DNA of 64,000 nt, taken from NCBI GenBank assembly GCA_903911145.1, contig CAIWCD010000013.1, positions 372,001 to 436,000 on the forward strand, given 5' to 3'. The translations under genes were made by a program, and so were the position numbers. Under the pieces are notes generated by a model. It did no database searches, had not been told where the DNA came from, and saw only the letters and a list, made by a program, of their open reading frames with translations. Source of the DNA: an uncultured delta proteobacterium. GTDB lineage: Bacteria; Myxococcota; Myxococcia; Myxococcales; 40CM-4-68-19. This document shows positions 1 to 64,000 of the stretch, one piece after another; the stretch's first letter is position 1; each line of letters starts with the position of its first letter.

Positions 1-1
1 C

Positions 2-1105
2 GGCACCAAGCCGCGCTCGAAAGTCACCAAGATCTTCGCCTTCGATGGATTGAAGCGCATCGAGATCGACGAGGCCGGCCCAGGCGAAATCATCTCGCTC
101 GCCGGCATCGAAGAGCTGACCATTGGCGACACCATCGCGGATCCGGAGATGCCGATCGCGATGGAGCGCATCCACGTCGACGAGCCGACCATGTCGATGA
201 TCTTCAAGGTCAACGACGGGCCGTTCGCCGGGCGCGAAGGCAAGTACGTGACGAGCCGCAACCTGCGCGAGCGTCTCCACCGCGAGGCGTTCCGCAACGT
301 CTCGATTCGCGTCTTCGACACCGACACGCCCGACGCCTTCCGCGTCATCGGCCGCGGCGAACTCCAGCTCGCGGTGATCATCGAGACGATGCGCCGCGAG
401 GGCTACGAGCTGACCGCGAGCAATCCCGTCCCGCTCACCAAGGTTGTCGACGGCGATGTCCACGAGCCGATGGAGCTCATGGTCTGCGACGTTCCCGCGA
501 CCGCCGTGGGCGCGGTCACCGAGCGCATGGGTCCGCGCAAAGGCCGCATGACGGAGATGCAGAACATCGGCTCCGATCGCGTGCGCCTCAACTTCCGCAT
601 CCCCGCGCGCGGCCTCGTCGGCTTCCGCAACGAGTTCCTCACCATCACGCGCGGCGAAGGAATCATGTCGTCGCAGAACGATGGCTACGAGCCGTGGCAG
701 GGCAAGATCGGCAAGCGCTCGAACGGCGCGATCGTCTCGGACCGCGAGGGCGAGACGGTGGCCTACGGCCTGTTCGATCTGCAGGAGCGCGGCGATCTCT
801 TCGTCGGCTCCGGCGTTCCCGTCTACGAGGGAATGATCTGCGGAGAGAACGCGCACCCGACCGATCTCGACGTCAACGTCTGCCGCGCGAAGAAGCTCAC
901 CAACATCCGCACGGTGAACAAGGACGAGAACGTCGTGCTCTCGCCGCCGCGCGAGATGTCGCTTGAGAAGGCGCTCGAGTGGATCAACGAGGATGAGCTC
1001 GTCGAGGTCACGCCCAAGAGCGTGCGCCTGCGCAAGAAGATCCTCCAGTCGGGCGATCGCTATCGCCTCGACCGCGAGCGCAAGCGGGCTGACGGGCTGA
1101 TCTAG
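2..1105 (+). CDS. typA: Ribosome-associated GTPase TypA/BipA, C-terminal part (5' truncated by window)
   Basis: This is the C-terminal 367 or so residues of TypA/BipA, a translational GTPase of the EF-G family that binds the ribosome and helps 50S assembly and stress adaptation. The frame is open from base 2, so the start codon and the GTP-binding domain lie outside the window; the TTG at 50 is only an internal codon. Visible are the end of the EF-Tu-like domain II (KIFAFDGLKRIEIDEAGPGE), the EF-G domain III and V-like parts (RGELQLAVIIETMRREGYEL) and the BipA-specific C-terminal domain (SNGAIVSDREGETVAYGLFD, then ENAHPTDLDVNVCRAKKLTN). Full BipA proteins are about 600 to 615 residues, so roughly 60 percent is present. 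It ends with TAG and faces the hydrolase gene convergently. Confidence 0.95.
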   Translation, partial: GTKPRSKVTKIFAFDGLKRIEIDEAGPGEIISLAGIEELTIGDTIADPEMPIAMERIHVDEPTMSMIFKVNDGPFAGREGKYVTSRNLRERLHREAFRNVSIRVFDTDTPDAFRVIGRGELQLAVIIETMRREGYELTASNPVPLTKVVDGDVHEPMELMVCDVPATAVGAVTERMGPRKGRMTEMQNIGSDRVRLNFRIPARGLVGFRNEFLTITRGEGIMSSQNDGYEPWQGKIGKRSNGAIVSDREGETVAYGLFDLQERGDLFVGSGVPVYEGMICGENAHPTDLDVNVCRAKKLTNIRTVNKDENVVLSPPREMSLEKALEWINEDELVEVTPKSVRLRKKILQSGDRYRLDRERKRADGLI

Positions 1106-1406
1106 CGACGCGGTGTCGTGACGCTCCCGGCGCCCGAGGCGGCGGGGAGCTCAGCGGCGAACACGCTCTGCTCGGCCCGGGGACGCGATCAGGATTTCGA
1201 GGCGTGGAGCGCGCCTTTTGCTCACGGAGCCGGGCGCTGGCGAAACCAGAGGCGCGATCGGAACGCCGTGCAGCGTGATGGGCTGAACGAAATGTTCGCC
1301 GTCCCGCTCCCGCCGCCTCCGGCGCCTCTTGCACGTCGACGAAGGCAGTGCGCTCGATCGTGAGGACCGGACGGAAGAGACGTCGCGCTGTTCAGTATGG
1401 ATGCGC
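1106..1406. other. Intergenic gap between convergent genes, nothing supported
   Basis: About 300 bases separate typA from the convergent hydrolase gene. Short open frames occur on both strands, but none has a ribosome binding site, family resemblance or sensible composition. A weak GC-rich inverted repeat (GCTCCC/GGGAGC, near 1122-1149) lacks a T-tract on either strand, so I do not call it a terminator. Confidence 0.5.
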
Positions 1407-3128
1407 CTATAGCCCGAGCGACTTGATGAATCCGTCGAGCGGAACCGACCAGAGCTTCCCTCCGACGCGCAAAAGATCGTGGCCCTCGCCCGTCGAGATC
1501 GGCTCGGTCTCGATGAACTGGCCATGCCCGCCGCCGTCTTCGTAGGCCTTGAACCAGGCGCGCGGCATCTCCGCGCCCCAGTAGTGATCGTTGGGCGCAT
1601 AGAGCCAGATCGACGGCGGCGCGGACGATGCTTCCATCTGCAGATAGAGTTCGCTGAGCGCTTGCGGTTGGCAGCTGTGATCGGGCGAGGTGGCCGCATT
1701 CCCGCCTGCGCCGCCGGAAAAATTCACACAACCGATCACACCCGGCAGATGCTTCGCACACGCGTTGATCGCGGCGACTCCGCCCACCGATTGGCCTTCG
1801 ATGATGACGCTCTTCGGATCGGCCCACGGCTGCTTCGCGACCCAGGCGAGCGTGCTCACTGCAGCCTCAGCCCCAACGTCGGAGGTGCTGCGATAGTCAT
1901 ACTTTTGCGTGCAGAACTGGTTGCTCGGGCCTGAGTTGCTCTCCTGATCGGCGCCACCGTTCGCGCCATATCCGGGGCGAATTGGCGCGACGACAGCGAA
2001 CCCGTGCTGAGTCCAGTAGTGCGCGTGGCCTTCTGAAATCCCCTCCCGCATCGCGCGGCGCTCGCTCTCTTTGGGTGCGCGGCCGTGAAGAAAGATCAAC
2101 ACGGGGAACGGCCCGGCACCGTCGGGTCGATAGACCTGCGCAGACATATCGACCGCGCTGGGAAAGGGGATCGTGACGTCGGTGGCGGCCGGCTCCGTCT
2201 TCTTCCAAGACAACTGGTTGTCGCGATTGTCGACGACTGAGCCGAGAATCCCGACCGTCAGGATGAACGGCATCCCCGCGAAATAGGCCGCGTAGGGAGC
2301 GAAAGAGCCGCGCTCGTTGCGCGCCTCCTTGGCGTCACCGGCCTCCGAGGGAAACAGCGCAGCAGAGAGAATCGCGCAGAGGATGCCCACCGGGATGAGC
2401 AGCGCACCTCCGGCGATCTTGTTGAACACGCCTTCAGGAGAGGCCAGGTTCTCGAGGACGTGAACGATCAGCGCAAGGAGCACGAGCCCGCTGGACGCGA
2501 GGAATGATTCGCTGAGCAGCTTTCCGAAGCTTGGGCCCACGTGGTGAGGAGGAGCCGCGACGAGAAGCGCGGCGGGCCCTGCGAGCAACATGGCCAGGAA
2601 GACGGGACGGAACGGAAGGATATCCCGAGGAAGCCCTTCGACCCCTGCCAGTGCCGCGACCACGCCGGTGGAGAACGCCGCGGTGACTGCGATGATCAAC
2701 CCGGTTGCGAGGGCGCCAAGCCTCGCGCGCGGCAGCTCGGTCGCAGTCGAGTCTCGAGCCAGGAGCGCGGCCTCGAGGGGAAGAAGCAAGAGGGCCTGCG
2801 CGGCGAACGGATAGAAGGTCGAGATGATCGCACTCGCTACACCACTGCCGAGCTTGCTCGTATCCTTGAAGAAACAGACGACCGCGGCAGCACCGATGAG
2901 GGTTCCGACCACCCCGCCAGCGAGCGCGCCGTTGCGCGCAGCCATCAGCAGCGCAAGCGAGTCGCGCGTGCGTCGAGACGCGATGGCGAGCGCGCCAGCC
3001 GCGCACCCAAAGACAAGCAGGAGCGGGATGAACTGCAAGAACGCAGCAGGATGACAGCCCACCGCCTTGATTCCGACTGTCGTCATCACCACGCCGACCA
3101 GCGCGGCCAATCCAACACGCATCTTCAT
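1407..3128 (-). CDS. Polytopic membrane protein with C-terminal alpha/beta hydrolase (dienelactone hydrolase-like) domain
   Basis: A 573-residue protein in two halves. The first roughly 310 residues are strongly hydrophobic, with about eight likely transmembrane helices and a short N-terminal signal-anchor (MRVGLAALVGVVMTT). The second half resembles prolyl-oligopeptidase/dienelactone-hydrolase-like enzymes: an oxyanion motif LIFLHGRAPK, the nucleophile elbow GQSVGG with its serine, a late acidic residue in YAPNDHYW and a histidine near GEGHDLL. The hydrolase probably sits on the outer face of the inner membrane; the substrate is unknown. I chose the ATG at 3128; an in-frame ATG at 3140 is nearly as good, while the open frame running back to 3422 overlaps the divergent gene and has arginine-rich, non-coding composition. 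Confidence 0.75.
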   Translation of the reverse strand: MKMRVGLAALVGVVMTTVGIKAVGCHPAAFLQFIPLLLVFGCAAGALAIASRRTRDSLALLMAARNGALAGGVVGTLIGAAAVVCFFKDTSKLGSGVASAIISTFYPFAAQALLLLPLEAALLARDSTATELPRARLGALATGLIIAVTAAFSTGVVAALAGVEGLPRDILPFRPVFLAMLLAGPAALLVAAPPHHVGPSFGKLLSESFLASSGLVLLALIVHVLENLASPEGVFNKIAGGALLIPVGILCAILSAALFPSEAGDAKEARNERGSFAPYAAYFAGMPFILTVGILGSVVDNRDNQLSWKKTEPAATDVTIPFPSAVDMSAQVYRPDGAGPFPVLIFLHGRAPKESERRAMREGISEGHAHYWTQHGFAVVAPIRPGYGANGGADQESNSGPSNQFCTQKYDYRSTSDVGAEAAVSTLAWVAKQPWADPKSVIIEGQSVGGVAAINACAKHLPGVIGCVNFSGGAGGNAATSPDHSCQPQALSELYLQMEASSAPPSIWLYAPNDHYWGAEMPRAWFKAYEDGGGHGQFIETEPISTGEGHDLLRVGGKLWSVPLDGFIKSLGL

Positions 3129-3273
3129 GACGGGTCCCATACCCTGACTCTGAAGCCGGCGCGAGCGAGACCAACTCGGGCGAGCAGCGCGCTCGGCACA
3201 CGCCATCGCTTGCCGATCGCGACATTCTTGCTCACGCGCGCGAGCAACTCGGCCGCCTGCTATAGAGCTGCCC

Positions 3274-3987
3274 ATGACGAAGGCGCCGCGACCGTGGCTG
3301 GTCTTGCCGCACGGCCCGTTCGAGAAGCTCGAAGAGAATCTCTGGACCGTCGAGGCCGAGCTGCCGCGCTCGCCGCAGATGAAGCGGCGCGCGCATTTCG
3401 TTCGGCTCTCGAGCGGCGCCATCGTCGCGCATCCGGGGATCTGTCTCGACGATGCGGCGATGCGCGAGCTGCAGGCGTGGGGTGAAATCGCGTTTGTGAT
3501 CGTGCCGAATCGGTTTCACCGACTTGATGCACACGCGTGGCGCGAACGATTTCCTCACGCGAAGTTCGTCTGCCCGCCGGCGTGTCGCGCGAGCGTCGAA
3601 GAGGCCGTGCGCATCGACGGGGATCTCTCGCTCATCCCGACCGACCCGTCGCTGGCCATTCACGCGGCCGAGGGATGGAAGGACGCGGAGCCGATCCTCC
3701 AGGTCAGAAGCGGCCCGCGCGTGAGCCTCTGCTTCAGCGACGTCGTGATGAACCTGACCCGCATGACGGGACTTGAAGGCTTCATCTTCAAGCTGATCGG
3801 CTCGGCGGGAGAGCTGCGCGTCACGCGTCTCGCCCGTCTGCTCCAGCTGCAGAACGCGGCCGCGCTCAAGGCGCAGTTGCTTGCGCTCGCCGACGCGCCC
3901 GATCTTGTGCGCCTTGTTCCCTGCCACGGAGAGATCGTCGACGCGGGAGCGGCGGCGTCACTGCGCGCGGCGGCGAATCGGTTGTGA
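3274..3987 (+). CDS. DUF4336 domain protein (metallo-beta-lactamase-like fold)
   Basis: A 237-residue soluble protein that matches the DUF4336 family, a group with a metallo-beta-lactamase-like fold and unknown reaction. Seen are the early LEENLWTVEAELP segment, the central VIVPNRFHRLDAHAWRERFP block, which takes the place of the HxHxD strand region, and a late LVPCHGEIVD segment with the last conserved histidine. The full zinc-binding set of a typical beta-lactamase-fold hydrolase is not obvious. It is divergent from the hydrolase gene, with about 145 nt between their starts. A TATAGA hexamer lies 7 nt before the ATG and there is no clear ribosome binding site. Family call is fairly firm, function is open. 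Confidence 0.75.
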   Translation: MTKAPRPWLVLPHGPFEKLEENLWTVEAELPRSPQMKRRAHFVRLSSGAIVAHPGICLDDAAMRELQAWGEIAFVIVPNRFHRLDAHAWRERFPHAKFVCPPACRASVEEAVRIDGDLSLIPTDPSLAIHAAEGWKDAEPILQVRSGPRVSLCFSDVVMNLTRMTGLEGFIFKLIGSAGELRVTRLARLLQLQNAAALKAQLLALADAPDLVRLVPCHGEIVDAGAAASLRAAANRL

Positions 3988-4071
3988 CAACTCGCGCGAT
4001 TTGTCACATCGCGCAGCGAAGCAGAAATTCCGCAGGCACGAGTACACCGCAGCAACTCCAGGAGCGAATCC

Positions 4072-4923
4072 ATGTACGCAGCCAATCTCCTCAAGGATCG
4101 AGTCCTCGTCATCACCGGCGGCGGCTCAGGCCTCGGTGCCGCGATGGCGCGCCGCTTCGCTGAACTCGGCGCGCATCCTGTGCTGCTCGGTCGCACGAAG
4201 GAGAAGCTCGATCGCATCGCCGCAGAGATCGCCGCCGCAGGAGGACACGCGAGCGCGTTCGCGTGCGACGTGCGCGACGCAGCACAGGTGAGCGCAGTCG
4301 CCGACGAGGTCGTGCAGAAGCTCGGCCGCGTCGATGGCCTCGTCAACAATGCCGCGGGAAATTTTCTCGCCGCCGCGGAAGACCTCTCATCGAATGCCTT
4401 CAAGACGGTGATCGACATTGTGCTCAACGGCTCGTTCAACTGCACGTCGGCGTTCGGCCGCAAGCTCATCGCGCAAGGCAAGGGTGGCGCGATGGTCAAC
4501 ATCGTCACCACCTACGCGTGGACCGGCTCGGCATTCGTGCTGCCGTCTGCGTGCGCAAAAGCGGGCGTGCTGGCGATGACCCGCTCGCTCGCGGTCGAGT
4601 GGGCCTGCTACGGCATCCGCGTCAACGCCATCGCGCCCGGCCCGGTGCCGACGGACGGCGCCTTCTCTCGCCTCCTTCCCTCGGAAGATCTGCTCGAGAT
4701 GGCGAAGAATCGCGTCCCGCTCAAGCGCTTCGGTACGCAGCTCGAGATCGCCAACGCCGCGGTCTACTTGATGTCCGACGGCGCCGGCTACGTCACGGGC
4801 GACTGCCTCACCGTCGACGGCGGTGAGTGGCTGCGCAACGGCGGCGAGTTCAGCTACGCGACCGACTACGACCGCGACAACGTCAAGCAGATGTTCAAGG
4901 CAATGCGCGGCAAAGAGAAGTAG
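4072..4923 (+). CDS. 2,4-dienoyl-CoA reductase-type SDR oxidoreductase
   Basis: A 283-residue short-chain dehydrogenase/reductase. The N-terminal Rossmann motif is TGGGSGLG (about residues 15-22) and NNAAG is the structural NNAG equivalent. It lacks the usual YxxxK pair: the position just before the catalytic lysine reads PSACAKAG, and a tyrosine instead lies upstream in VTTYAWTGSAFV. This is the arrangement of mitochondrial/peroxisomal 2,4-dienoyl-CoA reductases, where the tyrosine is about 15 residues before the lysine and a serine replaces the classical tyrosine. The expected role is NADPH-dependent reduction of 2,4-dienoyl-CoA in degradation of unsaturated fatty acids. The start ATG follows AGGAG at good spacing. 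Monocistronic by position. Confidence 0.85.
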   Translation: MYAANLLKDRVLVITGGGSGLGAAMARRFAELGAHPVLLGRTKEKLDRIAAEIAAAGGHASAFACDVRDAAQVSAVADEVVQKLGRVDGLVNNAAGNFLAAAEDLSSNAFKTVIDIVLNGSFNCTSAFGRKLIAQGKGGAMVNIVTTYAWTGSAFVLPSACAKAGVLAMTRSLAVEWACYGIRVNAIAPGPVPTDGAFSRLLPSEDLLEMAKNRVPLKRFGTQLEIANAAVYLMSDGAGYVTGDCLTVDGGEWLRNGGEFSYATDYDRDNVKQMFKAMRGKEK

Positions 4924-5018
4924 GCGAGGCGAGCGTGTTCCGCAGCGCCACCATTTAGTTGTCTTCGACAAGTATTGGAACGACGCAGCGAGCGCTGTTT
5001 CTTTCGACCGGAATTAGC

Positions 5019-5144
5019 GCGGGGCGGCGGAGGGTGGCCGCCGCGCGCAGTTCAGGGGCGGCCGCAATCATCCCCGCAGCGAGCAAGTTCTGCGTCAGCC
5101 GCGGATGCATGTTTGAGCACGGCGGCCACCCTCCGCCGGCCCGC
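5019..5144. repeat. Long inverted repeat between the SDR gene and gltH
   Basis: A perfect 19-bp inverted repeat (CGGCGGAGGGTGGCCGCCG at 5025-5043 and its complement at 5120-5138) extends to 25 bp per arm with one mismatch (5019-5043 and 5120-5144), enclosing 76 nt. It lies in the 227-nt gap between two converging genes, ending 6 nt before the gltH stop. There is no T-tract, and the arms are long for an ordinary terminator. It could be a bidirectional transcription barrier or a REP/MITE-like element; no second copy was noticed in the window. Confidence 0.7.
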
Positions 5145-5150
5145 AGCGCA

Positions 5151-5816
5151 CTAGAAGACGTATCGGACGCGCGGCAGAATCGCGATCGAAAGCAGGCTCG
5201 GACCAGACTGGCTGATGTACGCGAGCGTGTAGCGACCCATCAACTCAAGTCCGACGGTGAAGTGATCGAGGTGAGTCGCGTAGTCGAGCGTCACGCCGAG
5301 TCCAACGTGGATTCCGAGCGCGCTGCCCGGCACCGTATTCGTCGAGACGTCGAGCAAAGGGCCGGGCGCGAGCTGCGTGAGGCCCGCGACGATCTTTCCT
5401 GACAGCTGCAGCCGGTGCGCAACCTCGCCACCGAACGATCCGCCGAGCTCGAGATACGCAGACTCGAATGAGTCTGCCGCGGTGCAGGTGCCGACACCCG
5501 TTACTTTCGCGTAGCAGTTCGACGAGACCGAGCCGATCCCCAGTCCGCCGAATATGGCAGCGTGGTCACCGACCGTCCCGCCGACGACCATCGAGAGATA
5601 GGTCTGCGCGTTCGAAAGACCCGCGGAGCCGCCGAGCGTCGTGAAGACGCCCAGACCGGCCTCAGCGAACGCACCGTGGCGCGGCTCCGGATCGACGCCG
5701 TTCGCAGGAACCGGCGCAGGCTGATCCTGCAAGGTGACCGGCGCGACCTTCTGGTCTGCCATCGCGGGCAGAGAGACGACCGCACCAAGAACCATCGCCA
5801 CTGCTACGAACCGCAT
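5151..5816 (-). CDS. gltH: Outer-membrane beta-barrel protein, GltH/NfsH/CglE-like
   Basis: Last gene of the bcs-glt array, 221 residues. It begins with a signal peptide (MRFVAVAMVLGAVVSLPAMA) and continues as alternating amphipathic strands, ending with aromatic-terminated PRVRYVF as outer-membrane barrels do. In myxobacteria a barrel protein of this size, GltH (CglE) or NfsH, closes the GltA-H/NfsA-H set and helps form the outer-membrane part of the gliding or spore-coat machine. The assignment rests mainly on position directly after gltG and on size and topology. The ATG at 5816 has a GAGGAG site 6 to 7 nt upstream and is preferred over one at 5852. Two cysteines (SSNCYAK, GTCTAAD) may form a loop disulfide. 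Confidence 0.65.
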   Translation of the reverse strand: MRFVAVAMVLGAVVSLPAMADQKVAPVTLQDQPAPVPANGVDPEPRHGAFAEAGLGVFTTLGGSAGLSNAQTYLSMVVGGTVGDHAAIFGGLGIGSVSSNCYAKVTGVGTCTAADSFESAYLELGGSFGGEVAHRLQLSGKIVAGLTQLAPGPLLDVSTNTVPGSALGIHVGLGVTLDYATHLDHFTVGLELMGRYTLAYISQSGPSLLSIAILPRVRYVF

Positions 5817-5855
5817 CGTGCGCTCCTCGCTGACGTACACTTGTTGCCTCACGAA

Positions 5856-7613
5856 CTACTGACCGCTCGCCTTGAAGACGTACGGATAGGTGACCTGCAC
5901 CGTTCCGCCGCCCGCAGGAGCGGGGAACACCCAGCGCTTGATGTGGTTGAGCATGCAGCTCTCAACCGTCTCGCTGGACATCGTCGTCTGCTGCACGAGC
6001 GCGTCGCCGACCCGGCCGTCGCCGCTGATGACGAACAGCACAGCGACCTTGCCGTAGAGGCCCGGGTCCTTCGTGAGCTCCTTCTCGTAGCAGTACTTGA
6101 TCTCGTTGTAGTGGCGCTGGATGATCCGGTTGATCACGTCGCGCGAGAGACCGCCGATCACGTTGGTCTTGCCCGGGATGAACTCGGTCTCGTCCTTGCC
6201 GCGTCCGCCGAGATCGATCGTGCCGTTGCCGCCGCGACCGCGACCGTTGCCGCCGGTGCCGAGGCCGCCGAGGCCGAGCGCCGTGCCGCCGCCGCCGCTG
6301 CCATTGCCGCGCGAGCCGAGACCGCCGGCGCCGTACGCATCACCCTGGCCCGCGCCACCCTTGATGCCGCCGAGCGCATTGTTGATGCCGGTGCCGAGAC
6401 CGCCAGGCCCGAGCACGTCGCTGGCCGCCCCCTGCGCGCCGACGCCGAGCTTGGACAGCGCCGCGAGCAGACCGGACTTCATGACCGTCTGGCGATCCTT
6501 CTCCTTCTTGTTCGGATCGACGATCGGCGCGCCCTTCTTGCTCGGGTCCGCGTCCTTCTTCTTCGCGTCCTGCTTGCCGAACTTGCCCTCGTCGCCCTTC
6601 GCTTTCGCGCCCTCCTTGATGCCGGAGAGCTCCTTGAACTTGGGCTTCTTCTCCTCGGGCTTCACCTGGTACTGCGTGAAGCGCGCCTGGTTGCGCGAGA
6701 GGTCGTCGCCGAGCATGTCGTCGAAGCGCGGCGTGATCTGGATGATGAGCCAGAAGAGGCCGAGCGCGAGAATCGCAATGAGCAGCGTCGTGGTGAACGA
6801 GACGTCGACCATCTCGACGAGGCCCTTGTCCGGCGCGCGAGCCGCCCGCACGTAGCGCGCGATCAGCGTCAGCTGCGGTGCGATCTGCACGACGATGCGA
6901 TCGTCCGACTGCACCGTGTATGCGTAGCCGGAAAATGGCGCCTCGACCCGCTGCGCCTTGCCCGTGCGCGAGAGCGATTCAAGGGAATCAATGCCCTTGC
7001 CGCTCGAGTGGTGGATTTCGCTGTTGAGATTCGCCGGGATGGTGAACACCAGCTCGCTGCCGACCGCGTTGACGATGCGGAAGTTCTTCGGCAGGTCGGT
7101 CGAGGGGAAATCGAAGATCTCGCCGACCTTGAGGTGACCGCCCTTCGCGATCTGCTCGAGCTCGACCAGCGTCTCATTGCCCCAGACGAGCCCGACGAGC
7201 AGCACGCGATCATCCTGTCGCGGCTTCTCGTCATCGAGGAGCGTGTCAAAGAGCAGCAGCTGTGCGGCCGCGGCGTCGGCAACATGCGAGGCCAGCGGTG
7301 CGCTCTCGTGGCCTGCGTGATGCGATCGGCTCGCGGCAGCGGCAACCCGCCCCGGAGGAACAGCGCGCGACGCGGGACGCGGTGCCGCACCAGGAGCCGG
7401 TGCGCGCGCAGCAGGCGCGGAAGAAGTTGCCGCGCTTGGAGCGGCAGCGCGAGGAGCGGGGGCGCGAGGAGCGGGCGCGCGTGGTGCGGGAGCAAGTGCC
7501 ATCGCGCCGACCGCGTCATTCAGCGTCGCGCCTTCCGGATCCTCCTCCATCGTAGCCCGAGGATCGGTCACGTCGTCAGCGTGCGCCCTGCTCTTCTTGT
7601 TGTCGTTCGCCAT
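5856..7613 (-). CDS. gltG: TonB-like envelope-spanning protein, GltG/NfsG family (AgmX/PglI C-terminal domain)
   Basis: A 585-residue bitopic protein. Residues 1-100 are a low-complexity Ala/Pro segment with repeats of APAPRAP; about 130-255 form a small folded cytoplasmic domain; a single transmembrane helix lies at about 272-294 (LLIAILALGLFWLIIQI); then come a charged linker, a Gly-rich stretch (about 395-465) and a C-terminal TonB-like domain (about 485-585) with HYNEIKYCYEKEL, the signature of the AgmX/PglI C-terminal family. In M. xanthus GltG and GltJ have this topology and link inner-membrane motor parts to the outer membrane. Here it would reach from the cytoplasm to the GltA/B/H barrels. 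It lies 27 nt after gltF and 39 nt before gltH. I see no clear FHA or zinc-ribbon motif in the N-terminus. Confidence 0.75.
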   Translation of the reverse strand: MANDNKKSRAHADDVTDPRATMEEDPEGATLNDAVGAMALAPAPRAPAPRAPAPRAAAPSAATSSAPAARAPAPGAAPRPASRAVPPGRVAAAASRSHHAGHESAPLASHVADAAAAQLLLFDTLLDDEKPRQDDRVLLVGLVWGNETLVELEQIAKGGHLKVGEIFDFPSTDLPKNFRIVNAVGSELVFTIPANLNSEIHHSSGKGIDSLESLSRTGKAQRVEAPFSGYAYTVQSDDRIVVQIAPQLTLIARYVRAARAPDKGLVEMVDVSFTTTLLIAILALGLFWLIIQITPRFDDMLGDDLSRNQARFTQYQVKPEEKKPKFKELSGIKEGAKAKGDEGKFGKQDAKKKDADPSKKGAPIVDPNKKEKDRQTVMKSGLLAALSKLGVGAQGAASDVLGPGGLGTGINNALGGIKGGAGQGDAYGAGGLGSRGNGSGGGGTALGLGGLGTGGNGRGRGGNGTIDLGGRGKDETEFIPGKTNVIGGLSRDVINRIIQRHYNEIKYCYEKELTKDPGLYGKVAVLFVISGDGRVGDALVQQTTMSSETVESCMLNHIKRWVFPAPAGGGTVQVTYPYVFKASGQ

Positions 7614-7640
7614 CGAAGACCTCTTCGTCAGGAGCGGGCG

Positions 7641-7931
7641 TTACAGGTTGTCAGCAGACTTCTGCAGTTCGGGATTGAAGTTGTCCCGCAGCTTGATGAG
7701 CGACTGGAACCGCGTCTTGTTGCGGTTCAAGAGGTAGCTGCCCTCAGGCTTGGTGAGTTCGCCTTCGACGCTCACGTCGCCGAAGTCGATGACCGTGCGC
7801 TTGCGCACGATGGTCTTGTCGGCCTCTTGCACGACGCGCTTCTCGCCCTCAGCGGGAGCGGCCTTGGTGCCCGCGGCCTGCGCCGAGAACGACGCGAGTG
7901 CGAGTGCAGCAACGATGACGATTCGCTTCAT
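7641..7931 (-). CDS. gltF: Small periplasmic protein GltF/CglF-like
   Basis: A 96-residue secreted protein with a clear signal peptide (KRIVIVAALALASFSAQAAG) and a mature part of about 75 residues. The mature part carries IDFGDVSVEGELTKPEGSYL followed by LLNRNKTRFQSLIKLR, which I recognise as the conserved block of the small myxobacterial gliding protein GltF (CglF). Size, signal peptide and place between gltE and gltG all agree. Its biochemical role is unknown; in M. xanthus it is needed for the gliding complex. The ATG at 7931 has AGGAGG at ideal spacing. A longer open frame upstream to 8366 is arginine-rich shadow of gltE and is not coding. Confidence 0.75.
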   Translation of the reverse strand: MKRIVIVAALALASFSAQAAGTKAAPAEGEKRVVQEADKTIVRKRTVIDFGDVSVEGELTKPEGSYLLNRNKTRFQSLIKLRDNFNPELQKSADNL

Positions 7932-8034
7932 GGCAACCTCCTGCAGCTGCTTCCTATCGGCGCTAGCACGAGCACCGGCGTCGCATCCATCAGCCGATCG
8001 ACGTTCGAACGGCACTCTCGATCTACCTTGCACA

Positions 8035-9519
8035 TCACTTCGTCGGCTCCGCAGCGGGTGCCGGTGCAGCCGTCGGCGCTGCCGGCTGGTCAACCGGCGC
8101 GGCCGCGGCCGGCGCAGAAGCTGGCGGAGCGGCCGGTGCGGAAGCGGGCGGAGCGTCCGCCGCAGGAGCCGTCGGAGCAGGCCCGGGCGACGGAGCGGGA
8201 GCAGTCGCGGGAGTCGAGGCAGGAGCGACGCCTGCCGGAGGAATCGCCGTCGCGTCGTCCGTATTGAGCGCCGGAACAGGTGCAGGCGCAGCGTCGGTCG
8301 CCGAGCCCGCAGCACCTGCAGGCAGAGCCAGCGCCGAGATGTCCGAGCCGGCGCTCTTGTTCTCATGCTTCTGCTCGGGCGGCGGCGCGACCTTGGGAGG
8401 ATTCTTCAATCGCAGATCGATCTGCGCGATCTGGTTCTGGGCATCCTTCAAGCGGGTCGCGTTGGGAAGCTGCGCATACGACTGGAACGCAGCCATCGAC
8501 TCCGGCAGCTTGTTCTGCGCCTTGAGCGTCGTCGCCTTGCCGTAGAGCGCGTCATCCTGGCCCGGCTTGAGCGAGAGCACCTTCTCGTAGGCGCCCTGCG
8601 CCTCGACCGACTTCTTCAATCCCTCGAGCGACCAGCCGTACGCGAGCTCCTCGTCCCACCGCGCGGGATCGAGCACCGTCGCCTTCGAATAGGCATCCGC
8701 CGCTGCCGGATAGTCGCGATAGCTGAGCGCAAGCGCGCCGAGATTGGCCCAGGCCGCAGCGCAATTCGGATCGAGCTTGAGCGCCTCATTGAAGCGGTCG
8801 CGCGCACCGACGAGCTCCCCGCGATTCCAAGCGAGCACGCCGAGGTTGTTCGAGATGCCCGGGTCCTTGCCGTCGAGCTTGCGCGCATTGATGAGCGCCG
8901 TCTCGGCCAGGCGCGGCTTTCCGCGATCGAGGTAGATCAGCGCGAGGTTCTTGTACGCATCCGGATCGCTGGGGTGGTGCACCAGCACGCGGCGCACCAT
9001 CGCCTCCGCCTCGTCGAGCTTCTTCTCGAGACGCAGGATCCCCGCGAGTGCGCTGAGCAGCTTCGGCTCCCCCTCGCGCTTCTGCAGCGCCGAACGAACC
9101 GTCTGATCCGCATCGGGCAGTGCATCGCGCAGGCGATACAGACGAGCAAGGTTGAGCGCCGCGCCGAGGTGATCGGGCGCAACCGTCAACGTGCGTCGAT
9201 AGAGGTCGATCGCGTGCGGCAGATTCCCTTGCTGCTCGGCGATCCATCCCGACTCGAAGAGCGCCTCGACGTTGTTCGGGTCACGCGCCAGCGTCGCATC
9301 GAGGCCAGCCTGCGCCCCCGCGAAGTCGCGCGACGCCAGCTGGCTGTGCGCCTGGCGATAGAGCTCATCGGGCGTCTTCTCGACGGGCGCCTGCATCTGC
9401 GAGTCGGGAGTTGGCTTTACTTCCGCAGGAGCGCACGCAGCAACAGCCATCGCGGCGGCGACTGCGCCACCCTTGACCGCACTGCGGAAGAACTTCGCAC
9501 AGCGCAATGACGACCTCAC
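8035..9519 (-). CDS. gltE: TPR-repeat outer-membrane lipoprotein GltE/NfsE-like
   Basis: A 494-residue lipoprotein. The N-terminus has a signal peptide ending in a lipobox around Cys29 (VAAC), and about ten tetratricopeptide repeats fill residues 50-350, for example NNVEALFESGWIAEQQGNLP and CAAAWANLGALALSYRDYP. A long Ala/Pro-rich disordered tail follows. GltE and NfsE are outer-membrane TPR lipoproteins that interact with the GltA/B barrels. It starts with GTG, overlapping the gltD stop by 4 nt (GTGA), so translation is probably coupled. A 103-nt gap separates it from gltF. Confidence 0.75.
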   Translation of the reverse strand: MRSSLRCAKFFRSAVKGGAVAAAMAVAACAPAEVKPTPDSQMQAPVEKTPDELYRQAHSQLASRDFAGAQAGLDATLARDPNNVEALFESGWIAEQQGNLPHAIDLYRRTLTVAPDHLGAALNLARLYRLRDALPDADQTVRSALQKREGEPKLLSALAGILRLEKKLDEAEAMVRRVLVHHPSDPDAYKNLALIYLDRGKPRLAETALINARKLDGKDPGISNNLGVLAWNRGELVGARDRFNEALKLDPNCAAAWANLGALALSYRDYPAAADAYSKATVLDPARWDEELAYGWSLEGLKKSVEAQGAYEKVLSLKPGQDDALYGKATTLKAQNKLPESMAAFQSYAQLPNATRLKDAQNQIAQIDLRLKNPPKVAPPPEQKHENKSAGSDISALALPAGAAGSATDAAPAPVPALNTDDATAIPPAGVAPASTPATAPAPSPGPAPTAPAADAPPASAPAAPPASAPAAAAPVDQPAAPTAAPAPAAEPTK

Positions 9520-12500
9520 GGCGCACCTCCACCAGAACCGGCTTGCTTGACGGCACCTGCGGCGGGAGCTGCTGCGGGTGCGGCCGCCGGTGCAGGCGTG
9601 GCCGGAGCGCCACCGACACCTTGCGGCGTCACCGACGCGAGAGCCTCACTGCCAACGGGCTGCGGCTTCTTCACTTCGCCGTATGCGTCCGGCTTGTACG
9701 ACTTGAGCTGGTCCTGCGCGCGCAGCGTCCACTCCGAATAGACGCCCGTCCGCGACGAGGTCGAGACGGCCTTGTCGAAGGCATCCACCGCCTTGTCCTC
9801 GAGCGGCAACGCCTGGTTCTCGAGCGTCGTGCGGTAGAGGTCTTCCTGATCCGGCGTGAGTCCGCGCGGCATCGGCGCATCGAGCAGCTTGTGATTGAAG
9901 TTCGCGTAGGCCTCGCCAAGCCGGCAGAGCGCCGCCTCGGAATAGAGCGGGCTGCCGAACTTGATGACTTCGGTATAGGCCGCCGTCAACTGGGTCATCT
10001 TCGTGTTCTTCACCTTCAGCACGAAGATGAGATCCTTCTGCCGCGTGTAGTTGAAGTTAATCGCGATAAACTCATTAAACGCCGGCTCGAGCAGCAGGAA
10101 GCGGGCGTGCGCGGCCGCGTCGATCACCGGAGAGAGGCGCTCCGCCGCCGGCAGTCCCGGGAATCGCCGCAGAAGCTCCGCGAGGATAATCGGAACGTTT
10201 GTATCGTCCTTCTTCAATTCGCGCAGCGCCATCGCCTCGTTGTAACGAGCGAGAAAGAGCTGTCCGGGCGTCGCGCTCTTGGCGTAATCGCGCTGGTAGA
10301 ACGCCCAGGTATCCGCCGTCTTTTTCCAATCCTTCTGCCGCTGGATGATCAGCGCCAGGCTGAACCCGATGCGCGGGACGTCCGAGCGGCCCGAATAGGC
10401 CTTGATATATCGATTCCAGAGGGCAATCGCGCCGGCGTCGTCGCCGAGTCCTTCCTTCCAGAGCGCAGCGTTGAAGACAAAGTCCGCCGCCTTCTCGTCC
10501 TGCGGATACTTATCTGCATACGAGAGATATGCGGCAATCGCCTCGGGGTATCGGGCCGCGCGCTCATATGCGAGGGCAATCGAGCGCATCGCCGGCTTGA
10601 GGATCGACTCCTCGGTCTTCGGATAGTCGTGGATGAGCTGGCCGGCAGTGGCAATCACGAGGTCGAGCTGCTCGGCCTTCTCGGCAATGAGGATTCCGTT
10701 GTTGAGCGCGAGCGTCGCGTGCTCGCTCTTCGGATATGCCGCAACGAAATCCTTGAACTCCTTTGCCGCCAACTCGTAGTTCTTCTGCTTCTCGTAGATC
10801 TCCATGATGTACTTGAAGCGGGCGCCTTCGGCGATCTTCGCGAGCCGCTTGTTGAACTCGCCATTGGGCGGAGCGATGCGCTTGTCCTCGCGGAACTTCT
10901 GCGCGAGTTCGAAGAGCGGCTGCCATTGCTCCTTGACCTCGAGGATGTTCATCGAGAGATCGGCCGCCTTCTGCGACCAGGTATCCGTCGGCCAGCGGAG
11001 GATGATCTCGCCGAACCGCTTCGCCGCATCGACGTAATGACGGTGATCGTAATAGGTGAACGCCTGCTTGTAACGAATGACGATTTCGTCCTTCGCCTTG
11101 GGCGATACCTCGAGATACTTGTCGCAAGCCGCAAGCAGCTTGGCCTCGGTCGGAGGGATCGCCTCTTCAGCGGTGTCCTTCGTGATTTTCTCTTCGTGGA
11201 TGGTGCGCTTCTGCTCGACCTGCCCCTTGGCGCGCTTCTCGTCGATCTTCGACGCGTCAGAGAGATCGCTCTTCTTCGCGAGGCCCTTCTCGATCGCGAC
11301 CTGCTTCTCGAGCGCAAGGATATCGTCATAAGCGGCGCGCTGGGAATATTGGCCCTTATCGTCAAGCGCAACGACCTGCTCATACTGCGCCGCCGCATCC
11401 GGCCACTGCTCGAGGGCGTAGAGGATTTCCGCGTAATAGAAGCGCATTGAATAAGCAGCTTCTTCGGTCGAGAAGGTATCGAGGTACTGCTTATAGATAT
11501 CGCGCGCGAGCTTATAGGTCGCGACGCTCTTCGTCTTCGTCGCCTCCTGGTGATAGTCCTGAACCAGTTCACGCATTGCGCTCTCGGCCAGCTCGGTGGC
11601 CTCCTGCAATGCACCCTTCTGCTCGGCGTTGGCGGTTGCCCACGCGCTCTTCGGACCAAAGTTATCAACCAGGATTTTCATCTCCGACACGACCTTGTCG
11701 CGCTTGTTCAGCTTGTCGTACGAGATGAGGATTTTCTGCTGCCACGCCGGCGCGCGCACGTTGGTCGGATTCTCCACCTCAATCAGCTTGTAGACGCGGA
11801 TCGCCTGGTCGAACTTGCCGCTCTCGAAGTAGGTGCCGGCCAGCTTGTTGATGTAATCGAGCGACTTATCCTTACCGGCCTTATCCTTGAGGTAGGCAAT
11901 CGCGCTGTCGATCGCGTCGACCTGCGCATAGGCAAGAACCAGATCGCGCAGCGCTTCACTGCGCAACTGAACGCGGTCGCGCGCCCCGCCGATGGCCGCC
12001 TGGCTCTCGGCGTAGGTAATCACGTTCTTGAACTTGTCGATCGACCCCGTATAGTCCTGCGCGTTGTAATCGCACCAGGCGAGCTTATAGAGCGCGAAGG
12101 CATAGATCTTCGGCAGCTTGAACGACGCGGCCTTTTCATACGCAGCGCGGGCGCGCGTGAGGTCGTTCGTGTTGAAGTAATGCTCGCCCATCTGCACATA
12201 GGAGTCAGGGACGAACTTGCTCTTGGGAAACTGCTTGATCAGCGTGTTGTAGTTCGCAAGCGCGTCGTTCTTCTGGCCGCTCTCGTAGAGGTTGTAGCTG
12301 ACGACGAAGAGCACTTCATCCTTGCGCGGATAGCTCGGGTACTTCTCGAGGATGACGCGATAGTTGCTCAGAGCCTCCTTGCGGAACTTGTCGCTGGTGG
12401 CAGTGGCCATCTTCGGCTCCGGGCCGGCGCCCTTCTGCCCCTTCTTATCGACCTCCTGCAGCCACTTTGCATAGGTCTCGTCGTAGCTCTTCGACTCCTG

Positions 12501-12884
12501 CAGCGCGACGTACCGCGACTTCTCCCACCAGAGTTCGGCGAGCTGGAAATAGAGGTCGGCCTTCTGCGGTGCGTTGTCCTGCAGTCGCACGAGGATCTTC
12601 TTGATATCCTCGATGAGCTTGTCGCGCTTGAGGTCGGCGGCCGAGTCGCGTGCGACGTCCTCTTCGGACGTAGGCGCCTTCATCTTCGACGGGCCGGCCT
12701 TATCGGTCTCGATATCGCCCGGCACCTTCATCTTCAGGACGTCCGGCTTCTTCTCCTTGGTGTCCTTCGGCGCCTCCTTGGCGAACGCGCTCGAACCCAG
12801 GGTGAAAAGCAATCCCGCAACGATTGCACCTGCAAGCCGCGTCTGCTGGGCGGCCGCCGCGAACCTCATCTGCTGCGCTTTCAT
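9516..12884 (-). CDS. gltD: Large periplasmic TPR protein GltD (AgmU)/NfsD-like
   Basis: At 1122 residues this is close in size to M. xanthus AgmU/GltD. After a signal peptide (about residues 1-37, ending SSAFA) come a Lys-rich linker and many tetratricopeptide/Sel1-like helical repeats over nearly the whole length, e.g. NAPQKADLYFQLAELWWEKS and KLPKIYAFALYKLAWCDYN. The C-terminus is a Pro/Ala-rich tail. GltD is a periplasmic scaffold that moves with the gliding complexes; NfsD does the same in spore-coat assembly. The start ATG at 12884 shares one base with the gltC stop (TAATG). Several short patches use AT-ending codons (ATT, TAT, AAT) more than neighbouring bcs genes do. Confidence 0.8.
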   Translation of the reverse strand: MKAQQMRFAAAAQQTRLAGAIVAGLLFTLGSSAFAKEAPKDTKEKKPDVLKMKVPGDIETDKAGPSKMKAPTSEEDVARDSAADLKRDKLIEDIKKILVRLQDNAPQKADLYFQLAELWWEKSRYVALQESKSYDETYAKWLQEVDKKGQKGAGPEPKMATATSDKFRKEALSNYRVILEKYPSYPRKDEVLFVVSYNLYESGQKNDALANYNTLIKQFPKSKFVPDSYVQMGEHYFNTNDLTRARAAYEKAASFKLPKIYAFALYKLAWCDYNAQDYTGSIDKFKNVITYAESQAAIGGARDRVQLRSEALRDLVLAYAQVDAIDSAIAYLKDKAGKDKSLDYINKLAGTYFESGKFDQAIRVYKLIEVENPTNVRAPAWQQKILISYDKLNKRDKVVSEMKILVDNFGPKSAWATANAEQKGALQEATELAESAMRELVQDYHQEATKTKSVATYKLARDIYKQYLDTFSTEEAAYSMRFYYAEILYALEQWPDAAAQYEQVVALDDKGQYSQRAAYDDILALEKQVAIEKGLAKKSDLSDASKIDEKRAKGQVEQKRTIHEEKITKDTAEEAIPPTEAKLLAACDKYLEVSPKAKDEIVIRYKQAFTYYDHRHYVDAAKRFGEIILRWPTDTWSQKAADLSMNILEVKEQWQPLFELAQKFREDKRIAPPNGEFNKRLAKIAEGARFKYIMEIYEKQKNYELAAKEFKDFVAAYPKSEHATLALNNGILIAEKAEQLDLVIATAGQLIHDYPKTEESILKPAMRSIALAYERAARYPEAIAAYLSYADKYPQDEKAADFVFNAALWKEGLGDDAGAIALWNRYIKAYSGRSDVPRIGFSLALIIQRQKDWKKTADTWAFYQRDYAKSATPGQLFLARYNEAMALRELKKDDTNVPIILAELLRRFPGLPAAERLSPVIDAAAHARFLLLEPAFNEFIAINFNYTRQKDLIFVLKVKNTKMTQLTAAYTEVIKFGSPLYSEAALCRLGEAYANFNHKLLDAPMPRGLTPDQEDLYRTTLENQALPLEDKAVDAFDKAVSTSSRTGVYSEWTLRAQDQLKSYKPDAYGEVKKPQPVGSEALASVTPQGVGGAPATPAPAAAPAAAPAAGAVKQAGSGGGAP

Positions 12885-14395
12885 TACTCGCCCTTCTTCT
12901 GCGCGCACGCGTTCTTCAGCGTGTATTTGTAATAACCAATCTCGTCGGGCCAATACTCGTTATCAAACGGCCAATACTCGTAACCGGTCTCGGGAATCGC
13001 CGGGCGATAGAGCGCCTGGCCAGCGAGGCGCGCGCCGACATTGACGTTGCCTTCGAGGAGATCCTTCTCGGCCTTCGTCGTTTCAAAGCCGATAATTTCC
13101 TTGTCGCCGTCGAGCACTTCAATCAGGTGCGCGAGGTCGATGAGACGACCTTTGATGAACTTGCCCGCGACCTGCACGACGAGGTTGCGCTGCTTGACGA
13201 TCAGGTCCGCGATATCCTTGCCCAGCGCGCTTCCGGCCAGTTCGCTGTTCGCGTTGAGCCGCGCGGATTCAGCGTCGAGCTTGCCGATATAGTTGAGCAT
13301 CGCCGCGATGCGCTCGTTCTTCTGCAGGTGGTGCTGCACCGCCACGGGCAATCCCGGCTGCGTACCAGCCACCAACGCCCACCAGGTTTCCAGCGGAGGA
13401 TTAGATGCCACGATCCCCTTCACTGCGTCGCGCATCGGAACATAGTCGCGCTCGAACGTGGCAATCGACTCACGAACCTGGGGATAGAGGCAGTTCTGGA
13501 AATAGATAATCGCCGTCAGGTTTAATGACTCAGGGGCAAACTGATCCGACAAGTGGGGAGAGTGAAGGCTGTGCAGGCGACCAAGTGCACCACCGGAGTC
13601 GTCGTTCAAGAGGTCGGCATAAGCGCCTTCAAAGAGCGCCTCATCCCAGTGACGGGAGAACCGCGGCAGGCGGCTGTAGTGATCCGCGGATTGCGCGAAT
13701 CGCTGCAGACCGTACAGGGTGCGGCCGAGCGCGAGTTCGGAGAGCTCCTTGAGCTCCGCGAGGTCGTGATAGTTCTTCGAGCCGTCCATCGCGAGAATGC
13801 CCTCGAAGATCTTCACGGCCTTCTCGGGATCCGCGCGCTGGGCAAGCAGTCCCTGAAGGTATTGCGCCTGCGCATAAGCCGCCGAAACCGGCGGCACGCC
13901 TTGGATGAACTGGGCCGCCTCGGCATACCGACCCGAGCGATATCCCAGCAGCGAGATGTAATAGTTGATCTTCGAGAGCACGTCGGGCGGCAGGCGCGCG
14001 AACTGCTCGTTGTAGGCCTTGTTGAGAACGTTGGGCCCGAGCACTTCGTCGCCGTACTGCTCGGTCACGTTGAGCGCGCCCTCGATCGCCTTGAAGTAAT
14101 AAGGGTGGCTCGGACCGACCTTGATGATCTGGCCGTAATAGAAGAACGCGCCGAAGCCCAGGCCGAGCTTATTGAGCGACTGGGCGAGGTAATACTCCGA
14201 CTTGAAGCGGTTGTCGGCGACGGTGCCGGCCTCTTCAATCTTGTAGAACCCCTGCGCGGCGGCGAGATTCTTGCCGTCGTTGTAGGACTCAATGGCGTGA
14301 TTGAGGACGTCGATCTCAGACTGGGCCCGCGCCGGATTGGCGTAGGCGCAGAGGAGCGCGGCGGCGAGAGTTGCGAACTGTGCGAAGCGAGTCAT
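12884..14395 (-). CDS. gltC: Periplasmic TPR protein GltC/NfsC-like
   Basis: A 503-residue secreted protein with a signal peptide (about 1-24, ending ANPARA), helical repeats through the middle, and a distinctive C-terminus EYWPFDNEYWPDEIGYYKYT. That aromatic tail is a hallmark I associate with the myxobacterial GltC/NfsC family. GltC is a periplasmic part of the GltA-B-C outer-membrane subcomplex. The gene begins 32 nt after gltB and ends in the TAATG overlap with gltD. It contains a TTA leucine codon (13523-13525) and other AT-ending codons, unusual for this GC-rich window. Confidence 0.8.
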   Translation of the reverse strand: MTRFAQFATLAAALLCAYANPARAQSEIDVLNHAIESYNDGKNLAAAQGFYKIEEAGTVADNRFKSEYYLAQSLNKLGLGFGAFFYYGQIIKVGPSHPYYFKAIEGALNVTEQYGDEVLGPNVLNKAYNEQFARLPPDVLSKINYYISLLGYRSGRYAEAAQFIQGVPPVSAAYAQAQYLQGLLAQRADPEKAVKIFEGILAMDGSKNYHDLAELKELSELALGRTLYGLQRFAQSADHYSRLPRFSRHWDEALFEGAYADLLNDDSGGALGRLHSLHSPHLSDQFAPESLNLTAIIYFQNCLYPQVRESIATFERDYVPMRDAVKGIVASNPPLETWWALVAGTQPGLPVAVQHHLQKNERIAAMLNYIGKLDAESARLNANSELAGSALGKDIADLIVKQRNLVVQVAGKFIKGRLIDLAHLIEVLDGDKEIIGFETTKAEKDLLEGNVNVGARLAGQALYRPAIPETGYEYWPFDNEYWPDEIGYYKYTLKNACAQKKGE

Positions 14396-14427
14396 CGCGA
14401 ATATCCCGGTACCAAAAAGTCGTACGC

Positions 14428-15303
14428 CTAGAAGAGGAAGCTGAGGCCGGTGAAGACGGTGATGTTGTTGACGACATCCGCGGAGGGCGTCGCGATCTGG
14501 GCGGCCGCGACCGCCGCGTCACCCTTCGGATTGGCCCCGAAGGCCGCGATGCTGCAACCGCTCGAGACCGACGCGCTCGTGCCCTGGGCCGAGATGGCCT
14601 TGGTGTCCGTATAGGTGCAGCCGTTCACCGTCGAAACGTAGGCCGAATAGACGAGATCGCGGACCTCGAGGCGCAGCGTGAAGCGGTCGTTGAGGAACAC
14701 GCGGAAGCCTGCGCCGAGGCCGGCCATCGGGCGGATACCCGTATCGCCGTAGGTGCGGCCCTCTTGCGACGTCGAGCTCTGCAGCTGCAGCTCCGTCTTC
14801 GCGATGCCGAGGCCGACGTTGATATAGAAGCCCATCTTCAAAATCTTGCCGTCGAAGATGTTGAGCTTGCCGTAGACCGGCATCAGCTCGAGCCCGATGA
14901 GGCCACCCGCCTGTAGAAGAAGCGCATCGGCCGCGAGCGGCTGCTGGTTGACCTTGTTGACCAGCTCTTCCGTCAGCGTGCTCTGCTGCGCGACCGGGTT
15001 CCACATCGCCCCGATCTGCAGCGCCACGTTCTCTCGAAGGTGGTACGCGCCCTCGAGCGCGATGCCGATGTGCGTGGTGAACTTGGTGTTGACCTGGATC
15101 GGCGCGAAGAGGCTCAACTCGCCGCGACCGCCTTCGGTGAACGGGCGCTTCTCGACGACGTGAACGGCCTGGACGTCAGACTCTTCAGTCGGCGCAGCCT
15201 CCGTAGCCGCGGCGGGCGCGACTGGAGCAACGGGACCTTCTGCGCGGGACGCCGTGGCGACAAATGCGGCGAGCGCGGCAACAATGAGTGCGTGGGTGCG
15301 CAT
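14428..15303 (-). CDS. gltB: Outer-membrane beta-barrel protein GltB/NfsB-like
   Basis: A 291-residue protein with a signal peptide (about 1-21, ending ASRA), a short Ala/Pro/Glu linker and a mature part built of amphipathic strands, ending in FTGLSFLF with a terminal phenylalanine as expected for BAM-assembled barrels. It is clearly related to the preceding gene product: both share an APIYGKLN or MPVYGKLN segment and a GxGFRxxxxDxxS/TLxxEVRxxxY segment near the C-terminus. This matches the myxobacterial outer-membrane barrel family that includes GltA/GltB and NfsA/NfsB. Which of the two genes is A and which is B cannot be told from sequence alone; I named them by order. It starts 2 nt after gltA. 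Confidence 0.7.
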   Translation of the reverse strand: MRTHALIVAALAAFVATASRAEGPVAPVAPAAATEAAPTEESDVQAVHVVEKRPFTEGGRGELSLFAPIQVNTKFTTHIGIALEGAYHLRENVALQIGAMWNPVAQQSTLTEELVNKVNQQPLAADALLLQAGGLIGLELMPVYGKLNIFDGKILKMGFYINVGLGIAKTELQLQSSTSQEGRTYGDTGIRPMAGLGAGFRVFLNDRFTLRLEVRDLVYSAYVSTVNGCTYTDTKAISAQGTSASVSSGCSIAAFGANPKGDAAVAAAQIATPSADVVNNITVFTGLSFLF

Positions 15304-15305
15304 GG

Positions 15306-16097
15306 CTAGAAGAGCCTCGCGAAGCCGAGAGCGAAGGAGACCATGCTGCCCATATAGGTGGTCGAGACGCCGCTCAGGGGGTTGGTCAGGTCGTTATCCG
15401 CCTTGTATTGGGCGGGATAGAGATAGGCGCGAACTTCGGTCGACATGCTCCAGTGATCCGAGAAGTAGAAGCGGAAGCCGCCGCCGATCTCGCCGACGAA
15501 CGTGAACTGGTCGGTGGTGAGGAAGCTCCCGTCGGGGCAGGCACCGGTTCCGCCGACCGCGCAGAGGTTGACCGACTCGTGATGCAGCTGCGTCACGCCC
15601 GCGCCGAGCAGTAGGTAGGTCTGGAAGTGCACGTTGAGCTCGCTCGCAAGATTGAGCTTTCCGTAGATGGGCGCGATGCGCGCGACGATCGCTGCGCCGA
15701 ACCGCATCTGATCGGCGTTGGCGATCTCATCCTTCGGCGTCGTGGAGTTGCGCTGCGGCAGCTTCTCGCGGATCACCTCGGCGAGATTGGCGAGCGCGGT
15801 GTAGTTGTAGAAGACCTCGCCGCCAATATCGAACCACTCGTTCGTGTGGTAGCTCACGTCGAGCAGCGCACCGTCCTGCGTGACGAGCGGCGTGTTGACC
15901 GAAGTCTGCAGGCGCAGGCCGAGCTCCCAACGATTGCTCATCGGGTAGAGCTTTCGCTGCACGACCGTCGGTGCGCCATCCGGTCCGTAGATGACGTCCT
16001 CGGCGGCAGCCGAGCCAGCTCCGAGAGCCACGAGCGACAGCACGGCCAGGAGAGCCGCCCGCGGGAGTCGATGTCCAACTGTTGATTGCAATCGCAT
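15306..16097 (-). CDS. gltA: Outer-membrane beta-barrel protein GltA/NfsA-like
   Basis: A 263-residue barrel with a signal peptide (about 1-32, ending GSAAA), the shared IAPIYGKLNLASELNVHFQT segment and a C-terminal FALGFARLF. It belongs with gltB in the myxobacterial outer-membrane barrel family. In M. xanthus the GltA/GltB pair makes the outer-membrane base through which gliding force, or in the Nfs version spore-coat polysaccharide movement, is transmitted. The ATG at 16097 has a GGAAG site. A 95-nt gap separates it from the upstream VWA gene; this gap holds a small hairpin (GCCTC/GAGGC) but no convincing promoter, so readthrough from the bcs side is plausible. Confidence 0.7.
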   Translation of the reverse strand: MRLQSTVGHRLPRAALLAVLSLVALGAGSAAAEDVIYGPDGAPTVVQRKLYPMSNRWELGLRLQTSVNTPLVTQDGALLDVSYHTNEWFDIGGEVFYNYTALANLAEVIREKLPQRNSTTPKDEIANADQMRFGAAIVARIAPIYGKLNLASELNVHFQTYLLLGAGVTQLHHESVNLCAVGGTGACPDGSFLTTDQFTFVGEIGGGFRFYFSDHWSMSTEVRAYLYPAQYKADNDLTNPLSGVSTTYMGSMVSFALGFARLF

Positions 16098-16192
16098 GTT
16101 GAGTCTTCCGAGGTCCGGTCAGGGCCTCTCGAACGAGGCTGTGTTCCAGTGCAAAGGGGCGAAAACGACGCCGAGCGCCAGCGGGGATTGAT

Positions 16193-17752
16193 CTATGGAC
16201 AGGTCCCCAGGCCGCGAACGTCCACGTAGTAATTGGTGACGACATCGACGCCAGCAGCGGGCGGAGACGTGAATTCGATTTCGTTGACCGGCGTCGCCCC
16301 CGCGCAGCGCACGTACTTCCAGGTCCCCGCGCCCGAGGCAACGCCCGCATCTCCGACGGTCACCGAGATGGAACCGGATACGGGAGCACGAGAGAGCGGG
16401 AAGTCAGTGCGAAGGCCGGCCGCCTGGAGTCCGAGATTCGCGAGCGCCGGCGTGTAGTCGCTCTGGCAGATGCTCGTCGCGACGCCGCCAGTTGCGGTCG
16501 CAACCCCTGCGGTCCTGTCTGCCGAGAACGCGGTGAAATCGACGCCGCCGTCGGACGCGTATGCAACGCAGCCCGTCCAGCCGCCGCTCAGCTGATAGTA
16601 GGGCGCGACCACAGCCTGCGATGCAGGATCGTGCACCACCGAGAAATGGGCCGCGCACCACTGGGCCTTGCCCTGGATGTCGCTGTAACAGGCATTGAGC
16701 GCGACACAGCACGCGTGCTGATCTCCGGGGGCGCACGCGGGATTCGTCCCGGCGCCGCAGGAGGCAGTCACGCCGAATCGGTCGCAGTCATGGGCGAAGA
16801 CGGTGGCGCAGTCGTGCTGGGTGTCCTCGTTGGCGACGATCGCTGCAAGACGGGACGTGTTGGTTGCCCCGACAGCACCCGTATAGAAGCGGCTCCAGTA
16901 GTCGATGCTGCCGAAGCCCGACAGGTTGGCCTGCGCGTCGTTGCAGCCCTCGCCGCTGTTCGCGCCCGAGGAGTAGATCGGCGCGCAGGAGGAGTCCTCT
17001 TCGTCGCTCAGAACGATCGTGTAGAGCTGTGCATCAGCGCGCAGGAAGCACTCGGCCCCGCCGTCAGCGAGCGCGGCGCAATTCGCGGCGCCGGCGTCAG
17101 GCCGCGCGGGAACAGCGGGAGAGAGCGGCGCGGTCAGTGCGAGCATTCCAGCGAGCAGCGGCTTCTCGTCGCCGCTGCCCCTCGTGCCGACGGACGCATT
17201 CAGGACGAACTCGGATGCCGGCGCGGGGTCGCTCGACGCGATCCAGGGATGAGAAAGCCCCGCGAGATTCACCAGACGGCCGCTCTGCTTCGGATCGTAG
17301 ATGTCGGTGGTGACGACGCCGAGGTGGAAGTCGATCTGCTGCTGCACGAGGAACTGCATGAAGGAGACGAAGTTCGCCTTCACGCGCGCCTGCTTGAGAT
17401 CCATCGAGGAGGAGTTGTCGATCACCCAGAGGATGTCGATCTTCTGCACACTCTGCTGGCGAAATGAATCGACCTGGAACGGCGCGGCGGAGCCGTACGA
17501 GACGCCTCCGTCCGCTGCACCATACGAGACGCCAGGAAGTCCGCTGCTCACGGTCGGAGTCCCCGTGACGACGGAGACGTTGTCGTTCGCGCGCTGGAGA
17601 CGATCCTGGCCGCAAGCGCCCGCCACGACCATCGCGAGGGGGACCAGCATGACGAGCCAGGGAAGGTAACGACGCACGCCGGCACTCTTGCGCGTCAACC
17701 TGCCAGGCGAAACTCGGATCTTCGACCGACGTCGCGTGTCCGGCATCGTCAC
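16193..17752 (-). CDS. VWA-domain surface lipoprotein, CglB-like adhesin candidate
   Basis: A 519-residue lipoprotein. An N-terminal hydrophobic segment ends in a lipobox at about Cys47 (VAGAC). A von Willebrand factor A domain starts near residue 104 with IDILWVIDNSSSMDLK; DNSSS (112-116) is the DxSxS part of the metal-ion-dependent adhesion site. The remainder is rich in cysteines (e.g. NACYSDIQGKAQWCAAHF) that probably form disulfides. M. xanthus CglB, the gliding adhesin, is also a cysteine-containing VWA-domain lipoprotein unmasked at focal adhesions by the Glt complex, so place and domain fit that role; orthology is inferred, not shown. It begins with GTG inside a GTGA overlap with the preceding gene; an in-frame ATG follows at 17746. 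Confidence 0.65.
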   Translation of the reverse strand: MTMPDTRRRSKIRVSPGRLTRKSAGVRRYLPWLVMLVPLAMVVAGACGQDRLQRANDNVSVVTGTPTVSSGLPGVSYGAADGGVSYGSAAPFQVDSFRQQSVQKIDILWVIDNSSSMDLKQARVKANFVSFMQFLVQQQIDFHLGVVTTDIYDPKQSGRLVNLAGLSHPWIASSDPAPASEFVLNASVGTRGSGDEKPLLAGMLALTAPLSPAVPARPDAGAANCAALADGGAECFLRADAQLYTIVLSDEEDSSCAPIYSSGANSGEGCNDAQANLSGFGSIDYWSRFYTGAVGATNTSRLAAIVANEDTQHDCATVFAHDCDRFGVTASCGAGTNPACAPGDQHACCVALNACYSDIQGKAQWCAAHFSVVHDPASQAVVAPYYQLSGGWTGCVAYASDGGVDFTAFSADRTAGVATATGGVATSICQSDYTPALANLGLQAAGLRTDFPLSRAPVSGSISVTVGDAGVASGAGTWKYVRCAGATPVNEIEFTSPPAAGVDVVTNYYVDVRGLGTCP

Positions 17753-19599
17753 GGATTGGTCCCCGGCGGGACGCAGACGCTGCTCTGGTTGTTGTCAGTC
17801 GCGTCGTTGACAGGCAGGCAGCTCCAAGACGCGGGGCAGTCGGAGTTGAGCGTGCAGGCGGCCGTGCAGACGTTGCCAGAATCCTTCTTCAGGCAGAGGT
17901 GGCTCTTGCACGCCGCGGGACCGAACGTGCAGTCGGCGCCAACGCCGCCGCCGCCATTCGGGAAGCAGACGGAGATGGAGTCGCCACTGGTGCCGCCGTC
18001 CGCGCTCTGGGTGATCGAGCCCGCGGTCGTCCCCTGCTCGCAGGAGAAACCCGTCGGGCAGGTTGCGCTGGTGCTGCCGCAGGTCTGCGAGCAGATCTGC
18101 GCGGTGCCGAGATCGAGGCAGATGCCGTTCTGGCAAGGAGGGCTGCCGGGCGAGCAGTCGTCGCCAAACGAGCCGCCGACGGGCGCGCAGACCCCGTGCG
18201 GGCTCGGTGCCTTCGAGCAGTCGTATGCGGTGCTCCCGACCGCGTCGCAGCAGTGCCAGCGCGAGTCCTGACAGTCGGAGTCGCGTGAGCAGGCGAGCGT
18301 GCACTCCTGCTCGGTGCCGAACTGGGCGCAGACTCCAGAGATGCAATCATCCGCCCCGTGCGCGGCGCAGGACTCGCCGAGGCCTTGCAATCCGCCCTCG
18401 CAGGAGCCACGCACGGGCGCACACTGGTAGGGCCATGCGCCGCCGACGCCGATGCCGGTGCACTCAAATCCTGCAGGGCAAAGCGCCGCGTTCTTGCCGC
18501 AGCCAGCACCCGGGCAAACACCGGTAGAGCAGTCGCTGCCGCAGAACGTCTCGCCGAGGAAGGGCGAGCCTGCCGTGCGGTTGTCCACGCAGCGCGCGGT
18601 GCCGCCATCGATCGCGCATTGGTCGTCGCTGTTGCAGGCCGCGCAGAGGGCGCCGTCGGTGCGACGCTGGCACGCGTGGGTGGCGAGGTTGCACGTCGAA
18701 CCGAGGCCGCACTCACGCGCGACGGTGGCCGAGTCGGTTCCGTCGCAGAAGCCCGAGCAGGTCCCGCTGTTCGGAACGCACTGGTACGGCCCGCTTCCTC
18801 GTCCCGAGAGATCGGTGCAGGAGAAATTCGTGTCGCAGGGATTGCCGCCGTCAGCCGAGGGATCGCACTTCACACCGCAGAACGCCTCGCCCGAGATCAG
18901 GTTGCGCACGCAGAGATCGCCCGGGCCGCCACACTCGACGTTTCCGGTGCAGGCCGCGCAGAGCGGGCGCCCGCCGCGACAGGTTCCGACGGTCGATGGC
19001 GAGCCGGGCTTCTCGGGCAGGCATCCGGTCGCGCTTCCACCGTCTGCGACAGCTCCGCAGAGGAATCCGGTCGGGCAACCGGCGCCGCACGCCGGAGCGC
19101 AGAAGCCATCGCCGTCCCCCTCGTTGTGGCAGGTTCCGCCGGTGCCGCACTGCTTGTCGCTGGTGCAGACTCCGCAGGCCGAGCGCGTGACCGCGATGTA
19201 GCAGCGGGCCGACGTCGTGTCGCACTGGAGCCCCGCGGAGCAGTCGACGTCCTGCGCGCAGACGCCGCCTGCGCCTCGCGCTTGACAGACCATCCCGGCA
19301 GGAGACGAGAGGCAGAGAAATCCTGTCGGGCAGTCGGTCTGGCCCTGGCAAGGCTGCGTGCAGTAGGCCGTGCTCGTGTCGAGGACGAGGCAGAGATCCG
19401 AGTTGCAGCCGTCGTTGCGCGCGGAGAGGCAGTTGGCGCCGAGGCCGGCCTTCGCCGTCTGATTCGTGCTGCTGCCGCAAGCTGAAACGCCGATGAGCGC
19501 CGCGAACAGCAAAGCCGCGCCGAACGCGCGCCCCCCGAGTCCGAGGACGAGCCTGTCGACAGCGTTCGCGCGCATAAGGCCGAGGGCACGAGGAAACAT
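17749..19599 (-). CDS. Cysteine-rich repeat lipoprotein (CglD-reminiscent)
   Basis: A 616-residue lipoprotein with lipobox VSAC and then dozens of cysteines in repeated modules. Two long copies of one module are obvious, each beginning GE(A/T)FCG and ending PYQC(V/A)P, and shorter units of the form CPTGFxC recur (CPTGFLC, CPTGFLCG, CPTGFSC). These resemble the short disulfide-rich repeats common in secreted myxobacterial proteins. No catalytic motif is seen; it is likely an extended, disulfide-rigidified surface stalk or adhesin. M. xanthus CglD is also a large Cys-rich lipoprotein, but this one has no VWA domain of its own; the VWA protein is the next gene. The ATG at 19599 follows AGAGG; an upstream ATG at 19692 is less likely. 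Confidence 0.7.
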   Translation of the reverse strand: MFPRALGLMRANAVDRLVLGLGGRAFGAALLFAALIGVSACGSSTNQTAKAGLGANCLSARNDGCNSDLCLVLDTSTAYCTQPCQGQTDCPTGFLCLSSPAGMVCQARGAGGVCAQDVDCSAGLQCDTTSARCYIAVTRSACGVCTSDKQCGTGGTCHNEGDGDGFCAPACGAGCPTGFLCGAVADGGSATGCLPEKPGSPSTVGTCRGGRPLCAACTGNVECGGPGDLCVRNLISGEAFCGVKCDPSADGGNPCDTNFSCTDLSGRGSGPYQCVPNSGTCSGFCDGTDSATVARECGLGSTCNLATHACQRRTDGALCAACNSDDQCAIDGGTARCVDNRTAGSPFLGETFCGSDCSTGVCPGAGCGKNAALCPAGFECTGIGVGGAWPYQCAPVRGSCEGGLQGLGESCAAHGADDCISGVCAQFGTEQECTLACSRDSDCQDSRWHCCDAVGSTAYDCSKAPSPHGVCAPVGGSFGDDCSPGSPPCQNGICLDLGTAQICSQTCGSTSATCPTGFSCEQGTTAGSITQSADGGTSGDSISVCFPNGGGGVGADCTFGPAACKSHLCLKKDSGNVCTAACTLNSDCPASWSCLPVNDATDNNQSSVCVPPGTNP

Positions 19600-19704
19600 C
19601 GCGATGCCTCTACCATCGAGTTTGATGCCGTCCAACTGAAAGAATGGGGATCTCCGCCGATCCCCTGATTGCCGCCGAAGCTCGTCGGCCACGGCGCGAG
19701 CGGG

Positions 19705-21027
19705 CTACTTCGGTGCGCCAGCGAGCGGAAGCACAGCCGGAGTCGGGTCGACGAGCAGGAGCGACGCGCCTCCGCGCCCAGACTGGGTTTGCAGCGCGAC
19801 AAAGGCCGTGGGCGCTGCCGTCTTGACCAACTGGCCGGGCGTGAGCATCACCAGCGCACTCGAGTTGTCGACCGCGTGTTTCAGCGAAATCCAGAGATCG
19901 CCGATCGCATCGAAGGCGAGCGCGTGTGCGGTCGCATCAGCGTCCAGCGCAAGCGCAAGTGCCGGGGCCTCCGCATGAGTGCCGCCGAGTTGGGCCACCT
20001 CGTACTCGAGCAGGCTGTTGCCGCCTGAGATGATCCAGAGATTGCCCTTGGCGTCGAAGGCGAGAGGACCGGGTGCATCGACGGAGATCTGGACCGTCGG
20101 GAGGTAGTAGCCGGACGCTGCGAGCTGGCGCGGCTCGAAACGCGCGAGCGAGCCGCTGGCGTTGGCGGTGCCCGCGCTCACAACCCAGAGACTCCCCGTG
20201 GCGTCAAGGGCGAGACCGATCGGAGCATCAAGCGCACCCGAGGCCCCTTGCAGCGTGATGTCCGGTGCGAGGAGATTTCCGCTCGCCACAGTCGCGGGCG
20301 ACCAGTAGTCGAGGCTCTTCTCCGTCTGGCTCGCGCCGAAGATGCCGCCGTCCGCGTCGAGGCAGAACGCATCGAGACGCCCGCCCGACTGGAGCAGCCG
20401 TGGCGTCGGCTGGGACTGGCCGTTCACCAGTTGCGACGCGCCGAAGACGACGAACGAACTGGTCTGCAGATCGTTGGCGAGCAGCCAGATGCTCCCGTGG
20501 CCATCGAGCGCGAGCCCGGCCTGCGCGGCGTAGCTCGTGAGCATCTGCGCTGGCGCAGCAGGATTGAGCCCGTCCATCAGCGAAGCGACCGGCCAGCTTC
20601 CGAGGGAGCGCGCGTCACCGAACTGCGAGAGCCAGAGCGAGCCCGTACCCAGCCGCGCCTCATAGGCAACCTCCTTGGTGATCGCCTGGCTCGCGGAGAG
20701 AGTGAACGTGCCGGCGGCCGCATCGTCGGCCCAGACCGTGTCGACAAGCGACGTTGGAATCACGATCGGCGGCACCGTCAGCGAGTAGGCGCCTGGCGTG
20801 AGACCGTCGAGGATCACGCTCCCCGCATCGATCGTCTGCGCATACTTGTTCGGTCCGGTCAGGACCAACTCGGTCGAAACGCCCGGCGGAGTCGTCACGT
20901 GGATGGTGAGCGTGGCGCTCTGCGATTGATAGTTCTGATTGACGTCCTCGCCCACGCAGGCAGAGAGCGCGACGGAGAGGAGCGCGCAGGCGACGCTGGC
21001 AGCAGAAGAGAGTGGGGATCGCGCCAT
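19705..21027 (-). CDS. Beta-propeller (NHL/SMP-30-like) lipoprotein
   Basis: A 440-residue lipoprotein with signal peptide and lipobox LSAC (MARSPLSSAASVACALLSVA leads it). Residues about 35-110 look like a carboxypeptidase-regulatory-like beta-sandwich (TLTIHVTTPPGVSTELVLTG). The rest carries repeats of the form LAxDAxGxLW, as in LALDATGSLWVVSAG, LAFDAKGNLWIISGG and LAFDAIGDLWISLKH, typical of NHL/SMP-30-type propellers. Such propellers often bind glycans or partner proteins. It starts 2 nt after the bcsC stop and is therefore very likely co-transcribed and translationally close to the cellulose genes. No specific function is known to me. Confidence 0.7.
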   Translation of the reverse strand: MARSPLSSAASVACALLSVALSACVGEDVNQNYQSQSATLTIHVTTPPGVSTELVLTGPNKYAQTIDAGSVILDGLTPGAYSLTVPPIVIPTSLVDTVWADDAAAGTFTLSASQAITKEVAYEARLGTGSLWLSQFGDARSLGSWPVASLMDGLNPAAPAQMLTSYAAQAGLALDGHGSIWLLANDLQTSSFVVFGASQLVNGQSQPTPRLLQSGGRLDAFCLDADGGIFGASQTEKSLDYWSPATVASGNLLAPDITLQGASGALDAPIGLALDATGSLWVVSAGTANASGSLARFEPRQLAASGYYLPTVQISVDAPGPLAFDAKGNLWIISGGNSLLEYEVAQLGGTHAEAPALALALDADATAHALAFDAIGDLWISLKHAVDNSSALVMLTPGQLVKTAAPTAFVALQTQSGRGGASLLLVDPTPAVLPLAGAPK

Positions 21028-21029
21028 GA

Positions 21030-24000
21030 CTATCGCTCCGGAGCGGTGGACCAAGGGGTGCGCACGAGCTCGCCAGCGCTGCTCTGCTGCGACTCACGGC
21101 CGAGGAAGTTCAGGCGAACGAAGAGGCCGCCCTGCACTTCGTCGTAATCCTGGGCGTGGTGGATGCGAAGATACATGCCGCCTTCGAGATGCTCGGTGAG
21201 AGGGAAAGCGACGTCACCCTGTGCGTCGATGGCGAACGCTGTCGTCGCGTTCGACGGATAGAAGGCAACGAGCGGCGCGCCGGTCGTATCGGTTGCAGCC
21301 TCGCGGGCCAACTCGCGCGAGGGGTCGCGGGGGAAGTACGGCGTGCGCGCTTCGGTGAACCAGTTCAGCCCCGGGTTGACCTGCGCGGTCCAGCGAAGCT
21401 TGCCGATCTCTCCATGCAGCCGGAACGGGATGCTCGCGTTGACGAATCCCTGCGGGCTGAAGTAGCCGCCCTGCCCCAGCGTGAAGTAGCGCAGGTTGTT
21501 CTGGTAGCCGAGCACCGTCACCGAGAGGCCCGAGCCGAAATTCGCGAGCGTCGACTTGAGCACCGTCCACTCGAGGCCGAGTCCGCCGGAGCTCTCGCTG
21601 TTGGCCGAGACGCCGTGTGTGCCGAGGAGCACGTCGTACGCGCCCCAGAGATAGTAGGTGGTGCTCTCTGTGGTGTAGCCGAGATCGAGTCGGCCGCCGT
21701 TGCGCGTGACCTGTCCCCACGTCACGCCGCTGAGCGGATCGTAGACTCCAGCCATCGAGAGCATGCTGTCCTCGACCAGGCGCCGCGAGACCTCGACCGC
21801 GAAGCCGAAGCCGAGCGCCTGCGAGCGGTAGCGGATGCCTCCCGTGTACGTCTTGAGCAGGAAGCCGAGTGGAGTCGAGCCGACGTCGAGCGCGAGGCCG
21901 CCCTGCTGGTAGCCCGCGCGCAACTCGGTGCCGGAAGCGCGCATTCCGATCTGGAGATCGGGGCGTGCGTTGAGCGGCAGCGCGCCGGAGCCGAAGCGGT
22001 GCGCAACATCGGGGCTTGCGAACGCGAGTGCACCGACGTCGAGAAGCGTGGGAGTGGCCGTGAGGAGAAAGCGCCCGTGGTAGCCGAGAGGCAGGCCGAT
22101 CTCGAGGGGGATTCGGAACGCCACCAACTGCGTGAGGCCGGCCTCACCAGCGCGCGCGCGAAGATCTGCGGTGGCCGATACGTAGGCCGCATGGCGCTCG
22201 CGGATCGCGTCGATCTCGCGCTGAATCTGGTCCTGCAGCTCGATCGTCTCTGCCGCAGGATGAGACGCATCGCCAAACTGCTTGCGTCCCTCGTCGAGGA
22301 TCTCCGGCACCGAGCTCTCGCGGGTGAGCTGTGCACCGCGCGCGGCCTCCTCTGCGGTCAAGCTGCTGGCGACGAGCTGGCGCGCCTCGTCCAGATTTCC
22401 CATCGCGTCGCCGTCGTCTCCGAGTTGCACATCGAGCTTCGCCGCGAGCAGGCGCAGGCGCGCGTCGCGGGGAGCGCGCTTGAGTCCTTCGTCGACGAAA
22501 CGTCGTGCATCACCGATGCGGTGCAGCTTGGCCGCGCTGCGCACCGCGCCCTCGCGCGCCTCGAGATTGTCCGGATCGCTCTCGAGCACGCGCACGAAGA
22601 CCGCGAGCCCGTCAGCGGCGCGATCGCCGTCGTTGAAGAGCCGCCCGAGCGCGCAGAGCAGTCGCGGCTGATCGGGGAGCGTGTTGAGCGGACCGGCGAG
22701 CGTGTTGAACGACTGCTGCAGATCGCCCCGCTCGCGAAATTGATCCGCGCGCCGCACCGTCACGGAGGTCTTCAGATCGACGAGGCCACGGCGATCGCGC
22801 GGAGTCAGACGCGAGTCAGCCTCGAGTTCGGAAAGCAGCGCCAGGAGCGGTCCATCCTGCGCAGCGCCGAGCAGCACGGCGGCGAGATCGAGCTTGAGAC
22901 TGGCGGCTGCGTCGGGGTTGCTCGCCACCGTCTGGTTCATCAATTCGACCGCGCGCTGCGTCTCGCCGAGCACAATCCACGCGTGCGCAACCGCCGACGC
23001 CGCTGCCGACTGGCCATGCACTCGCTGCTGCAGGCGCAGGAGGTCGTCGCGGATGAGTTCGCGCTTCTCGTGCGGCGCGCGCCGCAGAATCCGCTCGGCC
23101 TCGCCACGCACTTGAAGAAGCGGCTTGAGCGCACGCATTTCGGGCGTCATCGCCTCGGGCGGCAACGCGGATAGCGCAGCGAGCGCCGCCTCGTGATCGC
23201 CAGCGTTCGCGAGCACGCGCACCCAGGTGATGCGCGCTTCGACCATGCCCGGATCGAGCTTGAGCAGCAGCGCCGCGTCGCTCCTTGCCGCAGAGAGTTC
23301 GCCCAACTCAAGCTCGACGTTCGCGAGATCGTGAAGGACCCAGACGTTCTGCGCGTCAGCAGCGCGAGCGGCCACCAGTGCGGTCCGCGCGAGATCGGGC
23401 CGGCCGTGCTCCATCGAAGACGTCGCGTTCGCACGCAGCATCGTCGCCTCGAGCGCACCCTTGTCGAGCGCGAGCTTCGGAGACGACTGCGCGAGCTTTT
23501 CGTTGATGCTCTCGGCCTCCTCACGCTGGCCCAGACGGATGAGCACTTCGAGCAACCCGCGCAAGGCCTCAGGCATGTCCGGTCGCTCTCGCAACAGCGC
23601 ACGCAGCCGCAGCTCGGCCTTCTCCGGCTCTCCGCGCTCGAGAGAGAGCTGCGCGAGCACCACCTCGGCATAGCCGCGCTCGACCGCACCGCTCTTCGCC
23701 GCCTGCGCGAAGAGCGCCTCCGCGTCATCGAGGCGATGGTCTGCCTGCGCCGCGCGGCCGTCCTGCATCAGCGCCCAGAACGTCGCCGAGCGCAGCGACC
23801 GCTCCCAGATCTCCGGCTTGTCGGGCGAGAGCGCACGGACCTTCGCGAAGAGATCGCGCGCCTTCGAGAACTCGCCCCGCTTGAAGGCGACGAGGCCCTG
23901 CCCAACGAGCGCGTCGCCATTCTGATCAGAGCGCGCGGCAGCTTTGAAGTTGCGCTCGGCCTCCTTGACGTCGCTGCGCTCGAGCGCCTGGAAGCCCGCG

Positions 24001-24815
24001 GCAACCTCGGCGCCGTGAGGGTCGGCGCGCGGCTCGGCGAGCCGCTTCTTGAGCTCCGCGTCGTCCGGGTGGCGGGCGAGATACTGGGTGAGAAGCGCAT
24101 CGTCAGTCGACGCGAGACGCAGCCAGAGAAGCGCCTGCCGCTGCGCAGGATCGGCCTCATCGGCCAGAACGCCCTCGAGGATCAGCTTCTGCAGCGCCGC
24201 GATTCCGTCGCGCCGCGTCTCCTCGCGATAGGTCTGCACCCGGGCGAGCGCGATGCGATACGCGGGCTCTCCGGGACTCGTTGCGAGCAGCTTCGCCAGT
24301 CCGTCGGAGGCCTCCTTCCAGCCATCCTTGGTGCCTCCCAGCGTCGCGTAATACTCGAGGCTCAGGTGCCGCGGCGGACCGGACTCTCCGAAGAGCTGGC
24401 GATAAATCGTGACTGATTCGTCAGCTTTTCCATCGCGCGCGAACGCGCGGGCCTGCGCGAGCAACCGATCGAACTCCGCACCAATGGTGAGCGCGCGTTC
24501 GACGGACCGGGCGTCGGCAGAGCCGGGAGCGATCGAGTTGAGCCGCGAGAGATACTCGCGGGCCTTGTCCGCCTTGCCCAATCGCGCGGCCTGCGCGCCG
24601 AGCGCAGCGAGAGCCTCGATGTCGCGCGGGTCAGAACGCAGCACCTTCTCGTAGGCCTCGTCAGCGCGATCTTCGCGGCCGCGCGCCTGCCAATAGCGCG
24701 CGCTGCGCAGAAGCAGCTCAACCGCGTTCGGCGGCGTCTGCGCGGACGCCAGAGGAGCGACGGAGGCGAGCGCAAGCGCGCAGAGGAGAATCAGGGTTGT
24801 GCGCATGAGGTCCAT
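21030..24815 (-). CDS. bcsC: Cellulose synthase subunit BcsC (periplasmic TPR plus outer-membrane porin)
   Basis: A 1261-residue exporter of cellulose. A signal peptide (about 1-25, ending ASA) is followed by a superhelix of some 18 or more TPRs to about residue 850 (e.g. GREDRADEAYEKVLRSDPRD). The C-terminal 350 residues or so form the BcsC beta-barrel: LPLGYHGRFLLTATPTLLDV opens it, GGIRYRSQALGFGFAVEVSR and WGQVTRNGGRLDLGYTTEST follow, and GGLFVRLNFL closes it. E. coli BcsC is about 1150 residues with the same plan. TPRs bind peptidoglycan and BcsB-side partners while the barrel passes the glucan chain. It overlaps the end of bcsZ by 25 nt; an ATG at 24806 is an alternative start. Confidence 0.93.
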   Translation of the reverse strand: MDLMRTTLILLCALALASVAPLASAQTPPNAVELLLRSARYWQARGREDRADEAYEKVLRSDPRDIEALAALGAQAARLGKADKAREYLSRLNSIAPGSADARSVERALTIGAEFDRLLAQARAFARDGKADESVTIYRQLFGESGPPRHLSLEYYATLGGTKDGWKEASDGLAKLLATSPGEPAYRIALARVQTYREETRRDGIAALQKLILEGVLADEADPAQRQALLWLRLASTDDALLTQYLARHPDDAELKKRLAEPRADPHGAEVAAGFQALERSDVKEAERNFKAAARSDQNGDALVGQGLVAFKRGEFSKARDLFAKVRALSPDKPEIWERSLRSATFWALMQDGRAAQADHRLDDAEALFAQAAKSGAVERGYAEVVLAQLSLERGEPEKAELRLRALLRERPDMPEALRGLLEVLIRLGQREEAESINEKLAQSSPKLALDKGALEATMLRANATSSMEHGRPDLARTALVAARAADAQNVWVLHDLANVELELGELSAARSDAALLLKLDPGMVEARITWVRVLANAGDHEAALAALSALPPEAMTPEMRALKPLLQVRGEAERILRRAPHEKRELIRDDLLRLQQRVHGQSAAASAVAHAWIVLGETQRAVELMNQTVASNPDAAASLKLDLAAVLLGAAQDGPLLALLSELEADSRLTPRDRRGLVDLKTSVTVRRADQFRERGDLQQSFNTLAGPLNTLPDQPRLLCALGRLFNDGDRAADGLAVFVRVLESDPDNLEAREGAVRSAAKLHRIGDARRFVDEGLKRAPRDARLRLLAAKLDVQLGDDGDAMGNLDEARQLVASSLTAEEAARGAQLTRESSVPEILDEGRKQFGDASHPAAETIELQDQIQREIDAIRERHAAYVSATADLRARAGEAGLTQLVAFRIPLEIGLPLGYHGRFLLTATPTLLDVGALAFASPDVAHRFGSGALPLNARPDLQIGMRASGTELRAGYQQGGLALDVGSTPLGFLLKTYTGGIRYRSQALGFGFAVEVSRRLVEDSMLSMAGVYDPLSGVTWGQVTRNGGRLDLGYTTESTTYYLWGAYDVLLGTHGVSANSESSGGLGLEWTVLKSTLANFGSGLSVTVLGYQNNLRYFTLGQGGYFSPQGFVNASIPFRLHGEIGKLRWTAQVNPGLNWFTEARTPYFPRDPSRELAREAATDTTGAPLVAFYPSNATTAFAIDAQGDVAFPLTEHLEGGMYLRIHHAQDYDEVQGGLFVRLNFLGRESQQSSAGELVRTPWSTAPER

Positions 24816-26104
24816 CGGGGCTGCAGGCGGCCGTCGCGGGAAAACCGAAATGCGCCGTCGAGAAAGCCGAGCGCGAAGAGCGCGAGGTTCTGGTCGTAGT
24901 AGGCCGCAGGCTCGCCGAAGTTGCCGCTCGGCCCGCGCGAATGCTCAAGCCGCTCGCGCAGCGCCGCGACGCCGCCGACGTCTCCTTGCGCGGCGAGGGA
25001 GGGAAGGATCGCGGCCCAGAATCCCGGGGGCCCTTCGTGTCCGCTCAATCCGCGCGAATCGACCGAGCCGGCAGAAGCGCTCCCGTCCTTGCTGGGCGCG
25101 GGCGCGCGCGTATCGACGCGCTCAGGAATCCTGCCGGTCGCGCGATACCAGTCCGCCAGACCGCGCGTCGATCGCTGCCAACTCGCGCGGAGCGGATCGG
25201 CCTCGTCGATGAACGCTGCCCAGAGAATTGTGCGGATGGCGTCGTACGAGCCGACCGATCCCGACACGGGATCGACGAAGACGCCGGCGCTGCTGGACTG
25301 CGCGATCCAGTCGGGGACGAGGCCGTTGGGTGCAGCGTCATGCAGCAGCCGATCCCAGCTCTGGGCGAGGGCGCTCCACGGGCCTCGAGGATCGCGGTCG
25401 GCGAAGCGACGCAGCAGAGGGAGAGGAACGTAGCTCGGGTTGAGGCGAGCGACGCGCGCGGCCGTGCTGCCAGCGTCCGCGGAGGGAGCTTCGGGAGAGA
25501 GGAAGCCGTGCGGAGCGGGCAGCAGCGCCAGGCCAAGTCCGGGGAGATCGACGATCTCGAGCGTGCGCACCTGTATGAGCAGGCGATCGCCGAGTGCCTC
25601 GTAGCGCGGCTCATTCCAGAGGCGGCCTGCCTCGAGAAGCGCCCAGGCGAGCCAGAGATCCGCGTCGCTCGCTGCGTTCGCGTCGGCGATGGCAAACCCT
25701 TTCGGGCCGCTCGACCAGAGCCATGCAGGCAACCGCTCGCCCAGAGCTGCGCCCGCGAGATTCACATCGGTCCAGTGCAGCACCGCAGAGAAGCGCGCGC
25801 GATCTCCCGCGACCAGCGCGAGCGCGAGCGCATAGGCCTGCCCCTCTGACGTTGTCCGTGCCCCTGCCGTCCGATCGACCACGCGGCCGTCAGCCTCGAT
25901 GAACGCCTCGGCGTAACGGTCCCAATCGGCCCATGCGGAGCATCGCGCATCGGCACGCGCATGTTCTCTCTGTGCATCCGACGCGGCGACTGCGGCCTTC
26001 TTCCCCGCGCAACCGGAGGGAGCAACTGCGCAGCCCGCGAAGGCGAGCGACACCACGGCCTCCCGCGCCCAGCGCGGTCCGGAGCGTGCGGACGCGCGAT
26101 TCAC
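24791..26104 (-). CDS. bcsZ: Periplasmic endo-1,4-beta-glucanase BcsZ (glycoside hydrolase family 8), probably lipid-anchored
   Basis: A 437-residue GH8 enzyme that cuts stray or crystalline cellulose chains during synthesis. The general acid glutamate lies in TTSEGQAYALALAL, a conserved aspartate in DADLWLAWALLEAG, and the base aspartate in SYDAIRTILWAAF, all in the expected order. The C-terminal YYDQNLALFALGF matches the family end. Unlike soluble E. coli BcsZ, the N-terminus has two lipobox-like cysteines (AFAGC and APSGC), so it may be a lipoprotein. It starts with GTG in a GTGA overlap with the bcsB stop, and overlaps bcsC by 25 nt, as expected for one operon. Confidence 0.93.
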   Translation of the reverse strand: MNRASARSGPRWAREAVVSLAFAGCAVAPSGCAGKKAAVAASDAQREHARADARCSAWADWDRYAEAFIEADGRVVDRTAGARTTSEGQAYALALALVAGDRARFSAVLHWTDVNLAGAALGERLPAWLWSSGPKGFAIADANAASDADLWLAWALLEAGRLWNEPRYEALGDRLLIQVRTLEIVDLPGLGLALLPAPHGFLSPEAPSADAGSTAARVARLNPSYVPLPLLRRFADRDPRGPWSALAQSWDRLLHDAAPNGLVPDWIAQSSSAGVFVDPVSGSVGSYDAIRTILWAAFIDEADPLRASWQRSTRGLADWYRATGRIPERVDTRAPAPSKDGSASAGSVDSRGLSGHEGPPGFWAAILPSLAAQGDVGGVAALRERLEHSRGPSGNFGEPAAYYDQNLALFALGFLDGAFRFSRDGRLQPRWTSCAQP

Positions 26105-28371
26105 GGCTGCGGCTCCAACCCACTCGCAAGAGGATCGGCGGGCGGCTCATCTCCGATCGGCGCGCTCTGCTCGTCGGTCCACTGGCGCGCACGGATCTGC
26201 CGAACCACCATGCCGCGCAGGAGCAACGCGAGGCCGAGCACGCCGAGGAACAGACACGGCACGAGGATGAGCGCGTGGTTGGAGAGAAACCAACGCAGCG
26301 AAGAGAAGCGGTGGAGCTGCGTCGTGCCGTAGCGCTCGCCGATCTCGAAGAGTCCGCGCTGGCCACCGAGGAGCACGAGCAGGTCTCCGCTCTCACGCGC
26401 GCTCTGCGCCGGACCTGAGAACGCGGCGAAGGCGGGCAACTCTGCAGAGGTCGACGCCGTGATCGCGACGACGCTGCGCCGGGCATTGAGCGGAGATTCG
26501 AAGCCGACGACATCCACCAATCGCGACGCACCGCTCGCCATCAGACTGAGCCGCTCAAGCTCCTCGTGGCCGCGGCGACCCGCGAGCAGATCGAGCAGGG
26601 GGTGAAGCGTGCTCGGGGTCTGGACATGGGCCGGCCCGTTCCCCGAGAGGAGCGGGAGACGGTCGCGCCAGCGCTGCAGCAGCGAATTGTTCTCGAGCGC
26701 GCCGATGACAAGCAGATCCTTCGGAGCCTGCTCCGGCGCGAGCGCCTCTGCGGCCGTGAGCAGCGAGGGGCGCGCGACCACGCCTGTCACGGTCGCGAGG
26801 TGATCGAGCGTGGAGAGGAGCGTCGAGATCTCCTCGCTGCGCGGGACATCGGAGAGCACCACGGCGGTCTCCGAGAGATCGGGCAGCCGCGTGAACGGAA
26901 AGCCGTCGTTGACGAACAGGCGCAGGTCCGGCTGCGGAGCGAAACGAGTGAACGGCCCGAGACGCATCGTCGAGTCGGCGAGGATCTGCACGCGGAACTC
27001 ATTTGTCTCTCCGCTGCGGCAGAGCGCCTCTGCTGCCGAATAGTTGACGAAGACAACCAATTCGTTGAACCCGTGAAGCACGGTGCGGTGCACGCGCAGA
27101 CGCAGGCGCCGATTGTTCTCGCCCCGCGCGGGATCGAGCGGCGGCAGCGTGGTGAGGAAGACTCCGTTGAGCTGAAGGTCGAGCCGTGGCGCAGGTGTTC
27201 CGGGCGGCAACGTGATCGCGTAACCGAGATCGAGGTCGATGAACTCATTCGGCCAGACCCAGAGATCGGGAGGGAGTCGGAACCCGAGCGCGATCTTGCC
27301 ACCCGTCATCCCGACGTGCGTCAACTGCTCGGGAGAGAACGCGTGCGCGAAGGGAATTTCGCGGTCAGCGACCATCCAACGAGGCGAGGAATACGGCGCG
27401 TAGACCCGCGGCATCGGTGCCTCGACAACCTCCGCGCGAGCGCCATGGAAGCGGCCCGCAGAGCCATCGACGAGCGTCTCGACTGCGCGTCGAAGCTCTT
27501 CAGCATCCCGGCCAGAGAGCACCAGCAGCTTGACGTTGCCGCCCGGATGGCGGGGATGATCGAGCATCTCGATCGCCGGCCCCGTCGGCGCGGCGAGGCC
27601 CAGCGCGGCGGCGCTCTCGGCGCTGTCGATGAGCACGACCGTGCTCGCGTCCGGGAGCGAGCCCTCACTGACGGGAAAGCGCGCTTCAGCACCAGCGTCG
27701 ATGCCGAACCACGAGGCGATCATCCCCGCGAGCCGCACGGTCGCGAGCGAAGGCTGCGACGCGAACGCGACGTGAATCACCGCATCGCGATCGAAGGCGC
27801 GATCAACGAACGGCAGCGGCAAGAGCGAGAGTTCATCGGGCAGCGGCAACGGCGCGGCTTCGAGGACGAGTTCGCCGTCTCGCAGGACATTCCAGGCGTC
27901 GGAAAGAACGCGGCCGCACGTCGGCGGGCGGTCCATCGCCAGCGCGAACGTCAGCGTGTTCTTGTCGCCGAGCGCCTTCGGATCGATCGACACGCTCGCC
28001 GTCGCGGTCGGGTGGCCGCGCAGATCGGCGTGGATCGCGTCCGGCCCGAGCGAGGCCATCTTCTCCTGGTTCACCAGCACGTCGAGGCCACGAACCCCCC
28101 AGGCTGGATCGATGCGATCAGCGAAGCGCAACTGCAGCGTCGCCGCGGTGAAGACCTGATCACCACGCGTCGCGAAGGGAAACGAGAGCGTCGGCTGCGT
28201 ATTGAACCGCTGCGCATCGGCGAGGCCGAGTTCCGCCAGCGAGATGTGCACGCGGCCCTGCTCGTCCGTGCGCGCGCGCCCTTCTCCGTGTCGCTGCTCG
28301 ACCGCTTCGCGCGGCGCTTCCCGGCATCCGGCGAGCGCAAGCAGCGCGCAGGCGAGCACCGACGGAAGCAT
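26101..28371 (-). CDS. bcsB: Cellulose synthase regulatory/periplasmic subunit BcsB
   Basis: A 756-residue partner of BcsA that guides the nascent glucan through the periplasm. It has a signal peptide with lipobox-like LALAGC near residue 15, alternating carbohydrate-binding and flavodoxin-like domains (LGFRLPPDLWVWPNEFIDLD is the typical BcsB signature, followed by LDLQLNGVFL), and a C-terminal transmembrane helix (about 710-735, ALILVPCLFLGVLGLALLLR) that packs on BcsA. The ATG at 28371 gives the only clean signal peptide; a GTG at 28401 is a possible alternative. It lies 44 nt after bcsA and overlaps bcsZ by 4 nt. Confidence 0.92.
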   Translation of the reverse strand: MLPSVLACALLALAGCREAPREAVEQRHGEGRARTDEQGRVHISLAELGLADAQRFNTQPTLSFPFATRGDQVFTAATLQLRFADRIDPAWGVRGLDVLVNQEKMASLGPDAIHADLRGHPTATASVSIDPKALGDKNTLTFALAMDRPPTCGRVLSDAWNVLRDGELVLEAAPLPLPDELSLLPLPFVDRAFDRDAVIHVAFASQPSLATVRLAGMIASWFGIDAGAEARFPVSEGSLPDASTVVLIDSAESAAALGLAAPTGPAIEMLDHPRHPGGNVKLLVLSGRDAEELRRAVETLVDGSAGRFHGARAEVVEAPMPRVYAPYSSPRWMVADREIPFAHAFSPEQLTHVGMTGGKIALGFRLPPDLWVWPNEFIDLDLGYAITLPPGTPAPRLDLQLNGVFLTTLPPLDPARGENNRRLRLRVHRTVLHGFNELVVFVNYSAAEALCRSGETNEFRVQILADSTMRLGPFTRFAPQPDLRLFVNDGFPFTRLPDLSETAVVLSDVPRSEEISTLLSTLDHLATVTGVVARPSLLTAAEALAPEQAPKDLLVIGALENNSLLQRWRDRLPLLSGNGPAHVQTPSTLHPLLDLLAGRRGHEELERLSLMASGASRLVDVVGFESPLNARRSVVAITASTSAELPAFAAFSGPAQSARESGDLLVLLGGQRGLFEIGERYGTTQLHRFSSLRWFLSNHALILVPCLFLGVLGLALLLRGMVVRQIRARQWTDEQSAPIGDEPPADPLASGLEPQP

Positions 28372-28415
28372 GCGGCGAGACGCCAACCCGGCATGTGACA
28401 CTGTTACACCAAGTG

Positions 28416-30638
28416 TCACAATGTCCCTCGCGGCGCATCTGGCGGGCGTGGAGTCGATGCGGCTGGCGGAGGCACAGAGCTGGGCGGCGGGGCAGGAGTC
28501 GCAGTTGCGGCGCCAGCGCTGCGTGCAGGACGCGCCCGGACCATCTGCCGCACGTTGCTCAGACCGCGCATCGTGATCGAGTGGAACGCGCTGATCGGAT
28601 GATCGTGCGCGCGCCCGTCGGTCCAGCGCACCCAGGCATCCGCGCGAGAGAAGATCGTCTGCGCGAGCACGGCCTCCTCCTCGAGCGAGAGCGCGAGAAA
28701 TCGCAACCGCAGCACGTTCCCGCGGCAATCAACCACCTCGGCCGGCAGCGGCAGCTCATCGGCTGCGGTGAAGATCGAGACGCTCATCCGCTCCTTCGGC
28801 GTGAACTCCCGCCCCGCCGGAACCGTGAGCGAAAGGCCGCCGCGTGCCAGATCGATCGTCTTGCAACGCATCGTGCGTCCGCCCTGCAGCGCGAGCATCG
28901 CGGGCAACTGCGCGTTCACGCGCGGGCTGTCGCGCACCTGCCGCTGCTCCCACGCCACCGCCACCGTCGCGCAGAGGATCACCAGATTGTACGCACTCCA
29001 CCCGAGCGTCAGCGCGAGCACGTCAGGCTCGGCCTCGCCGTGAAGGTAGTGGACGACGCCGATGATCATGCTGATCAGATTGAGCGCAGCGATGACGAGA
29101 TAGGGACCGGCGATCTTCATCTCGAAGTAGGGGTCGGTGATCCGCCCGCCCTTGGCCGTCACGTTGAACTTCCCGCGACGCGGCGCGATCAGTGCGACCG
29201 TGGTGGGAATCAGAATGTAGAACGCCAGACACGTCTCGTAGACTTCGTTCCAGAACGAGTGGCGCACGGCTCCGGCGACGCGCGAGTTGGTCAGCACCGA
29301 ATGCGCAAGGTGAGGCAGCGCATAGGCGAGCGCCATCAAGGGAAGCGCGTTGTAGATGTGCAGCCCGAAGAGCGGATAGCTGATGGGCGCGATGAGGAAG
29401 ATGATCCGTGGCAGGCCGTAGAAGAAGTGGAGCATCGCGGCGGCGTAGGAGACGCGCTGCATGATGGTGAGGCCGCGGCCGAAGAGCGGGTTGTCGAGGC
29501 GGAAGATCTGCGCCATCCCGCGCGACCAGCGGATGCGCTGCCCGACATGCGCGGCGAGGCTCTCGGTGGCGAGGCCCGACGCCTGCGGGATGCTCAGGAA
29601 GGCGCTGTTCCATCCCTTGCGGTGCATCTTGAGCGCGGTGTGCGCGTCCTCGGTGACCGTCTCGATGGCGATCCCGCCGACCTCCTCGAGCGCGGCCCGC
29701 TTGATCACCGCGCACGAGCCGCAGAAGAAGCTCGCGTTCCAGAGATCGATGCTCGGCTGGATGAGACCGTAGAAGAGCTCGCCCTCGCTCGGCAGCTTCT
29801 TGAAGAGGCCGAGGTTCCGCTCGAACGGATCGGGCGAATAGAAATGGTGCGGCGTCTGCACCAGCGCCATCCGCGGGTCCTTGAGGAACCAGCCCATGCA
29901 GACTTGGAGGAACGAGCGGGTCGGCACGTGATCGCAGTCGAAGATCGCGATGTAGTCGCCGCGCGTCTTGGTGAGCGCGTGGTTGAGATTGCCTGCCTTG
30001 GCGTGCGCGTTGTCGGAGCGCACGATGTAGCCGATACCAGCCGCGGCCGCGAACGACTGGAAGGCGCCGCGGCGTCCGTCGTCGAGGAGGAAGATGCGCA
30101 GCTTCTCGGCGGGCCAGTCGAGCGCCTTCGCTGCGAGCACGGTCGTGCGCACCACCTCGAGCGGCTCGCTGTAGGTCGGGATGAAGACGTCCACAGTCGG
30201 CCAGCTTGCGACGTCGGCGGGAAGCGGCTGCGGCTTGCGAGGGAAGCGGCCGAGCAACTGCAGGTACCCGAGCAGAAGCATCGCGTAGGCGTAGAGCTCG
30301 GCGCCAAAGAGGACGTAGCCGAGACCGGACTCGAGCGTGCGCTCTGGGAGCAGTGTCGCGGTCAATCGCCAGAAGAGGTAGCGCGTCGAGACCGTGAGCG
30401 AGACGAGGACCAGCGCGAGCGTGACGACACTGCCCTCGCTCGACCAGCCGAGCAGCAGCGCGGCCGCGAAGACGCCTGCGCCGAGGAGGATCTGCGCGCG
30501 CAGATCGAGAGGAGTGACGACGACGAGCAAAAGGCAGGCGACGCCAGCAAGCGCGAGCAGGACCCAGCCGAGACGAGCGAGCGCGGCGAGAACTCCGCGC
30601 CTCGCGGGCGCGGTGCGGGCGGGCGATTGCGAGGACAA
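28416..30638 (-). CDS. bcsA: Cellulose synthase catalytic subunit BcsA (GT2 plus c-di-GMP-binding PilZ domain)
   Basis: A 740-residue inner-membrane glycosyltransferase that makes beta-1,4-glucan from UDP-glucose. N-terminal helices precede the GT2 domain, which has the UDP-binding aspartates (FLLDDGRRG), the DxD motif (IFDCDHVP), the acceptor-base aspartate (TVTEDAHTAL) and the QxxRW-type motif GQRIRWSRG. Several helices follow, then a PilZ domain with an RxxxR-like switch (VRDSPRVN) and DLARGGLSL in place of the usual DxSxxG, so binding of c-di-GMP is expected although the serine is an alanine here. A Pro/Ala-rich tail ends the protein. It starts 3 nt after bcsRQ. Confidence 0.96.
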   Translation of the reverse strand: MSSQSPARTAPARRGVLAALARLGWVLLALAGVACLLLVVVTPLDLRAQILLGAGVFAAALLLGWSSEGSVVTLALVLVSLTVSTRYLFWRLTATLLPERTLESGLGYVLFGAELYAYAMLLLGYLQLLGRFPRKPQPLPADVASWPTVDVFIPTYSEPLEVVRTTVLAAKALDWPAEKLRIFLLDDGRRGAFQSFAAAAGIGYIVRSDNAHAKAGNLNHALTKTRGDYIAIFDCDHVPTRSFLQVCMGWFLKDPRMALVQTPHHFYSPDPFERNLGLFKKLPSEGELFYGLIQPSIDLWNASFFCGSCAVIKRAALEEVGGIAIETVTEDAHTALKMHRKGWNSAFLSIPQASGLATESLAAHVGQRIRWSRGMAQIFRLDNPLFGRGLTIMQRVSYAAAMLHFFYGLPRIIFLIAPISYPLFGLHIYNALPLMALAYALPHLAHSVLTNSRVAGAVRHSFWNEVYETCLAFYILIPTTVALIAPRRGKFNVTAKGGRITDPYFEMKIAGPYLVIAALNLISMIIGVVHYLHGEAEPDVLALTLGWSAYNLVILCATVAVAWEQRQVRDSPRVNAQLPAMLALQGGRTMRCKTIDLARGGLSLTVPAGREFTPKERMSVSIFTAADELPLPAEVVDCRGNVLRLRFLALSLEEEAVLAQTIFSRADAWVRWTDGRAHDHPISAFHSITMRGLSNVRQMVRARPARSAGAATATPAPPPSSVPPPAASTPRPPDAPRGTL

Positions 30639-30641
30639 GCG

Positions 30642-31643
30642 CTACCTCGACCCGACGGAGACGAGGGGAAGCGGCGAGGCCTTGCGCATCTCGGCGGCGG
30701 TGACTTCGACCCACTCGGCGAGAGCGGAGAGTTCAGCGACGACCTGCGACTCGGGGCCTTCGCGCACGACCAGGCGGCGGCGCGCGAGAGACTCGGAGAC
30801 GACCTCATCGGCGTGGATTGCGCGGGCGAACGTACGCTCGGGGATCACGCCTCGCAACGACGAGAGCACATCCCGATCGAGAGCACGGCGCGCGTCGAAC
30901 TTGTTGACCAGATAGCGCGCGCGACGGCGCCCCTGGCCGCCCGGAACCCACTCGTCAAGCAGAGCTTCGGTCGCTGGCAGTGTGGCATAGCCGGCCGCAT
31001 CGGGGCCGAGCACCACCAGCACCGTGTCAGCGAGCGTGAGCGCCTGCTTGAGCCACGGCGACGCGCGCGCGGGAGTATCGAGGACGAGAAACTCCGTCTC
31101 GTTGGGTACGAACGCCGCGAGACGCTTCTGCAGCCACTGCGGCTCGCGCGCCGACGCCGCCTCGAGACCCGCGATCTGCGCGCCAGTCAGCGGGCCGAAG
31201 GGGAGTACAGCAGCAGCGCTGCGAAACCGCGCGAGCCAGAGAGCGACTTCTTGAGGCGCGAGGTTCGCGGAGAAGAGGCCGAACGATTCACCACCCTCGA
31301 GTCCGAAATGGAGGCCGAGTGCGTTCTGCGGATCGAGGTCGGCGGCGACCACCGCGCGACCATTCTGCCCGAGCGTCGCCGCAAGATTCGCCGCGATGGT
31401 GCTGCGTCCCGTGCCGCCAGCGAGCGAAACCACCGCGATGGTCGTGCAGCGCCCGGTTCGCGAGCGCTGTGTCGTCTCGCGCGGGATCTGGACCTGCCGC
31501 CGTTCCTGAATGAGTCGGTTGGTCTGGGCCAGGATCGGCCACCGCTGCGCCGCCGCCTGCCAGCGCTCACCCGCCGCGACTTCGCGATACTCGAGCTCGG
31601 GCGAGCCGATCGACTCGAAGAGCTTGCGAACGTCATCGTTCAT
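30642..31643 (-). CDS. bcsQ: Fused BcsR-BcsQ protein (cellulose synthase accessory ATPase)
   Basis: A 333-residue protein opening the cellulose operon. Residues about 1-40 (DDVRKLFESIGSPELEYREV, then QAAAQRWPILAQ) resemble the whole small protein BcsR/YhjR of enterobacteria, with the same spacing from the SPELEY-like to the RWPxLA motif. Residues about 65-320 are the ParA/MinD-like ATPase BcsQ with a deviant Walker A SLAGGTGRST (the lysines are replaced: GGTGRST instead of GGxGKT/S), DLDPQNALGLHF and the LVLDTPA Walker B-like strand. In E. coli BcsR and BcsQ form a complex at the inner face of BcsA. Here they appear joined in one chain. The ATG at 31643 is preferred over a GTG at 31652. No strong ribosome binding site is seen. 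Confidence 0.85.
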   Translation of the reverse strand: MNDDVRKLFESIGSPELEYREVAAGERWQAAAQRWPILAQTNRLIQERRQVQIPRETTQRSRTGRCTTIAVVSLAGGTGRSTIAANLAATLGQNGRAVVAADLDPQNALGLHFGLEGGESFGLFSANLAPQEVALWLARFRSAAAVLPFGPLTGAQIAGLEAASAREPQWLQKRLAAFVPNETEFLVLDTPARASPWLKQALTLADTVLVVLGPDAAGYATLPATEALLDEWVPGGQGRRRARYLVNKFDARRALDRDVLSSLRGVIPERTFARAIHADEVVSESLARRRLVVREGPESQVVAELSALAEWVEVTAAEMRKASPLPLVSVGSR

Positions 31644-31701
31644 GGTCGGCACCGCGTGGCTCCGGTCGGTTCACTTCGGTCGAGATTCACCGAGGGGCGG
31701 C

Positions 31702-31731
31702 TATGTAGGTGTTCGAGAAGTTGAAAGTCAA
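31702..31731 (-). promoter_or_regulatory. Candidate sigma70-type promoter of the bcs-glt array
   Basis: On the minus strand TTGACT (31726-31731) and TACATA (31702-31707) are separated by 18 nt, about 60 nt before the bcsRQ ATG. The -35 box lies inside a perfect palindrome GTTGA-AAG-TCAAC (31720-31732) that could be an operator. The 299-nt gap to rplC holds no gene and no other clear promoter or terminator. Confidence 0.45.
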
Positions 31732-31762
31732 CCGGCCACCCACCGGCGGCGGCAGGGGGAAT

Positions 31763-31841
31763 GGGACTTTCCCTGATGCGCACGCACTCTCTCGAGGGGA
31801 ACGGGCTGCCGTACGCCATTGAATATCGATCAGACTTTCCC
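31763..31841. repeat. Direct repeat GACTTTCCC upstream of the cellulose operon
   Basis: The 9-mer GACTTTCCC occurs at 31765-31773 (within the near-palindrome GGGACTTTCCC) and at 31833-31841, a 68-nt shift. The 7-mer GACTTTC appears a third time on the opposite strand over the -35 box at 31721-31731. Three related words in about 120 nt upstream of bcsRQ suggest binding sites for one regulator, but chance cannot be excluded without a genome-wide count. Confidence 0.35.
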
Positions 31842-31942
31842 GTTCCGTCGATCGACCGACCGCGCCCCAAACGTCGAGAGCGCCGGCGACCAGACTGGCC
31901 GCGGGCGCTCCCGGGAACATCACGCTGCTGGCCGAACTGGAA

Positions 31943-32587
31943 CTACTTGACCGCCGGCTTGATGGTGAGCATGCCCTTTCGGTGGCCGGGAACCGCGCCG
32001 CCGACGAGGAGCAGGTTGCTCTCGGCGATGACGTCGATGACCGCGAGGTTCTGGATGGTGCGCGTGTCGGTACCCATGTGGCCCGGCAGGCGCTTGTTGC
32101 GGAAGACGCGACCTGGCGTCTTGCGCTGTCCGACGGCTCCGATGTGGCGGTGGAGCTCGTGGGCCGTCGACGAGTCGCGCGCGGCGCCCTTCATGTGGTG
32201 CCGCTTGAAGACGCCCGCGAAGCCGAAGCCGCGCGACACGCCGGTCACGTCGACCTTCTCGCCCTTCTTGAACATCTCGACCGTGATCTGGCTGCCGACC
32301 GCGTGCGCGCTGACTTCGTGCGTGTCGACGCGGAACTCGCGGATGACCTTGTGCGCCTTCTGGCCGCGCTTCTTGTAATCACCGAGCAGCGGCTTGGTGG
32401 CGCGCTTCTCGCCCTTCTCGCCCATCTCGAACGCGGCGAGCTGGAGAGCCGAGTAGCCGTCCTTCTCCGGCGTGCGATGCCCGAAGACCGTGTTGGGCTG
32501 AATCTCGATGATGGTGACCGGGTAGGCGTTGCCGTCTTCGCCGAACACCGTGGTCATGCCGACCTTCTTACCGATGAGACCCTTCAT
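31943..32587 (-). CDS. rplC: Large-subunit ribosomal protein L3
   Basis: A 214-residue L3, which helps nucleate 50S assembly near the peptidyl transferase centre. Family motifs are MKGLIGKKVGMTTVF at the start, VTGVSRGFGFAGVFKRH in the middle and GHMGTDTRTIQN near the end; the methylated glutamine region is GQRKTPGRVF. The ATG at 32587 has GGAG at good spacing, and the longer frame upstream is not coding. Normally rplC sits in the S10 operon before rplD. Here its neighbours are eno on one side and the cellulose operon on the other, so it has moved out of, or been duplicated from, that operon. Confidence 0.95.
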   Translation of the reverse strand: MKGLIGKKVGMTTVFGEDGNAYPVTIIEIQPNTVFGHRTPEKDGYSALQLAAFEMGEKGEKRATKPLLGDYKKRGQKAHKVIREFRVDTHEVSAHAVGSQITVEMFKKGEKVDVTGVSRGFGFAGVFKRHHMKGAARDSSTAHELHRHIGAVGQRKTPGRVFRNKRLPGHMGTDTRTIQNLAVIDVIAESNLLLVGGAVPGHRKGMLTIKPAVK

Positions 32588-32746
32588 TGCGTACTCCTTC
32601 GCTCTGCCTCTCGCTGGATGCGCCATCGCGGCATGCTGCTTGCCGGAGGATGAGGGTCGTTGGACCCAGAGGTGTTGCTGCCTCGGTTTTTCGAGGGACG
32701 CGGCGTCTAGCACAAGGGCGACGCCGAGGCAAGCACCGAGCCTGTC

Positions 32747-33012
32747 CTATTTCTTGCGCGACGGGCGCAACGAAGACGCGATGAACATTCCGAGTGCACC
32801 GCCCGCGAACGTACCGATGAGCGCGCCGGCCAGGAAACCGAGTAACCCAAGAAAGCCACCAACGCCGGCAGTCAGCACCGCGCTCCCCACGTTGCCCATG
32901 CGGTCCGCAGACGAGAAGACATCGCCAGCACCCGAGCCACCGGCGCCGACGATGCCGCCGATCCCGCACCCGCCGATTGCACAGAGTGGAGTCAACAACC
33001 AACCCCAGCTCT

Positions 33013-33016
<4 letters not shown>
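32747..33016 (-). CDS. Small glycine-rich membrane protein, unknown
   Basis: An 89-residue hydrophobic protein with an N-terminal segment that could be a lipoprotein signal (PLCAIGGCGIGG) and two more Gly/Ala-rich helices (VLTAGVGGFLGLLGFLAGAL), ending in a basic tail (SSLRPSRKK) that should stay in the cytoplasm. Gly-zipper-like spacing (GGxxG, GxxxG) suggests packed helices. No family is recognised. Its ATG overlaps the stop of the preceding short frame (ATGA), which supports real translation. It is 159 nt before rplC on the same strand. Confidence 0.55.
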
Positions 33017-34484
<1,468 letters not shown>

Positions 34485-34512
34485 CTATCACGCGACGTCG
34501 CCGCGTGCAACT

Positions 34513-34555
34513 TAGTGTGCATTTTACACTATCTTCGTGTCGTTCGGACACGAAG
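34513..34555. promoter_or_regulatory. Two adjacent palindromes upstream of eno
   Basis: First, TAGTGT/ACACTA half-sites (34513-34518 and 34526-34531) flank GCATTTT; read on the minus strand this contains TGTAAAAT, a possible -10 region for eno. Second, a perfect 9-bp inverted repeat CTTCGTGTC/GACACGAAG (34533-34541 and 34547-34555) with a 5-nt centre. They lie 62 to 104 nt before the enolase start and just after the end of the upstream lipoprotein gene. The second could be a weak terminator, but no T-tract follows it on the minus strand, so an operator is as likely. Confidence 0.5.
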
Positions 34556-34579
34556 CTCGCGGGTTCAGTCCCAGCAAGG

Positions 34580-35014
34580 TCAACGCTGCGTCGGCTCGTC
34601 TCCTGATTCGCTTCCCGGTGACAATCGCGCGACCACGGCGCCGCTCGCGCAACGACCCGCGAGCTCGCCATTCGCATCGTCCGCGTCGGCACAGAATGCA
34701 TCCACCGCCGAATACCAACGGAGCGCGCCGGGCGCCGTTGCTTCCAGCACGCAATCCAGACGAGGCCCTGCCCCGCTCCCCGTCAACTCGAACGCACCGG
34801 CGTGGTCCGCCTGCGTCGCCCGATCCAGCTCGCCCGAGCACCGCAGCACGATCGTCGCGAACGGCACTGCGCCCAGCGCGGGGCTCGACTCCTCCGCATC
34901 GACCGAGGCCGCGGGAATACGCACCACGTGGCCGCGCAGACTCCAGTCGGCCTGGCACCCCTCGAACGCGACCAGCGCGGCGAGGCCCATTCCGATGGAA
35001 TTTGCTCGGCCCAT
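34580..35014 (-). CDS. Small lipoprotein, unknown function
   Basis: A 144-residue lipoprotein: a short signal peptide (GRANSIGMGLAALVAFEGC) with the lipid cysteine near residue 20, then a beta-rich domain beginning LRGHVVRIPAASVDAEESSP that looks like a carboxypeptidase-regulatory or Ig-like sandwich. Several cysteines (VLRCSG, LDCVLE, FCADAD, RCASG) may pair. GAGGGAG precedes the ATG. No specific family recognised. It is divergent from the SDR gene at 35182. Confidence 0.6.
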   Translation of the reverse strand: MGRANSIGMGLAALVAFEGCQADWSLRGHVVRIPAASVDAEESSPALGAVPFATIVLRCSGELDRATQADHAGAFELTGSGAGPRLDCVLEATAPGALRWYSAVDAFCADADDANGELAGRCASGAVVARLSPGSESGDEPTQR

Positions 35015-35181
35015 GACTCCCTCTCTGATGCGAATCCTGCGCCAATCACCCAGCGTGCGATGTGCGCCCCGTCACGACGGAGCCATTCGGGCACTGCGGA
35101 CGATGTGCCACGTTGCCGCCGCTGCATCCTCCTGCTAGGAAGCGCCCGTTTCGATTTTCCACTCTGCAAGCGGAGGCATTC

Positions 35182-36030
35182 ATGGCGGGTCTGCTCGAAG
35201 GCAAGGTCGCGATCATCACCGGCGCAGGCGGCGGCATCGGACGGGAGCACGCGCTCCTCTTCGCCAAGGAAGGCGCGAAGGTCGTCGTCAACGATCTCGG
35301 CTCGGATCGCCACGGCGGCGGCAAAGGCGGCGAGCTCGCCGACAAGACCGTGGCCGACATCAAGGCGGCCGGCGGCGAGGCGATCGCGAACTACGACAGC
35401 GTCGCCACGCGCGAGGGCGCGGACGGCCTCGTCTGGAGCGCGGTCAACAAGTTCGGGAAGCTCGACATCCTCGTCAACAACGCGGGCATCCTGCGCGACA
35501 AGACGCTGCTCAACATGAGCGAGCAGGATTTCGATCTCGTCATCGACGTCCACCTGCGCGGCACCTATCTCTGCCTGCAGGCCGCGGCGCGCACGTTCAA
35601 GGTCCAGGGCAAGGGCGGCCGCATCATCAACACGACGTCGCTCTCCGGCCTGCTCGGCAACTTCGGCCAGGGCAACTACTCGGCGGCCAAGGGCGGCATC
35701 TACTCCCTCACGCGCACCAGCTCGATGGAGTTCCAGCGGATGGGCGTCACGGTCAACGCGATCGCGCCCGTGGCCATCACGCGCATGACGCAGGATCTCC
35801 AGATGATGAAGGGCGTGACGCAAGAGCAGATGGGCCCGCAGCACATCGCGCCGGTCGCGGTGTTCCTCGCGTCGGATCTCGCGGGAGACATCACGGGGCA
35901 GATCGTCGGCGTGCATGGCCCGAAGGTGTTCCTCTACAAGATGACCGAGACCGAAGGAGCCACGCACAAGGGCGACTCGACCTGGAGCGCCGCGGAGCTC
36001 AAGGAGCGCTGGGCGGAGATCGCGAAGTAG
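35182..36030 (+). CDS. SDR oxidoreductase, (3R)-hydroxyacyl-CoA dehydrogenase (MFE-2)-like
   Basis: A 282-residue short-chain dehydrogenase. Motifs: cofactor loop TGAGGGIGREHALLFAKEGA, VVVNDLG after it (acidic residue at the end of strand 2, so NAD is expected), NNAG, and the active-site serine and YSAAKGG pair. The insert DRHGGGKGGELADKTVADIK, with NYDSV after it, is typical of the dehydrogenase domain of peroxisomal-type multifunctional enzyme 2, which oxidises (3R)-hydroxyacyl-CoA. A C-terminal extension beyond the SDR core (TWSAAELKERWAEIAK) is also typical. The ATG at 35182 follows GGAGG. It has a terminator after it and appears monocistronic. Confidence 0.85.
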   Translation: MAGLLEGKVAIITGAGGGIGREHALLFAKEGAKVVVNDLGSDRHGGGKGGELADKTVADIKAAGGEAIANYDSVATREGADGLVWSAVNKFGKLDILVNNAGILRDKTLLNMSEQDFDLVIDVHLRGTYLCLQAAARTFKVQGKGGRIINTTSLSGLLGNFGQGNYSAAKGGIYSLTRTSSMEFQRMGVTVNAIAPVAITRMTQDLQMMKGVTQEQMGPQHIAPVAVFLASDLAGDITGQIVGVHGPKVFLYKMTETEGATHKGDSTWSAAELKERWAEIAK

Positions 36031-36067
36031 CGCGCGGGTCGAGACCACTCTCGAGCTGAAAAAGCGA

Positions 36068-36099
36068 AGGGGACCTGGAGCGATCGCTCGAGGTCCCCT
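36068..36099 (+). terminator. Strong hairpin after the SDR gene
   Basis: A 9-bp perfect stem (AGGGGACCT/AGGTCCCCT, 36068-36076 and 36091-36099) with a second inner stem (GAGC/GCTC) starts 37 nt after the stop codon. Only a short T-run (CGTTTGCTTCG) follows, so it is a weak intrinsic terminator by sequence, but its place between a plus-strand and a minus-strand gene end fits. Confidence 0.6.
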
Positions 36100-36145
36100 C
36101 GTTTGCTTCGCGGCACGTCGTCACCGCCGGGTGCAGAGTGCAGCG

Positions 36146-36337
36146 CTAGGAGGCCACCGGCACCGAGTAGTCGATGATCACCACGCCACGCGGCGGCGCT
36201 TCATCGCGGTCGGACCGATCGTTCTGCCTCTGGCGCGAAGCGGGCTGCTCGCCCAGCGGCAACTCAAGCCGCGGCCGACGATCGTCGCGCTCCTGCTCTC
36301 TGCGGCGGATCTCTTCGATGATGAATGCGTCGAGCAT
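36146..36337 (-). CDS. Small conserved charged protein
   Basis: A 63-residue protein starting LDAFIIEEIRRREQERDDRR and ending RGVVIIDYSVPVAS, with a highly charged middle. GGAGGT sits at ideal distance before the ATG at 36337. I associate this layout (an N-terminal LDAFIIEE helix, an Arg/Asp-rich middle and a short IxD-type hydrophobic tail) with small proteins repeatedly found in myxobacterial genomes, though no function is known to me. It is likely intrinsically disordered with end motifs that bind a partner. Confidence 0.65.
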   Translation of the reverse strand: MLDAFIIEEIRRREQERDDRRPRLELPLGEQPASRQRQNDRSDRDEAPPRGVVIIDYSVPVAS

Positions 36338-36621
36338 GGACCACCTCCGAGTCGTCGAGCTGCGTCTACTCCAATCGGATGCAACATGAAGTCCAACGAT
36401 TCAGACCGCCCGTCGATCTTTCGGACAGCTCGGATTTCATCGAACGACAGAAGCTGCAACCTGCCTTCCCCGCTCTTGTAACAGGGCGATTCGGAGACGG
36501 TCAATTCTTCGGCGACGGCGCCAGATCACCTACAGCGGAGCCACCGCGCGCGCCACGACACGGCTGTCGCGGTGACAAGATCTGACGCCATTCCGATGGC
36601 GAACGAATCAGCTCCGTGTCG
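36338..36621. other. Intergenic gap upstream of the small protein, nothing supported
   Basis: These 284 nt lie between two minus-strand genes and include the ribosome binding site of the small protein. I see no gene, no clear sigma70 promoter and no strong hairpin. A promoter for the small protein is expected here but not identified. Confidence 0.4.
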
Positions 36622-37074
36622 TCACCGCGCTTGCGCGAGCGACTCGGCGCGGGCCTTGAAATTCGCCAGCAGCCGAGGCAGGCCCGTCTCGCTGAGCGCG
36701 CGCTGAAAGCTCGCCGGCATCGTGCTGGCCGAGAGCGCGATCGCGTAGATCGCACGAGTGCCGGTCGCTGTGGCCTCGAGAGTCCAGCTCCCCGAGTTTG
36801 CGCGCAGCAGTTCGCCGCGCAGGAGCCGCCACTCAATCTTCCATGGCGAAACCTGCACGTGCTCGAGCGTGTAGTCGACCTGGAACAGCTTGGCGTCGAG
36901 CTGGTACGTCACCGCGACGCGGCCTTCGCCTCGCTGTTCAACGCGGATCGATTTCACCTCGGGGATGAACTCGGGATAGCGGGCGTAATCGAGGATGACT
37001 GCGAGCAGCTGCGCCGGCGGCACCGCGACGTCGATGCTCTGCGTGACGAGCGGTAGTGTTTGAGTGTCCGGCAC
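36622..37074 (-). CDS. SRPBCC (START-like) protein of the COQ10/RatA type
   Basis: A 150-residue single-domain protein. PPAQLLAVILDYARYPEFIP is the family's N-terminal helix-loop (the D-Y-x-x-Y-P-E-F motif of polyketide-cyclase/COQ10/RatA proteins), followed by a beta-sheet that would line a hydrophobic cavity, and the C-terminal long helix ending NFKARAESLAQAR. Family members bind quinones or lipids, and E. coli RatA was named for a ribosome effect; which applies here is unknown. It starts 2 nt after the glpX stop, so both are likely one transcript. Confidence 0.75.
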   Translation of the reverse strand: MPDTQTLPLVTQSIDVAVPPAQLLAVILDYARYPEFIPEVKSIRVEQRGEGRVAVTYQLDAKLFQVDYTLEHVQVSPWKIEWRLLRGELLRANSGSWTLEATATGTRAIYAIALSASTMPASFQRALSETGLPRLLANFKARAESLAQAR

Positions 37075-37076
37075 GG

Positions 37077-38042
<966 letters not shown>

Positions 38043-38149
38043 CGAGGACCCTTCCCTTGCGCTCGCATTCTGGAGCGCGGTTCTTCGGAGGTGTGGAGAC
38101 TATCGAATTCGGCGGGATTGACCATTCGCAAATTGCGCGGCGGCCCGAA

Positions 38150-38665
38150 TCATCTGCTCGTGCCTTCCGGCGCGGAATCGCTCTCGTCCGCGCCAGGAGC
38201 GGGTGCCGGCATCACCAGCGTCTCGATCGTGCGGCTCAATCGGGACGAGGGCGCGAGCGCTTCAAGGAGCCAGTCGGGCGCGCGCGTGGGGCGCAGATCC
38301 TTGCCGATGCAGGCATGCACGGTGTGTCCGAGGCAGGCCGTCACGGCCTCGCCATCGCCGACGATCTTCACAACGTAATCGAAGCGGATCTTCACGCGCG
38401 TGTGAGAGACGCGCAGGTGCACTTCGATGACATCGTCGTAGCGCGCGGGCCGCTGGTAGCGCGCCGAAGCCTCGAGGACCGGGAGGAAGATTCCGCGCGC
38501 TTCGATCTCGCGATAGGCGAGTCCGAGGCTGCGGATCCATTCGTTGCGCGCTCCCTCGAAGAAGCGCAGATAGTTGGCGTAGTAGACGACGCCCATCTGG
38601 TCGGTGTCGCCGTAGAGGACCCGGTGCGTGTAGACGGGCGGACTCGACGCCGCAGGCCCGCTCAT
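38150..38665 (-). CDS. ybgC: YbgC-type acyl-CoA thioesterase (hotdog fold)
   Basis: A 171-residue hotdog thioesterase. The active-site segment is YGDTDQMGVVYYANYLRFFE with the catalytic aspartate, followed by EWIRSLGL; both match the YbgC/4-hydroxybenzoyl-CoA thioesterase family. A Pro/Ala-rich tail of some 35 residues follows the core. YbgC usually accompanies the tol-pal genes, none of which is in the window. Its ATG overlaps the stop of the upstream lipoprotein gene by 4 nt. Confidence 0.85.
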   Translation of the reverse strand: MSGPAASSPPVYTHRVLYGDTDQMGVVYYANYLRFFEGARNEWIRSLGLAYREIEARGIFLPVLEASARYQRPARYDDVIEVHLRVSHTRVKIRFDYVVKIVGDGEAVTACLGHTVHACIGKDLRPTRAPDWLLEALAPSSRLSRTIETLVMPAPAPGADESDSAPEGTSR

Positions 38666-39267
38666 GGCGCGGCCCTCTCGAACTTCGAAAGGGTCAGGCG
38701 CAGCTGCTCCTGCGCCTTGCCTTCAGTCGACACCGTCCGCGTGCGCAGCTGAACCATCCCGACGTCGGGCGCGTAGGTCCACTCGGTCGAGAAGATTCCG
38801 CCCCCCTCGACGGGCTGCTGGTTCCTGACCACGACGCACTTCTCGAAGTGGCCCGCCGGAGTATCGAGCTGCGCATCGGTCGCGGTGATCTCGAAGCGCT
38901 GCACCGCCATCTCTTCAACCGAGCTCCAGCTCCTGCCGACCGCGATCGGCCCGCGCAGCAGATATCTCGCGCCGTCGCGCAGACCGAGGCTGTCGATGCG
39001 GAGGCGACCGCGGTGATCGTCAAGAAACCAGGGTCCGTCGCGCCCGACGATGCGGATGGTGTCGCTGCTCGTGCTTCCGGCGGCGCGGACCTGGAACGTC
39101 CAGGCGTTTCCGATCGAGAGCGCCGTGTAGCGCGAGACCTCGGCGCCCGCGTCGGAGGCTGGCTCGGAGGGAGAGGTGGCGACCCGCGGTGCCGCCGCGC
39201 AGGAGGCGACCAGCAGGGAGCAGAGCGCGAGAGCGCACAAGCGCAGGCTGGAGGCGGTCAGGATCAT
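38662..39267 (-). CDS. Lipoprotein of unknown function
   Basis: A 201-residue lipoprotein with lipobox VASC (LCALALCSLLVASCAAAPRV). The mature domain is beta-rich: YTALSIGNAWTFQVRAAGST at its start and FEITATDAQLDTPAGHFEKC later. The pattern (GNxWxF near the start, DTPAGxFxxC later) is one I know from secreted myxobacterial proteins described only as hypothetical. It overlaps ybgC by 4 nt, suggesting coupling. Confidence 0.7.
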   Translation of the reverse strand: MILTASSLRLCALALCSLLVASCAAAPRVATSPSEPASDAGAEVSRYTALSIGNAWTFQVRAAGSTSSDTIRIVGRDGPWFLDDHRGRLRIDSLGLRDGARYLLRGPIAVGRSWSSVEEMAVQRFEITATDAQLDTPAGHFEKCVVVRNQQPVEGGGIFSTEWTYAPDVGMVQLRTRTVSTEGKAQEQLRLTLSKFERAAP

Positions 39268-39296
39268 CGGCGATCACTCACGTCGAAAGGAGCGGA

Positions 39297-40328
39297 TCAT
39301 GGCGTCGTCGCGGGCGGTCGCGGATTCGCAAGCGGAGGTCGAGACGTCACCTGCGGGTGCGGCGACGACGGAACAGCTGCGGTCTCTTCGCGGCGGCGGC
39401 GAAGATCCGAGAGCGCCTCGTGAGCCGCGCGGCGGACCTCCTCGTCTGGCGATCCGCTCTCGAGAGTGTAGAGATAGGCCTCGGCCTCGCCGCCACCGAG
39501 ACTGCCGATCGCATAGAGGACCTCCGCGACGAACTGCGGCGAGCGCTTGCGCGTGAGGTCGATGAGCGGCCGGACCGCGCGCGGATCTCCGATCGCCACC
39601 AGCGCGCCCATCGCGCGGCGCACGACCTCGGGGCTCTCATCCTCGAGACGCGACAGCAGCAGCGGCACCGCAGCGGGGTTGCGCCTCTCCGCGAGCGCGC
39701 GCACCGCGTAGTCGCGCACGCGCGCATCGCCAGCGGAGAGATCGCGCTGGAGGTCTGCATCGGTCTTGCGGCGAGCCTCGACCTGCCAGGAGAGCGCCGT
39801 GGAGGCCTCGAGCATCGCGGCCGAGAGCGCATCCTCGAACGCCTGCCTGCGCGCGTCCGGATCGGGGCCTCCCGCAGCATCGGCCTGCGTCGGCCGCCGC
39901 GCGCCACCTTCCGCGACGAGCCGCTCGAGATCGCCGTGCCCATCCGGGAGCAGGAGCTCGAGCGAAACCAGGACCTCGGCGAGCTCGTGGTCGCTCACTT
40001 TCGGGGTCGTGGGCAGCAGGACCCGTCGCGCCGCCTCGATCTCGAGGCGCACCTGCGCGCGGGCCGGGCCCTTGCTGTCGAGCTGCACGGTGAACTTGCG
40101 GGTGGCTTCCAGCGCACTCTGCAGCGCTTTTCGGACCTGCTCGGGCGACGTCCCCAACTCGGGAGAAGCGGCGAGATTGGCGTCGCTGACCTGCAGAGTC
40201 GAGATGAGCTGCGACTCCGACAGGGGGCGGTGACAGGCGAGAGCGCAGAGAGCCGCGCCGAGTAAGATCGGGAGGGCAGCAGCGCGACATCGCAGCAGCG
40301 AAGTCTTGGGGAGCAGCGCGAGAGGCAT
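39297..40328 (-). CDS. HEAT-repeat lipoprotein
   Basis: A 343-residue lipoprotein: signal peptide with lipobox LALAC, an N-terminal domain of about 130 residues, then HEAT-like helical repeats from about residue 200 to 310 (DARVRDYAVRALAERRNPAA, SPEVVRRAMGALVAIGDPRA, EEVRRAAHEALSDLRRRREE). A Pro/Thr-rich tail ends it. Such repeats usually bind other proteins. The ATG at 40328 is preferred; a GTG at 40346 is possible. No catalytic motifs. Confidence 0.7.
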   Translation of the reverse strand: MPLALLPKTSLLRCRAAALPILLGAALCALACHRPLSESQLISTLQVSDANLAASPELGTSPEQVRKALQSALEATRKFTVQLDSKGPARAQVRLEIEAARRVLLPTTPKVSDHELAEVLVSLELLLPDGHGDLERLVAEGGARRPTQADAAGGPDPDARRQAFEDALSAAMLEASTALSWQVEARRKTDADLQRDLSAGDARVRDYAVRALAERRNPAAVPLLLSRLEDESPEVVRRAMGALVAIGDPRAVRPLIDLTRKRSPQFVAEVLYAIGSLGGGEAEAYLYTLESGSPDEEVRRAAHEALSDLRRRREETAAVPSSPHPQVTSRPPLANPRPPATTP

Positions 40329-40358
40329 GGGAGCCAGATGAGTCACGGAGCGCGAAGT

Positions 40359-42188
40359 CTACCCGCCGCTCTCGGCTCCTGCACTGCCCTCGGCTGGGGT
40401 CTCGAGGGAAGAGGCCTCGGCCGCGCCCTGTGCGATCACCCCTTCGCCTGCCGCCGTGGGTGCAGGCGTAGATCCAGTGGCAGTCGTCGCTGCCGAATCC
40501 GGAGCAGAGGAGGCGTCGGTCGTCGTCCCGACCGCGCCAAGCGCGGCTTCGCTCGACGTCGAGGCCGGATCTCCCGCGACGGGAGAGGGTGCGCTCTCGG
40601 CCGACAGTGCGCCTTTCTTCAGCGTGCCCGCGGGCTGGCCCCAGGCCTGATCCGCGGGCGTCGCCATCTTCGGACGCTCTTCGCGATCTCGACGTGGACG
40701 GCGGCGACCATCGCGCGACTCTTCCGACGCGCGGGCAGGTGCGCTCGCTCCGGTCGCCTCGGCACGAACCGTTGCCGATTCGCTCGCAGCCGCCACAGGC
40801 GCGGTCGAGCTCTCGTTCGCAGGAGTCGGGCTTGCGCCCGCGGCGTCCGACTGCACGCCCTCCGACGATGCAGCCATCGTTGCCGAACCGCTCTCATTCG
40901 CGCGGCCATCCTGCGACGAGCCCTCGCGCGGACCGCGATTCTCACGGCCACCTTTGAGTGCGCGCGCGGCTGCGAAGAACGCCTCGTCGACATCGGCGAT
41001 CTCGACGACCTGCACACTCACGCCGACGCGCAACTCGACCAACTCCTCCGCGAGAGCCTCGCCCGCGTAGAGGGCAACGGGCGGCTGGGCCGCAGCCGAG
41101 GCCTCCGCGCGCGCTTCGCGACCGGCTTCACCAGGAGCAAGCAACAGCGCCATCTGCGCCGAGTAGTGCGCGAGATCCTTGCGCAGCTCGAGCACATCCT
41201 GGCGGGAGATCTCGCGACGTCCGCGCACCAGGCGAACCGCGACGCGCAGATCGGAAACGCCCCAGCGGTGGCGCGCCAGATAGATAGGTCCGTCCTTGCT
41301 CCGCTTGGCCACGCGCACATCGCGCATGCCCATCTTCTCGAGGAGCGCAGCGCAGACGTGCTCGAACCCGGCCGTCTCGAGATCCGCGAGACGCTGCCGA
41401 AGTGCACGCACGCAGGCCCGCTTGCCCTCCTGCACGAGCGCCGCTGCTGTCGCGGGGCGTCCGAGCGAACTCTGTGGCGAGCGCTCCATCTCCGCAAGCT
41501 GCGACGGCGGCGGAAACTCGACGAGCGTCACGCGCTCGCCATCGACAATGAACGCCGGCTTGCGGCCCGCCTCGGTGCGGCGCCGATTGTCCTCGAGCAG
41601 CGCTGCCGTGAGCGAAGGAAGATCGTGAGCGAGCGCTTCCGTGATGGCGCCCTTGGCCGCGAGCTCCGCTGCGACCTCCGAGAGCGGCGCGCCGGACTGC
41701 TTGTGTGCAAGCCAATCGAAGACCGCCTCGGCGGCAACCGGCGAGCGCTTGCGGTCGCGATCCTTGTCGCGCTCCCGATCGCGCTCCTGGCGCTCGCGGC
41801 GCTCGGCATCGCCCGGCTCTTCTCCGGCCGCAATCGCCTCCATGCGGCGGCGGGCCTGCGAGTGGATCGGACGGGGCTCCCGCTCGCGCGAACGATACGG
41901 CGGCTCGTTGCTCTCGTCGGGCAGCGGCGGAGGCTTGGCCTCGACCACCAACTCGGCCGGCACACTCCACTCGGTCAGCGCGAAGGTACCCTCAGGCGCG
42001 ATGGCAACGACGTGCCGTTCTTCCTCTCGCTTGGCCATCGCGGAGAGGCGCTGGCCCATCGTCGTGTCGGGATCCTGCCCGACGTGCGAGAGCAGATTCT
42101 CGCGCACCGCAGCCTCGGCGATCTCTTTGTAGTGGAGGGGCTTGCCCGCGCGACGCAGGACTTCAATAGCGGCTTCCGTAAACGTCAT
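40359..42188 (-). CDS. HARE-HTH protein with degenerate Mrr-like restriction-endonuclease domain
   Basis: A 609-residue protein. Residues 1-75 are a HARE (HB1/ASXL) winged helix, TFTEAAIEVLRRAGKPLHYK being the classic start, a domain thought to sense modified or distorted DNA. A charged linker follows. Residues about 270-360 look like the catalytic domain of Mrr-type endonucleases (GFEHVCAALLEKMGMRDVRV, then RSKDG), but the usual second acidic residue and QxK are missing: the strand reads LRVAVRLVRGRREISR. The domain is therefore probably a non-cutting DNA or protein binder. The last 240 residues are low complexity, Ala/Ser/Thr-rich with an Arg-rich island (DGRRRPRRDREERP). It is divergent from gltX. 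Confidence 0.7.
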   Translation of the reverse strand: MTFTEAAIEVLRRAGKPLHYKEIAEAAVRENLLSHVGQDPDTTMGQRLSAMAKREEERHVVAIAPEGTFALTEWSVPAELVVEAKPPPLPDESNEPPYRSREREPRPIHSQARRRMEAIAAGEEPGDAERRERQERDRERDKDRDRKRSPVAAEAVFDWLAHKQSGAPLSEVAAELAAKGAITEALAHDLPSLTAALLEDNRRRTEAGRKPAFIVDGERVTLVEFPPPSQLAEMERSPQSSLGRPATAAALVQEGKRACVRALRQRLADLETAGFEHVCAALLEKMGMRDVRVAKRSKDGPIYLARHRWGVSDLRVAVRLVRGRREISRQDVLELRKDLAHYSAQMALLLAPGEAGREARAEASAAAQPPVALYAGEALAEELVELRVGVSVQVVEIADVDEAFFAAARALKGGRENRGPREGSSQDGRANESGSATMAASSEGVQSDAAGASPTPANESSTAPVAAASESATVRAEATGASAPARASEESRDGRRRPRRDREERPKMATPADQAWGQPAGTLKKGALSAESAPSPVAGDPASTSSEAALGAVGTTTDASSAPDSAATTATGSTPAPTAAGEGVIAQGAAEASSLETPAEGSAGAESGG

Positions 42189-42281
42189 GTTGTGTTGCTC
42201 CTTCGGCCCTCAAGAAAACCGCATGGCGCTGTTCGAAGCGGCGCGTGTGCGGCGAAGCGGGGACCGGTTGTCTTGAGCCAC

Positions 42282-42310
42282 TGAATATACCAGCGATCGG
42301 GACTAGTCAA
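42282..42310 (-). promoter_or_regulatory. Candidate promoter of the HARE-HTH gene
   Basis: On the minus strand TTGACT (42305-42310) lies upstream of an AT-rich patch containing TATATT (42284-42289, 15-nt spacer) or TATTCA (42282-42287, 17-nt spacer), about 95 nt before the gene start. A perfect TTGACA (42323-42328) lies further upstream with no matching -10. The spacing is imperfect, so this is a weak call. Confidence 0.35.
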
Positions 42311-42396
42311 GACGACCGCGTTTGTCAACCGGCAGCACCGTCCGATTTCGCGTCCCGATTGAACTGCGCGCCCACCTCTGTTACCCGAAGCGCGCC

Positions 42397-43875
42397 ATGA
42401 CCCTGCCCCGCGTCCGATTCGCTCCCTCGCCCACCGGCTATCTCCACATCGGCGGCGCCCGCACCGCGCTCTTCAACTGGCTCTTCGCTCGCCGCGCTCG
42501 CGCCGAGGGCAAGGGCGCGTTCGTGCTGCGGATCGAAGACACCGATCGCGAGCGCTCCACCGAGGCGAGCGTGCAGGCGATCCTCGACGGCATGCGCTGG
42601 ATGGGCCTCGATTGGGACGAGGGCCCCGAGGTGCAGATGGACGGCCGGAAGATCGGCGGAGGCCCGCACGCGCCCTACTTCCAGACGCAGCGCTTGAGCA
42701 CCTATGATCGATATTCCGAGAAGCTGATTGCAGAGGGAAAGGCCTATCGCTGCAACTGCACGAAGTCGGAGCTCGACATCCTTCGCGAGCAGGCGCAGCG
42801 CGAGAAGCGCGGCTTCAAGTATCCGGGGATCTGCCGCGAGAAGAAGCTTTCGAAAGACACCAGCGGCGCGATCGTCCGCTTCCGCATGCCCGACGAGGGC
42901 GCGACGACCTTCAATGATCTGGTGAAGGGCGCGATCACGACACAGCACAAGGAGCTGCAGGACGAGGTGATCCTGCGCAACGACGGAGTGCCGCTCTACA
43001 ACTTCGGCGCAGTCGTCGATGATGTCGAGATGGGCATCACGCTCGTCGCGCGCGGCGACGATCACGTCGTCAATACGCCGCGGCAGATCCTGATGTACCA
43101 GGCGCTCGGATTTCCCGTGCCGACGTTTGCGCATCTGCCGATGATTCTCGGCGCAGACAAGCAGCGGCTCTCCAAGCGTCACGGCGCCGTCAGCGTGCTG
43201 CAGTATCGCGACGACGGATATCTCCCGGGCGCGCTGGTCAACTATCTCGTGCGCCTCGGCTGGTCGCACGGCGATCAGGAGATCTTCACTCTCGAGGAGC
43301 TGGTCGAGAAGTTCGATTGGGATCACGTCGGCGCGACGGCGGGCGTGTTCAATCCCGAGAAGCTGCTCTGGTTGAACCAGCAGTGGATCAAGAAGACGCC
43401 GCTCAATGAACTGGCCGCGCAGGTCAAGCCGCTGATGATCGCGCGACACAGTCACAAGATCACTCCCGACCTCGATCTCAATCGATTGGCGCTGGTCCTC
43501 GCTCCGATGGTCGAGCGGGCGAAGACGCTGCTGGAGATGGCCGACGGCGCGGTGACGTTCTTCGAGCGCGGCGTGACGTTTGATGAGGCCGCGGCGAAGA
43601 AGCACCTGACCGCAGAAGCGAAGACGATTCTCGAGAGCGCGCGGGCGTTGATCGACGCGCGTTTCGCCGAGGGTGGCCACGCGCTCGAGGCGGCCTTCCG
43701 CGACGCAGCAGCAGCGCAGGGATTGGGTCTCGGCAAGCTGGCGCAGCCCGTGCGCGTCGCGGTCACCGGCACCACGGTGTCGCCGCCGCTCTTCGATACC
43801 ATCGTGCTGCTCGGGCGCGAGGAGTCGCTCGCCCGCATCGACGCGGCGCTCGCTCGCATCGGAACCGGCGCATGA
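42397..43875 (+). CDS. gltX: Glutamyl-tRNA synthetase
   Basis: A 492-residue class I aminoacyl-tRNA synthetase. The HIGH-type motif is in FAPSPTGYLHIGGARTALFN and the KMSKS-type motif is DKQRLSKRHGAVSV; LRIEDTDRERS and the GDDHVVNTPRQILMYQALG segment are also typical. It charges tRNA-Glu, and tRNA-Gln too if GatCAB is used; both tRNAs lie in this window. The chosen ATG at 42397 is where family similarity begins; the longer frame upstream has no support. The next gene overlaps it by 4 nt. Confidence 0.97.
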   Translation: MTLPRVRFAPSPTGYLHIGGARTALFNWLFARRARAEGKGAFVLRIEDTDRERSTEASVQAILDGMRWMGLDWDEGPEVQMDGRKIGGGPHAPYFQTQRLSTYDRYSEKLIAEGKAYRCNCTKSELDILREQAQREKRGFKYPGICREKKLSKDTSGAIVRFRMPDEGATTFNDLVKGAITTQHKELQDEVILRNDGVPLYNFGAVVDDVEMGITLVARGDDHVVNTPRQILMYQALGFPVPTFAHLPMILGADKQRLSKRHGAVSVLQYRDDGYLPGALVNYLVRLGWSHGDQEIFTLEELVEKFDWDHVGATAGVFNPEKLLWLNQQWIKKTPLNELAAQVKPLMIARHSHKITPDLDLNRLALVLAPMVERAKTLLEMADGAVTFFERGVTFDEAAAKKHLTAEAKTILESARALIDARFAEGGHALEAAFRDAAAAQGLGLGKLAQPVRVAVTGTTVSPPLFDTIVLLGREESLARIDAALARIGTGA

Positions 43876-44258
43876 CGATCCGCACGCTCATCCAACGCTC
43901 GGGCCTCATCGGCGCGCTCCTGATCGCGATGGCACTTCCTGTTCGACCCGCGTTCGCGGCCGGCGAATTCAAAGCGCGCGGCTTCACGCTGCCGAGCGGC
44001 GCGGTCAAGATCGATGAGGATCGCTACCGTCTTCCGAGCAACTGGGACGAGGTGCAGCGTTTCTATCGCAGCACCTATCCAGCGCCGAAGTATCCGCGGC
44101 ACGTGCTGCGCAACCAGACCGGCGTGCGCGCAATCCACATCGTCAACCCCAAGTCGGGCGACGATTGGGCCGGCGTGAATCTCTACGAGGCAGCGCGCGG
44201 CGAGGTCCGCGTCTACGTGCTCGGACCAGATTCACCCGCAGCGCCTGCGACACCCTGA
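43872..44258 (+). CDS. Small secreted protein, unknown
   Basis: A 128-residue protein with a clear signal peptide (LIGALLIAMALPVRPAFAAG) and a mature domain of about 95 residues containing YRLPSNWDEVQRFYRSTYP and RAIHIVNPKSGDDWAGVNLY. No family recognised. It is translationally coupled to gltX (ATGA overlap), although functional linkage with a tRNA synthetase is not obvious. Probably periplasmic. Confidence 0.65.
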   Translation: MTIRTLIQRSGLIGALLIAMALPVRPAFAAGEFKARGFTLPSGAVKIDEDRYRLPSNWDEVQRFYRSTYPAPKYPRHVLRNQTGVRAIHIVNPKSGDDWAGVNLYEAARGEVRVYVLGPDSPAAPATP

Positions 44259-44294
44259 CTCCCGACGGGGACGATGCGCGGAGGATCCATCTCG

Positions 44295-44387
44295 CGCGGA
44301 TAGAGACTTTCTTTTCGGAAGTCGCCATCCCAACAGAAGCGGATATCAAGAAGGAAGCAGCTTTCCGCTCGGAAGCGACTATCCGCG
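44295..44387. repeat. Nested inverted repeats between convergent genes
   Basis: A perfect 9-bp inverted repeat CGCGGATAG/CTATCCGCG (44295-44303 and 44379-44387) closes a 93-nt segment that itself holds smaller stems (GACTT/AAGTC at about 44305-44323; AGCGGA/TCCGCT at about 44338-44370). The segment is less GC-rich than its surroundings. Its right arm covers the hutH stop codon. It may be a bidirectional terminator or structured 3' end; there is no long T-tract. Confidence 0.5.
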
Positions 44388-45917
44388 TGTGGCGGCGACG
44401 ATCTCGTCGAGCGCCGCGCTGACGGCCGAGATGTCCTTGTGCAGCTCGCGATCCTCGTCCATGTGCGGGACGTGCTTGCGCAGCGCCGCATGGGCCGCGC
44501 AAACACCCTCGCCAGCCTGCAGCGGCGCGCGCGCATCGAGCGCCTGCGCGGCGACGAGCAGCTCGATCGCGACCACCGTGCGCGCGTTCTCCACCACCGT
44601 GCGCGCCTTGAGCGCCGCGGCCATGCCCATGCTGACGTGATCCTCGCGGCCCGCCGAACTGGGAATGGTGTCAACGCAGGCCGGATGCGCGTAGATCTTG
44701 CTCTCGCTCGCCAGCGCCGCCGACGTCACCTGCGCGATCATGAAGCCCGAGTTGAGGCCCGAGTTCTGCGTGAGAAACGCGTGCAGCCCCGAGAGCGCGG
44801 GATTGACCAACTGCTCGACGCGCCGCTCGCTGATGGTCTGCAGTTGCGTGAGCGCGATGGCGAGAAAATCGAGCGCCTGGGAAATCGGCTGGCCGTGAAA
44901 ATTCCCGCCGCTGACGATCAGCTCCTCGGGGAGATCGTCGTGACCGTGCCCGCGCGCGAAGACGAGCGGATTGTCGGTGGCCGCGTTGAGCTCGATGGAG
45001 AGCGTCTCGCGCACAAACCGCAGACTGTCGCGGACAGCGCCGTGGACTTGCGGTGCGCAGCGCAGCGAGTAGGGATCCTGCACCTTCTCGCAGGAGTGGC
45101 CCTGGTGGCTCGCGTTGATCTCGCTGTTCGCGAGCAGCTTGCGCAGATGAGCCGCGACCTCGCTCTGGCCGCGGTGCCCGCGCACGCGATGGATTGCGGG
45201 GAGAAACGGCTTGTGCGAGCCCATCAGCGCCTCGATGGTCATCGCCGCGGCGACGTCGGCGGCCTCGGCGATGAGCTCGGCCTCGACGAGCGCCAGCCCG
45301 CCCACCGCCTGCATCGCCTGCGTTCCATTGACGAGGGCGAGTCCCTCCTTCGCTTCAAGAACGAGCGGCGAAAGCCCCGCGCCAGAAAGAGCCGCAGCAC
45401 CGCTCATCCGCGCCCCGCCTGGTCCAGCGAACGCTTCGCCCTCGCCGATCAGCACCAGCGCCAGATGCGCGAGCGGTGCAAGATCTCCGCTCGCCCCCAC
45501 GGAGCCCTTCTCCGGCACAACCGGCAGCACCGAGCGCCGATAGAGTTCGAGGAGCAGATCGAGCACCTCTTCGCGCACGCCCGACAGCCCGCGCGAAAGA
45601 ACGTTGGCGCGCAGCACGATCAGCGCCCGCACCTCACGCTGGCTCATCGGGCGTCCCGTCCCCGCCGCGTGGCTGAGGATGAGATTGCGCTGCAGACGCC
45701 GCAGCTCATTCTTCGGAATCGACACCTCCGCGAGCGTGCCGAAGCCGGTGTTGATGCCGTAGGTGGGCACGCCGCTCTCGGCGATCCGATCGACCAGGCG
45801 TCGGGCCTCGCGCAGCCGCTCCCGCGCACCGGGCGCGATCTCAACCTGCGCGCGCCCCTCGCACGCTGCCTGCAGTTGCTCGAGCGTCAGCCGCGTTCCA
45901 TCGAGGACGATGTGCAT
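44379..45917 (-). CDS. hutH: Histidine ammonia-lyase
   Basis: A 512-residue enzyme that deaminates histidine to trans-urocanate, first step of histidine use. The Ala-Ser-Gly triad that cyclises to the MIO cofactor is in [27 protein letters not shown] with the catalytic tyrosine, [11 protein letters not shown], and [20 protein letters not shown] are all conserved. Length is standard. No other hut gene is adjacent, so urocanase and the rest must lie elsewhere or the enzyme serves another role. The ATG at 45917 has an AGAAGG site. Confidence 0.96.
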
Positions 45918-46020
45918 GGCCGCGCCTTCTACATCATCTGCACCAAAGGTTGCGATTGGCGGTGGCAAAGATCGGGATGCCTGTACTACTGTGCGCGCCG
46001 TCTCTTTCTAGGAGTCGTTC

Positions 46021-47031
46021 ATGCGGGCGTCTTTCACGCTGCTGGCTGGTGCCGTTGCGACAGTCGCATCACTCTGTTTCGCCCCCGCCGCGCGCGCCGA
46101 TGACACCGCCGCGCCGGTCATCGTCTACACGCCGCCGCCCTCGGGTAGCCTGCCGAAGGCCGCGTTCACCGTCACGGCGAAGATCACCGACGAGAGCAAG
46201 TTCTTCCCACAGGTCTTCTTCCGCCAGGGCTCCGGGAAGTTCGAGAAGGCTCTCGACATGAAGAAGACCAAGAGCGGCAAGGACACGTATGAGGCGACCA
46301 TCCCGTACAAGGGTGATCAGCTCGAGTTCTACATCGAGGCATACGACGAGTTCGGCAACGGCCCAGCGCGCGCGGGAGATCCCGAGGGTCCGTTCAAGCT
46401 GACGCTCGGAGAGACCGCACCGCCGCCTCCTCCGCAGGTCGTCACGAAGCCGACGTCGGGAAACAACGGCGGCTCGACCGGTCCCGTCGCACCTGGCCCG
46501 TCGACCAAGCCGGGCAACGGCGGCGCGGTCGCCTCCTCGAGCAGCGGGCGCACCTGGACATGGGTCGTCGGCGGCGTTGGACTCGGACTTCTCACCGGCG
46601 GGCTCGTCGCCGGACTCGCGGTCAAGTCGGCCGACGATGCCTACAAGCAGGCGCTCGCGGGCTCGGGCAGCAGCGGCGGCTCGTCGCAAGTGACCAACCC
46701 CTCGGCACTGCAGGCGCAGTACGACGCCAATGCCTCGCTCGGCACCAAGGCGACGATCCTCACCATCAGCGGCGCGGTGCTGCTCGCGGGCGGCGTTGCG
46801 CTCTTCTTCGTCGAGCCGATGCTCAACGGTGACAGCGCGTCTGACAGCGGCGCAAAGAACAAGAGCAGTACGACCAAGCCCGGCAAGCCGAAGCACAGCG
46901 ATGACGACAGCGGCTTCAGCGGCGAGAACGACACGGTTCCCGCGGCACCGCTGCCTGCAGTCTCGAACCTCTCGGTCGGCGCCGCGCCTGTGCAGGGCGG
47001 AGCAGCGTTCGCTCTCGCCGGCCACTTTTAA
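46021..47031 (+). CDS. Secreted/membrane protein with N-terminal beta domain and two transmembrane helices
   Basis: A 336-residue protein: signal peptide (about 1-26, ending AARA), an Ig-like beta domain (about 30-130; [20 protein letters not shown], later [18 protein letters not shown]), a Pro/Gly linker, and two transmembrane segments (about 182-202 and 243-262) around a Gly/Ser loop, then a Lys/Ser/Asp-rich tail. This plan recurs in myxobacterial envelope proteins of unknown role. TAGGAG precedes the ATG. lysC starts 7 nt after its stop. Confidence 0.7.
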
Positions 47032-47038
47032 TCCGCAC

Positions 47039-48271
47039 GTGGCACTGATCGTCCAGAAGTACGGCGGCACGTCCGTCGGTGATCTCGATCGCATGCGCAA
47101 CGTCGCTCGCCGGGCGCTCGCTGCACGTGCGGCCGGGCATGATGTCGTCGTGGTCGTCTCGGCGATGTCGGGCGAGACCAACCGGCTCCTCAAGCTGACC
47201 AATGGGATTTCCGCGCGCCCGGATCAACGCGAACAGGACGTCGTCGTCTCGACCGGCGAGCAGGTCGCTGTCGGCCTCGTCGCGCTGGCGATCCAGGCGC
47301 AGAGCGGGTCATCGGCGAGCGCGCGAAGCTTCCTCGGGCATCAAGTCCGCATTCTCACCGACTCGGCCCACGCGAACGCACGCATCAAGAGCATCGACGA
47401 TTCGAAATTGCGCGAGAGCCTCGGCCGCGGCGAGATCGCGGTGGTCGCGGGCTTCCAGGGAATCGACGAGCACGGGAACATCACGACGCTCGGACGCGGC
47501 GGCAGCGACACCACCGCCGTCGCGCTCGCGGCCGCCCTCAAGGCCGACGCGTGCGAGATCTACACGGACGTCGACGGCGTCTACACCACCGATCCGAACC
47601 TCTGCAAAGGCGCGCGCAAGCTCGATCGCATCGCGTACGAGGAGATGCTCGAACTCGCCTCGCTCGGCGCCAAGGTGCTGCAGATCCGTTCGGTGGAATT
47701 CGCGATGAAGTACCAGGTCCCGCTCTGGGTGAAGTCGAGCTTCAACGACGATCCCGGCACGCTGGTCTGCAAAGAGGAGCCCGGCATGGAAGACGTCGTC
47801 GTCAGCGGCATCGCGCTTCAACGAGATGAGGCCCGCTTCGTCGCGCGCGACGTTCCGGACAGGCCAGGCCTGGCTGCGCGCATCTTTACCGCACTCGCCC
47901 AGGCGAATATCGTGGTGGACGTGATCGTGCAGACCCCCTCGCATGGCGGGCACACGGACGTCGCTTTCACCGTCGCGAAGATCGATCTCGACCGGGCGCG
48001 AGAGATGATGGCGCCGCTCGCGAAGGAGCTCGGCATCGGCGCGATCGAAGTCGAGAACGACATCGCGAAGGTGAGCATCGTCGGCGTCGGCATGCGCAAC
48101 CACGCAGGCGTCGCGAGCAAGATGTTCCAGACGCTCGCAGATGAGGGCGTGAACATCCGCGTCATCTCCACATCGGAGATCAAGATCACCTGCCTCATCG
48201 ACGAAAAGTACGCGGAGCTCGCCGTGCGCTCGCTGCACGCGGCCTTCGGGCTCGACCAGAAGCGCGGATAG
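47039..48271 (+). CDS. lysC: Aspartate kinase
   Basis: A 410-residue enzyme that phosphorylates aspartate, first step towards lysine, threonine and methionine. The kinase core begins [20 protein letters not shown] and includes [20 protein letters not shown] and [20 protein letters not shown]. Two ACT domains at the C-terminus (about 265-405) give feedback control. The start is GTG at 47039, where the conserved sequence begins; longer upstream frames run through the preceding gene. It follows that gene by 7 nt, so they may share a transcript. Confidence 0.96.
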
Positions 48272-48308
48272 TTCGCAGCGTCCTTCAAGCGCACTGTCAG
48301 GAGCCCCC

Positions 48309-49514
48309 GTGCTGATCCGCTGCGACAAGTGCCTCGCCCAGTTCTCGCTGCAGGACGGCGTCGTGCGTGGAGCGCGAGGGGAGATCCCCGCGACGTTTGC
48401 CGTCGAGTGCGGCCGCTGCGGCGCGACGTTTCAGGCCACAACGGCGGCGAGCGGCAACTCGGTTCCGCCCAGCCGCAGGACGCCAGCGCCGACGCCCTCG
48501 AAGTCGCGGGCAGCCACCAGCCGCGCCAGCGAAGCGAACGATGCCGCTGGCAGCGCACCCACGAGCGCGACGCTCGCGCGCACGCTCAAGCCCAAGCGCC
48601 CCGACGAGAGCGCCGATGACGATCCCTACACACGCGCGATGAGCGAACGCGCGGCGCGGCGCAAGAAGGTCATCGCAGGAGTCGTGGTTCTCGCCGTCAT
48701 CGCCAGCGCGTGGCTCGCTGTGCCACTGCTGCGCAAGCGATTCGGCGGCATTCCTGCGGCCGCGCAGACGAAGCTCGCCAAGGCGCAGGAGAAGTTGCTC
48801 CTCGATGATGCCGCGAGCCTCGAAGCCGCGGCGGATCTCGATCAGCAGGCAGCCCGTCTCGCGCCCGGGGAAGCCCGTCCTGAGGGCGAACGCGCATTCG
48901 CGCTGATGCTCCTGGCTGGAGCACACAAGGATCTCGCCGACCGCGCCGAGAGCCGCGCCAAAAAGATCGCCGATGCGATCGTCAAGCAGCAAGCGGAGAA
49001 GGCCGACGGCTGGGAGAAAAGGGTCGCGGCGCTCATCGACCAGACCAAGCAACTCGACAGCCAGCGCGAACCGCACGTGCGCGACGCGAATCGGCTTGAG
49101 CAGCAGGGGCTCTCCGCCGCGAAGGCCGCGCTCGAGGAAGATCCGGACGAGCCGGCGGCTCTTCGCGCGATGGGCCTCTATAGCGCATACGGAGACGCGG
49201 CCGAGCGTGGCGCGCGGTTCGTCGACAAGGCCGCGCATGCGAATCCAACGGATGGGCTGACGAACTACGTCCGCGCGCAGCTCTGGCTCTGCGGGAGCCC
49301 ATCGAAAGAGAAGCAGGAGCAAGGCCTCGCCCAGCTCGCCCTCGCGCGCGAGGCCCAGCCTCACCTGCTGCGCGCGCTCTACGACTCCGCCGCGATCGAG
49401 GTCGAACGCCAGCAGTTCGGCCCCGCGCGAGAGAAACTCGACAAGCTGCTCGCGGCGAATCCTGCGCACGAGCGCGCCCAGGCTCTGCGCGCGCTGATCG
49501 CCGCCGCTCCCTGA
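48309..49514 (+). CDS. Zinc-ribbon membrane protein with TPR-like periplasmic domain
   Basis: A 401-residue protein. An MJ0042-like zinc ribbon opens it (IRCDKCLAQFSL with CxxC, then CGRCGATFQ with the second CxxC), followed by a low-complexity linker, one transmembrane helix (about 121-141, IAGVVVLAVIASAWLAVPLL) and a C-terminal helical domain with TPR-like repeats (e.g. FGPAREKLDKLLAANPAHER). Zinc-ribbon-TM-TPR proteins are common in Myxococcota; function unknown. It starts with GTG 37 nt after lysC. Confidence 0.75.
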   Translation: MLIRCDKCLAQFSLQDGVVRGARGEIPATFAVECGRCGATFQATTAASGNSVPPSRRTPAPTPSKSRAATSRASEANDAAGSAPTSATLARTLKPKRPDESADDDPYTRAMSERAARRKKVIAGVVVLAVIASAWLAVPLLRKRFGGIPAAAQTKLAKAQEKLLLDDAASLEAAADLDQQAARLAPGEARPEGERAFALMLLAGAHKDLADRAESRAKKIADAIVKQQAEKADGWEKRVAALIDQTKQLDSQREPHVRDANRLEQQGLSAAKAALEEDPDEPAALRAMGLYSAYGDAAERGARFVDKAAHANPTDGLTNYVRAQLWLCGSPSKEKQEQGLAQLALAREAQPHLLRALYDSAAIEVERQQFGPAREKLDKLLAANPAHERAQALRALIAAAP

Positions 49515-49627
49515 CTCAGCGCTACGCCTTGATGGGCTAAGACTCGTGCGCAACCGCGGATACGCCTGCCCGCAGTGCGCGCAGAGGCTCGGCCCGCTCA
49601 AATCCGACGATCGCGCTCAAGCGCGGA

Positions 49628-49664
49628 CAAAAAAGAAGGCCCGGCTGTCTCACACAGCCGGGCC
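49628..49664 (-). terminator. Intrinsic terminator of the tRNA-Gln/tRNA-Glu operon
   Basis: On the minus strand an 11-bp GC-rich stem (GGCCCGGCTGT/ACAGCCGGGCC, 49654-49664 and 49638-49648) with a 5-nt loop begins 6 nt after the CCA end of tRNA-Glu and is followed by TTCTTTTTTG. This is a textbook rho-independent terminator. Confidence 0.9.
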
Positions 49665-49669
49665 CGAGA

Positions 49670-49745
49670 TGGTGACCCCAACGGGATTCGAACCCATGTT
49701 TGAGGCGTGAGAGGCCTCCGTCCTAGGCCACTAGACGATGGGGCC
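49670..49745 (-). tRNA. tRNA-Glu (anticodon CTC)
   Basis: A complete 76-nt tRNA with CCA encoded. The acceptor stem is GGCCCCA/TGGGGTC, the anticodon loop CTCTCAC gives anticodon CTC (reads GAG), and the T-arm holds GGTTCGAATCC. It lies 63 nt after tRNA-Gln and 6 nt before a strong terminator, so the two tRNAs form one operon. Confidence 0.95.
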
Positions 49746-49808
49746 AACTTTGCGCAACGTAGTCTTCACTTCTTCTTTCCCGCACCTCTGACAGGCGGGA
49801 CCAGCAGG

Positions 49809-49882
49809 TGGTTGGGGGACTAGGATTCGAACCTAGATAGTAGGAGTCAGAGTCCTACGTCCTGCCGTTAGACGATCCCCCA
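49809..49882 (-). tRNA. tRNA-Gln (anticodon CTG)
   Basis: A complete 74-nt tRNA with CCA encoded. Acceptor stem TGGGGGA/TCCCCCA, anticodon loop CTCTGAC with anticodon CTG (reads CAG), T-arm GGTTCGAATCC. It is the first gene of the tRNA pair. Confidence 0.95.
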
Positions 49883-49900
49883 GCAATTTCGGGGAGGCGC

Positions 49901-49930
49901 TAGGTAGCTCAACCCGCGCTGCGATGTCAA
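49901..49930 (-). promoter_or_regulatory. Promoter of the tRNA-Gln/tRNA-Glu operon
   Basis: On the minus strand a perfect TTGACA (49925-49930) and TACCTA (49901-49906) are 18 nt apart, and the -10 box ends 18 nt before the mature tRNA-Gln 5' end, leaving a short leader. The -10 match is weak but position and -35 are good. Confidence 0.55.
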
Positions 49931-50062
49931 GTGGAACATCTTGTTCTCTCCGAATACCGCGCACCGTTGTCGCGGCTGCTCTCGTCCATATCAAAGGAAA
50001 CTCGTTGCCCGCGTGGATGCGATCGGACTTGTCGGCCGAGCGCTGCTGCCACTGGACGAGAA

Positions 50063-50866
50063 TCAACTCTGGACCGCGCCCAGCCTGGTCCGGGCGCGCA
50101 GAGCGAGCGTCACCGCGCAGGAGAGAAAGAGCGCAGACCAGAACCCGACCTCGACCGGGGTCCGCCACCCGCGACGAGGAGAGACACCGTCCTCGAGCAC
50201 CCAGATGTCTCCCGTGCGCGAGAGCTCGGAGGCATCGGTGAACTGCCGGCGGATCGTGTCCCATTTGCTGCCCGCTTCCGCTCGGACGAGCCGTCCATCG
50301 CCCGCGTAGCGGAAGCCGAAACCGCGCAGCGACTCGTCTGGTGCCCGCGCGCGATCGACGAGGATGCGCGAGGCCATCAGCGGAAACAGCTCGTGCTCGC
50401 TGAACATGCTCGAGTAGTGCCCGCGCGTGGGCGACGCGATTCCCTCGACACGGGCGAACGCGCCGTCTCGCGCCTGGTCGAGCTGGTAGCCACCGACATG
50501 CCCGAGGTCGATCGGCGTCGCGCTCGAGGTCCAGTAACGAATCTCGGGAAGCAGCGAGCCCACCGACCAGGCCGCCAGCAGCATCACGCCCGCAAGGCCC
50601 CACGCGCTCAGCAGATGGCGCGTCTTCTGTTCGCGCGCGCTGACCGCGTAGCCGCGCCGCCGCGCCAGCCGCTGCCCGAGCGCCGTCCGCTTGAGCTCCT
50701 CGATACTCAGTTCGTCGTCCGCGAGCCCGTCGCGCGAGGCGTCCGCATTCGCCCCAGCGCTCGTCGCCGCCGAACCCGAAGCAACGACCGCGGGCGCCTC
50801 CCCGTCGTGGAATCGGCGAGCCAGCTCATCGAGATCGTGATCGCTCTGCGGCTTCGCGTCGGCCAT
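50063..50866 (-). CDS. Membrane protein with two transmembrane helices, unknown
   Basis: A 267-residue protein with a charged cytoplasmic N-terminus (about 1-85; a segment DDELSIEELKRTALGQRLAR), a transmembrane helix (about 90-110, AWGLAGVMLLAAWSVGSLLP), a periplasmic domain of about 125 residues, and a second helix near the C-terminus (VGFWSALFLSCAVTLALRAR). No family recognised. The ATG at 50866 has GAGGAA upstream and is better than one at 50917. Confidence 0.65.
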   Translation of the reverse strand: MADAKPQSDHDLDELARRFHDGEAPAVVASGSAATSAGANADASRDGLADDELSIEELKRTALGQRLARRRGYAVSAREQKTRHLLSAWGLAGVMLLAAWSVGSLLPEIRYWTSSATPIDLGHVGGYQLDQARDGAFARVEGIASPTRGHYSSMFSEHELFPLMASRILVDRARAPDESLRGFGFRYAGDGRLVRAEAGSKWDTIRRQFTDASELSRTGDIWVLEDGVSPRRGWRTPVEVGFWSALFLSCAVTLALRARTRLGAVQS

Positions 50867-50959
50867 GAAAGTTCCTCTACCGCCGAAATGAAACGGGCGC
50901 GAACCATAGAGGTTCACGCCCGCGATACTGAGTAGACTACATCCAAAATCTCGATGGAC

Positions 50960-51448
50960 TCAGCAGTTGAAGATCGACTTGAGGTCCGACTCGATCGCAT
51001 CCTCGTTCACGCCCTTCGCGAGCGACAGCTCCTTGATGAGGAGGTTGCGCGCGGTGTCGAGCATCTTGCGCTCGCCGAACGAGAGGTCCTTGTCGAACTT
51101 GAGCAGGTAGAGGTCGCGCAGCACCTCCGCGATCTCGAACACGGAGCCGGTCTTGATCTTCTCCATGTACTCGCGGTAGCGGCGGTTCCAGGTGGCCGAG
51201 TCGACCGAGATGTCCTTCTGGCGAAGGATCCCATAGACCTTGACCACGGCCTTCTCGTCGATGAGCGAGCGGAGGCCGACAGAGCCGACCTTGTTGATGG
51301 GGATCAGGATTTTCATCCCGTTCTCCATGATCTTGAGCACATAGAACGACTGGCGCTGGCCAGCGATGTCCTTGTGCTCAATTCCCATCACTTCGCCAAC
51401 GCCCTGGCCCGGGTAAACAGCCTTGTCGCCAACGTTAAAGGTCTGCAT
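50960..51448 (-). CDS. cdnL: CdnL/CarD-type RNA polymerase-binding transcription regulator
   Basis: A 162-residue regulator that binds the RNA polymerase beta subunit and stabilises open complexes at rRNA and other promoters. The N-terminal Tudor-like RNAP-interaction domain is FNVGDKAVYPGQGVGEVMGI; the C-terminal helical domain has WNRRYREYMEKIKTGSVFEI and SFGERKMLDTARNLLIKELS, including the conserved WNRRYRE DNA-contact region. There is no AT-hook region, so it is CdnL rather than the larger M. xanthus CarD; M. xanthus CdnL is of very similar length. Its promoter seems to abut the ATG, see the separate entry. Confidence 0.93.
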   Translation of the reverse strand: MQTFNVGDKAVYPGQGVGEVMGIEHKDIAGQRQSFYVLKIMENGMKILIPINKVGSVGLRSLIDEKAVVKVYGILRQKDISVDSATWNRRYREYMEKIKTGSVFEIAEVLRDLYLLKFDKDLSFGERKMLDTARNLLIKELSLAKGVNEDAIESDLKSIFNC

Positions 51449-51455
51449 GTCTTGA

Positions 51456-51485
51456 AGAATAACACGGTGAGGCCGTATGCGTCAA
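51456..51485 (-). promoter_or_regulatory. cdnL promoter, probably giving a leaderless or near-leaderless mRNA
   Basis: On the minus strand TTGACG (51480-51485) and TATTCT (51456-51461) are 18 nt apart. Only 7 nt (TCAAGAC) separate the -10 box from the cdnL ATG, so transcription would start at or within a base or two of the start codon. No ribosome binding site is present there, which agrees with leaderless translation. Confidence 0.5.
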
Positions 51486-51633
51486 CTCAGTCTCTTGACG
51501 GAGCTTTCCAGCGGGGTGTAGCATTGCGGGTTCGGGGTTCGCTTTGAAGACTGCGCAGGGGGCCTGACGAGGCCTGCGCCACCAACGTTCCGCCCGCGCG
51601 CGAGACCCGCCACATCCAGCAAGGAAGTTCAAG

Positions 51634-54153
51634 ATGGGCGCGCGGCCGTTGGCGGTCGCGTCGGCGCTGTTTCTGGCCGGCGCGTGGGCGGGTCTCTGTG
51701 CGACGAATCTCTCTGCACTCGGGGTGGCCGCCGTGGCGCTCCTGCTGCTTGCGACGGCGCTCTGGCGGCTGGCGTCGCGAGAGGATGCAGGCTGGGCGCG
51801 GACCGTAGCGTCTCTCGCCCTCGCGTTCGCGCTGGGGCTTGCGCGCGGAGCTGCTGCGCCCCGTGCTGCCGACGACCCGTCGCTCTTCGCCTGGCTCGAC
51901 GACACGCGCGCGGCGCAGAGCGGTCGCGAGCCGCTCTCGATAGAGGGGCTCATCGAAGAGAGCACGTTCGTCCCCGAGGGCGCGCGGCTCGACGTTCTCA
52001 TCGAGCGGCGGGAGACAAACCCAGGAAGCGCGCTGACGCAGGCTGCGCCTGGGCTGCGTGCGATTCTGTCGGGGCCGCGCTCGTTGCACCGAGGGGATCG
52101 CGTGCGCGTGCTCGCCCGCCTGCATCGGCCCGAGCCGCAGCGGAATCCAGGCGGTCGCGACCTGCGCACGGAGTTGCGGCACCGGGGAATCGCGCTGGTC
52201 GGTTCGCTTGACGCGAATGGAATCGAGGTGCTCGCGCCCGGTCCCCTTCTCTGGCGAATGCTCGATGAGTTACGCGATTACTTTGCGAAGCGATGCGCAG
52301 AGATCTGCACGTCGCCGCAGCGAGCAGCGCTGGTGTCCTCGCTGGGAGTGGGCGATCGCGCCGGCCTTGATGTCGTGACCGAAGAGGCGCTCGTCGACAG
52401 CGGACTCATCCACCTGCTCTCGTCCTCGGGCCTGCACCTCGCGGTCGCGACCGTGCTCGCGGCGAGTCTCCTGCGCGCGCTGCTCCTGAAGTTCGCATGG
52501 GCACGTCGGCGCAGAGCGTCGTCGCTCGCCGCGCTTCTCGCGCTCCCCTTCATCGCCGCGCAGATTCTCCTCCTCGGCGCACCATGGCCTGCCCTGCGCG
52601 CGGGACTTGCGGCGGCGCTGGCGCTCACCGCACCCCTGCTGTCCCGGCGGTTCGATTCGCTGACCGGCCTGCTGCTCGGAATCTGTCTCTGCGGTGCTCT
52701 CGAACCTGCCTCGGTCGAGGGACTGCCCCTCTTGCTCTCGTTCACCGGCGTACTCGGGCTCATCCTCCTCGCCCCACGGTTGCGCGAAATGATTCCACTT
52801 CGCAGACCACCGCCGGGAGCGACTCTGCGCGCCCATCCGATCGCTGTCGCGCGAGAGGAGTTCATCCGACTCGCCTGCGCGAGTGCCGCGGCGACGCTCT
52901 GCACCGCGCCCATCATGGCCGCCTCGTTCCACCGGGTCTCGCTGATCGCCGCGCTCGCGAACGCCGTCGGCCTCTGGCCCGGGCTCTGTGCTCTGCCCCT
53001 CGCGTCTCTCGCGGTTCCGCTGGAGAGCCTCGGTCACGCGCTCAACCTGCCGCTCGCCCTTCCGCTGGTCTGGGCCGCCGATGGCCTCGCTGGCCTTGTG
53101 CTCTTCTTCGCGCGCGCCTTCGCCTCGCTGCCTGTTGCGGCGATTGCGCTGCCCGCGCCCGGCATCGTCGTGAGTGGCCTCTGGATCCTCGCGCTCGCAC
53201 TGCTCGCTGGTCTCCCGGCGCCATGGGCGGTAACCGCAAACCCGCTCTCCGCCCGCCCGCGAACGCTCGCCCTTCGCGCCGCCGTCCCTCTCGCTCTCCT
53301 TGCGTGCGTGGTCTTCGCGAGGCATGCGGCAGCGCAAGCGGAGGGGCGCCTTGATGCGATCTTCCTCTCAGTCGGCGAGGGGGACGCCACGATCGTCCGC
53401 TTCCCCGACGGCAGCGCGATGCTCGTCGACGGAGGCGGGGACTTGCGCGACCTGCCAGCGCCCGAGGGGCTCGCGCGAATTGATCCGGGCAGCCGCGACG
53501 TCGTTCCCGCACTCTCCGAGTTGGGGATCTCCCGGCTCGATGTGATCGTGCTCTCGCATCCGCATCCCGATCACGCCGGTGGCCTCTTCTCTGTTCTGCG
53601 CGCGATGCCGGTGGGCGAACTCTGGCTGACCGGCGAGCCTGGCCCGCTTGACATCGGCGGCAGACTCGCGCGCGCAGCGAACGAACGAGGAGTCCCCGTG
53701 CGCACGCCCAGGCCAGGAGAAGTCTGGACGAGATCAGACGCGCGGGTCGAAGTGCTCGCGCCCGATCCTGGTTGGCGCACGGAGAGGAGCACGAATGACA
53801 ACTCGCTCGTGCTGCGCGTCGTCCACGGAGAGACTGCGCTGCTGCTCGCGGGAGACGTGGAAGCGCTCGCCGAAGCGCAGCTTGCACAGGGGACAAGGCC
53901 GCTGCACGCGCAGCTGCTCAAAGCCGGTCACCACGGCAGCCGTACGTCCAGCACCGACGCATTCCTGCGCGCTGTTGCACCCGCGACTGTCGTCTTCTCG
54001 ATGGGAACGCAGAACCCGTTCGGCTTCCCGCACCCGGACGTGGTCGCGCGCGCAGAGGCGCTGGGGGCGCGGACGATGAGAACCGATCAGGGAGCCGTGA
54101 TCGCGGAGAGCGACGGCCGGGTGCTTCGCGTCCACTCGTTCGCGCTGCCGTGA
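51634..54153 (+). CDS. comEC: DNA uptake channel ComEC/Rec2
   Basis: An 839-residue polytopic protein that carries single-stranded DNA across the inner membrane in natural transformation. N-terminal helices and an OB-like domain (about 40-200) precede the competence domain with many helices (LLSSSGLHLAVATVLAASLL is the diagnostic segment), and a C-terminal metallo-beta-lactamase domain (about 575-839) with DVIVLSHPHPDHAGGLFSVL and LLKAGHHGSRTSSTDAFLRA. Both halves are complete, as in well-studied Gram-negative ComEC. It stands alone; no other competence gene is next to it. GGAAG precedes the ATG. Confidence 0.95.
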   Translation: MGARPLAVASALFLAGAWAGLCATNLSALGVAAVALLLLATALWRLASREDAGWARTVASLALAFALGLARGAAAPRAADDPSLFAWLDDTRAAQSGREPLSIEGLIEESTFVPEGARLDVLIERRETNPGSALTQAAPGLRAILSGPRSLHRGDRVRVLARLHRPEPQRNPGGRDLRTELRHRGIALVGSLDANGIEVLAPGPLLWRMLDELRDYFAKRCAEICTSPQRAALVSSLGVGDRAGLDVVTEEALVDSGLIHLLSSSGLHLAVATVLAASLLRALLLKFAWARRRRASSLAALLALPFIAAQILLLGAPWPALRAGLAAALALTAPLLSRRFDSLTGLLLGICLCGALEPASVEGLPLLLSFTGVLGLILLAPRLREMIPLRRPPPGATLRAHPIAVAREEFIRLACASAAATLCTAPIMAASFHRVSLIAALANAVGLWPGLCALPLASLAVPLESLGHALNLPLALPLVWAADGLAGLVLFFARAFASLPVAAIALPAPGIVVSGLWILALALLAGLPAPWAVTANPLSARPRTLALRAAVPLALLACVVFARHAAAQAEGRLDAIFLSVGEGDATIVRFPDGSAMLVDGGGDLRDLPAPEGLARIDPGSRDVVPALSELGISRLDVIVLSHPHPDHAGGLFSVLRAMPVGELWLTGEPGPLDIGGRLARAANERGVPVRTPRPGEVWTRSDARVEVLAPDPGWRTERSTNDNSLVLRVVHGETALLLAGDVEALAEAQLAQGTRPLHAQLLKAGHHGSRTSSTDAFLRAVAPATVVFSMGTQNPFGFPHPDVVARAEALGARTMRTDQGAVIAESDGRVLRVHSFALP

Positions 54154-54168
54154 ACCCGAGACGGCGCG

Positions 54169-54933
54169 CTACTCGACGAAGCGGAATGTCCCGAATCGAT
54201 CGACAGCGTGGAAGTCGCCGATCAACGGCGGACGAAACGCCTGTCCCTCGCCAGGCTGCCCGGGCCCCTGGCGCAGCCGATAAAGATTGAATCGCCATTC
54301 ATCGCCCGCCTGTGGGCGGGGCCGCGGCATGCCCGGAAGGGTCGCAAACGGGATCGCCAACTCGGCAGACCAGCCGCGGTCGACATCCCGCGCATCGTTG
54401 AGCGTTCCATCGAGATGCACGCCGTGGCGCGCCCCGGAAGACCAGGCGAGGTCCATTCCCTGCCGGCGGCCCGTGAAGGTCGCGTCGAAGAGCGCGTTCG
54501 CCGGGTTCAATTCGATCTCGGCGTAGCGTTTGAGATCGCCGCTCGGATTGATGAAGATCTCGACGACGTTCGACGTGTAGAGCTGCTCGTCGTCCTTGAA
54601 GAACGGTGTCGCGATGTTGGTGTCCTCGGACGTGAACCCGACGTAGAGATTCTCGTCGTCCCAGAGGATGCGCGCCTCCGTCATCGCGGTGGCCGGGCGT
54701 CCATCCATGCTGCGCACGAGAGGACCCGCCCTGCCCGCGCGGCTCCACGATGCTTCATCGAGCAATCCGTCCGCAACGATCGGTCCGCGCGCACGGTGGA
54801 CGAGATAGGTCTCGTCGCCTGGCGGCTTCGCGGCGCACGCAGCGAGCGCACAAAATGCTAGCGTGAGGACGGGCGCGGGGCTTCGACGGAGGGGAGGAAG
54901 CACAGCGGAGAGGGGACGCGGGAAGAGGATCAT
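54169..54933 (-). CDS. Lipoprotein with CBM9-like carbohydrate-binding domain
   Basis: A 254-residue lipoprotein: lipobox LAAC near residue 33, then a family 9-like carbohydrate-binding module (about 50-254). Typical parts are GPIVADGLLDEASWSRAGRA, ARILWDDENLYVGFTSED, NVVEIFINPSGDLKRYAEIE, and WRFNLYRL near the end. Members bind reducing ends or other glycan features; the ligand here is unknown. It is convergent with comEC (15 nt apart) and divergent from the histidine kinase. Confidence 0.8.
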   Translation of the reverse strand: MILFPRPLSAVLPPLRRSPAPVLTLAFCALAACAAKPPGDETYLVHRARGPIVADGLLDEASWSRAGRAGPLVRSMDGRPATAMTEARILWDDENLYVGFTSEDTNIATPFFKDDEQLYTSNVVEIFINPSGDLKRYAEIELNPANALFDATFTGRRQGMDLAWSSGARHGVHLDGTLNDARDVDRGWSAELAIPFATLPGMPRPRPQAGDEWRFNLYRLRQGPGQPGEGQAFRPPLIGDFHAVDRFGTFRFVE

Positions 54934-55040
54934 CGCGGCAGACCTTGCCCCGATTTTGCGCGCGCCTCAAGCAGCAGGATTGCTAGAGACGCAACGGCGA
55001 ACTGGGCGGAGCAGGTCGCACATCAAGCGAGGCGGAAGAA

Positions 55041-57377
55041 GTGCCAGGCGATCGGCGAAAGAGAGGAGCGGCGCGCAGCGAGTTCGATCGCGCGCGAGAA
55101 ACGCTCAAGGCTGCGGCCGAGGCGGGCGAACTCGGGCCGGAGCTCGTTGCGGCCCTGCGCACCATCGGCGAGTCTCTCGATCGGGCAGACGCGAGGAGAC
55201 GCGAAGAGCCCGGCGCGGGAGTGCAGTCGCGCGCCAAGGATGTCGAGCAGGAGATCCTCGAGGAGCTCAGCAGCTGGCTTGCGCCGAAGAGTCAACCGCC
55301 ACCGTCCCTCAACCCCTTCCCGATGCCCGACGGGGGCGAGCCCGACGCGGTTGCGCTGCCGAGTGCGGATGAAGCGGAGAGCGCGGGCGACCTCGTCGAG
55401 CGGCTCGTCGCCGAGCGCGAATCCGCCCAGAGCACGCTCCAGGCCTGGGCCGCCGAGTTGCGCCGTGCACGCGCGCGCCTCTCCGATGCGATCGATTCGC
55501 TCGACGCAGGCTTCCTCATGTTCGGTCCGGATGAGCGGCTGATCGTCTGCAATCGGCGTTACCGCGAGCTCTATCCGGACATCGCGCCCTTCATGGAGCC
55601 AGGAGAAACGCTCTCGGAGATCTCGCGGCGCTGGCTGGCCTCCCTCGGCGGCGTCGCGCCCGATGGCCAGACGAGCGAGGCCTGGATCGAGCGGCGCCTG
55701 GCGCAGCATCGTCACGAGCCGCGCGAGCAGCTCGAGGAGCAGCACCTCGGACGGTGGATTCGCATCAGCGATCGCAGCACGCAGGACGGTGGTCTGGTCA
55801 GCCTGCACACCGACATCACGAGTCTCAAGCAGCAGGGAGAAGAGCTGCGGCGCGCGCGCGATGCGGCGGAGGCGGCGAATCTCGCGAAGAGCGAGTTCCT
55901 CGCCAACATGAGCCACGAAATCCGCACGCCGATGAATGGCGTGCTCGGCATGACCGACCTCGCGCTCGACACGACCCTCACGCCCGAGCAGCGCGAATAT
56001 CTCCAGCTCATCAAGACATCGGCGCGCAACCTGCTCGGCGTCATCAATGACGTGCTCGACTTCTCCAAGCTGGAAGCGGGCCGGATGACGATGGAGAAGG
56101 CCGAGTTCTCTCTCTCCGACGCGCTCGAGGGGGAGCTGCGGACGCTCGCGGTGCGCGCGCAGCAGAAGGGACTCATCCTGCGCTTCGGCTGGAACTCCGA
56201 GGTGCCCGATGCGCTGACCGGCGACCCACTGCGGCTGCGGCAGATCCTCGTCAATCTGCTCGGCAACGCGATCAAGTTCACCGATCGAGGAGAGGTCGTG
56301 CTCTCGATTTCGCCCGCACCGATGGATGGCGACGCGGGCGACATCGTGCGATTGCGCTTCGCTGTGCGCGACACGGGAATCGGCATCGCCGAGGAGAAGC
56401 AGCAGCAGATCTTCGAGGCGTTCACGCAGGCCGACAGCTCGACGACGCGCCGTTTCGGCGGCACCGGTCTGGGCCTGACGATCTCCTCCCGCCTGGTCGA
56501 ACAGATGGGCGGCAAGCTGAAGGTGGAGAGCGAACCCGGACAAGGGAGCACGTTCTCGTTCGTCGTCGCATTCGGACGCGGAATGGTGTCGCGCAAACCG
56601 AGTTCGTTCGAGAGGCTGCAGGCGATCAGCAGCGCCGCGATCGGCGTGCGCCTGAATGTGCTCATCGCGGAGGATCAGCCGGTCAACCAGCTCTACGTGC
56701 GGCGGCTGCTCGAGACGCTCGGCCACGCGCCGACGATGGTCACCAACGGACGGGCCGCGGTGGAGGCCTGCGCGCGCGAGCGGTTCGACCTGGTGCTGAT
56801 GGACGTGCAGATGCCCGTGATGAATGGTCTCGACGCGACAGTGCAGATCCGTGCGCACGAGGCGGCAGCAGGCCTTGCGCGCACGCCGGTCTGGGCACTG
56901 ACGGCGCACGCGATGGCCGGCGACGAGGAGAAGTGCCGTGCGGCCGGGATGGACGGCTACCTGACCAAGCCGCTCGATCGCAGCGCACTGCTCGGCGCGC
57001 TGACGGCCGTCGCGAACAACCTCGACGAAGCGTCGCGAACGGCGACTCGAGAAAGGCCGGTCCACGACCTGCAGGCCGCGCTGGATGCGCTCGGCGGCGA
57101 TCGCGCGCTGATCAAGGAGCTCGCGCAGCTGGGGCTCACGGAGCTGCCGACCCTCGTCGCCAATATCCGGACAGCGCCTGGTCGTTCGGCGCGAGTGAGC
57201 GCCGCACATTCGCTCAAAGGGGCTGCGGCAAACCTCGCGCTGCCCAGACTGAGCCAGGCCGCGAGCTCGATCGAACTCGCGACGGATGAAGCGCAGCTCG
57301 TCCCGCAACTGGACCGTCTCGATGAGGAGGTCGCGGCCGCGCTCGACACGCTGGGCGCTCTCGCCCGCACGCCGTGA
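55041..57377 (+). CDS. Hybrid sensor histidine kinase (PAS-HisKA-HATPase-REC-HPt)
   Basis: A 778-residue soluble hybrid kinase. A helical N-terminus (1-140) leads to a PAS_7-type domain (about 145-262, IDSLDAGFLMFGPDERLIVC), HisKA with the phospho-acceptor histidine at about 292 (LANMSHEIRTPMNG), the ATPase domain (NAIKFTDRG N-box, DTGIGI G1, GGTGLGLTI G2), a receiver (LVLMDVQMPVMNG with the phospho-aspartate), and a C-terminal histidine phosphotransfer domain (AAHSLKGAAANLAL). No transmembrane segment, so it senses a cytoplasmic signal. All phosphorelay residues are present. The start is GTG after GGAAGAA. No partner regulator is adjacent. Confidence 0.93.
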   Translation: MPGDRRKRGAARSEFDRARETLKAAAEAGELGPELVAALRTIGESLDRADARRREEPGAGVQSRAKDVEQEILEELSSWLAPKSQPPPSLNPFPMPDGGEPDAVALPSADEAESAGDLVERLVAERESAQSTLQAWAAELRRARARLSDAIDSLDAGFLMFGPDERLIVCNRRYRELYPDIAPFMEPGETLSEISRRWLASLGGVAPDGQTSEAWIERRLAQHRHEPREQLEEQHLGRWIRISDRSTQDGGLVSLHTDITSLKQQGEELRRARDAAEAANLAKSEFLANMSHEIRTPMNGVLGMTDLALDTTLTPEQREYLQLIKTSARNLLGVINDVLDFSKLEAGRMTMEKAEFSLSDALEGELRTLAVRAQQKGLILRFGWNSEVPDALTGDPLRLRQILVNLLGNAIKFTDRGEVVLSISPAPMDGDAGDIVRLRFAVRDTGIGIAEEKQQQIFEAFTQADSSTTRRFGGTGLGLTISSRLVEQMGGKLKVESEPGQGSTFSFVVAFGRGMVSRKPSSFERLQAISSAAIGVRLNVLIAEDQPVNQLYVRRLLETLGHAPTMVTNGRAAVEACARERFDLVLMDVQMPVMNGLDATVQIRAHEAAAGLARTPVWALTAHAMAGDEEKCRAAGMDGYLTKPLDRSALLGALTAVANNLDEASRTATRERPVHDLQAALDALGGDRALIKELAQLGLTELPTLVANIRTAPGRSARVSAAHSLKGAAANLALPRLSQAASSIELATDEAQLVPQLDRLDEEVAAALDTLGALARTP

Positions 57378-57401
57378 ACCACGTTCAACCGAGCGATGCG
57401 A

Positions 57402-57821
57402 CTACTCTGCCGAGAGTCCGGCCGCCGTTACGATCAACCGGCAGAGTCGCTCGTGGTCCGCGAGCATGCTCGTGAACTGGAAGGCGCCGCGCCGGGTCCG
57501 CACTGCGTAGCTGGTACCGACGAGACTCGGATGCACGTCGACGCCGAGGATCTCGCTGAACGCGATATGCCGCTCGACGCCGATGGTGCGGACAGTGAGC
57601 CCACGCTCGCCGACCGTGTATGCGAGCCGTCCGTAGAACCAGGCGCAGGTGCTGAAGAGCAGAATGAAGAACGCGGCCGAGCAGAAGGTCGAGCCGCTTG
57701 CGCCGCGATACTGGAGGAGCATGCAGAAGATCGCGATCCAGAGCGCGTCGGCGGCCAGCACCAGCGCGCGCAGGAGCATCCGGGTGCGAAACGTTTCCGG
57801 CGCTGGAGTCGATCGCTCCAT
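57402..57821 (-). CDS. Small membrane protein with PH-like domain
   Basis: A 139-residue protein with two transmembrane helices (about 15-38 and 47-65) and a C-terminal domain GERGLTVRTIGVERHIAFSE, followed by TRRGAFQFTSML, which has the layout of bacterial PH-like domains. Unknown role. It is convergent with the histidine kinase gene and divergent from glnE, so it is its own transcription unit. Confidence 0.65.
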   Translation of the reverse strand: MERSTPAPETFRTRMLLRALVLAADALWIAIFCMLLQYRGASGSTFCSAAFFILLFSTCAWFYGRLAYTVGERGLTVRTIGVERHIAFSEILGVDVHPSLVGTSYAVRTRRGAFQFTSMLADHERLCRLIVTAAGLSAE

Positions 57822-57927
57822 GCCGCAACGATAGCGACGAGGCGGGGCCGAGGCAAACGCGGTTGATGTCGCGGCCGCACCCGGCGCATGGTTCGCTGCG
57901 GATTTCGCAGTCGGCGAGAGTGCAGAC

Positions 57928-60900
57928 GTGAACGAGCGCGCGCGGTTCCACAGCTACGAGGAGCCCGAGCGGGCGCAGCGCGTCGTGCAGCGACTCGCCG
58001 AGACGGCGGGGCTCGGCGAAACGGCGCTGCGAAGGCTCGAGGAACTCTGCGCCAGTTCGGCGGATCCCGATGGCGCGCTCCACGGCGCCTCGCGCGCACT
58101 GCAGGCCCGGCGTGAGGCGCTCGGCGGCCCGGCGCGAGAGAGTGCCCTCGAGGCGCTGGTGCAGATCGCCGCGGCCTCGCGCTTTCTCGCCATCCATCTG
58201 GCTGCGCGGCCAAGGCTCCTCGATCTGCTCGCGCAGGCTCGATTCGCCAGGCTCTCCCGCTCGGCCGCGAGCGCACAGAAGGCCGCGCTCCAGCTCTTGC
58301 GCGGACTGAATCCGAGCGACCCGACCGACATCGATCGCCTTCACGTTCGACTCCGCCAGCACAAATTTCGCGAGGTGCTGCGCATCGCGCTGCGCGATCT
58401 CTCTGGCCGGGCGATGCTGCCGGAGTCCGCGGCCGAACTCGCGCACCTCGCATCCGCCTCGTTCGAGACGGCGCTGCGATTCCACTACCGTCGTCTCTGC
58501 GCCCAGCACGGTGCGCCGCAAGGTCGAACCGCCGACGGAGCGAGCGGCTTCTGCATTCTCGGCATGGGCAAGCTCGGCGGCGAGGAGCTCAACTTCTCCT
58601 CCGACGTCGACGTGCTCTACCTCTACGAGCAGGACGGCCAGACGCAGGGAGGCCCGGCCGGCTCGCTCGATCACTTCGCGTTCTATGCGCGGCTCGCCGA
58701 GGACGTAACCCGCGCGGTCGGCGCGGCACTCGACGGAGGATTCGTCTTCCGGGTCGATCTCGATCTGCGTCCAGAGGGTCGCGCCGGTCCGATCGTCAAT
58801 TCGCTGCGCGGTCTCGAGATCTATTACGAGGCGCAGGGCGCTGCGTGGGAGCGCTTCGCCTGGCTCAAGGCGCGGCCGATCGCAGGAGAGCTGCGCGTGG
58901 GCGACGAGGCGCTGCGGCGCCTGCAGCCGTTCGTCTATCGCAAATATGTCGATCTGCAGGCCATCGAGGCGATGCGCGCGCTCAAGGCCCGCGCCGAGCG
59001 CGAGTCGGCCAAGCGTGGCGGGCTCGATCTCAAGCTTGGCCCTGGCGGCATCCGCGAGGTCGAGTTCTTCGCGCAGGCGCTGCAGCTGCTCCACGGTGGG
59101 CGCGACGCGAATCTTCGAGAGCGGAATACGCTGCGTGCGCTCGACCGGCTGCTCTACGCGGGCCTGATCACCGCGCGCGATCGCGACGCGCTCTCCGAGG
59201 CCTACCTGCTCCTGCGCAAGCTCGAGCATCGCGTGCAGATGGTCTCAGAGAGGCAGACGCACCAGATGCCGACCGAACCGCAGGAGCGCGAGCGGCTCGC
59301 ACGACGGAGCGGTTTTCTCTCGGCGCAGGCGCTCGAGGCCGAACTCTCCCGCCATCGCGCACAGGTGCAGGCCCGCTTCTCTGATCTGCTTCGCGTCGCG
59401 GGCGGCGAGCCCGACCCAGTCGACAACAGCGCGCAGATCGCGGCCGACCCGCTGGTCTCTGCCGAGGACCTGACCGAAGCATTGCGGCGCCTGGGGTTCG
59501 CCGATCCGGAGAGCAGCACTGCTGAATTCGCGCGGATGCGCAAGCGCCGTGGAACGCCCTTCTCGCCCTCGGCACCGCCCGAACTCGCTGCGGGCGCGGC
59601 CTGGCTCGTCGCCGAGATCGCGAAGGTCCCCGACCCCGACCGCGCCGCGCGCCACCTCGCCGATCTCTTCGGACAGCTCGCGGAGCCGCAGGCCACGTCG
59701 CGTCTCTTCGCCAGCTCCCCGCGCACCGCACGGCTGTTGCTCTCCCTCTTCGGCTCGTCCGATTTTCTCTCTCGCTCGTTGCTGCGCCATCCCGAGCTGA
59801 TCGATCAACTCGTCCATCGCGGCTCGGCGCCACTGTCACGCGAACGCAGCGAACTGCGCGCAGCGCTCCATGCGCGACTCGCTGCGCATCCGGCCGACGA
59901 CGTCGAGTCCCAGCTCTCGGAGATGCGCCGCTTTCACAATGAGGAAGTGCTGCGCATCGGACTGCACGACGTCGCTGGCGCGCTCGAGCCGGAGGCCGTG
60001 GGCACGCAACTCTCGGACCTCGCCGACGTCTCCGTCGAGGCGTGTCTGGCACTTGCGACGATGGAGATCGAGCGGCGCGACGGCGCGCTCGTTCGTACCG
60101 ATGTCACGCAGCCCGCGCCCAGTCTGGTCGTGATCGCGCTCGGCAAACTCGGCGGCAGAGAAATCGGCTACCACAGCGATCTCGATCTCATCTTTCTCTA
60201 CGCAGGCGACGGCGAGAGTTCCGGGCCGCGCCACGCCAGCGCGCACGAGCAGTTCGCGCGCATCGCGCAGCGGATGATCAGCCACCTCTCGATCCCGCTG
60301 CCCGAGGGGATCCTCTACCGCATCGACACGCGGCTCAGGCCGAGCGGCAGCGCGGGCCCGCTGGTGATCTCGTTCGATGCGCTCGCGCGCTACCACAGCG
60401 CCCCCTCGAGCAGCGACGCCAGCAAGCGCAGCGAGACGCCGAAGATCGCTGGTGCGGGAGAGAGTGCTCCGCGCGTCGCGTGGCTCTGGGAGCGGCAGGC
60501 GCTGCTGCGGGCGCGCGCGGTCGCGGGCGATGCGGGGCTGTTCGCGCGAGCAGAAAGAGAGGTCCTCGAGCAGAGCCTGTTTCGTCCGCTCGATGCGCCA
60601 GCCCGCGCCGAGGCTGCTCGCGAGCTGCTCTCGATGCGCGAGAGAATGGAGCGCGAAATTGCCGCTGAGTCGCACGCGCGATACAACTCGAAGGTCGGTC
60701 GCGGAGGTCTGGTGGACGTGGAGTTCGCGGTGCAGCTCCTCCAATTGATCCATGGCCACGCCCATCCTTCGATCCGCATGCAGAGCACACCCGGCGCGCT
60801 GCAGTCGCTTGCGCAGGAAGGCCTGCTCGAGCCCGCCGAGGCCGATCCTCTCGCGCGCGGCTGGCGCTTCCTGCGGCGACTCGAGAGCCGCCTGCGCATC

Positions 60901-61107
60901 GTTCGCGATCGGCCGATCGACCATCTGCCCACCGAGGGGCGCGAGCTGGTTCTCCTCGCGCGCCGACTCGGCTACAGCGGAGCAGCCGATGCGGCCACAA
61001 GCGCCCTGCTCTCCGACTACGCCCGCGCCACCGCCTCGGTGCGCGCGGCCTTCCTCCGCGTCATCGGCCGATTTCTGCCGCCCGCCGCAACCGAAAGCTC
61101 AACGTGA
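57928..61107 (+). CDS. glnE: Bifunctional glutamine synthetase adenylyltransferase/deadenylase GlnE
   Basis: A 1059-residue regulator of nitrogen assimilation that adds AMP to, or removes it from, glutamine synthetase. The N-terminal deadenylase nucleotidyltransferase domain has GMGKLGGEELNFSSDVDVLY and FRVDLDLRPEGRAGPIVNSL; the C-terminal adenylylase domain has ALGKLGGREIGYHSDLDLIF and YRIDTRLRPSGSAGPLVISF. Both keep the metal-binding acidic pairs, so both activities should be intact. It is longer than E. coli GlnE (946). The start is GTG at 57928. The next gene overlaps its stop by 4 nt (GTGA). Confidence 0.96.
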   Translation: MNERARFHSYEEPERAQRVVQRLAETAGLGETALRRLEELCASSADPDGALHGASRALQARREALGGPARESALEALVQIAAASRFLAIHLAARPRLLDLLAQARFARLSRSAASAQKAALQLLRGLNPSDPTDIDRLHVRLRQHKFREVLRIALRDLSGRAMLPESAAELAHLASASFETALRFHYRRLCAQHGAPQGRTADGASGFCILGMGKLGGEELNFSSDVDVLYLYEQDGQTQGGPAGSLDHFAFYARLAEDVTRAVGAALDGGFVFRVDLDLRPEGRAGPIVNSLRGLEIYYEAQGAAWERFAWLKARPIAGELRVGDEALRRLQPFVYRKYVDLQAIEAMRALKARAERESAKRGGLDLKLGPGGIREVEFFAQALQLLHGGRDANLRERNTLRALDRLLYAGLITARDRDALSEAYLLLRKLEHRVQMVSERQTHQMPTEPQERERLARRSGFLSAQALEAELSRHRAQVQARFSDLLRVAGGEPDPVDNSAQIAADPLVSAEDLTEALRRLGFADPESSTAEFARMRKRRGTPFSPSAPPELAAGAAWLVAEIAKVPDPDRAARHLADLFGQLAEPQATSRLFASSPRTARLLLSLFGSSDFLSRSLLRHPELIDQLVHRGSAPLSRERSELRAALHARLAAHPADDVESQLSEMRRFHNEEVLRIGLHDVAGALEPEAVGTQLSDLADVSVEACLALATMEIERRDGALVRTDVTQPAPSLVVIALGKLGGREIGYHSDLDLIFLYAGDGESSGPRHASAHEQFARIAQRMISHLSIPLPEGILYRIDTRLRPSGSAGPLVISFDALARYHSAPSSSDASKRSETPKIAGAGESAPRVAWLWERQALLRARAVAGDAGLFARAEREVLEQSLFRPLDAPARAEAARELLSMRERMEREIAAESHARYNSKVGRGGLVDVEFAVQLLQLIHGHAHPSIRMQSTPGALQSLAQEGLLEPAEADPLARGWRFLRRLESRLRIVRDRPIDHLPTEGRELVLLARRLGYSGAADAATSALLSDYARATASVRAAFLRVIGRFLPPAATESST

Positions 61108-63170
61108 GTGAGCCGCTCGCCGGACACACCATCCTGCTCGTCGAAGATGATCGGGCGTTGCAGCGCGCGATGGCCGAGGCGCTCACTGACGCCGGCTTCA
61201 CCGTGCTCGCTGAGCGTGACGGCGAGTGGGCGCTGCGCACGTTCAACCAGCGCCCGGTCGATCTCGCGGTGCTCGATATGCTCCTCCCCGGCAAGGGGGG
61301 ACTGCTTGTCGCCGAGGAGATCCGCAAGTCACCGCGCGGGGCACAGCTGCCGATCGTCATCTCGACCGGACTGATGCGCAGCGCGCGCAGCCGTCGGGAG
61401 TTCAGTGAGAAGCTCGGCGCGAGCGGCCCGCTCGAGTGGCTCGACAAGCCGTTCGAGCCCGGCCAGCTCGTCGCGCTCTGCCAGCAGTTGCTCAAGCTCA
61501 CGCCCGAGCAGACCGATCCCGATCAGCGCAAGAGGCGACGCGAAGAGGAGCGGCTCGCATCGAAGTCGCAGGCTCCCCGCCTCGCGTCCGATGCCGATCA
61601 CGAGGAGGCGAGCGGCGTCGAAGATGAAAGCCAGGCACGCTTCCGCGGCGCAGCACTGGTGCGCGGCGATCTGCGCGACACGCCGTTTGCCGAGGTCCTC
61701 TCGCAGCTGCACCGCTGGCGAGCCACTGGTGCGCTCCTGCTGCGTTGCGGGCCGATGAAGAAGATCGTCTACGTCAAGGAGGGCACGCCGCTCTTCGTGC
61801 GCTCGAACATCCTCGGAGAGTGCCTCGGGCAGGTGCTGGTGCGCGAGAGGATGATCACGCTCGAGGAGTGCGCGCAGTCGCTCAAGAAGATGGCGGCGCA
61901 GAAGCGCCAGCAGGGCACTGTGCTCATCGAGATGGGCTGCATCTCGCCGGCGAATCTCGCGTACGCGCTGCAGCTGCAGCAGGAGACGAAGCTCTACGAT
62001 CTCTTTGCGTGGCGCGAGGGCGAGTACAACTTCAATCCACGCGCGGAGGCGCCGCCGTCGCTGATCGCTCTCGAGGGAACGAGCGCACGGACGCTTTTCG
62101 AGGGAATCCAACGGGCCTATGAGCCCGAACGCGCCGAGCAGGAATTGGGTGCCGCTGAGGGAGCTGCGGTGCGCCTCTCCGATGAGCCGCTCGATCGATT
62201 TCAGGAGATGGGCCTCGAGGCCGATCACGCGCGCTTCTACTCGTTGATCGATGGGCGGCGCACAGTGCGGGAGTTGCTCGCGCTCGCGACTCTGCCGACG
62301 GGCGAGGCGCAGAAGCTTCTTCTCGCGCTCAAGTGCGCGAACATGATCCAGCTCGGTGCGGCGGGCCGGGCGAGCAACCAGGCGGCAGGCGGCACGCGGC
62401 CGCCAGGTGCGGCACGATCGGTGCCGACTCCGGTACCACCGCCGATCGGCGAGATGCCCGAGCGCGCATTGCCAGCGCCCGAGCTCGCGCTTCGCCAGCA
62501 GGTCGAACGGCTTGCCGCACGGGCACAGGATCTCCGCCGTGGCTCTCTCTACGACACGCTCGCGATCGCGACGAACGCGAACGACGCCGAGATTCGCGCG
62601 GCCTACGCAGAGAAGGCCAAGGAGCACCATCCGCATCGCCTCGGCCCCGACGCGACCGCGGAGATGCGCAGCCTGGCAGAGGAGATCTTCGGCCAGGTGG
62701 TCCACGCGCACGAGGTTCTCGCGGACAGTGCGCGACGGGCAAAATACGACGCGGAACTCGGACAGGGGAACGTGCGCAGCGACTCTGACGACGTCGCCCG
62801 GATTCTCGCTGCCGAGCAGCGTTTCCGAGAGGGAGAGGAACTGCTCAAGCAGGGCAAGCCGCAGCTGGCGCGCTCGGCGTTCGTCGAGGCCACCAAGCTC
62901 TATCCCGATGAGGCCGAGTTTCACGCCTGCCTCGGCTGGGCGAGCTGGCTGTCGTCGGCACGCGATGACGCGGGAGAGAATGTCGCGCAGACGCATCTGG
63001 CGCGCGCGCTGCAGCTCAATCCGCGGATGGATCGTGCGTACGTCTTTCGCGGCAACATCGAGAAGGCGCGCGGCAACACGCGCAAGGCGGAGGCGGAGTT
63101 CGAGAAGGCGCTCCACTGCAATCCTGCTTGCACCGAGGCCTTGCGGGAACTGAAGCTCGCGCGCCAATGA
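61104..63170 (+). CDS. Response regulator with DUF4388 (PATAN), J-like and TPR domains
   Basis: A 688-residue multidomain protein. Residues about 8-125 form a receiver (ILLVEDDRALQRAMAEALTD, phospho-aspartate in AVLDMLLPG, lysine in WLDKPF). Residues about 185-330 are a DUF4388/PATAN domain (RGDLRDTPFAEVLSQLHRWR), common in Myxococcota signalling proteins. Residues about 505-575 look like a J domain (SLYDTLAIATNANDAEIRAA, then EVLADSARRAKYDAEL) but HPD is changed to HPH (EHHPHRLG), so DnaK stimulation is doubtful. TPRs close the protein (about 585-685). It is coupled to glnE by a GTGA overlap and to the patatin gene by ATGA. DNA-binding domain absent, so output is by protein contact. Confidence 0.85.
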   Translation: MSEPLAGHTILLVEDDRALQRAMAEALTDAGFTVLAERDGEWALRTFNQRPVDLAVLDMLLPGKGGLLVAEEIRKSPRGAQLPIVISTGLMRSARSRREFSEKLGASGPLEWLDKPFEPGQLVALCQQLLKLTPEQTDPDQRKRRREEERLASKSQAPRLASDADHEEASGVEDESQARFRGAALVRGDLRDTPFAEVLSQLHRWRATGALLLRCGPMKKIVYVKEGTPLFVRSNILGECLGQVLVRERMITLEECAQSLKKMAAQKRQQGTVLIEMGCISPANLAYALQLQQETKLYDLFAWREGEYNFNPRAEAPPSLIALEGTSARTLFEGIQRAYEPERAEQELGAAEGAAVRLSDEPLDRFQEMGLEADHARFYSLIDGRRTVRELLALATLPTGEAQKLLLALKCANMIQLGAAGRASNQAAGGTRPPGAARSVPTPVPPPIGEMPERALPAPELALRQQVERLAARAQDLRRGSLYDTLAIATNANDAEIRAAYAEKAKEHHPHRLGPDATAEMRSLAEEIFGQVVHAHEVLADSARRAKYDAELGQGNVRSDSDDVARILAAEQRFREGEELLKQGKPQLARSAFVEATKLYPDEAEFHACLGWASWLSSARDDAGENVAQTHLARALQLNPRMDRAYVFRGNIEKARGNTRKAEAEFEKALHCNPACTEALRELKLARQ

Positions 63171-64000
63171 GCCTGCTCGAGAGCCGCTTCACCGAGTTGC
63201 TGCCGCTGCACGAGATGGAGCTGCGGCTGGCGCGCGCCACGATCGCCGCGATGGGGCGGCTCGATCGCAAGGACGAAGCGACTCTGCGCTATGCACTCTC
63301 TCTTGCGCGCGTGTGGCTCGTGCGCGCGCCGGACGGCCGCGACGTCGCGGTCTCGGGAAATCTTCGTGCGTATCGCGCCCGACTCCACGACCTGCTCGCG
63401 CCGCTGCTCGGCTCGGATCGCACCCGCCTTCCCGAGGCTTTCGAGCTGCAGGCCTCGGCCCGTGTGGCAGGGCCGCTCGCGCGCACCGCGCTCACCGAAC
63501 TTGATCGCGACCTCGGTCATCGCCTGCCCGCGGCTGCGCTCGATCGCGAAGTCCGCGAGCGTCATCTCGTGCTCGTCTGCGGCGGCGGCGGCGGCACCGG
63601 CTACGTCCACCTCGCGGCGTTCGCGCTCCTCGAGTCTGCCGGCCTGCATCCATCGCTCATCGCAGGAAGCTCGATGGGCGCCGTGCTCGGCCTCTTTCGC
63701 GCACGCGAGAAGCGATTCGATCTCGCGCGCATCCCCGAGATCCTCAGCGAGCTGACCTATCGCAAGATCTTCCGCATCACCCCGCAGGCGTCGCAGTACG
63801 GCCTGCCCGGCGCGATGCGCATTCGCCTGCGCGAGGCGGTCGGCCACTGGTTTCTCCATCCGGATGGCAGCCCGCTGCGCCTGTCCGAACTCGCCATCCC
63901 GCTGCTCGTCACCGTCACGGGGATCCGCCGCGGCCGCCTCCCGCGCCCCCTCGAGGAGTACGAGCGCCTCGTGCGCATCTCCGATCCCGACCCGAGCAAG
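63167..64000 (+). CDS. Patatin-like phospholipase family protein, N-terminal part (3' truncated by window)
   Basis: The first 278 residues of a patatin-like acyl hydrolase; the frame is still open at the window end. After a helical N-terminal extension of about 135 residues comes the oxyanion-hole motif CGGGGGTGYVHLAAFALLES and the nucleophile elbow IAGSSMGAVLGL with the catalytic serine. The catalytic aspartate (DGG/DGA) would lie beyond the edge. Such enzymes cleave lipids or act as regulated lipases. The ATG overlaps the stop of the preceding gene by 4 nt. Confidence 0.85.
   Translation, partial: MSLLESRFTELLPLHEMELRLARATIAAMGRLDRKDEATLRYALSLARVWLVRAPDGRDVAVSGNLRAYRARLHDLLAPLLGSDRTRLPEAFELQASARVAGPLARTALTELDRDLGHRLPAAALDREVRERHLVLVCGGGGGTGYVHLAAFALLESAGLHPSLIAGSSMGAVLGLFRAREKRFDLARIPEILSELTYRKIFRITPQASQYGLPGAMRIRLREAVGHWFLHPDGSPLRLSELAIPLLVTVTGIRRGRLPRPLEEYERLVRISDPDPSK

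Follow-up and report, generated by a model that had tools for sequence, protein, structure and literature searches.

The stretch of DNA analysed here (the window, 64,000 nucleotides) carries a predicted cellulose secretion operon inserted, in line and on the same strand, directly in front of an intact nfs locus, in a genome of the order Myxococcales where ExoA and ExoC of the usual Nfs cargo pathway were not found. The explanation we prefer, with a probability of about 0.48 and from a single genome, is that Nfs moves or packs cellulose in place of Exo.

The array consists of 16 same-strand ORFs on the minus strand, running from 31643 to 5151, which comprise bcsRQ-A-B-Z-C, a block of the gltA-H type and, between the two, three genes for lipoproteins. 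The preliminary description had all of these genes at the right place and on the right strand, and was correct that no internal gap exceeds about 105 nt; its gene set stands, while its count of 17 drops to 16 as the BcsR and BcsQ domains lie in one ORF. From the enolase end, the features of the locus are:

33108..34451, minus strand: enolase (Pfam), left flank of the locus
31943..32584, minus strand: rplC-like gene, ribosomal protein L3 (TIGR03625, E 1e-66), left anchor; longest ORF 31943-32713
31653..31942, minus strand: rplC-bcsRQ intergenic region, 290 nt or slightly more, the sole long one in the unit
30642..31643, minus strand: bcsRQ, a BcsQ ATPase with a BcsR-like part at its N-terminus (PF10945, E 4e-9; PF06564, E 1e-27)
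28416..30638, minus strand: bcsA, cellulose synthase with PilZ domain (TIGR03030, above cut-off)
26101..28371, minus strand: bcsB (PF03170, E 2e-116), start inferred; longest ORF from 28728
24791..26104, minus strand: bcsZ, periplasmic GH8 endoglucanase (NF008305, above cut-off)
21030..24815, minus strand: bcsC, exporter with TPR and outer-membrane barrel (PF05420, E 6e-77)
19705..21027, minus strand: NHL-type beta-propeller lipoprotein, repeats GLAFDxxGNLW, lipobox LSAC
19646..19665, minus strand: terminator-like hairpin, placed after the propeller gene and before CysLP, right where the bcs and nfs modules meet
17749..19599, minus strand: CysLP, Cys-rich lipoprotein with 75 Cys; longest ORF starts at 19692
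16193..17752, minus strand: VWALP, VWA (MIDAS) lipoprotein, MIDAS intact, orthologues at nfs loci
15306..16097, minus strand: nfsA (gltA-type), outer-membrane barrel (TIGR04565, above cut-off; orthologues)
14428..15303, minus strand: nfsB (gltB-type), outer-membrane barrel (TIGR04565, above cut-off)
12884..14395, minus strand: nfsC (gltC-type; NF033756, E 2e-60; tree placement)
9516..12884, minus strand: nfsD (gltD-type), TPR protein (TPR families), identified by position and orthologues
8035..9519, minus strand: nfsE (gltE-type), TPR lipoprotein (NF033758, E 1e-22)
7641..7931, minus strand: nfsF (gltF/cglF-type; NF033764, E 3e-16, C-terminal 94 aa only), start inferred; longest ORF from 8366
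5856..7613, minus strand: nfsG (gltG-type; NF033760, E 6e-82; NF033768, above cut-off), AgmX/PglI C-terminus
5151..5852, minus strand: nfsH (gltH/cglE-type), outer-membrane protein (NF033755, above cut-off)
4072..4923, plus strand: SDR dehydrogenase, right flank of the locus

Both modules are complete and contiguous, as had been claimed, by family matches and by tight junctions. In the bcs part, bcsRQ and bcsA are 3 nt apart, bcsB and bcsZ overlap by 4 nt, and about 2 nt separate bcsC from the propeller gene; in the nfs part, CysLP/VWALP and gltD/gltE each overlap by 4 nt, and gltC and gltD meet in TAATG. The largest internal gaps are of ~105 nt, at propeller-CysLP and gltE-gltF (with inferred starts), followed by 95 nt between VWALP and gltA, and elsewhere neighbouring genes overlap or lie a few tens of bases apart. 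The rplC-bcsRQ intergenic region is the presumed promoter for bcsRQ onward, although a promoter scan gave no consensus sigma-70 site. Terminator-like sites in the region number six against 8.1 expected by chance, which is not significant; given the weak hairpin that separates the modules, bcs and nfs may or may not be co-transcribed.

The first module is predicted from its sequence to be a complete operon for cellulose secretion, with genes for BcsB, BcsZ, the BcsC barrel and a BcsA that combines a GT2 core and a PilZ domain. The bcsRQ product also scores above the TIGR03371 cut-off, the window BcsB matches E. coli BcsB structures, and the motifs for catalysis and c-di-GMP in BcsA (DDG, DxD, TED, QxxRW, RxxxR) are intact, as are the catalytic motifs TSEGQAY and SYDAIR of BcsZ. 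The window BcsC is the sole BcsC match in its genome; a second bcs copy, on contig C37, consists of a BcsA-BcsB fusion and bcsZ, without bcsC. In the BcsA and BcsB trees the window copy stands beside the C37 copy and apart from its own family's bcs clade, and on these thinly sampled trees we rejected a derivation of the insert from the bcs operon typical of the family.

The second module can be assigned to the spore-coat system Nfs and not to the gliding system Glt, the two being paralogous (PMC3858216). In the GltC tree, the one component that our Nfs versus Glt phylogeny covers, the window protein groups with M. xanthus NfsC (support 98/94) and with its own family (100/100), and the gliding GltC clade is separate (99/98). 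Of 60 named loci, gathered by a search seeded with an NfsC-type alignment, 41 have the L3 ribosomal gene rplC upstream of the A-H block; this gene is upstream in the window too, but with bcs in between, and the A-H genes are contiguous and in uninterrupted order. Clade, synteny and order together thus mark the block as an nfs locus, so that the “Glt/Nfs” machine of the preliminary description holds as a complete block, its identity now sharpened to an Nfs orthologue; the tree it had proposed of all Glt-type proteins was built for GltC. The block has two OMP_myx_plus barrels, a GltD that is 60% identical to the nfs-locus copy in genome G009, and in NfsG a predicted motor-coupling inner-membrane protein. 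In M. xanthus, nfsA-H are one unit, expressed in sporulating cells and developmentally induced, with the promoter within 323 bp of nfsA (PMC2875238).

Between bcsC and nfsA lie three lipoprotein genes of different history. The propeller lipoprotein has NHL/PknD propeller matches at E about 1e-7 and is NHL-like by repeats and fold; no relative was found across the rest of the window's family (f1), and its gene belongs to the inserted segment, not to the ancestral nfs locus. CysLP and VWALP, on the other hand, are by their orthologues old members of that locus: their genes lie between L3 and gltA in 10 of the 41 L3-linked loci, and CysLP orthologues occupy the space between rplC and nfsA in loci L055, L065-L067, L069-L072, L076, and L091. 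The MIDAS motif of VWALP, DNSSS, is nearly invariant, and its predicted structure, a model of modest quality, has an integrin beta-I-like fold; among the families searched it has a partial match to NF052240, which models MIDAS adhesins of the Bdellovibrio type, and no hit to any CglB model came up. The idea that the lipoproteins are specific to cellulose was discarded for CysLP and VWALP, both being present at nfs loci without bcs, while the propeller is a member of the insert. A family search found no cellulose-binding domain in any protein of the array.

The insert reaches from bcsRQ through the propeller gene and sits exactly between rplC and CysLP. Around it, the upstream enolase, SDR gene, FBPase and the SDR gene downstream of nfsH are in the same places in family relatives: enolase orthologues (75-77%) stand beside rplC in L043, L045, and L047, and orthologues of the right-flank SDR beside nfsH in L044 and L047/L084 (72-77%), with one of 81% in L214. 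As the flanks are conserved on both sides, the bcs cassette and the propeller gene are a lineage-specific insertion. The rplC-nfsA segment varies in relatives, holding an antisense T2SSE gene, the lipoprotein pair, or neither, and in several of them an antisense T2SSE/MshEN/cNMP gene occupies the insert's place. A recent foreign origin was rejected on composition, since GC and GC3 of the insert resemble those of the flanks (GltD and GltF values are left out of the GC3 comparison), and no shared repeat of at least 10 bases was found at the insert ends.

The gene content of the array is far beyond chance; the bcs-glt adjacency itself is seen in a single genome among those examined. Conserved adjacency across Myxococcota, which the preliminary description had proposed as a check, does not exist in our sample: no other case of bcs beside nfs was found among 145 genomes of the order, 195 of the phylum and the 60 named loci, and relatives carry the modules apart. 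By that description's own criterion, this favours an accident. Among the 195 phylum genomes, strong BcsB matches occur only in the window's family and in a single additional member of the order; one weak match lies in a distant genome of the phylum. Family relatives have their bcs operons at separate loci, while Exo and Nfs are kept. In the same-genus genome G008, nfsG, nfsH and the SDR gene lie on a 4.8-kb contig ending inside nfsG, and no bcs was found.

The window's genome is a 53-contig draft, rated 98.96% complete. In a Myxococcus-type genome the exo operon, source of the spore-coat polymer, stands out by the domain order of its nine genes and by an ExoA of 190 aa, and ExoC scores at least 312 bits in seven relatives of family f1 and in most other families tested. 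The window's genome yields for ExoC only a WzcB-like match of 57 bits, and ExoA was not found in it; the absence of Exo rests on these two of the nine exo genes, and some absences on single family searches. Its single OPX protein is of the WzaB type and lies beside another Glt-like cluster. Neither a gliding-type GltC nor a full-length GltJ was found in this genome, the latter holding for family relatives as well. What it does have, at G000:C2, is an ExbB-ExbD-ExbD triplet orthologous, with 66/46/48% identity, to a Myxococcus triplet, a candidate for an AglRQS-like motor. The AglRQS motor of M. xanthus drives Nfs, together with the exported Exo polymer, round the spore, Nfs movement loses direction without Exo, and a diversification of cargo among such machines has been proposed (PMC3858216).

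Gene content, orthology and insertion are established directly, as are the absences at the sensitivity given above; from them we infer co-expression, physical handling of cellulose by Nfs and a role in the coat, as follows. Placing bcs in front of nfs would co-express synthesis and packing. BcsA-BcsB, activated by c-di-GMP, would make cellulose, which BcsZ would trim and BcsC export; NfsG would couple the Nfs complex to the AglRQS-like, proton-driven motor, and Nfs would carry the strands along the cell surface as they emerge and pack them into a coat of cellulose when the cell encysts or sporulates. The three lipoproteins (VWA, Cys-rich and propeller) may act as surface grips. With Exo genes missing, Nfs intact and a cellulose exporter in line, cellulose as the replacement cargo is, we believe, the most economical functional reading. 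More tentatively, we suggest that an Nfs-type, proton-driven trans-envelope transporter has exchanged a Wzx/Wzy-type polymer for cellulose made by a synthase, its motor moving and packing the fibres exported by BcsC, which would then not assemble passively. The link between cellulose and the envelope machine proposed in the preliminary description is thus plausible, though drawn from one genome.

On the side of such an exchange of cargo are the tight same-strand junctions throughout, the conserved flanks, the NfsC clade, the lack of ExoC and of gliding-type GltC, the lone WzaB-type OPX, the AglRQS-like triplet, the single BcsC, and the Nfs-AglRQS-Exo precedent (PMC3858216). Against it are the single genome with no conserved adjacency, the relatives with bcs at separate loci alongside Exo and Nfs, a rplC-nfsA site that may simply tolerate insertions, the boundary hairpin (within chance), and the lack of a cellulose-binding domain. 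In the strongest competitor, less probable in our judgement but a serious contender, the bcs cassette landed by accident in a permissive, expressed site; cellulose would then be used in biofilms or for aggregation, and Nfs would either handle a different polymer, such as BPS, or be decaying. The uniqueness of the adjacency, the variable content of the rplC-nfsA gap and the hairpin agree with this, and since WzaB-like and WzcB-like genes remain, another polymer is likely. An accident accounts less well for an in-line, tight, coding-strand insertion without leftover spacer or pseudogene, and for nfs genes that are intact in a genome where their normal cargo pathway was not found.

It is rather unlikely that the coupling is regulatory only, with bcs riding the developmental nfs programme and cellulose made at encystment while Nfs never touches the fibres. 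The sole long intergenic region lies upstream of bcsRQ, and nfs in M. xanthus is induced during development as a single unit, from the promoter already mentioned near nfsA (PMC2875238), both as this would have it; yet Nfs would be left without its known cargo in the window's genome. A gliding machine using cellulose as slime or adhesive, suggested by GltA-H homology and by a VWA lipoprotein that shares the MIDAS principle of the CglB adhesin, is very improbable: GltC falls in the Nfs clade and the genome lacks detectable full-length GltJ and gliding-type GltC, and we ruled this reading out on tree and gene content. An assembly chimera of two loci might be suspected from a unique arrangement in a draft of 53 contigs, but is scarcely credible on a 491-kb contig where the insert has conserved nfs-locus genes to its left and right and GC is similar. 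Functional coupling, whether by exchange of cargo or by co-regulation only, is more likely than accident, and stays the leading explanation because the Exo cargo pathway is apparently lost in the same genome.

If cellulose is indeed the cargo, then, as far as the searched literature shows, no machine for active transport over the surface has been tied to bacterial cellulose before; we found no paper there linking Nfs with cellulose. A natural genome apparently without the usual cargo pathway and with a different, chemically simple polymer encoded in line would also make it possible to test directly how Nfs/Glt machines recognise their polymer.

Among known systems, the closest is M. xanthus Nfs (nfsA-H, MXAN_3371-3378) with AglRQS, which shares the eight-gene A-H order downstream of L3, the NfsC clade and, elsewhere in the window's genome, an AglRQS-like triplet. 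It differs in that the window has a cellulose operon inserted upstream, has genes for CysLP and VWALP within the locus, and belongs to a genome in which ExoA and ExoC, of the known cargo pathway, were not found; Exo as cargo characterises the M. xanthus system, and its absence says more about function than about Nfs orthology. The E. coli bcsRQABZC operon has the same core order R-Q-A-B-Z-C, and the catalytic and c-di-GMP motifs are intact in the window, whereas there a single ORF covers BcsR and BcsQ, the array has no bcsD, bcsE, bcsF, or bcsG, and bcsC is followed by the propeller lipoprotein and nfs. The Glt gliding complex (gltA-K) has paralogous A-H components, but the window GltC lies outside the gliding clade, in a genome without detected full-length GltJ or gliding-type GltC. 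Finally, CglB, the VWA-domain gliding adhesin, resembles VWALP in being a lipoprotein with a MIDAS motif and an integrin-like fold (by the modest model), VWALP differing in that it is encoded within the nfs locus.

Most Myxococcales nfs loci have an rplC-like gene ahead of nfs, and the one in the window is isolated, with no further ribosomal protein genes among its neighbours there. Relatives from the same family (nfs loci L041, L043 and L044) carry, between rplC and nfs, an antisense T2SSE ATPase gene encoding MshEN and cNMP-binding domains, the former potentially binding c-di-GMP, whereas the rplC-nfs interval of the window lacks this gene.

31943-32584, window: rplC-like gene
40359-42188, minus strand, window: HARE-HTH and Mrr-type restriction endonuclease protein
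4333-6750, L041: antisense T2SSE ATPase gene
9915-12155, L043: antisense T2SSE ATPase gene
12891-15077, L044: antisense T2SSE ATPase gene

The window's genome has a second cellulose locus, in which BcsA and BcsB are fused into a single 1463-aa protein, with bcsZ next after the fusion gene. Neither bcsC nor bcsQ was seen near these genes, and export of cellulose from this locus would require the BcsC of the window.

2629-8084, L014 (G000:C37): BcsA-BcsB fusion and bcsZ

A further Glt-like cluster, with GltD-, GltE- and GltG-like members, occurs in the window's genome and in genome G117; its end is adjoined in both by a short WzaB-type OPX gene, an arrangement that sets a polysaccharide export gene beside a Glt-like machine.

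L209 (G000:C18:36000-55999): locus containing the Glt-like cluster and OPX gene
L208 (G117:C16:172000-191999): locus containing the Glt-like cluster and OPX gene
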